A stretch of DNA of 27,389 nt, taken from positions 1-27,389 of IMG/VR virus record IMGVR_UViG_3300045999_012715. The stretch is one strand, 5' to 3'. Below the pieces are notes generated by a model, which worked only from the letters and a program-made list of their open reading frames with translations, had not been told where the DNA came from and searched no databases. The DNA is from a virus. Positions 1-27,389 of the stretch are shown here, piece after piece. Position numbers and translations under genes: made by a program. Numbering within the stretch: the first letter of the stretch is position 1; each line of letters begins with the position of its first letter.

Positions 1-1
1 C

Positions 2-1321
2 GCGCTGGGGCGCGCGCCCAAGACGCGGGGCGCAGGCAACATCCCCCAGATGTGGCACCCGTTGCGCGGCAAGATGCAGGAGCTCGGGAACCTCCCGGCG
101 TACCTCCATCCCGTGCAGGTCGACGAAGCCGTGCGGGTCCTCGCCGGCCAGCCGATCAAGCCGTACTTCGGGTACGAGCGCGGCCTCGTGCGCACGGGCG
201 GGCCCGCGCCGTTCGTTCTCGGCGGCTTCGATCCGCGCCTCGAGTACGACCACTCGTACCTGCGGCCGATCATCGCCGACGACCCGAAGGCCACGGAGGA
301 GCTCTACCAGGCCGTGCGCAAGCGCATCGCAGGCATGACGAGCGGCAAGTACTCGTACACCGTGGACGAGATGCGCTCGGTCGTGGACGAGATCAAGCCG
401 ATCCGCGACAGGCTCCTCTACGAACTCAAGGTCGGCGGACGCGTCCCGATCGACGCCGACCCGGTGACGATCAACCGCGTGGTCCGCACGGCCGTGGTCC
501 TGAACGCCGTCGCCACGATCGCCGGTTCCTCGGACCTGACCTCGGCCGGTCTGAACCGGCGGACCTTCGGCGGCCGCATCTACGGCATGGGCAAGGGCGC
601 GCGCGGGCACCCCGCCGCCGCCACCGACCTGATGGCCGCCAACCTGATCCTGGCGGCGCGCGAGGCCCCGATGCCCGGCCACCAGCGCGCCACGGCCACG
701 CACGTCGCCCAGAACATGCTGCTCCCCGCCGCAGGCTTCCGCGCGGGTCGCGACCCCATGCGCCAGCCCGGCATGCCCAACCTTCCCGTCATGCCCATGA
801 CGATGCAGCAGGCCGAGGCGATCGCCAAGAACGTGCGCGAGCTCGAGCTCTTCGAGTCCCAGCCCGCCATCCGCAAGGCGATGGCCGGCCTCTCCGACGA
901 GGACCTGCTGGACCGCACCGAGCAGGCGATCGAGAAGCGCTTCGGCGAGACCCGCATGAAGGTCATTCGCGACGAGATGGTCCAGATCGCCCGCGACAGC
1001 GGCCGTCCCTGGACGGACAAGAGCCGAGCGCTCCACCTGATGCGCCGGGCGCGAGAGAACGTCACCGAGGACGACTTCCTCAAGATCGGCGAGGAGATCA
1101 CGCAGGTCGCGGCCAAGGCGGAGCGCGCTGCGCCCGGCGTCCTGCGCGAGGTGCGGGCCCTCCGCGGCGGAGGCATCAACCCGAACACGCTCAAGGCCGA
1201 GGTCCGCAAGACCGCGAGCCAGCTCGGGCTGCGCGTCCGAAACCCCGTGCTCGTCGCCGCGATGGCCGGCATGATCTTGATGGGCCTGACGATGGCCCGC
1301 GGCGAGCAGGAGGCCGCATGA
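2..1321 (+). CDS. C-terminal part of a large phage protein, probably virion-associated (5' end outside window)
   Basis: The reading frame is open from the first bases of the window with no stop, so the gene begins to the left; 439 residues are visible. An ATG at position 50 exists but the upstream codons look equally coding, so I do not take it as the start. The visible protein is mostly polar and helical with many charged residues, and ends in a hydrophobic stretch (NPVLVAAMAGMILMGLTMA) followed by a short charged tail, which looks like one membrane-spanning or membrane-inserting helix. No catalytic motif is recognised. It overlaps the next gene by 4 bases (ATGA). Being just upstream of the terminase genes and having a terminal hydrophobic helix, it could be an internal or ejected virion protein; that is inference. 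If the sequence were circular, the gene leaving the right edge would continue into this frame. Confidence 0.75.
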   Translation, partial: ALGRAPKTRGAGNIPQMWHPLRGKMQELGNLPAYLHPVQVDEAVRVLAGQPIKPYFGYERGLVRTGGPAPFVLGGFDPRLEYDHSYLRPIIADDPKATEELYQAVRKRIAGMTSGKYSYTVDEMRSVVDEIKPIRDRLLYELKVGGRVPIDADPVTINRVVRTAVVLNAVATIAGSSDLTSAGLNRRTFGGRIYGMGKGARGHPAAATDLMAANLILAAREAPMPGHQRATATHVAQNMLLPAAGFRAGRDPMRQPGMPNLPVMPMTMQQAEAIAKNVRELELFESQPAIRKAMAGLSDEDLLDRTEQAIEKRFGETRMKVIRDEMVQIARDSGRPWTDKSRALHLMRRARENVTEDDFLKIGEEITQVAAKAERAAPGVLREVRALRGGGINPNTLKAEVRKTASQLGLRVRNPVLVAAMAGMILMGLTMARGEQEAA

Positions 1322-1740
1322 GCCGCAAGAACCCCGAGGACAAGCCCGAGATCGAGGACGGCGAGGACGTGATCCGCTCGATGTTCTCGATGGACGGCGT
1401 CGCATCCGCCATCCAGGCCTCGGGCTTCGACGTCGAGGAGGAGGTGCGCATGTACATCGACATCGCGCGCAACTCGCTCGACGACAACACGCGGCTTTCC
1501 GCACTTCAAAGATTGAACAGGCGTGTACGGGAAGTCGCCGATGTCAATGGACTTATCGTCACGGGTTCCGCTAAGATGGTCGGCCATGACGAACAAGGCA
1601 ACATCATCGAGCAGACCCGTTCCGAATCCCGGCTCCTCAGCCAAGTCCGCGGACTCAAGTCCCTCGGCACCGGCGCCCTCGTCAACCGAGTCCTTCCGCC
1701 GACCGGCCTCGCTGGACCTGCTGGAGAACCGCCTGGCTGA
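1318..1740 (+). CDS. Candidate small terminase subunit (140 aa)
   Basis: The start ATG overlaps the previous stop and has a textbook AGGAGG at 1308-1313, 4 bases upstream, so the start is well supported. The protein is acidic at the N-terminus (many D/E in residues 4-17) and then helical; the segment around MYIDIARNSLDDNTRLSALQ followed by RLNRRVREVADVNGLI resembles the repeat-like helices seen in many phage small terminase proteins, which carry an 'A-x-(R)-L-x-A-L-x-x-L' pattern. Location two genes before the large terminase fits. I see no clear helix-turn-helix, so the assignment is inference; it may equally be an unknown head protein. The last 155 bases are shared out of frame with the next gene. 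From about 1495 to 1620 codons become less GC-rich at third positions than in the rest of the region. Confidence 0.55.
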   Translation: MSRKNPEDKPEIEDGEDVIRSMFSMDGVASAIQASGFDVEEEVRMYIDIARNSLDDNTRLSALQRLNRRVREVADVNGLIVTGSAKMVGHDEQGNIIEQTRSESRLLSQVRGLKSLGTGALVNRVLPPTGLAGPAGEPPG

Positions 1741-2008
1741 GCTGCGCAACGAGGACTTCGCGGCGTGGGGCGCCTACGTCTACGAGGACCTGGGCGTGAT
1801 CGACATCGACCGGGCAGTGGGGGGCGCCTCGTCGTTCGGCGCCTCGATCCGCGCCGAGCTGACCGAGGACAACCGGTTCCGAGACAGGTGGGTGCGCATC
1901 GCCTCCACCCTGCACCGCTTCAGCCCGGCCACCGAGAACCCGTCCGAGATGATGGCGGGCCTCTGCATGCTGGCCGCCGCCCACCTCTTCGTGACCAGTG
2001 GGGGCTGA
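1586..2008 (+). CDS. Small protein upstream of large terminase, overlapping gene (140 aa)
   Basis: Clear coding signal in this frame from about 1695 to the stop at 2006-2008, which overlaps the ATG of the large terminase (TGATG). The start is uncertain: ATG 1586 is the best candidate, with upstream ATGs at 1541 and 1547 and a GTG at 1523, none with a convincing ribosome site. From 1586 the first 155 bases overlap the preceding gene in another frame, giving a low-complexity Ser/Pro-rich N-terminus of about 50 residues, as expected for overprinted sequence. The rest is a compact, helical domain (LLENRLAELRNEDFAAWGAY ... MMAGLCMLAAAHLF). Position directly before and coupled to the large terminase makes it an alternative candidate for the small terminase subunit. 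I recognise no family. Two copies of the CAGTGGGGG motif lie inside it, one at its very end. Confidence 0.7.
   Translation: MTNKATSSSRPVPNPGSSAKSADSSPSAPAPSSTESFRRPASLDLLENRLAELRNEDFAAWGAYVYEDLGVIDIDRAVGGASSFGASIRAELTEDNRFRDRWVRIASTLHRFSPATENPSEMMAGLCMLAAAHLFVTSGG
1815..1823 (+). repeat. CAGTGGGGG motif copy 1
   Basis: Exact copy inside the small gene before terL, read as Ala-Val-Gly (GCA GTG GGG); followed by one more G. First of two copies within 190 bp just before the large terminase. Confidence 0.8.
1996..2004 (+). repeat. CAGTGGGGG motif copy 2
   Basis: Exact copy at the very 3' end of the small gene (Thr-Ser-Gly-Gly-stop) and 3 bases before the terL start codon, where a ribosome site would be expected. 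Confidence 0.85.
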
Positions 2009-3972
2009 TGGATCCGAAGCGCATCGCGACCCGCGCGGAGGGAAACGACCTGCATCCGCTGCCGGCCGACTACGACACGCTGACCGCCGACGGCCAGCGC
2101 CAGGCCCGCGTCAACGCCTGCGGCCTCTGGTCCCTGCCCACGAAGGATCTCGACGAGCGCGGCGACAACCTCGTCTCGTCCCTCTGGTTCTTCGACCGCT
2201 ACTACCTGACGCCCGACCAGGACGAGGACTTCAACCCTCTGTTCTACGACGACACGCCGCTCGAGACCCCCGACTTTCACTGGGTGCTCGCGCGCCAGTG
2301 GGCCGCGTACCGCCTCACGGCCAGCGTCGCGCCGCGCGGGTCGGCCAAGAGCTACCTCAACTGCAAGGACATGCTGCTCCGCCTGCTGACGAGGCCGGCC
2401 TACTCCTTCGTCTACGCGACCTCGAGCCATCCGAACACGCGCGAGGTCGGCGAGCGGCTCAAGAGGCAGTTCATCCACAACTCCCGCATCATCGACGACT
2501 TCTCCCCCGAGTTCGACGGCGACCGCATCGTGCCGCGCCGCGGCGAGGGCTCCTTCAGCACGGAGCACATGGTCCTCGCCAACAGCTCGTGGATCCGGTT
2601 CCTCAGCGCGTCGTCGAAGCAGCGCGGCGGCCGTCCGCGACGATACCGACTCGACGACCCCGAGTACGATCCCAAGGCCACCACGGCGATGTCGGTGCTC
2701 CGCTCCTACATGGACGAGCTCCTCTTCAAGATCGTGATCCCGATGGTCACGCGCCCCGACACCGGAGTCGACTGGGTCGGCACCTTCGTGTCGAAGCGTC
2801 ACTACCTGTGGCACGCGATGCAGGTCGAGGAGACCCCCGAGGGCCTGCGCGCGAAGGATCCGCGCTTCAACCGCTGGGCGCGCCTCGTGATCCCCGCCGC
2901 GCTCGAGGAGGAAGGACGCATCGTCTCCTGCTGGCCGGACATGTGGCCCGCGACCAAGAGCGATCGTCTCCTGCTTGCCGTCGAGAAGCCCCGCTTCGCC
3001 GAGGCCCTGTCGCTCGAGGAGATCCGCGAGACGATCGGAGAGGCCAACTTCTCCTCCGAGTACATGGCCTCGCCGGGCGACGGCCAAGGTTCGTTCTTCG
3101 GGACCCTCGACGACGTCCGCCACGGCTGGGTCCTCGAGGACATCGACGACAAGATCGACCAGCCCCTGTCGACCACGGCCAGCATCTGCTGGCACGAGCT
3201 GCGCGAAGGCGAGACGCACCGGATCAAGATGCCGCTGGTCGAGTTCCTCACGAGGTACGCGCGCCTCTTTATGACGGCCGACACCTCGCACACGGCTACC
3301 ACGGACTCCGACTTCAAGGTCGCCTGCCTCATGGCCGTGACGCCGCAGAACGACGTCTTCGTCCTCGACCTGTGGGCCAAGCAGTCCAAGGAGACGGCCC
3401 AGGTCAAGGCGGTCTTCGAGATGGCCGACCGCTGGCGCTGCCCCACGGTCCACCCCGAGTCGATCCGCGAGGGCGTCTCCCTCTACAACGCCCTCCACTC
3501 GATCGTGTCCACGCGCGCGCGCGACATGGCCGGCACCGAGCACCTGCCCAAGATCGTGAAGCTGAACCCAGGCATGGCCGAGAAGACAGACAAGATCGCC
3601 GCCCTCGGCTTCCGCTTCGAGCACGGCAAGATCAAGCTGCCGCTGTGGCGGCGCGAGATGCTCCCGTGGCGCCACCTCTTCGACCAGATCGAGTCGTTCA
3701 ACCCGGAGGCGCCCGACGGAGGCCTCGAGAAGGACGACTGCATCGACGCGGTGGCCATGTCGCAGTTCATCCTGCGCGGCCGCCTCTCGAAGGCGCCCGG
3801 CGCCGTGGCCGACAAGACCCTCTTCGAGCGGCTGCGGGACGGCCAGTTCTACGAGAAGGGCGTCCACATCGGCGAAGGCCTCGACATCAACCAGCTCACC
3901 GCCGAACAGATCAACGAGATCCTCGATGCACGAACCCCGACAGTCCAACGATCCCCCGGCTCCAAGGTCTGA
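2008..3972 (+). CDS. terL: Terminase large subunit (packaging ATPase/nuclease)
   Basis: 654 residues, normal for the family. This is the motor that translocates DNA into the prohead and cuts the concatemer. Visible motifs: a Walker A-type loop APRGSAKS at residues 108-115 with K114, using the Arg-Gly form common in podovirus terminases; a Walker B-like hydrophobic strand with acidic pair RLDDPEYD (D216, D217); a C-terminal RNase H-like nuclease with D425 in MTADTS, acidic D433/D435 nearby, and a final KDDCIDA (D576, D577, D580) that would complete the metal site. I chose ATG 2008 because it overlaps the upstream stop and translation is coherent from there; the longer open frame upstream is a shadow. 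There is no ordinary Shine-Dalgarno; a CAGTGGGGG copy (1996-2004) occupies that place. The 3' end overlaps the next gene by 47 bases. Confidence 0.93.
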   Translation: MDPKRIATRAEGNDLHPLPADYDTLTADGQRQARVNACGLWSLPTKDLDERGDNLVSSLWFFDRYYLTPDQDEDFNPLFYDDTPLETPDFHWVLARQWAAYRLTASVAPRGSAKSYLNCKDMLLRLLTRPAYSFVYATSSHPNTREVGERLKRQFIHNSRIIDDFSPEFDGDRIVPRRGEGSFSTEHMVLANSSWIRFLSASSKQRGGRPRRYRLDDPEYDPKATTAMSVLRSYMDELLFKIVIPMVTRPDTGVDWVGTFVSKRHYLWHAMQVEETPEGLRAKDPRFNRWARLVIPAALEEEGRIVSCWPDMWPATKSDRLLLAVEKPRFAEALSLEEIRETIGEANFSSEYMASPGDGQGSFFGTLDDVRHGWVLEDIDDKIDQPLSTTASICWHELREGETHRIKMPLVEFLTRYARLFMTADTSHTATTDSDFKVACLMAVTPQNDVFVLDLWAKQSKETAQVKAVFEMADRWRCPTVHPESIREGVSLYNALHSIVSTRARDMAGTEHLPKIVKLNPGMAEKTDKIAALGFRFEHGKIKLPLWRREMLPWRHLFDQIESFNPEAPDGGLEKDDCIDAVAMSQFILRGRLSKAPGAVADKTLFERLRDGQFYEKGVHIGEGLDINQLTAEQINEILDARTPTVQRSPGSKV

Positions 3973-4546
3973 GACCCGCATCCCGCTCGGCCTGTTCGAC
4001 GCGATGGCCCGGTGGTACTTCGGCGGCTCCGACGTCAAGGAACCCGCGCTGGCCAATCCGTTGGGTGCGACCGTGACGCTGTCCGATGCTTGGCTAGGGG
4101 TGCTCTCCCTGGCCTACTACGGCAACGGGCCGCGGCATGCGTCCGTCGGCCTCAGTGGGGGCATCGGAGAGGGAACCCTGCCCCCGCAGGAAGCGGTCAA
4201 GCAGTATGCTCCGACGAAGGAACGAATCCGCCTGATCCCGGGAGGGTACGCGGCAAGAAAGGCAACCAATGGCAACCGACCCGATCAAGCTCACGAAGGA
4301 CCCGATGGCTCTGGCCCGGATCATCGACGCCCACGTGGAGCGGGAGACGAACCGATTGTCGTACCGCCGGGCGACCTGGCTGGTGGCGCTGTACTACCTG
4401 CAGGGGGCGAGGCAGTTCGACGTGTTCGACCCGGAGAGCGGGACGGTCCGGTACTCGTACCTGGACGAACAGGACCGGATGGAGTTCCAGTCGAGCGAGC
4501 TCCTGAAGGCCGTGGACCAGATCTCGGGGCGCCTGAGCAGCCTTGA
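3926..4546 (+). CDS. Unknown protein overlapping terminase and portal genes; 3' limit uncertain
   Basis: Starts with ATG inside the terminase 3' end and fills the gap before the portal gene. The first 110-115 codons look coding and give a plausible soluble or membrane-touching domain (GLFDAMARWYFGG ... TLSDAWLGVLSLAYYGN). After about 4266 the same frame keeps running for 280 bases without a stop inside the portal gene, where the translation turns into the Gly/Pro/Arg-rich text typical of an out-of-frame shadow. So either this protein has a long overprinted tail of about 90 residues, or translation changes frame near the portal start (a +1 shift would join it to the portal), or the sequence has an indel. 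No ribosome site is obvious. One CAGTGGGGG copy (4153-4161) sits in a Ser-Gly-Gly stretch. Family not recognised; gene position suggests a head or packaging accessory role. Confidence 0.6.
   Translation: MHEPRQSNDPPAPRSETRIPLGLFDAMARWYFGGSDVKEPALANPLGATVTLSDAWLGVLSLAYYGNGPRHASVGLSGGIGEGTLPPQEAVKQYAPTKERIRLIPGGYAARKATNGNRPDQAHEGPDGSGPDHRRPRGAGDEPIVVPPGDLAGGAVLPAGGEAVRRVRPGERDGPVLVPGRTGPDGVPVERAPEGRGPDLGAPEQP
4153..4161 (+). repeat. CAGTGGGGG motif copy 3
   Basis: Exact copy in the small gene between terL and portal, read as Leu-Ser-Gly-Gly. Confidence 0.8.
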
Positions 4547-6278
4547 CTTCCGGCCGCTCGTGCAGCGCGTCGGCTCCTCCCTGAGCTCGATCCGCCAGCG
4601 GTCGATCGCGCAGATCATGCTGGACCAGGTGGTCTCGGAGCACCAGCTGCAGCGCGTGGTCCCGCAGTTCAACCACATCTTCACGCTGCTCGGCTCGTGC
4701 GGCATCACGGGCCACATGGTGAACCACCCCACGGTCGGCCTCACGGCGGACCTCGAGGTCGTGCACCCGATGGAGCTGTTCCCGTTCCCGAGCCTCGTGC
4801 ACGACTACACCAAGCAGCGCGGCCTCCTGCGGCAGCGCATGGTCTCGATGGAGTACCTCAAGGAGAAGTTCGGCTCCAAGGTGACGCGCAACAAGGACCG
4901 CATCGAGTACTACACGATCAAGCCGGGCGAGTCCTACGAGCAGCAGACCGCGAACGAGTACACGCTCGGCTCGCAGGTCACCTACTCGGACGACCGCATG
5001 GCGCTGCACGACTCCGACAAGGAGTCGCAGCAGGTCGTGAGGGTGCGCGAGCTCTGGCTCAAGGGCCCGCGCGACACGGTCGAGCGCTACGTCGTGACGA
5101 GCGGCGAGTGCACGCTGCACGACGAGTCGTTCGAGGGCCGCGAGGTCTACTGCCCGATCGGGTTCGCGCGGTTCATGGAGAACGGGTCGTTCCACGGGGC
5201 GGGCGTCTTCGACCTCCTGTTCTCGCTGTGCCGCGAGGCCGAGCGCCTGCAGAAGTCCCTCTTCCAGAACATCCGCGACATCGACAAGTACGGCGTGCTC
5301 GTGCTTCCGCACGGCTCGTTCAACGCGAACACGATGCTGCGCGACGTGGGCCAGGGCCTGCGCGTCTTCCCGTGGGAGCCCGACCCGATCAGCGAGGGCT
5401 TCAGGCCCTTCAACATCACGCCGTTCACGAGCGGCGACGTCCCCGGGAAGGTCAGCTCGTTCGCCGTGCAGCAGATCGACCGGCTCAACCCGATCAGGGA
5501 CCTGCTCGCGGAGAAGGGCCGCGTCGACTCCGCGACGGGCCTCCAGTTCCTCGACGAGCAGGTGAACCGCGCCATGAACACCCCGACCGCGGGAGTGCAG
5601 CAGGCGTGGGGCGACGCCTACCGCTCGGTGCTCGCGGGCGCCGTGCGGGAGGTCGTGTTCAGCCCGCGCACCTTCACGGTCGACCAGCTCACCCTGGACC
5701 TCGCGGGCGTCGTGGTCGACCCCGAGACGATGGCCGTCTCGTTCGAGACGAACCCGCTTCCCTCCCTGAGCCAGCTCTCCTTCAAGATCAGGGACATCAA
5801 CCCGCGGTCGAAGGTCGCGCGCAAGCAGGAGGCGCTGCAGCTCCAGCAGCAGTTCCAGATCGACCCCGACACCTTCCTGCTGTTCGCGCTCAAGGAAGGC
5901 CTCGACTTCGCGATGTGGTCGGACGAGCACCAGTCGGCCTACGAGTCGGTCGTGCGCAACTGCCTGCTCCTCTACGGGGACGGCAAGAACCCGGGTCAGC
6001 TCGTGCTCACGCCGCAGACCGTGAAGCCCGAGTTCCAGGTCCGCGTGCTCAACTCGTTCATGGCGAGCCCCGTCATGGCGCTGGCGGAGGCCTCGGTGCA
6101 GGACGCCTTCATCGAGTACCACAAGACGCTCGTGGGATTCATGGGCTTGGTACTTCCGAACGCCCTTCCCAATCCCGACGACATGGCTATGCTGTCGAAG
6201 CTGGACCAGCAGATGGCCCAGATGGGAGCCATGCAGGGCGGGGCCCCTGCGCTCCAGCCCGCGATGCCCCCGATGTGA
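4269..6278 (+). CDS. Portal protein
   Basis: 669 residues, in the usual size range of podovirus-type portals. It forms the dodecameric ring at the head vertex through which DNA passes and where the terminase and adaptor dock. The N-terminal 60 residues are helical with LSYRRATWLVALYYLQG, typical of the portal wing start; residues about 303-335 (MENGSFHGAGVFDLLFSLCR and the following Glu/Arg/Gln-rich helix) match the conserved Gly-containing turn and long stem helix of portals; the C-terminus is Met/Gln/Pro-rich, as in portals with a flexible barrel tail. Identification rests on this pattern plus order terL-portal-scaffold-capsid. The start has an AAAGG (4258-4262) 6 bases upstream. The upstream gene's open frame continues 278 bases into this one. 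The gene is followed after 9 bases by the scaffold gene. Confidence 0.88.
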   Translation: MATDPIKLTKDPMALARIIDAHVERETNRLSYRRATWLVALYYLQGARQFDVFDPESGTVRYSYLDEQDRMEFQSSELLKAVDQISGRLSSLDFRPLVQRVGSSLSSIRQRSIAQIMLDQVVSEHQLQRVVPQFNHIFTLLGSCGITGHMVNHPTVGLTADLEVVHPMELFPFPSLVHDYTKQRGLLRQRMVSMEYLKEKFGSKVTRNKDRIEYYTIKPGESYEQQTANEYTLGSQVTYSDDRMALHDSDKESQQVVRVRELWLKGPRDTVERYVVTSGECTLHDESFEGREVYCPIGFARFMENGSFHGAGVFDLLFSLCREAERLQKSLFQNIRDIDKYGVLVLPHGSFNANTMLRDVGQGLRVFPWEPDPISEGFRPFNITPFTSGDVPGKVSSFAVQQIDRLNPIRDLLAEKGRVDSATGLQFLDEQVNRAMNTPTAGVQQAWGDAYRSVLAGAVREVVFSPRTFTVDQLTLDLAGVVVDPETMAVSFETNPLPSLSQLSFKIRDINPRSKVARKQEALQLQQQFQIDPDTFLLFALKEGLDFAMWSDEHQSAYESVVRNCLLLYGDGKNPGQLVLTPQTVKPEFQVRVLNSFMASPVMALAEASVQDAFIEYHKTLVGFMGLVLPNALPNPDDMAMLSKLDQQMAQMGAMQGGAPALQPAMPPM

Positions 6279-6287
6279 AAGGCCTAG

Positions 6288-7214
6288 ATGGACCCGAACA
6301 CAGTCATCACGCTCGAGGACGGCAGCACCACCACGCTCGGCGAGCTCATGTCGGCGCGCACCGAGCTCGAGGCGCAGAAGAACTACACGCAGGAACTCCG
6401 CGAGGAACTCGAGAACGTCGGGCTGCTGTTCCGCAGCGACGTGGAACCCGGGGTCCGCCGCGAGGCCGTGCGCCGCGCGCTCAAGACGCAGGGCTACGAG
6501 GACTCGCAGATCGAGGCCTACATCCAGGCGACCGGCGCGGCCGCGGACGACGAGGGCTACGTGGACGACTCTCCCGGCGGCACCGACCCCGAGGGCGAGA
6601 TCGAGGGTCTTGACGAGGTCGAGGAGATCGAGTTGCCCGACATCGACGACGGAACCAGTGGGGGTGACCCCGAGGACGACATGAGCAACGAACTTCAGGC
6701 ACAACTGGAGGCCCAGCGGGCCGAACTTCACCGCATGCGCGTGCGCGAGCTGCGCGACAATCTGAACCGCGCGCTCGAGAACACGATGAAAAAGAACCCG
6801 GAAGTCCAGAAACTTCTGGAAGCCGCCAAGTCCCTCCGCGGAGACGAGGGGGTCCGGCAGGCAGAGACGACCCTGCGTGGTCAGCTGGAGCGCCAGGCGC
6901 TCGAGCGCATGCAGAGCCGCCGCAGCCAGGCCGGCACCTTCGAGGATTCGTGGATGGAGGAGGAGGTGGGCAAGGCCGTGGAGCCTGTCGTGGGAACCTT
7001 CCGCTCGGTAATCGGCGATCTCGACCGTCTCGGTCGGTCGTCGGAAACGGCAGACGGACTGGACGCGCAGGAGATCCTCAAGTCGAAGCCCGTGCCCGCG
7101 CCGGAGTGGAAGCCCGGAGTCGACTTCAGCACCCTTGAGGGTCAGGTCAAGGACTTCGCGGCGGACACGATCTCGCGGGCGCTTGCAGCGTCCCCGTCCG
7201 AATCCGCAATTTGA
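6288..7214 (+). CDS. Scaffold-like head assembly protein
   Basis: 308 residues between portal and major capsid genes, the standard position for the scaffold that templates prohead assembly and then leaves or is degraded. Composition fits: very acidic and helical, an acidic Gly/Asp/Glu linker at about residues 84-135, a long coiled-coil-like segment from about 138 to 215 (LQAQLEAQRAELHRM and onward), then a smaller basic/hydrophobic C-terminal part that would bind the coat. Ribosome site GAAAGG at 6277-6282 ends 5 bases before ATG. The CAGTGGGGG copy at 6656-6664 lies in the acidic linker as Thr-Ser-Gly-Gly. No protease signature is seen, so any cleavage must be by another protein. A 28-base gap with a small hairpin separates it from the capsid gene. 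Confidence 0.8.
   Translation: MDPNTVITLEDGSTTTLGELMSARTELEAQKNYTQELREELENVGLLFRSDVEPGVRREAVRRALKTQGYEDSQIEAYIQATGAAADDEGYVDDSPGGTDPEGEIEGLDEVEEIELPDIDDGTSGGDPEDDMSNELQAQLEAQRAELHRMRVRELRDNLNRALENTMKKNPEVQKLLEAAKSLRGDEGVRQAETTLRGQLERQALERMQSRRSQAGTFEDSWMEEEVGKAVEPVVGTFRSVIGDLDRLGRSSETADGLDAQEILKSKPVPAPEWKPGVDFSTLEGQVKDFAADTISRALAASPSESAI
6656..6664 (+). repeat. CAGTGGGGG motif copy 4
   Basis: Exact copy with the longer form CCAGTGGGGGT, in the acidic linker of the scaffold-like protein. Confidence 0.85.
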
Positions 7215-7217
7215 ACG

Positions 7218-7230
7218 CGCCCAATGGGCG
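7218..7230 (+). promoter_or_regulatory. Small hairpin before the capsid gene ribosome site
   Basis: CGCCC, spacer AAT, GGGCG in the 28-base gap between scaffold and capsid genes, ending one base before the AGGAA ribosome site. A short leader hairpin here may keep the site open or mark an RNA processing point; function is inferred. Confidence 0.35.
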
Positions 7231-7242
7231 TAGGAACGAAAC

Positions 7243-8952
7243 ATGCCCTTCGCAACAACCGGGTCGATCTTCGACCGTCAGTCAAACCGCATTCAGGAGG
7301 TTCTCAACAAGAGCCTCAAGGTGTTCCTCGCCGGCCTCGACCCGGTGTGGCGCGACAAGGCCGTCACCAGCTTCGGCGTCGGCAATGCCGGCGACCTCGG
7401 CCGCGACCTCAAGATCACGAAGCTCTTCATGGGCAGCCTCACGGGCGTGATCGAGGCCGGCCAGGGCTTCGGTGACAAGGACCTGTACGGCGACCTCACG
7501 AACGCCCTCGGCCCGTCGATGCACGTGCAGCAGGCGAACCAGGCGTACCCGAGCCCTCTCGAGGGCCCGAACGCCACGGCGTACCGGCTCGGGATCCCGA
7601 TGCGCTCGATGGTCACCAACCTGATGCTCACCCTCGGCGAGAAGCAGGCCGACGCCACCCCGGCGCTCATCAATCAGGTCGTGGCCCCGAAGCTCACCGC
7701 GTTCGCGCGCAACATGGCGCTCACGCTCTGCAACTACTGGTACCTCTCGCAGAACGAGTCGTACAAGCTCTGCACGGCCACGAACTTCACGGCCTCGACC
7801 GGAGTGGGCACCGCCTTCCGATTCACGTTCGAGCCGAGCAACTTCGCCGTGCACCGCTTCGCGCGCGGCATGCGCATCGACTTCCTGTGGAACTCGACCT
7901 ACGACTCCGGCAACCAGACCGGCGTCCGCGCGAACGACTCGAACGACCAGTCGACGGCCACCACTTCGGGAACCCTCGCCCTCGGCGACGGCACCCGCGC
8001 GACCCGTCTGCAGGTCCTCGTCGAAAGCGTCGATCCGCTGACCAACAAGGTCACCTGCATCGCAGGCGGAGCGCCGGCGACCCCCGGCACCGGCGTCAAC
8101 CCGACCGCGTGGCAGAAGCACACCGGCGCCGCGGGCTCCGTCACCACGGGCACCGTGGGCACGATGAGCACGATGAACGGATTCGTGGACGTCGTCTACG
8201 CCAACAGCCACCTCGTGGACGGCGCGGGCTCGCTCACCTACACCGGCATCGCGGGCATCAACAGCTGGCTCAAGAGCGGCGCAGAGACCGGCGGCACCCG
8301 ACCGACCGCGCTGCTCGGCGCCGAGTCGGACTCGTCGGACTTCATCGACGTGGTCGAGCGTCCGGAGTTCAAGAGCTTCAAGTACGCGGTCAACGGCGTG
8401 TTGACCGAGTACAACATGAAGCGCTACCTCCAGCGGGTGCACAGCGCGTTCGAGCCCCTCGGCAACACGATCGACACCCTGATCGCGTCCGAGGGCGTGT
8501 GGAGCGCCTACGAGTCGCAGAAGATCGGCCAGTACCGCATCGACCGCACCAACCGCCCGGCGGCCATCCAGAACGAAGGCCAGACCGAGGGCTTCAGCTT
8601 CACGTTCGAGGGCAAGACCTACAAGGGCCACACCTCGCGCTTCGTCGAGGCGGGCACCCTCTACGGCATCAAGCTGGGCGGGTCGAACTGGAAGAAGTAC
8701 GTGCCGCCGAGCCCGAAGGGCGTCTCCAAGATGAGCGAGGCCGATGCGTTCATCCCGTTCGAGTTCGTCGCGGGCGCCATCACCGGCACCTCGACCAACC
8801 AGCTGCCGATCTTCCAGACGGCGTCGGGCGGCGGAGCCAACCTCGTCACGCAGGCATCGCAGATGCCCGGCCGCATCCGCATGCAGCTCGTCCCCGACCA
8901 GGTCAACGGCATGAAGCTGACCGGCCTGACCGAGGATCGCCTCTACATGTGA
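7243..8952 (+). CDS. Major capsid protein
   Basis: 569 residues. Assigned from position directly after the scaffold and from its character: an amphipathic N-terminal arm (IFDRQSNRIQEVLNKSLKVF), a mixed alpha/beta body, Gly/Thr-rich loops in the middle (residues about 220-330), and a C-terminal beta-rich end. This is consistent with an HK97-fold coat, the only fold known for tailed-phage capsids, but I cannot point to a diagnostic motif. It is longer than a minimal coat (about 300-400), and the Thr/Gly/Ala-rich segment at about residues 240-310 could be an inserted surface domain. Ribosome site AGGAA at 7232-7236, 6 bases before ATG. A strong intrinsic terminator follows at 8979-9014, in keeping with a gene expressed in excess over those downstream. 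Confidence 0.83.
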   Translation: MPFATTGSIFDRQSNRIQEVLNKSLKVFLAGLDPVWRDKAVTSFGVGNAGDLGRDLKITKLFMGSLTGVIEAGQGFGDKDLYGDLTNALGPSMHVQQANQAYPSPLEGPNATAYRLGIPMRSMVTNLMLTLGEKQADATPALINQVVAPKLTAFARNMALTLCNYWYLSQNESYKLCTATNFTASTGVGTAFRFTFEPSNFAVHRFARGMRIDFLWNSTYDSGNQTGVRANDSNDQSTATTSGTLALGDGTRATRLQVLVESVDPLTNKVTCIAGGAPATPGTGVNPTAWQKHTGAAGSVTTGTVGTMSTMNGFVDVVYANSHLVDGAGSLTYTGIAGINSWLKSGAETGGTRPTALLGAESDSSDFIDVVERPEFKSFKYAVNGVLTEYNMKRYLQRVHSAFEPLGNTIDTLIASEGVWSAYESQKIGQYRIDRTNRPAAIQNEGQTEGFSFTFEGKTYKGHTSRFVEAGTLYGIKLGGSNWKKYVPPSPKGVSKMSEADAFIPFEFVAGAITGTSTNQLPIFQTASGGGANLVTQASQMPGRIRMQLVPDQVNGMKLTGLTEDRLYM

Positions 8953-8978
8953 TCCGCGGCTGACGGAACGGTTACACT

Positions 8979-9014
8979 GGGGCCGCCTCGTGAATGGGGC
9001 GGCCCCTATTCTTT
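8979..9014 (+). terminator. Intrinsic terminator after the major capsid gene
   Basis: Left arm GGGGCCGCC (8979-8987) pairs perfectly with right arm GGCGGCCCC (8998-9006), 9 bp almost all G-C, with a 10-base loop, followed by TATTCTTT (9007-9014). The T-tract merges with the ribosome site GGAG of the next gene (9015-9018), so it probably acts as a partial terminator that steps expression down after the capsid gene. Confidence 0.85.
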
Positions 9015-9024
9015 GGAGACCTGC

Positions 9025-9576
9025 ATGGCGATGAGCGACGACGAGATCACGGCAGCACTCATGCTCGGGACCGAGATGAACCCCGATCGGTTCGAGCTTG
9101 TTCCCGACGGTCCCTGGATCAAGGCCGCGCGCGAGCGCACCTCCCAGAAGGACCTGTTCGTCTACTTCCACCGGAAGTCGAAGATGTTCGGGCTGGCCTG
9201 CTGGTCGGTGAAGCCGCGCACGTGGGGGCAGGGAATCGCCGTGTGCGTCGAGATCTGCATCTTCTCGGGCAAGCCCGAGGAAGGTCCCGCGGATCTTCCG
9301 GACATGGAGTGGATCGAGAGCCGCTGCCGCCCGGGCCACGTCGTGGTCGAGGAGGAGAGGCGCAAGCGGCTCGACCGGATCAGCGAGAAGCAGCTCCGGC
9401 TCCTCGAGCGCAAGGAGATCATGGACGACATGGCCAAGATGCTGAGGGGCAGGGGCTTGAACGAGGCTGCCGAGAATCTGAGTCTTGAGGACGTTCCCGA
9501 CAGCGACGCCGACGTCGACGAGATGCGCGAGCTCCTGAACTGGGCCTCCCAGAACAAGGTCATTTCCACGGGCTGA
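9025..9576 (+). CDS. Hypothetical structural-region protein (183 aa)
   Basis: Start chosen at ATG 9025: GGAG at 9015-9018 sits 6 bases upstream; the TTG at 9013 would lie on top of the terminator T-tract. The N-terminal half looks folded, alpha/beta with aromatic strands (DLFVYFHRKSKMFGLACW); the second half is a long charged helix (VVVEEERRKRLDRISEKQLR), likely coiled coil, then an acidic segment and a short helix. I recognise no family. Lying between capsid and adaptor, it could be a head completion or decoration-related protein, or a chaperone-like helper; this is inference only. It is preceded by a terminator and separated by 3 bases from the next gene, so it starts the second expression block. 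Confidence 0.8.
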   Translation: MAMSDDEITAALMLGTEMNPDRFELVPDGPWIKAARERTSQKDLFVYFHRKSKMFGLACWSVKPRTWGQGIAVCVEICIFSGKPEEGPADLPDMEWIESRCRPGHVVVEEERRKRLDRISEKQLRLLERKEIMDDMAKMLRGRGLNEAAENLSLEDVPDSDADVDEMRELLNWASQNKVISTG

Positions 9577-9579
9577 ACC

Positions 9580-10464
9580 ATGCACTCCACAGGCTCCATC
9601 CTCAAGACGTACTGCGAGAAGGTCCGCCACTACCTGGACGACCCCGACCTCGACGCCAAGTACGACGACAACTACCTCGTGCGCTTCTTCCTCGCGAGCG
9701 CCATGAACGACGTGCTTTCGCGCGTCTCCATGATGAGCGACAACCAGATCGTCCACCTCCTCACGCTCGCGGTGAAGACGGGCACCCCCCACTACCGCCT
9801 TCCGCCCACCGTGCGGCAGGTCATGCGCGTCGGCGTCCTGAACGCCTCGACCGGCTACTGGACGGAGGACTTCCATCCGCGCAACCGCTTCAACCTCTAC
9901 GGCAACGGGTGGGCGCTCGAGGGGAACACGATCTCGTTCGAGCCTCCTCCCACCGCCGACCGCGACTTCAGCATCGCCTACATCCCGAGCGGCGACGTCG
10001 AGGCTCACTACGAGAACGGGAACCACGGGACCCTCAACGCCAACGGCACGTTCACGATGCCCGCTAACGTGACCATCGGGTCGGTGGACAAGCGCGAGAA
10101 CGCCTACGTCGGCTGCTACCTGCGCATCCTCGGATCGGGGGTCACCGATGAACTGGTCGTCTCGCAACACGCGGCGTCCACGCGCATCCTCACGCTTCGC
10201 ACGTCGGCCACGAACGCCGCCGGCTCGTACCCCTACGAGGTGGTTCCGTTCCTCCTAGAGCCGATGATCGACGCGATCTCGCTGAGCGCGGCCATGCGCG
10301 CAGGCACGGGCCGCAAGGTCACGGGCGCGCAGATGCAGCTCCTCACGCTCTCGTACAAGCAGGCGATCAAGACCGCGCACGACACCCTCGGCAACATGAA
10401 CTCGCGCACGGGCAAGCGCTTCACGGGCGGCACGGTCGACAACAAGAACCTATTCACCTTCTGA
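9580..10464 (+). CDS. Probable head-tail adaptor (294 aa)
   Basis: Starts with helices (SILKTYCEKVRHYLDDPDLD ... LVRFFLASAMNDVLSR), has a beta-rich centre (residues about 60-215 with GNTISFEPPPTADRDFSIAY), and returns to helices at the end (EPMIDAISLSAAMRAGTGRK, then a Gln/Lys-rich helix). This helix-beta insert-helix layout and the place between capsid and tail nozzle genes fit the adaptor proteins of podoviruses (T7 gp11 or P22 gp4 type) that ring the portal. Similarity is architectural, not a recognised motif. No strong ribosome site before ATG 9580. The stop overlaps the start of the next gene (TGATG at 10462-10466). Confidence 0.65.
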   Translation: MHSTGSILKTYCEKVRHYLDDPDLDAKYDDNYLVRFFLASAMNDVLSRVSMMSDNQIVHLLTLAVKTGTPHYRLPPTVRQVMRVGVLNASTGYWTEDFHPRNRFNLYGNGWALEGNTISFEPPPTADRDFSIAYIPSGDVEAHYENGNHGTLNANGTFTMPANVTIGSVDKRENAYVGCYLRILGSGVTDELVVSQHAASTRILTLRTSATNAAGSYPYEVVPFLLEPMIDAISLSAAMRAGTGRKVTGAQMQLLTLSYKQAIKTAHDTLGNMNSRTGKRFTGGTVDNKNLFTF

Positions 10465-11249
10465 TGGACGATCCCGCGAACTTCCCCGAATCGGAAGTGC
10501 CACCCCCACTGGTCGCGGGCGGCATGAGCGATCGGACGCGCAGGGCGTTCCAGACGGTCACGGTCTCGCCGGCCCTCTCGTTTCCCCCGTTCGCGGCGCC
10601 GTCTTCGCCGGGCTCGATGCCCGGGCAGGGCGGGCCCTCGGCGCTCATCTCGCTGCCGGGCAGCGGCGGCGGTCTCGGGGACATGCCCCCGTCGATCTTC
10701 ACCTTCGTGCAGTCGGTCCCCGTGCCCACGGCTCCGACCGCGCACCCCGACTCGGTTCCCCCGATCGGGCCCGAGGAGCGCATCCGCTACTCGTGCGTGT
10801 CGGGCAAGTGCCTGCAGGACCCGAACGGCATCTACCTCGGCATCGACGAGTGCCTGTCGTCGGGCTGCGGCTCGTCCACGGGCGGCGGCGGAGGAGGCGG
10901 CGGGGGAGGAAGCGGGGGCAACGGGTGCGACTGCGGCTGCGGCCCCTCGCAGACCGTGCTCAAGGCCACGGTCACGGGAGCCTCCGGTCCTTTCACTTCC
11001 GGAGCCAGGACCTACTGGCAGTATGGTTGGTCCGAGGTGGGGGGAGGGGGAAGAACCAGCGCCGTGTCGGGCACCGCGATCAACGAATACGAGCTGAGCT
11101 ACGACAACAACGGGGGCAACGTGGTGCCTGGCTCGGCATTGGTCAACAGGCTCAGGATCCCGACAGGCGCCATCGTCGACCTCATGCTGGACGAGAACTG
11201 CGTACCCTGGTTCAACGAGCCAAACCCTCTTTCGGTGACCTGCGTATGA
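10464..11249 (+). CDS. Pro/Gly-rich protein with four-cysteine motif (261 aa)
   Basis: N-terminal 105 residues are Pro/Ser/Gly-rich and probably disordered. A small motif follows at residues 111-135 with Cys at 111, 116, 130 and 135 (CVSGKC ... DECLSSGC), a spacing I associate with short disulfide or metal knots in phage and environmental surface proteins. Then come ten consecutive glycines (about 140-149), a CDCGC cluster (155-159), and a beta-rich C-terminal domain of about 95 residues ending LSVTCV. This layout suggests a flexible arm presenting a small globular head, for instance a fibre- or decoration-like virion protein; that is inference. A CCCCCACTG motif copy lies in the Pro-rich arm (10503-10511). 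It is coupled by overlap to both neighbours and has no clear ribosome site. GC at third positions falls towards the 3' end. Confidence 0.75.
   Translation: MDDPANFPESEVPPPLVAGGMSDRTRRAFQTVTVSPALSFPPFAAPSSPGSMPGQGGPSALISLPGSGGGLGDMPPSIFTFVQSVPVPTAPTAHPDSVPPIGPEERIRYSCVSGKCLQDPNGIYLGIDECLSSGCGSSTGGGGGGGGGGSGGNGCDCGCGPSQTVLKATVTGASGPFTSGARTYWQYGWSEVGGGGRTSAVSGTAINEYELSYDNNGGNVVPGSALVNRLRIPTGAIVDLMLDENCVPWFNEPNPLSVTCV
10503..10511 (-). repeat. CAGTGGGGG motif copy 5
   Basis: Exact copy on the minus strand, longer form CCAGTGGGGGT, in the Pro-rich arm of the 10464 gene (Pro-Pro-Leu). Confidence 0.85.
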
Positions 11250-12811
11250 GCAACGCCGTGATCGCGTCCGCCTGCTGCTGCGGAGAAGAACCTTGCGCCG
11301 GAGGATGCTGCGACTGGTGGTCGTGCAGCCCCACGGCCCCGATCAACATCGTGCTTACGGGAAGCGCCACCACCAACATCAGGATCCTGCCTGGCACCCA
11401 GGTGCTGTTGACGGAGGAAGTGACCTGGACCATCACGGCGACCCTGACCCGTTCGGGGTCCTCGTGCACTCCCTCGGGCCCTCCGCCCTACAACAACCTC
11501 TTTCGCTACTCGGCCCAGACGTGCAATCTGGCCTACTCGAAGAAGCAGTACCTGCGCAGCGTCGGAGAGAGCTACATCTGCAGGCAGTTGCCCTGGAGCC
11601 CCCTGTTCTGCGGCCCGGTCACCTACGTGGGCGAGTGCGTCACCTGGGCCAATCCCTCGGCCCCCTTCAGCGGGTACGACATCGGCCTCTATCCCTGCTT
11701 CGACGGAACTCCACCCTGCAACTACTACTGGACCTGCCTCAATGCGTCCGGCAACTGCATCCCACCGACATCCCCGGGGCCGGAGTGCGTTCCGTGCGGC
11801 CAGAACAGCAACATTCTCAGCAACTGGTCGTCCTGCGAAGCATATTACCTTGCGAACGGGGTCTGGCCCGAGCCAAGCCCGCGCACGGGGCCGAACCCCT
11901 GCATCTCCTGGAACTGCTGCTTTGGCGCGCGCTGCTCCGATTCCAACTCGGCCTGCTCCTACGAGGGTTGCGAGGACATTCGGTGTCCCGAGTCTCCCGA
12001 TGAAATCGAGTGGAGACTGCAGACGGTGCGCGAGTGGTCCTACAACGGTCCGATCACGGCCTCGGGAATCAGTTGTGTTCCTCCTCCCTCCTCCTACTGC
12101 CCCGTTGAATGTTCCTGCCCAAACTCGATCGTCGGACTCGACTGCGTTAGCCCCCCAAGGGGTTCGCCCGGCAATCTGGTTCGCCCGGACGACGTGCTCA
12201 CCATCGTGTGCGTCGAGACGCAGTGCAAGGAGGACGGCGAATGCGCAAAGCCTTGCCTCATCTTCAATCCCGTGACGGGGGACAAGTTCCTTGACTATGT
12301 CGCTGACAGCTCGATGGATCCGTGCTGCCCGTACCCATGCAGGGAACCGGTGGACGAATGCGTCGTGGAGTCTCAGGAGCCACTCTGCATCAAGCCCTTC
12401 GCCATCTTCGGCAGAAGCGCCTGCCTCAACGCGACCACGTTTCGGGATCCGTTCACGGGTTGCAGCATGCCCCCGGAAGGCCAGTCGGGCGGGACTCTCG
12501 ACATGGCCGGCTGGTTCGGTTGCCCGGTGTGTCAACCGATCAACAGGACCGAGGAAATAGGCATGTCCTGCAACGGAGGGTCCAACGATCCCGCGAAGCA
12601 AGGCCCGTCTCCGTACTACTGCGGGGTATCCAACGAAGGGGACCTCTACTGCCCGGAAGGCTGCGTATGCGACCAGCCCCCGAACCCAGGGTCTCTTTGT
12701 CCTCCGTGGCCATGCACCCCCGAGTACGGAAACATAGAGTACCGAAAGTGCTCTTGGCCCGGATGGTGCGAACTCTTTGAAAGGACGGTGCTTTGGACAT
12801 GGGCCATGTAA
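11246..12811 (+). CDS. Extremely cysteine-rich protein (521 aa, about 53 Cys)
   Basis: By hand count about 53 of 521 residues are Cys (near 10 percent), with much Pro, Ser, Asn, Gly and Trp. The N-terminus has ACCCGEEPCAGGCCDWWSC; further Cys pairs (CC, CPC, CxC) are spread evenly to the end. No signal peptide and no regular repeat is obvious, and I recognise no family. Such a composition normally means dense disulfides (after release from the cell) or metal binding. Between adaptor and nozzle genes and overlapped with both flanking Cys-rich genes, it is probably a virion surface or tail-attached protein; this is inference. Start ATG 11246 overlaps the previous stop (ATGA). Codon choice is visibly less GC-biased than in capsid or nozzle genes, which may mark later acquisition or fast change. 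A longer open frame upstream of 11246 is out-of-frame shadow. Confidence 0.78.
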   Translation: MSNAVIASACCCGEEPCAGGCCDWWSCSPTAPINIVLTGSATTNIRILPGTQVLLTEEVTWTITATLTRSGSSCTPSGPPPYNNLFRYSAQTCNLAYSKKQYLRSVGESYICRQLPWSPLFCGPVTYVGECVTWANPSAPFSGYDIGLYPCFDGTPPCNYYWTCLNASGNCIPPTSPGPECVPCGQNSNILSNWSSCEAYYLANGVWPEPSPRTGPNPCISWNCCFGARCSDSNSACSYEGCEDIRCPESPDEIEWRLQTVREWSYNGPITASGISCVPPPSSYCPVECSCPNSIVGLDCVSPPRGSPGNLVRPDDVLTIVCVETQCKEDGECAKPCLIFNPVTGDKFLDYVADSSMDPCCPYPCREPVDECVVESQEPLCIKPFAIFGRSACLNATTFRDPFTGCSMPPEGQSGGTLDMAGWFGCPVCQPINRTEEIGMSCNGGSNDPAKQGPSPYYCGVSNEGDLYCPEGCVCDQPPNPGSLCPPWPCTPEYGNIEYRKCSWPGWCELFERTVLWTWAM

Positions 12812-13263
12812 GCCTCTGCTACTGGAACAGCGATCAGACTTGCCGTCATCCAAAGGTTGGCAATACGCCCGCATCTCCCGAGCGCTGCAACCAGTGCGTC
12901 TACTTCAAGAAGCGGATGGGAGAGGTCGCCACGGCGCAGCCGCAGGTTCCCGTGCAGCTGTCATGGGCGGAGAAGGCCAAGTCCTACGTTCAGGCCGAAG
13001 TGAGCCTCGTGACGGATGGTCCGCTGGACAAGGACGAGTACCTGCTGAGGCTCGAGGTGTGCAACGCATGCCCGATGCTGAAGCCGGCCGAAGAGCCCGA
13101 CAAGCTCGGCTGGTGCACCGGCTGCTCGTGTCCGATGTGGGGAAGGTCGGAACTCACGGTGAAGGCCCGGATGCCGAAGGCCACGTGTCCGCAGTCGAAG
13201 TGGAACGGAGACTCGGCGCGCGCGCCCCTGCCCGAGGGCCTCAGAGGAGCGATCAATGCCTGA
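12793..13263 (+). CDS. Small protein with two cysteine clusters, probable zinc-binding (156 aa)
   Basis: I take the TTG at 12793 as start because AAAGGA (12780-12785) lies 7 bases upstream; ATG 12799 is the alternative. Cys fall in two groups. The N-terminal group is C9, C17, C32, C35 ending CNQCVYF. The C-terminal group is C90, C93, C108, C111, C113, C132 within CNACPML, WCTGCSCPMWG and CPQSKW. The CxxC pairs and the final 'CP..KW' resemble the small zinc-ribbon-like proteins found in many phage structural regions, so metal binding is likely; a precise role is unknown. The middle is a helix (SWAEKAKSYVQAEVSL). It overlaps the preceding gene by 19 bases and the following one by 8. Confidence 0.78.
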   Translation: MDMGHVSLCYWNSDQTCRHPKVGNTPASPERCNQCVYFKKRMGEVATAQPQVPVQLSWAEKAKSYVQAEVSLVTDGPLDKDEYLLRLEVCNACPMLKPAEEPDKLGWCTGCSCPMWGRSELTVKARMPKATCPQSKWNGDSARAPLPEGLRGAINA

Positions 13264-16200
13264 CATGAAGAACGACTGGTCCTACCCGACCCTCGAGACC
13301 ACGCTCGACAAGCGGCTCGAGCGGCCCGGCGTGCAGCGCGGCTACTCCTCCGAGATGACGGGCGCCGACGGCCGCAGCGAGGGCGGGCTCAAGCCGTTCC
13401 CCGGCTTCAAGCGCGTCTACCAGATGGACGCGCTCCGCAGCCAGGCGGGCTACGACTCGCGGTCCCGCGTCGTCGACATGAAGGCCGTCGACTTCCGCAT
13501 CGGCTCCGAGGAGTACGGCTACGGCTTCGTCTACCGCGCGCGCCCCTCCTCCTTTGCGATCCAGGGAGACGTCTTCATCGACTGGTGGAACTCGGTCACG
13601 GGCGCGTGGACGAAGTGCCAGCTCGTCATGCAGTCCGTCTCGCTGACGGCGCAGATGGACGTCGAGGTGTCGGGACGGTTCGTGTACGTATTCATCGAGG
13701 GCCGCAGCCCCGCGATCTTCTACGTCGAGGCGACGCGCACCAAGGAGTACGAGGCCGAGGCCGACGCCTTCGTGAACGGGGGCGCCTCGACGACCAACTA
13801 CGGCGGCGTCCTGACGCTCGAGACGGCGAGCGCCTCCAGCACGCGGAACATCCTGCTCCGCTTCAACACGACCGCCGAGGCCGGCCAGGCCGTCGAGAGC
13901 GCCGTGCTCGAGGTCACGGTCTCGGGCAACACGGCCGCGATCCCGGTGCCGCTCACGGTCAACGCCGTGACCGACCCGACCGCCACGGCCACGCCCTGGA
14001 ACGAGGCGCAGGCCACCTGGAACCTGCGCGCCACGGGCCAGTCTTGGGGCACGGCGGGCGGCACCTGGGACGCCGTCACGACCGCGGGCGCCTCGATCAG
14101 TGGGGGTTTCCTCGGCCGCGTCAGGTTCGAGGGCTCGGCCATGAACACGATCGTGACCGGCTGCCTCGCCTCGTCGTACCAGTCGTTCTCGGCCAAGGTC
14201 GACGTGATCCTGCGCTCGACGACGACGGGCACCGCGGTCGTGAGCGTGGCATCCCGAGAGCAGAACAGCCCCTTCGTGCGGCCCCGCCTGACCGTCACCT
14301 ACGTGGACAAGGTGTTCCTGACGCCGCGCGTGATCGGCCAGACCACGACGGGCACCCTGCCCGGGCCGGGCCTGCAGCCGACGCTCAAGAGCCCCGAGCG
14401 GGGGATCGCGCCCGGCTCGTTCACGACGGCCGACGCGACGCGTCCCGCCACCGCGCAGGTCGTGCTCCTCTCCGACAACCCTTACTCGAGCGACGCCTTC
14501 TTCCCCGACCAGGTGTCGGGCCTGTGCGCCTCCGACACCTTCCCGACGCCGCCCGCGACCACGCCGCCGGGATCGACCTACACGCACTCCCCCACTGGAT
14601 CGGCGTGCACGGACGTGTCGGGCGTGGTCACGCAGCTCCTGAGCCCGGCGAACAAGCAGACGGGCGTGAGCGTCACGCCGCGGCTCGACTGGACCACGTA
14701 CTACACGAGCGGCGCCGCGGTCAACGCGAACGTGACCTGGCTCGTGTACATGGTCGAGGACGGAAAGGGACAGCTGAACAACCACCAGCTTGCCACCGTG
14801 CCCCCGGGGCTTACGACGACGAGCTTCGAGCCCGCGAGCCTGTTCCCGCAGGGGCGGCTGGCGTACGGCAAGAAGTACCTGTGGAAGGTCGCGGCGCGGC
14901 GCACGGACTGCACGGGCTTCTACGAGGAGAGCCCCGTCGGGTCGTTCACGACGGAGAACAGGTTCCAGGCGCGCAAGTTCGAGCCGGGCGACTACAGCTT
15001 CGGCTACGTGCTCGTGGACTCGAAGACGGGGCGCAGGAGCGCGTTCAGCGAGGTCGGGCAGGTGCGCAGCGAGGACTTCACGGTCGTGCGCACCCAGAAC
15101 GGCAACAACATCAGCGTGAAGCAGGACCAGTACATCGGCATCGAGATCGTGTACGACTCGGCCAAGTACGACACGATGTACGTCTACAGAAGCGTCAAGA
15201 TCCAGGACGCGGGCGGCACCCTGATGGCGGGCATCCCGCTGCTCGACGCCGTCATCACGCTCAAGGACTACTGGACCTGCCGCAACGGATCGGGACGGCA
15301 GTTCGATCCCGTGAGCACGACGAATCGGCACTCGATGTACTTCTACGAGCTCGAGGACAAGCAGCTCGTCTACCAGAGCCCGTACGTGGACCGCAGCGTC
15401 TTCGACGAGAAGATGCCGTACGCGGGCGCCGCGGCCTTCTGCCAGAACGTGCTCGTGACCTCGAAGATCCTGGCTCCTGCGGCGAGCTCGTCGGAGGTGT
15501 CTAGGCCCGAGGACGTGATGCGCGGCCTCGGCGAGATGCGCTGGTCGTCGCTCATGGAGATGAGCCCCGAGCTGTTCCCGCCGTTCAACCGCTACAACCC
15601 GACGATCCCGAGCAACGAGGTCGTGGCGTTCGCGAAGGCGGGCTCGAACCTGCTCGGGCTCTCGGGCGACCGCGTGTACCACGTGCGCCGCAACGGTCCG
15701 TCGCTGCGCATCACCGAGATGCACGAAGGCTACGGCGTCGTGAACCCGAACGCGGTCGACTCCGTGGGGAGCGCGGCGTTCTTCGTGACGGGCCACGGGC
15801 TCAACAGCGTGGACACGCAGGGCCAGCTCGACGAGATCCGCAACCTCAACTCGGTCGTGGTGCGCGAGTGGAAGAGCGACCTGCGATCGGTGCGCCTCGC
15901 GCACGATCCGTTCCTCAACGCGCTCTTCGTGCACAACCCCGTGCAGGAGGAGTGCTACGTGCTGTGGTTCGGCACGGGCCGCACCACCAAGGTCGCGGAC
16001 GCCACCTTCGACCTCGCGTGCCAGGGTCCGTGGCCCACGGACTGGCTCTCGGGCGCGAACGACGGCAACGCGCTCACGCGCCGCGCGCTCTTCCTGATGA
16101 ACAACCCTGATCTTCGGCTCACGGGCACGGGCGTGACGGCGACGGCGAGCCCCGCGGTCTACGTCGTGGACGAGACGGGGGGCCGCACGGTCACGGGCGC

Positions 16201-16972
16201 CTCGGCCGCATGGAACGGGGCGCGCCGCATCACGACGCTCGACTTCGCTGGCGACTCGCGCTTCGCCGCCTCGGCGAACTGGGATGCCGTGAACCTGTGC
16301 ATCCCGATCAGCGCGGGCACGGGCACGGTCGTGGCCACGGACGCATGGAAGGGGTGCTACGTCTACCTCGTCCACAGCACCCAGAACCCGCAGAACGTGG
16401 GCCGCAAGTTCCGCGCCGTCTACAACACGGCGACGCAGGTGTTCCCCGCGTCGTTCACGGGTCCGAACGCCTGGCTGACGTCCACGCGCGCGGGCGACGT
16501 GTTCGTGGTCAGCCCGGTCGTGTTCGAGTGGGGCGGGCACCCGGTCGGGCTGGTGGACCAGCAGGGCATGCAGTTCTCGAACGCGGACTTCTTCCGCATG
16601 AAGGTGGTCAGTTCGATCGGGGCGGCGTTCAGCGACGTCTCGGGACCCCCACGGGCCAACGGAACGGTCGGGTCCTACAACCTGGCGGCGTTCCGCGGCC
16701 TGGTCTGGCGGGGCACCCAGGAGGCGCCGTATGCCGAGGCCGAGACCATCGACACGGAGGGAAACCACTATGCTTCCGTGCAGGATCACGAGGGGCTGGT
16801 GTACGCTGCCTTTGGATCTGATGGTTCCGACGGGCGCTACGGCGTGAAGGGCACGTCGCTTACGCCCGGCATCCGCATCCTGTGCCCGGACCTTGACTTC
16901 AGGCTGCTCGGCTGCATCGTGCGAGGAACGATCACGACCGTCGAGCGCACCACGAACCCGCGAGGCAGCTGA
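13256..16972 (+). CDS. Tail nozzle-like protein with DNRLRE-type and fibronectin-III-like insertions (1238 aa)
   Basis: The first 165 residues look like a podovirus tail tubular/nozzle protein (T7 gp12 type): GLKPFPGFKRVYQMD, then strands ending GRFVYVFIEGRSPAIFYVEA. Residues about 169-352 then form a separate beta-sandwich of the DNRLRE (disaggregatase-related) kind, with its NYGG start, a run like RNILLRF, the PWNEAQATW and TGQSWGTAGGTWD signatures, and RPRLTVTYVD at the end. Residues about 462-568 resemble a bacterial Fn3/Ig-like domain (SPANKQTGVSVTPRLDW to KYLWKVAA and VGSFTT). After that nozzle-type sequence resumes to the end (NLLGLSGDRVYHVRRNGPS; TEMHEGYGVVNPNAV; AHDPFLNALFVHNP). Typical nozzles are about 600-900 residues, so the excess equals the two insertions. 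Ribosome site AGAGGAG (13243-13249). It would extend the tail tube and, through the extra domains, may contact the host surface. Confidence 0.82.
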   Translation: MPDMKNDWSYPTLETTLDKRLERPGVQRGYSSEMTGADGRSEGGLKPFPGFKRVYQMDALRSQAGYDSRSRVVDMKAVDFRIGSEEYGYGFVYRARPSSFAIQGDVFIDWWNSVTGAWTKCQLVMQSVSLTAQMDVEVSGRFVYVFIEGRSPAIFYVEATRTKEYEAEADAFVNGGASTTNYGGVLTLETASASSTRNILLRFNTTAEAGQAVESAVLEVTVSGNTAAIPVPLTVNAVTDPTATATPWNEAQATWNLRATGQSWGTAGGTWDAVTTAGASISGGFLGRVRFEGSAMNTIVTGCLASSYQSFSAKVDVILRSTTTGTAVVSVASREQNSPFVRPRLTVTYVDKVFLTPRVIGQTTTGTLPGPGLQPTLKSPERGIAPGSFTTADATRPATAQVVLLSDNPYSSDAFFPDQVSGLCASDTFPTPPATTPPGSTYTHSPTGSACTDVSGVVTQLLSPANKQTGVSVTPRLDWTTYYTSGAAVNANVTWLVYMVEDGKGQLNNHQLATVPPGLTTTSFEPASLFPQGRLAYGKKYLWKVAARRTDCTGFYEESPVGSFTTENRFQARKFEPGDYSFGYVLVDSKTGRRSAFSEVGQVRSEDFTVVRTQNGNNISVKQDQYIGIEIVYDSAKYDTMYVYRSVKIQDAGGTLMAGIPLLDAVITLKDYWTCRNGSGRQFDPVSTTNRHSMYFYELEDKQLVYQSPYVDRSVFDEKMPYAGAAAFCQNVLVTSKILAPAASSSEVSRPEDVMRGLGEMRWSSLMEMSPELFPPFNRYNPTIPSNEVVAFAKAGSNLLGLSGDRVYHVRRNGPSLRITEMHEGYGVVNPNAVDSVGSAAFFVTGHGLNSVDTQGQLDEIRNLNSVVVREWKSDLRSVRLAHDPFLNALFVHNPVQEECYVLWFGTGRTTKVADATFDLACQGPWPTDWLSGANDGNALTRRALFLMNNPDLRLTGTGVTATASPAVYVVDETGGRTVTGASAAWNGARRITTLDFAGDSRFAASANWDAVNLCIPISAGTGTVVATDAWKGCYVYLVHSTQNPQNVGRKFRAVYNTATQVFPASFTGPNAWLTSTRAGDVFVVSPVVFEWGGHPVGLVDQQGMQFSNADFFRMKVVSSIGAAFSDVSGPPRANGTVGSYNLAAFRGLVWRGTQEAPYAEAETIDTEGNHYASVQDHEGLVYAAFGSDGSDGRYGVKGTSLTPGIRILCPDLDFRLLGCIVRGTITTVERTTNPRGS
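14098..14106 (+). repeat. CAGTGGGGG motif copy 6
   Basis: Exact copy in a loop of the DNRLRE-type domain of the nozzle protein (Ile-Ser-Gly-Gly). Confidence 0.8.
14589..14597 (-). repeat. CAGTGGGGG motif copy 7
   Basis: Exact copy on the minus strand in the linker between the two inserted nozzle domains (Ser-Pro-Thr-Gly), facing copy 6 at 491 bp. Confidence 0.8.
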
Positions 16973-18129
16973 TGAGCCAGTTCCAAGTGTTTCCCACCCC
17001 CGGCAGCCAGGACCCCGTCTCGCAGTTCTCCCAGTGGGGGAACCCGTTCTCGCAGGCCCGCAGCCGCGGCTCGCGCCCCGTCCCGCTGAACAGTGGGGGT
17101 CCCTCGAACCAGGCCCAGCGCCAGTTCGTGCCCTACACGGGCAGCATGGGCTACGCGCAGCCGTCGATCGACCCGCTCGGCGGGCGCACCAACCAGAACC
17201 TGCGGCGCCCGCAGCCCATGAATCCGTTCGTCGGGATCGACCAGACGATCGCGGGCTCGGTCGGGTTCGACATGTCGCGCCAGCAGGCCGCGGCGGACTA
17301 TCAGTTCGGGCGGCTCAATCAGGCGACCGAGGGCTTCATGGGGGCCACGGAGGCCGCGGCGGGCCGCATGGAGCAGGTGGGCGGGGCGCAGCGCCAGGCG
17401 ATGCAGGGGATCGCGGGCGGGCTCGAGCAGCAGGGCCAGAAGGACTTCGATGCGTTCACGAAGTTCAGGGACCAGCAGCTGGGCGGCGTGAACCAGCGGC
17501 TCGACCAGATGGGGAGCCAGATGCAGGCGGCCGTCGACAAGGCGGCGGACGTCGAGCGCCAGTTCCGCGACACGAGCGCGCAGGACGCCGCGAACGCGGG
17601 CTTCGGCATCGGGCGCAACGCCGCCGCGCGCGCGCAGGAGATCGACATGATGGACCTGAGCCCGGGCGAGAAGGCCGCGCTCAAGCAGCAGAACTGGATG
17701 GACACCCAGACGCAGACGACGCAGGCCGTGACGGGCATCTTCTCGAACATGAACCAGCAGGTCGCTCAGCTTGGGCAGATGACGGCCTCGATGAGGCAGG
17801 CGCAGGCGGGCATGACGGCGCAGGGCGCGCAGATCGCCGGTCAGGTGGGAACGGCGTTCGGCGCCCAGACCCTCGAGGCCCAGAAGATGGGCCAGCAGAT
17901 GCGCGAGCTTGGCTCCAACATCCGCGTCATGGGCGAGCAGGCGTACGCGAGCCTCGCGACGCAGGCCGCGATGCTGCTTGCGTCGGGGCAGCGCGAGCGG
18001 TACGACATGTACATGAACAACCCGTACCAGCCGATCAGCGTGTTCGCCGGCCTGACGGGCTTCCTCAACGCGGCGACGACGCCGGGCATCGAGAACATCA
18101 ACCTTCCTGACTTCCGAGGCTACACATGA
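16972..18129 (+). CDS. Gln-rich helical protein, probable internal/ejected virion protein (385 aa)
   Basis: A disordered N-terminus rich in Gln, Ser, Pro and Arg (residues 1-85) carries two CAGTGGGGG copies 59 bases apart. From about 100 to 335 the protein is one long helical Gln/Ala/Met-rich region (RLDQMGSQMQAAVDKAADVE; GQMTASMRQAQAGMTAQGAQ) with a SPGEKAALKQQNWMD break. The C-terminal 35 residues are compact (NPYQPISVFAGLTGFL). Such proteins after the nozzle gene in podoviruses are usually internal core or ejection proteins; I have no motif to prove it. A GAGG 6 bases before ATG serves as ribosome site and the start overlaps the previous stop. The stop overlaps the next start (ATGA). Confidence 0.75.
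   Translation: MSQFQVFPTPGSQDPVSQFSQWGNPFSQARSRGSRPVPLNSGGPSNQAQRQFVPYTGSMGYAQPSIDPLGGRTNQNLRRPQPMNPFVGIDQTIAGSVGFDMSRQQAAADYQFGRLNQATEGFMGATEAAAGRMEQVGGAQRQAMQGIAGGLEQQGQKDFDAFTKFRDQQLGGVNQRLDQMGSQMQAAVDKAADVERQFRDTSAQDAANAGFGIGRNAAARAQEIDMMDLSPGEKAALKQQNWMDTQTQTTQAVTGIFSNMNQQVAQLGQMTASMRQAQAGMTAQGAQIAGQVGTAFGAQTLEAQKMGQQMRELGSNIRVMGEQAYASLATQAAMLLASGQRERYDMYMNNPYQPISVFAGLTGFLNAATTPGIENINLPDFRGYT
17032..17040 (+). repeat. CAGTGGGGG motif copy 8
   Basis: Exact copy in the disordered N-terminus of the 16972 protein, read as Gln-Trp-Gly, a different codon phase from copy 9 nearby. Confidence 0.85.
17091..17099 (+). repeat. CAGTGGGGG motif copy 9
   Basis: Exact copy 59 bp after copy 8, same strand, read as Asn-Ser-Gly-Gly. 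Confidence 0.85.
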
Positions 18130-19778
18130 GCCGAGTTCCGAGCAACGCAGAGCAGTTCATGGGCGGCATGCAGATGGGGGCGCAGAACCTCCAGGGCGCC
18201 CGCGAGAACTGGGCGATCAAGCAGCAGGACCTCCGCGCGCGGCAGGGCCTCCAGCTCGAGCGCGACAAGATGGCCCAGCAGGGCCAGCAGTTCCGCATGG
18301 GCCTGCAGGCCGAGGCGGAGAACTACAGGAAGCTGAACGAGAGCCGCGAGCGCATGCAGGGCGCCGAGATGGAGCAGCAGGGCCGTCAGTTCGACGCGCG
18401 CATGGCGTTCGACAAGCAGCAGTCCGACATCGACAAGGCCATCCAGATCAAGATGGCGCAGATCCAGAACGAGCGCGAGATGAACGAGAAGGCCATCCAG
18501 GCCCTCGCGAAGGGCGACCCGCGCGTCGCCCAGTACCGCGCGCGACGTCGGGAACTCGAGACCGAGAAGGGACAGCTCGAGAGCATGGCCGCATCGACTC
18601 AGGCCGCGCTCACCATGCTCACGAGCCCAGACGGCGTCCATAAGACCAAGTTCAACGACATCTCGACGCGGCTTGCCACGTACACCGAGGCGCTGACGAA
18701 GCGCAGGGGCATGGCCGACGACGCCATGACCGCGGGCTTCAAGCACGCGATGGCCAAGGGCGTGCTGGACGAAGGCTTCTGGGCTCAGGCTAGCCGTGTC
18801 GGAGATGAACTGGCTCCTCCGGGAGGAGTGCAGGGGGCGGATCGAAGCATGGATGGGGCTCTGACGCTCCTTGGTGCGGAGATTCGGAGTTGGTTCGGGG
18901 CGACGGGAGATCAGACGCTGGCACGGGCGCGGGCTTCGGAGTTTATGAAGGATCCGCAGGTCATGGCCGTCGCGACGATCTACAGCGCCATCGACATGAA
19001 CCGCGACGCGTTCGGTCTCGATCCCGGCGAGGCCAAGAACGCGGCGACCGTGGCCGGTGAGATCGCGGCCAAGGGCATGCTTCTGTCGCAGCTCGGTCCG
19101 ACGGCCGAGAACAACCCCCTCTACGCCCGCACCAGGCAGGGGATCGCGGAGGGCGTGGGCAAGTTGCGGAAGCTCGGCATGGACGACACGCAGATCAGCG
19201 CGGTCTTCGAGAGCCTCGAGAACCTGGGCTCGAACCGCACCGAGCTGCTGGCGCAGTACACCGAGACCGCGGACAAGACCCAGTTCGACCTGCTGGACTC
19301 CACGTTGTCGGGCATGGCGGCCGTGGGCGACCAGGTGCAGGCCGTGCTCATCGACGAGAAGCTGATGAAGCCCGTGGGCGGGGTCGTGCACGACCTGTCG
19401 CGGTTCGACATGGCCAAGGCGCTCGAGAACGCGCGCAAGTCGATCCAGTACGCGAACGACCCGCAGTACGCGGGCTTCATGGGCGACCTCGACGCGATGC
19501 GCTCGATGGGCCTGATGACGCCCGAGCAGGAGGCCGAGGTTCGCCGCATCCTCACGGAGGTGCCGCCCGAACTCGAGACGCTCGATCCGCGCGTCTACTC
19601 GGAACGCGCCAAGGCCATCGGCGCGCGGCAGTCAGAGATCGGTCGCACGCTCGCCGGCGGAGCGGAGGATGAGCGCGACGTGCTCGAGAGCGTGATCGCG
19701 GAACAGCAGTATCTTGGAGGCATGGACACGCAGGCCCGCCTCGCAGAACTCGCACAGACGATCGGAGTCCGTCCATGA
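18126..19778 (+). CDS. Coiled-coil probable internal virion protein with atypical codon patch (550 aa)
   Basis: Residues about 20-160 are strongly coiled-coil (RENWAIKQQDLRARQGLQLE; Gln/Glu/Met/Arg-rich), followed by an all-helical C-terminal region without catalytic signature. Adjacent to two other helical proteins and after the nozzle, it is best read as part of the internal core delivered with the DNA; this is inference from order and architecture. CGAGG 6 bases upstream of ATG 18126. Bases about 18784-18955 (residues about 220-277, VGDELAPPGGVQGADRSM to ARASEFMKDP) use GAT, GAA, GGA, CGG, GCT and AGT, unlike the GAC/GAG/GGC/CGC/GCC use on both sides, as if this piece came from another source. 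The gene overlaps the next by 4 bases. Confidence 0.75.
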   Translation: MSRVPSNAEQFMGGMQMGAQNLQGARENWAIKQQDLRARQGLQLERDKMAQQGQQFRMGLQAEAENYRKLNESRERMQGAEMEQQGRQFDARMAFDKQQSDIDKAIQIKMAQIQNEREMNEKAIQALAKGDPRVAQYRARRRELETEKGQLESMAASTQAALTMLTSPDGVHKTKFNDISTRLATYTEALTKRRGMADDAMTAGFKHAMAKGVLDEGFWAQASRVGDELAPPGGVQGADRSMDGALTLLGAEIRSWFGATGDQTLARARASEFMKDPQVMAVATIYSAIDMNRDAFGLDPGEAKNAATVAGEIAAKGMLLSQLGPTAENNPLYARTRQGIAEGVGKLRKLGMDDTQISAVFESLENLGSNRTELLAQYTETADKTQFDLLDSTLSGMAAVGDQVQAVLIDEKLMKPVGGVVHDLSRFDMAKALENARKSIQYANDPQYAGFMGDLDAMRSMGLMTPEQEAEVRRILTEVPPELETLDPRVYSERAKAIGARQSEIGRTLAGGAEDERDVLESVIAEQQYLGGMDTQARLAELAQTIGVRP

Positions 19779-22741
19779 ATCCCGCAGAACTCTCGGCCCT
19801 TCAGCAGACCATCCTCGAGTTCGCCGCCCTGGAGCGCGAGATGGTGCCCCTTCAGGAGGCTGTCGGCGCCGGCAAGGGGGGCCCGGCGCTTGCGGCCCGC
19901 CTGTCGAAAATCAAGAGCGAGATCGAGGGCCTTGAGCCTGCGGCGAATGCAGCCAAGGCGAAGATCCGCGAGATGCGCGACGCCGGCCTTGTGGTCGTCC
20001 AGGGCGGCAAGGTCGTGCTGGCGTCGGAGGCGGCACCTGCGGCTGCACCTCTTCCCGAACTGAAGACGAACGTCCGCGGCACCGAGACCCTTGCGAAGAA
20101 GGGGGAGGTCGATCCCGAGGAACTGGCCCGGTCGACGGCGCGTGCCCAGGCCGAGGGAGACGCCAAGAGAGCGGCGGAGCAGGCCGCGGTCGCGGAGTCG
20201 GTCCGTCTCGAGGAGGCGCGCAAGCAGGCCGAGCTCGAGCGGCTGGCCGCGATTGCCCCGGAACCCGAAGCCCCGAAGCCCGCAGCCCCCGCGGGTCCGC
20301 AGGCCACCCGCAAGGAAGACGGCCTCGAGGCGCTCGCCGCCAAGTACGGGCCGATGGTGCCCGAAGCTCCCGCGCCCGCGGCTTCCGCTGCGCCTGCACC
20401 TGCGCTTGCAACGGGCGTCCCGTTCGTCCCCGCGACGGCCCCCACCGTCGAGTTCGACGCAGAGGGCAATCCGATCGTGAAGCCGGCGGAGACCCCGCAG
20501 GTCACGGGCCCGAAGCCTCGCGCTCCTGACGACGCTGCGCGGATCGAGCGGGGACTCAGCGCCATCTCGAGAGACCATAAGGAGTTCACCGAGAACCGCG
20601 AGGCACTGGCCAAGAAGTTCGGAGTGGCGCGGATCGAGTACATCCCGCAGACTCCCGAGGCCGAGAAGGCCATCGGCGAGTTCCAGGGAGTCCACAAGCG
20701 GCGCACCTCGATCGCGCAGGCCCTGACCCCGGGGCAGGCGCGCGGCGAGCGCGGACGGTTCGGGAGCGCGCCCAAGAGCGCGGCCACGGGCGAAGGCCCC
20801 GTGGCAGGCGGAGGAGGCGGGTTCGAGCCGGTCGCGGGACGCAAGGGCTTCATGGAAGCCGAGGCGTCCGATCCGCAGATGAAGGCACGCCGCGAACTCC
20901 AGAAGGTCGACTTCAAGAAGGAGGCCAAGGCGCTGTCCCGCATCCAGCAGGACGCCCTCATCGACAAGCGGCTCGGCGGACCCAACGCCGTCATGTTCGC
21001 GAATACCCAGCCGAAGCCGATTCGCGACCAGATGGTCGAGATCGCCCTGCTCCGCGACCGGGCTGACGCAGACATCGGCGAGACGAACAAGCTCGGCGAC
21101 TGGGCGAAGCGCGTCGACGAGACTGCGGATGGCCTGCGCGGGCGCGGTCCTGCCGCGACGAAGGGCCGGGGCGCCGTGAGGCCCGACGTCTTCACGAACC
21201 TGCGCGGGCAGGCCATGACCACGGGCGGCTCGGTGCGCGCCCACATGCTGAACGTCCCCATGAGCATGGCAGCGCGCGCGACCCAGGCCAAGATCGAGGA
21301 AGCCGCGGCACCCCGCTCGGGCACCCTGTCTGAAGCAGCGGCTGCTGCAGCGCGCGGACCGATCCCCGGCACGACACCTCCCGCACCCTCGTCGCCCGCA
21401 GCCCCGCCTGCTCCGCCGACCAGTGGGGGTATCCCTGCTGCGACCCCGACTCCGGCTCCTGCGGCGCCCGAGGCTCCTGCAACGCCGCCCGCGGCGGCAG
21501 CCCCGAAGTCGAGCACTCCGCTTGGTCCGATTCCGTCGGGCGGTTCGTTCACTCCCGGGGCTCCTGCTGCGTCGTCGGCACCTGCGGCTCCTGCTGCGCC
21601 GGCGGCAGGTCCCGTGAAGTTGGCTCGGGATTGGCGCAACAAGCCCATCTCGGACAGGCAGAAGGCATCGCTGATCGCGAGCGGCATCGACGAGGCCAAG
21701 TTGCCGAAGACGGCGGGCGAGGCCTCGGACCTGATCGACGAGGCGCAGACGAAGACGGGCAAGTTCAAGCCGATCACGGCCGCCCAGCGCGACGCGCTGC
21801 TCAAGGCGGGCGTGGCGGAGGCCGACCTCCCCAAGTCCGAGTTCGCCGCGGGCTTTGACCTGCGCGAGCTCAAGGCCGCGGCGGCTCCTCCGTCGGCGGG
21901 AGCCCCCACGGGTGCGGCTCCGACTCCTGCGGGCGGCGCGGCGGCTCCTGCGGCAAAGGGCGGCTGGCGGACCAACCCGGTCACGCCGCGGCAGGCCAAA
22001 TCCCTTGAGAAGGGCCTGAAGGCCGGCCTCATCACCCAGGAGCAGCTCGACGCGATCGGGAACCAGGGTGAGGCAAGCCGTGCGATCAAGTACCTGAAGA
22101 CGGGTCGGCGGGTTCCGAAGGCCGTGGCCAAGGGCGCCGCGGCAACTGCAGGGGCCGCCGCTCCTTCTGCACCTTCGGCTCCCGCGGCTCCCGCGGGCGG
22201 GGCGCCTGCGGCCGCGACAGGCCCTGCTGTTCCTGCCTCGGCTCCTGCGGCTGGGCTCCCGAATCCGTACAAGGGTGGAAAGTGGAAGGGGAACCCCAAC
22301 CGCAACGCGGCCGCGTTGGCGCAGCGCGCCAAGGCGATGGGCATCGGCGGTCGGGGCGCGGCAGGGACCGTCGGAAAGGCGGCGGGCCTCATGCGATTCC
22401 TTGGGCCGCTGGCGGCGATCTACGGCGGGTACCAGGTGCTCGATCTCCTGAAGCAGGGGACCCTGGATGCCGCGGACGAGCGGCGCCTGAAGATGATGCA
22501 GGCCCTCGGGGCGGTCGGCGGCGGAGCGCAGCAGCAGCAGATGATGAACGACCAGATGAGGCAGATGCGCTTCATGGCGGACATGGCCGCGATCCAGAAC
22601 CAGCAGGGCCTGATGCAGTCGAGGAATCAGTCGATCTCGGATCAGGCGCTCTCGTCGCTCCTGCGCGGGCACGAGGCCAGCCTGCAGTCCTTGGCGCTGC
22701 CAAGCCAGCCGAGCGTCGCAGAGGTGATGGCGAGGATGTGA
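19775..22741 (+). CDS. Large Ala/Pro-rich modular protein with three Q-x3-L modules (988 aa)
   Basis: Modular, mostly low-complexity protein: an N-terminal coiled coil (residues 1-75), a charged helix (about 115-165), Pro/Ala linkers, a conserved-looking middle helical domain (about 255-500), a second long PAPA linker (about 525-615), then three related modules, each starting P-[IV]-[ST]-x-x-Q: KPISDRQKASLIASG at about 624, KPITAAQRDALLKAG at about 664, and NPVTPRQAKSLEKGL at about 734. Two of them keep a downstream GEAS + hydrophobic pattern. This shape resembles small helical modules attached to nucleic-acid-acting proteins, but I cannot name the family with confidence. Near the C-terminus MRFLGPLAAIYGGYQVLDLL looks membrane-active, then a Gln/Met-rich tail. 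Probable ejected protein able to touch DNA or membrane (inference). GGAG 8 bases before ATG. A CAGTGGGGG copy lies in the PAPA linker at 21421-21429. Confidence 0.75.
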   Translation: MNPAELSALQQTILEFAALEREMVPLQEAVGAGKGGPALAARLSKIKSEIEGLEPAANAAKAKIREMRDAGLVVVQGGKVVLASEAAPAAAPLPELKTNVRGTETLAKKGEVDPEELARSTARAQAEGDAKRAAEQAAVAESVRLEEARKQAELERLAAIAPEPEAPKPAAPAGPQATRKEDGLEALAAKYGPMVPEAPAPAASAAPAPALATGVPFVPATAPTVEFDAEGNPIVKPAETPQVTGPKPRAPDDAARIERGLSAISRDHKEFTENREALAKKFGVARIEYIPQTPEAEKAIGEFQGVHKRRTSIAQALTPGQARGERGRFGSAPKSAATGEGPVAGGGGGFEPVAGRKGFMEAEASDPQMKARRELQKVDFKKEAKALSRIQQDALIDKRLGGPNAVMFANTQPKPIRDQMVEIALLRDRADADIGETNKLGDWAKRVDETADGLRGRGPAATKGRGAVRPDVFTNLRGQAMTTGGSVRAHMLNVPMSMAARATQAKIEEAAAPRSGTLSEAAAAAARGPIPGTTPPAPSSPAAPPAPPTSGGIPAATPTPAPAAPEAPATPPAAAAPKSSTPLGPIPSGGSFTPGAPAASSAPAAPAAPAAGPVKLARDWRNKPISDRQKASLIASGIDEAKLPKTAGEASDLIDEAQTKTGKFKPITAAQRDALLKAGVAEADLPKSEFAAGFDLRELKAAAAPPSAGAPTGAAPTPAGGAAAPAAKGGWRTNPVTPRQAKSLEKGLKAGLITQEQLDAIGNQGEASRAIKYLKTGRRVPKAVAKGAAATAGAAAPSAPSAPAAPAGGAPAAATGPAVPASAPAAGLPNPYKGGKWKGNPNRNAAALAQRAKAMGIGGRGAAGTVGKAAGLMRFLGPLAAIYGGYQVLDLLKQGTLDAADERRLKMMQALGAVGGGAQQQQMMNDQMRQMRFMADMAAIQNQQGLMQSRNQSISDQALSSLLRGHEASLQSLALPSQPSVAEVMARM
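21421..21429 (+). repeat. CAGTGGGGG motif copy 10
   Basis: Exact copy, longer form CCAGTGGGGGT, in the Pro/Ala linker of the 19775 protein (Thr-Ser-Gly-Gly). Confidence 0.85.
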
Positions 22742-23103
22742 TGGTGAAGCTCGAGAACGTCAAGGAGCTGTCCCACATGGTCGTGGAGCAGCACAACAAG
22801 AAGGGCTTTTCCCTCGTGAAGCTGACCGCCGACCCCTGGCCCGCAGGACACGTGCTCGTGAACATCACGCGCCGTCCGCTCGTCGTCTCGGGCAAAGACC
22901 TCAAGGCCAAGGCGGACGTGCGGCGCTGGCTCTGGGACGAGCGTGGCGGCGCGGCCATGCGCCGCAAGGACCGCACGTGGCTCTGGTCGCGGGTCGTCGA
23001 CGGCGAGAGCATGGTGGGCTTCGCCACGGCCGTCCGGCGCGAGGTGGCCAATGTCATGGCCAAGAGAAGTCCCGAGTACCAATGGATCGAGGTGACCCAA
23101 TGA
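22741..23103 (+). CDS. Hypothetical small protein (120 aa)
   Basis: Compact basic alpha/beta protein, Trp-rich in the centre (ADVRRWLWDERGG; RTWLWSRVVDGE). The ATG overlaps the previous stop (TGATG) and GAGGAT lies a few bases upstream. No motif recognised; no transmembrane segment. Its stop overlaps the next start (ATGA). Being embedded among internal-protein genes, it may be a minor virion protein. Confidence 0.75.
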   Translation: MVKLENVKELSHMVVEQHNKKGFSLVKLTADPWPAGHVLVNITRRPLVVSGKDLKAKADVRRWLWDERGGAAMRRKDRTWLWSRVVDGESMVGFATAVRREVANVMAKRSPEYQWIEVTQ

Positions 23104-23588
23104 GCATCGGATCGGCGTTCAAGAGCCTCGGCTCGCTCGTGAGCGGGGCCGCGCAGAAGGCCAAGGGCGTGGGCCTCGACTTCTCGAGCCCCGGCCTGGC
23201 GTTCGGTGCAGGCGTTCCGACGGCGCTCGTGGGCGCCGAGCTCGCGGGGCAGGTCGGCAGCTCGATCAAGGAGGAGTTCACCGGGTTCGACAAGGACCTG
23301 AAGCTCGAGTTGCGTCGGCAGCGGTACGAGGCGGCGCAGGCGATGCGCGCGCGGCGCCTGCAGAGGGCGATGTCGGACAACCTCATCAGGCTGGCAACCG
23401 CGAACCCTCAGCTCTACAATCAGCTGATGGTGGGCCGGCCCATCCCGAACGGCGCCGTCGTGATCGGGGGCGGACGGACCGACTTCCTCGAGAGCGTCGC
23501 GTACCAGATGGCGACGGGAGGCTTTGGAACCCCCACTGGATCCCCTGATAGTCAGGGGGTGTTGGAAGCACTTATTGAAGCCCGATGA
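23100..23588 (+). CDS. Hypothetical small protein with Gly/Ala-rich hydrophobic helix (162 aa)
   Basis: Residues about 31-55 (GLAFGAGVPTALVGAELAG) form a Gly/Ala-rich, mildly hydrophobic stretch that could insert in a membrane or pack in a bundle; residues about 65-110 are a strongly basic amphipathic helix (LRRQRYEAAQAMRARRLQR). Size and composition are like small core or ejection proteins of podoviruses, but no family is recognised. GAGGTG lies 7 bases before ATG. Near the 3' end there is a CCCCCACTG motif copy (23530-23538) immediately followed by a perfect 7-bp hairpin (23542-23558), with unusual codons (CCT GAT AGT) in between. Confidence 0.75.
   Translation: MSIGSAFKSLGSLVSGAAQKAKGVGLDFSSPGLAFGAGVPTALVGAELAGQVGSSIKEEFTGFDKDLKLELRRQRYEAAQAMRARRLQRAMSDNLIRLATANPQLYNQLMVGRPIPNGAVVIGGGRTDFLESVAYQMATGGFGTPTGSPDSQGVLEALIEAR
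23530..23538 (-). repeat. CAGTGGGGG motif copy 11
   Basis: Exact copy on the minus strand, longer form CCAGTGGGGGT, in the C-terminal tail of the 23100 gene (Pro-Thr-Gly); a perfect hairpin starts 3 bases further on. Confidence 0.85.
23542..23558. other. Perfect short inverted repeat next to a CAGTGGGGG copy
   Basis: CCCCTGA, 3-base spacer TAG, TCAGGGG. It lies inside the end of the 23100 gene, 39 bases before the next start codon. Could be an RNA hairpin or a protein-binding palindrome; there is no T-tract, so it is not a terminator. Confidence 0.5.
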
Positions 23589-23596
23589 GGTGAACC

Positions 23597-24073
23597 ATGC
23601 CTTCTCAGATTCCCCTTGAAACCCGCTACTACTCGCACGACTTTCTTGTCCACACCGCCAATCTCGGCACCATGAGCTCGGCCGGCATCCTGCTTTGGTA
23701 CTTCGATCGGGATTCCGTGATCGACTCGGCCGTGCTCACGCTGCCGGACAACATCAGCAACGCCAATCCCGGCATCAACGTGAAGCTCCTGAAGGTCGCC
23801 AACGGCAACATTCCGAACTACGCCAGCCCGGTCTCGGGGCAGACGGACGTCACTTCGGCCGTCAACCTGTTGACGGGCGCCACGTATCCGCTGCAGGTCA
23901 CATGGGACAAGCTGGTTCAGGGTGCGACGACCCAGGGCTTTGTCGCGACAGACAGCACGGAACGCGGGAACATCGTCAAGGCCGGGTCGTACCTGTGGCT
24001 CGCATTCAGCGCGGCCGCGACGGGCGTCACGGGGCCAGCGTCGCTCCTTCTGCGGTGGCGCAGCCAGTTCTGA
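23597..24073 (+). CDS. Beta-rich protein, possible decoration or fibre-type virion protein (158 aa)
   Basis: Mostly alternating strands (AGILLWYFDRDSVIDSAVLT; PASLLLRWRSQF at the end), few charged helices: a beta-sandwich or jelly-roll type protein. It looks like a small capsid decoration or receptor-side protein; this is inferred from the fold-like pattern only. AGGTG lies 4 bases upstream of ATG 23597. A strong terminator follows at 24094-24128, so it ends an expression unit. Confidence 0.78.
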   Translation: MPSQIPLETRYYSHDFLVHTANLGTMSSAGILLWYFDRDSVIDSAVLTLPDNISNANPGINVKLLKVANGNIPNYASPVSGQTDVTSAVNLLTGATYPLQVTWDKLVQGATTQGFVATDSTERGNIVKAGSYLWLAFSAAATGVTGPASLLLRWRSQF

Positions 24074-24093
24074 ACGGACATCTTTTCCCCTTG

Positions 24094-24128
24094 GAGAAGG
24101 CCGCTCCACCCGGGCGGCTTTCTCTTTT
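24094..24128 (+). terminator. Intrinsic terminator
   Basis: Left arm GAGAAGGCCGC (24094-24104) pairs with GCGGCTTTCTC (24114-24124) over 11 bp with a single G-U, loop of 9, followed by TTTT (24125-24128). It fills most of the 71-base gap between two genes and separates the small beta-rich gene from the giant last gene. Confidence 0.9.
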
Positions 24129-24144
24129 GGATACTCTGTGACGC

Positions 24145-27100
24145 ATGAGCCAGATGCCGATGAACCTGCGGTACGAGTCGCTTGCGTCCTACGACAAGCC
24201 GATGGTCCTGCTCACGCAGGCGCTCGACAACGAGCTGACCGTGCGCGGCTCGATGCAGACGCTCGTGGACGCGGACGGCCTGAGCCCGACGGAGCGCGAT
24301 TCGCTCGTCGACCGGCTCAAGGATCGGATCGGTCGGAACGCCGTGACGGACACGGCCGTGGACATCCTGACGAATCCGTTCGTGCTGCTCATGGCCGTGA
24401 CGAGCCCGGTGGGCGGCACGATGCTGTCGCGCACGGGCAAGGCCGTGTTCGACATGGGCGCGCGGTTCCACCCGTTCGTCAAGGAGCAGGGCGGCCTGCA
24501 TGCGGCGCTCGGGCTGCTGGCCCCGCAGCAGATGTTCAGGGGCACGGCGCTGACGCCGGCGACCCAGGCGTTCGCGAAGGGCGTGGATCAGCTCGAGAAG
24601 CGGCTGCTGGAGCGCGTGGGCGATCCGCTGCGCGAGGTGCTCGAGCGGCACGGGCTCGACTCGCTGAACCCCGAGAAGGTGGCCGACCCCGCGAAGAAGG
24701 CGCTGGCGAAGCGCCTGAACATGGCGCTGTGGGCCTCGCTCGAGGGCTTCGACAAGGCGCGCAGCGAGATGATCCCCGCCTACAAGAAGGGGAAGATGGG
24801 CTTCATCAGGCGGGACGTGCCCGCGTACCTCGCGACGGACATGGACGCCGAGATCGGGAAGCTCGGGCTCACGAAGCTGCGCGACGCCTACCGGGCGGCC
24901 ACGGCGGAGCGGCGCATGGCGCTGTTCGGGGACGAGGCGGCGAGCGCGGCGGCGGGGCGGTTCGTGCCCGACGAGGACAAGCTGGTGCGCATGGTGCAGG
25001 GCGTCCGCATGGGAATGCAGGCGAAGGGCGCCATGAGCGGCACGGGCGCCGAGGTGGCGGCGATCATGCTCGGGCCGGACGTGGCGCAGCGGATCGCGAA
25101 GGGCCAGCTCGACGTGAACGCGGCCAAGGACTTCCTGAAGAAGATCATCGAGAACCAGCCCGCGGACTACATGCCGCGCAACCTGATCGACGTGAAGGGC
25201 GGCGGCGCCCTCATGGACATCGTCGAGCAGAGGCGGAGCCGCGCGCTCGTGGCCACGGGCTCGTCGCTGAGCCGTTCGAGCGTGGCCGGCGTGTGGGATC
25301 CGGACGACCTGCGCGACCTCTACGGCATGTTCGGCCCGACGGCCGAGGGCTCCGCGCTGCTGGCCAAGGCGGCCAGGCGCGTGCAGCGCGTGACGGGCCG
25401 CGGGGAGGCGGCGCGGGTCTACAGGATCAACGCGCAGGAGTCGCTGGCCCGCTACTTCCGCGACACGGGCGTGACGCACTCGCTCTACGTGCAGACGCTC
25501 GACCAGCTGCCGCGCGTGAAGGAGTCCGTGGACTCGTCGCTCAAGATGGCGAGCGCCGCCAAGGCCCAGGAGTTGGGTGCGGCGCGCCTCAAGAGCCCGC
25601 TCGTCTCGGCGAGGAAGTCGCTGGCCGAGGTGTTCTTCGACCAGCACTACCTGCTCGAGGACCGGTTTGCGAAGGAGGCTCTCGAGACCATCCTGCGGCA
25701 GGCAGTGGGGGTTCAGAAGATCGAGCACACCGCCTCGCACATGGCGCTGATCAAGGGCAAGCAGGCGCTCGGGAAGGTGCTCGAGTCGGGCGTGGGCAAG
25801 GCGCTCGACGGCGCGGGCACGTGGGGCCAGGGCATGCACTCGCGGCTCAGGCAGATGGTGGACGCCGAGATGAGCTTCGGCGAGGCGAAGGGCGTGACGG
25901 GCACGATCGCGAAGTACCTCTACGTCACGCACCTCGGCCTCAACCTGAGCAGCGTCGCCATGAACCTGATGCAGCCGCTGCTCTACACGAGCGTGTACGG
26001 AGGGCTCGGGAACGTGATGAAGGCGTACGGAGCGGCCTTCAAGGAGATGGGCGGCTACGTGTCGGATCGCGTGGGGAAGCACGGGTTCCGCGCGCTCGAC
26101 GACCTCGAGCACGAGGCGCTGATCAACAGGCACTTCCGGTTCTCGAACGTGGACGGCGAGAACCTGATCCAGATCGGGCGCGACGTGTTCGCGACCCTGG
26201 ACACGATCAGCCACAAGAGCGAGGCGCTGAGCGGCGTGGCGCGCCGGCAGAGCTACTTCTTCGACTACCCGATGAAGCTGTTCGAGAAGGCCGAGTGGCT
26301 CAACCGCAGCGTCGCGGCGCACTCGGTCGAGAACCTGTACAGGAGCGCGGGCGTCTCGACGGCGCCGGGCACGGGCGCGTACTACAGGATGCTGAACGAC
26401 GTGGACGAGATGGTGAGCGCGACGCAGTTCGGCGGCTCCACCGTGAACACGCCGATGATGTTCCAGGGAGTGGGGCCGTTCGGGCGCGCGTTCAACAACC
26501 CCCTGATGCGGCAGTTCCTCACGTTCCCGCTGCGGTCGCTGACGGCGCTCACGAAGGACTCGAGGATGCTCGGGGACCGCGGCTGGACGGGCATGGGCCA
26601 GGACTTCATCCGAGGCATGGGCATCAGCGCGATGTTCTACGAGTTCGGGAAGAACGCGTTCGGCGTCGACCTGAGCCCGTCGCTCTACGGCGCCAGCCTC
26701 GGGCAGGTGGCCGGAGGCAGCCGCTTCTTCCAGACGGGCAACGAGTGGGTGCCGATCCCACCCGTGGCCGACATCCCCTTGAACCTGATCAGGGGCGTCC
26801 TTGATCCGGGGCAGCGCGCGCTGCTGCAGGACAACCTGCCGCGCCTGATCCCCGGCGGCGTGGCCACGGCGCGCCTCCTGAACCTGCAGGCGAACCTGCC
26901 CGAGACGCCCTTGTTCGGACTGCCGGGCGCGTTGCAGAAGACCTACATCGACCCGAAGCAGCAGACGGAGGACGGGCGCATCGCCGTGTTCAAGGCGGAC
27001 GGCACCCTGATCGACTACCAGTCGAAGGGCCAGATCTTCGCGAAGGCGCTGGGCGTCGACCTCGGCACGTTCAAGGAGTCGAGCGACTTCGACGGGATGC

Positions 27101-27389
27101 TCCTCAAGAACCGCGACCAGATCGTGGCGTACCGGCGCCGCGCGATCGCCGCGCTTCTGGCCAACGACATCCCGAAGATGCAGTCGGTGCAGGCCGAGTT
27201 CGAGCGCCGCTTCAAGATGAAGCTCACGGTCAGCAAGGAGCAGCTCGACGAGGCCATGCAGAACAGGCTCGTGTCGCGCTCGGAGCGCATCCTCGACCGC
27301 ATGCCGCCCGACCTGCGGCCTCAGTTCCAGCAGATGGCGGCGTCGCGCGCCCCGCAGATGGGCGTCGAGGCGGAGGCGCTGGCGGGCTC
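24145..27389 (+). CDS. Giant helical protein, probable internal/ejection virion protein (3' end outside window)
   Basis: Open from ATG 24145 to the window edge, at least 1081 codons. The in-frame TGA at 24139 excludes an upstream start; ATG 24154 is an alternative. There is no clear ribosome site. The protein is nearly all helix. Weakly hydrophobic stretches occur at about residues 77-100 (NPFVLLMAVTSPVGGTMLS) and again around DNA 25909-25990 (YLYVTHLGLNLSSVAMNLMQ) and 26604-26660 (MGISAMFYEFGKNAFG). A segment around 26495-26555 (NPLMRQFLTFPLRSLTALTK) resembles the 'QF-x-x-FP-R' part that I know from giant internal or polyvalent virion proteins of podoviruses. No transglycosylase or protease motif is visible in this part. 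A terminator lies just before it, so it needs its own promoter or readthrough. Contains a CAGTGGGGG copy at 25703. Confidence 0.82.
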   Translation, partial: MSQMPMNLRYESLASYDKPMVLLTQALDNELTVRGSMQTLVDADGLSPTERDSLVDRLKDRIGRNAVTDTAVDILTNPFVLLMAVTSPVGGTMLSRTGKAVFDMGARFHPFVKEQGGLHAALGLLAPQQMFRGTALTPATQAFAKGVDQLEKRLLERVGDPLREVLERHGLDSLNPEKVADPAKKALAKRLNMALWASLEGFDKARSEMIPAYKKGKMGFIRRDVPAYLATDMDAEIGKLGLTKLRDAYRAATAERRMALFGDEAASAAAGRFVPDEDKLVRMVQGVRMGMQAKGAMSGTGAEVAAIMLGPDVAQRIAKGQLDVNAAKDFLKKIIENQPADYMPRNLIDVKGGGALMDIVEQRRSRALVATGSSLSRSSVAGVWDPDDLRDLYGMFGPTAEGSALLAKAARRVQRVTGRGEAARVYRINAQESLARYFRDTGVTHSLYVQTLDQLPRVKESVDSSLKMASAAKAQELGAARLKSPLVSARKSLAEVFFDQHYLLEDRFAKEALETILRQAVGVQKIEHTASHMALIKGKQALGKVLESGVGKALDGAGTWGQGMHSRLRQMVDAEMSFGEAKGVTGTIAKYLYVTHLGLNLSSVAMNLMQPLLYTSVYGGLGNVMKAYGAAFKEMGGYVSDRVGKHGFRALDDLEHEALINRHFRFSNVDGENLIQIGRDVFATLDTISHKSEALSGVARRQSYFFDYPMKLFEKAEWLNRSVAAHSVENLYRSAGVSTAPGTGAYYRMLNDVDEMVSATQFGGSTVNTPMMFQGVGPFGRAFNNPLMRQFLTFPLRSLTALTKDSRMLGDRGWTGMGQDFIRGMGISAMFYEFGKNAFGVDLSPSLYGASLGQVAGGSRFFQTGNEWVPIPPVADIPLNLIRGVLDPGQRALLQDNLPRLIPGGVATARLLNLQANLPETPLFGLPGALQKTYIDPKQQTEDGRIAVFKADGTLIDYQSKGQIFAKALGVDLGTFKESSDFDGMLLKNRDQIVAYRRRAIAALLANDIPKMQSVQAEFERRFKMKLTVSKEQLDEAMQNRLVSRSERILDRMPPDLRPQFQQMAASRAPQMGVEAEALAG
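25703..25711 (+). repeat. CAGTGGGGG motif copy 12
   Basis: Exact copy in the giant helical gene, read as Ala-Val-Gly; the codons GCA, GTG, GGG, GTT around it depart from the local use of GCG/GGC/GTC. Confidence 0.8.

Follow-up and report, generated by a model that had tools for sequence, protein, structure and literature searches.

A dispersed G-rich word conserved at the nucleotide level, with clade-specific spellings, in a group of tailed phages

The 27,389-nucleotide stretch of viral DNA analyzed here (IMG/VR record IMGVR_UViG_3300045999_012715, referred to as the window) contains repeated exact copies of the nine-base word CAGTGGGGG, which raises the question of whether this word is a signal and, if so, what might read it. 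The window has a GC content of 67% and encodes a terminase, a probable portal protein and other structural proteins, all on the + strand; it represents part of a tailed-phage genome of roughly 50 kb.

Abundance of the word in the window

The original prediction had listed 12 exact copies of CAGTGGGGG, 9 on the + strand and 3 on the - strand, and every coordinate and strand proved correct (Table 1); all reading frames are represented among them. About 0.2 copies are expected in a sequence of this kind. The predicted chance frequency of less than one copy agrees with both an order-2 Markov model, which gives 0.15 copies, and dinucleotide shuffles of the window, which contain 0.28 copies on average and 2 at most; CAGTGGGGG has the top z-score among all 9-mers of the window. 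Shuffles that preserve the codons yielded a mean of 1.3 and a maximum of 5 copies, and 12 or more were reached in none of 400 (one 86-amino-acid gene was treated in a doubtful frame, with negligible effect). The longer word said to be shared by four copies, CCAGTGGGGGT, is indeed present four times.

Table 1 Copies of CAGTGGGGG and landmark genes in the window
Feature	Position	Strand	Context
CAGTGGGGG copy	1815..1823	+	in gene upstream of terminase; GCA GTG GGG GGC, likely frame
CAGTGGGGG copy	1996..2004	+	ACC AGT GGG GGC TGA, final codons of gene before terminase; stop overlaps terminase ATG at 2008
Terminase large subunit	2008..3972	+	phrog_38, E=6e-32
CAGTGGGGG copy	4153..4161	+	between terminase and portal
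Conserved structural protein, probable portal (gene order)	4269..6278	+	query used for finding relatives
CAGTGGGGG copy	6656..6664	+	in gene between portal and capsid (probable scaffold)
CAGTGGGGG copy	10503..10511	-	near start of gene 10464-11249
CAGTGGGGG copy	14098..14106	+	in gene 13256-16972
CAGTGGGGG copy	14589..14597	-	in gene 13256-16972
CAGTGGGGG copy	17032..17040	+	in gene 16972-18129; CAG TGG GGG
CAGTGGGGG copy	17091..17099	+	in gene 16972-18129; AGT GGG GGT
CAGTGGGGG copy	21421..21429	+	in gene 19775-22741
CAGTGGGGG copy	23530..23538	-	near end of gene 23053-23588
CAGTGGGGG copy	25703..25711	+	in gene 24145-27389

The phage group and its dialects

No named phage is related to the window by DNA, terminase or portal. 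Searches with the probable portal protein retrieved 54, and then 80, viral contigs from IMG/VR, including near-complete genomes of 49 to 56 kb; terminal repeats of 99 bases are found in genomes G004 and G164, and of 119 bases in G157. The relatives, an uncultured group, share a layout of one structural-gene arm and a second arm of opposite orientation, which encodes a family-A polymerase (PolA), a DUF5906 primase/helicase-like protein, a Sak4-like protein, a PD-(D/E)XK nuclease and an ERCC4-type nuclease. Every complete genome examined has PolA, the primase/helicase-like protein, the Sak4-like protein, p187, the ERCC4-type nuclease and a 474-amino-acid nuclease (Exo474). A search of 18 genomes for tyrosine or serine integrases found none, and tRNAs, sought as a clue to the host, were not found either. 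Contig L094 encodes (1401-1934, - strand) a 178-amino-acid protein with a region-4-like helix-turn-helix (HTH), a weak Sigma70_r4 match, and an N-terminal half that by eye resembles sigma region 2; it is possibly a phage sigma factor present in part of the group. Adjoining the replication genes of G011 (L067, 1141-1824) is a likely member of the uracil-DNA glycosylase superfamily, a match that arose among the scanned small proteins of this genome and was assigned to its open reading frame by sequence.

Within a clade of 83 to 100% portal identity, AGTGGGGG or CAGTGGGGG leads the ranking of over-represented words, or comes close to leading it, in almost all fragments. Clade contigs of 35 to 54 kb carry 21 to 35 copies of CAGTGGGGG each, where 0.2 to 0.7 are expected, and in stretches of 9 to 12 kb this word or one overlapping it ranks first in 28 of 31 clade fragments; the 53 unrelated viral fragments of a comparison set have different top words or none. 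The enrichment thus extends beyond the window and, contrary to the original prediction, is not restricted to the structural region, given that whole relatives have copies in both arms. The core is strict: nine clade genomes contain 242 perfect copies, compared with 0 to 10 for each one-mismatch word, which is near expectation. Aligning the flanks yielded a longer consensus, R-W-Y-CAGTGGGGG-T, in which the three preceding positions and the T are weaker than the core. In clade A, CAGTGGGGG is constant despite GC contents ranging from 48 to 67%.

More distant relatives have their own variants of the word, namely, GAGTGGGGGA, TAGTGGGGGGA(C), TAGTGGGGAA, TAGCGGGGAA, GYTGGTGGGG and TTTCTGGGGGA, as well as GAGTGGGGG(A/T), (C)AGTGGGGGAG, CTAGTGGGGAAT and TTGGGGGGAG. 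The GYTGGTGGGG dialect, which includes the Escherichia coli Chi sequence GCTGGTGG, occurs in 15 and 26 copies, versus 2.6 and 3.4 expected. A pair-pattern scan of IMG/VR, of limited sensitivity, detected the dispersed word in relatives only; its matches in unrelated viruses were tandem repeats or isolated coincidences, and the idea that such viruses share the word was rejected. Two unrelated viral contigs, L191 and L187, have dispersed words of their own, TCGTATATT (11 copies) and TTGACAGGG (10 copies, -35-like), respectively. In addition, G163 and G164 (L151-L156) contain a second over-represented word, GCTGCGGTG, which is strongly one-stranded (9+1 and 12+2 copies, uncorrected for codon use).

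Selection, orientation and placement

At aligned positions of relatives with 68 to 84% identity, the word is kept in 56 to 76% of comparisons, versus 6 to 23% for control words. When four identical amino acids are required, it is kept in 223 of 273 cases (82%), compared with 26% for control words; these comparisons are linked by shared ancestry and so lack independence, yet the difference is large. The word is therefore retained at the same positions in homologous genes, as one outcome of the comparison proposed in the original prediction, and CAGTGGGGG is under purifying selection at the nucleotide level. Clade-wide enrichment, conservation where the amino acids are identical, and the distant relatives' own variants together show that R-W-Y-CAGTGGGGG-T is a selected, genome-wide, orientation-tolerant recognition site with clade-specific spellings. 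Strong purifying selection across a whole group on a word that is re-spelled from clade to clade provides direct evidence for a system that reads the sequence, of which we found no description; a full-text literature search for the word gave nothing relevant, in line with the statement that it matches none known. An apparently higher conservation of + strand sites became, when split by arm, a tendency of sense-oriented sites, and probably reflects codon constraint.

Across all dialects, 348 versus 158 sites lie on the two strands, a bias of about 2:1 toward the structural-sense strand, and CAGTGGGGG is far above expectation in both orientations. The counts are 226:111 in one arm and 122 on the + strand versus 47 on the - strand in the minus-coding arm, so that the bias is unchanged where transcription is reversed. 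The strand ratios of the motif, 1.8 in one arm and 2.6 in the other, are close to those of permuted control words with its base composition (1.5 and 2.6), indicating that the bias reflects strand GC skew and that orientation is not selected as such. The original description of the word as oriented does not hold, and strand polarity was dropped as evidence for Chi or KOPS. The likeness to KOPS/SRS, which are also dispersed G-rich words with an overall strand bias, ends there, since a bias equal to that of permuted controls carries no orienting signal. Of the resemblances in style that had been proposed, those to Chi and to stoperators are fair, whereas chromosome-orienting sequences and true stoperators fail on orientation.

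The sites are spaced slightly more evenly than random in 16 of 16 genomes tested. They follow no positional rule, and 78% of them lie inside genes; the remaining 22% are intergenic, versus a background of 10% of the DNA as delimited by a simple gene caller. No partner motif suggestive of a promoter was found within 60 bases of the sites. A gene of about 120 codons contains an inverted pair with fixed spacing, CCCCCACTG-N9-CAGTGGGGG (L093, 12769-12793; G005, 32769-32793), which is conserved across the clade, with homologues in G003, G004, G007, G008 and G009; the gap between its 7-base cores is a constant 11 bases.

Candidate readers of the word

The word is a real, selected signal system and is not a stoperator; a Chi-like function is a proposal. 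The best single reading, which we advance tentatively, is that CAGTGGGGG is a Chi-like site controlling nuclease action and recombination, read by an enzyme of the AddAB/RecBCD class; the G-rich strict word, its dialects, its coverage-like spacing, the AddB-like nuclease and the dialect containing E. coli Chi make it so. Chi is the sequence that regulates both AddAB and RecBCD in bacteria. The phage word resembles Chi in being short, asymmetric, G-rich and strongly over-represented, with a strict core, a location mostly in coding DNA, maintenance against codon drift and a lineage-specific spelling; the spelling of Chi likewise varies among bacteria (PMC8022716). In this mechanism, the helicase-nuclease would enter phage DNA from an end or a break, its destructive digestion would halt at the word, and the DNA would be handed to recombination. 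With a word every 1.5 to 2 kb in both orientations, no long stretch would be without one, and the slightly even spacing is as expected of a coverage requirement.

The reader would be the host AddAB or RecBCD, or a complex with the phage's own AddB-type nuclease, Exo474; the step from an AddB-like nuclease to the reader of the word is one that we infer. Exo474 matches PDDEXK_1, and the best structural matches of its model (pLDDT 87) are the nuclease domains of AddB, AdnA and RecE, with a match that covers the nuclease domain only (TM of about 0.27) and leaves the Chi-reading domain outside. Every complete genome encodes it, together with a Sak4-like recombinase and an ERCC4-type nuclease. Several features speak against a Chi-like site: the phage word has no strand polarity beyond GC skew, whereas polarity marks E. 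coli Chi; its core of 9 to 10 bp exceeds known Chi sites in length; and it is denser than Chi, which occurs about once per 5 kb in E. coli (PMC8022716). The presence of GCTGGTGG inside one dialect may be a coincidence. If the word is Chi-like, viral genomes alone would reveal which Chi sequence an uncultured host, or a phage enzyme, recognizes. A specific version, in which the group would be lytic and its own AddB-type nuclease and recombination module would spare or recombine phage DNA bearing a private, evolving word and destroy DNA without the word, so that the phage marks itself, is quite unlikely.

A host chromosome enriched in the phage word would bear on this reading, but none was found among 141 genomes of one bacterial phylum, in which the word is not above a reversed-word control, and one doubtful metagenome-assembled genome (MAG) of the same phylum, Myxococcales NP1036. 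In this 3.6-Mb assembly, 29 of 36 copies of a variant word lie in three phage contigs, whose link to the host is doubtful. Given that the tetranucleotide profiles of NP1036 and of these contigs, which are of the integrase-less type, are unlike, the MAG is weak host evidence; a host Chi in its phylum is unsupported, since the word is not enriched there and the host status of the MAG is doubtful. The three contigs (C7, C18 and C72; L128, L129 and L130) together cover the greater part of the genome of one relative (about 48 kb).

The main rival to the Chi-like reading, possible though rather doubtful, is that the word forms a site array for a phage-encoded DNA-binding protein, binding genome-wide as a monomer to silence, organize or mark phage DNA. 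Its best candidate is HTH96, a 96-amino-acid tandem-HTH protein encoded between the DNA polymerase and the ERCC4-type nuclease, whose model shows two trihelical HTH units with high confidence (pLDDT 94). The nearest folds, all weak matches, are PAX paired domains and the bipartite DNA-binding domains of Tc3 and Mos1. Such domains bind asymmetric sites, and the weakly conserved flanks of the word fit a protein-binding site some 14 bp long. Moreover, the first recognition helix of HTH96 covaries with the word: it reads SRKR in genomes with CAGTGGGGG, TAGTGGGGAA or AGCGGGGAA, SKKR with AGTGGGGGAG, EAKN with GAGTGGGGG, and SANY or SVNY with TTTCTGGGGGA/TTGGGGGGAG. However, HTH96 is missing from G011, G013, G159 and G161, in which the polymerase gene runs straight into the nuclease gene and yet a closely related word, TAGTGGGGGGA or GYTGGTGGGG, is kept. 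This rules it out as a universal reader, and a search for an HTH protein shared by all genomes found none. Binding by HTH96 would make it a new phage regulator acting across the whole genome. Under any reading, the dialects make the code testable, since a protein that changes with the word would be its reader.

Such an array would work much like the stoperators of cluster A mycobacteriophages without being one. A copy number of 20 to 35 asymmetric sites per genome of about 50 kb and a consensus that drifts between clades agree with stoperators, for which related groups have similar but distinct consensus sequences (PMC6550527), and HTH96 is a candidate monomeric two-domain binder. The cluster A sites, however, follow the direction of transcription, lie in promoters or short intergenic spaces, and lose function upon reversal (PMC9283540). 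The orientation of the phage word is independent of transcription, as the minus-coding arm illustrates, only 22% of its sites are intergenic, and an integrase, one mark of a temperate lifestyle, was not found in the 18 genomes.

It is unlikely that the word serves another of the enzymes common to these phages (the replicative helicase/primase, DNA polymerase or terminase) as an initiation, packaging or genome-maintenance signal repeated for coverage. Candidates exist in the proteins common to all complete genomes, PolA, the primase/helicase-like and Sak4-like proteins, p187 and the ERCC4-type nuclease. The word also drifts with phage phylogeny while staying constant in clade A, and its confinement to relatives in the IMG/VR scan suggests a phage-encoded reader. 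Signals for replication or packaging would be expected to have polarity, though, and none specific to the word is seen; we know of no primase or terminase requiring dozens of strict sites of 9 to 10 bp.

That the word is a by-product of amino acid sequence, codon use or GC skew is extremely improbable: several of the 12 window copies are in-frame AGT GGG GGN (Ser-Gly-Gly) and GC skew accounts for the strand bias, but this reading is refuted by the codon-preserving shuffles, which never reach the observed count, and by conservation at identical amino acids at three times the control level, with copies in all frames and on both strands and single-mismatch words hardly enriched.
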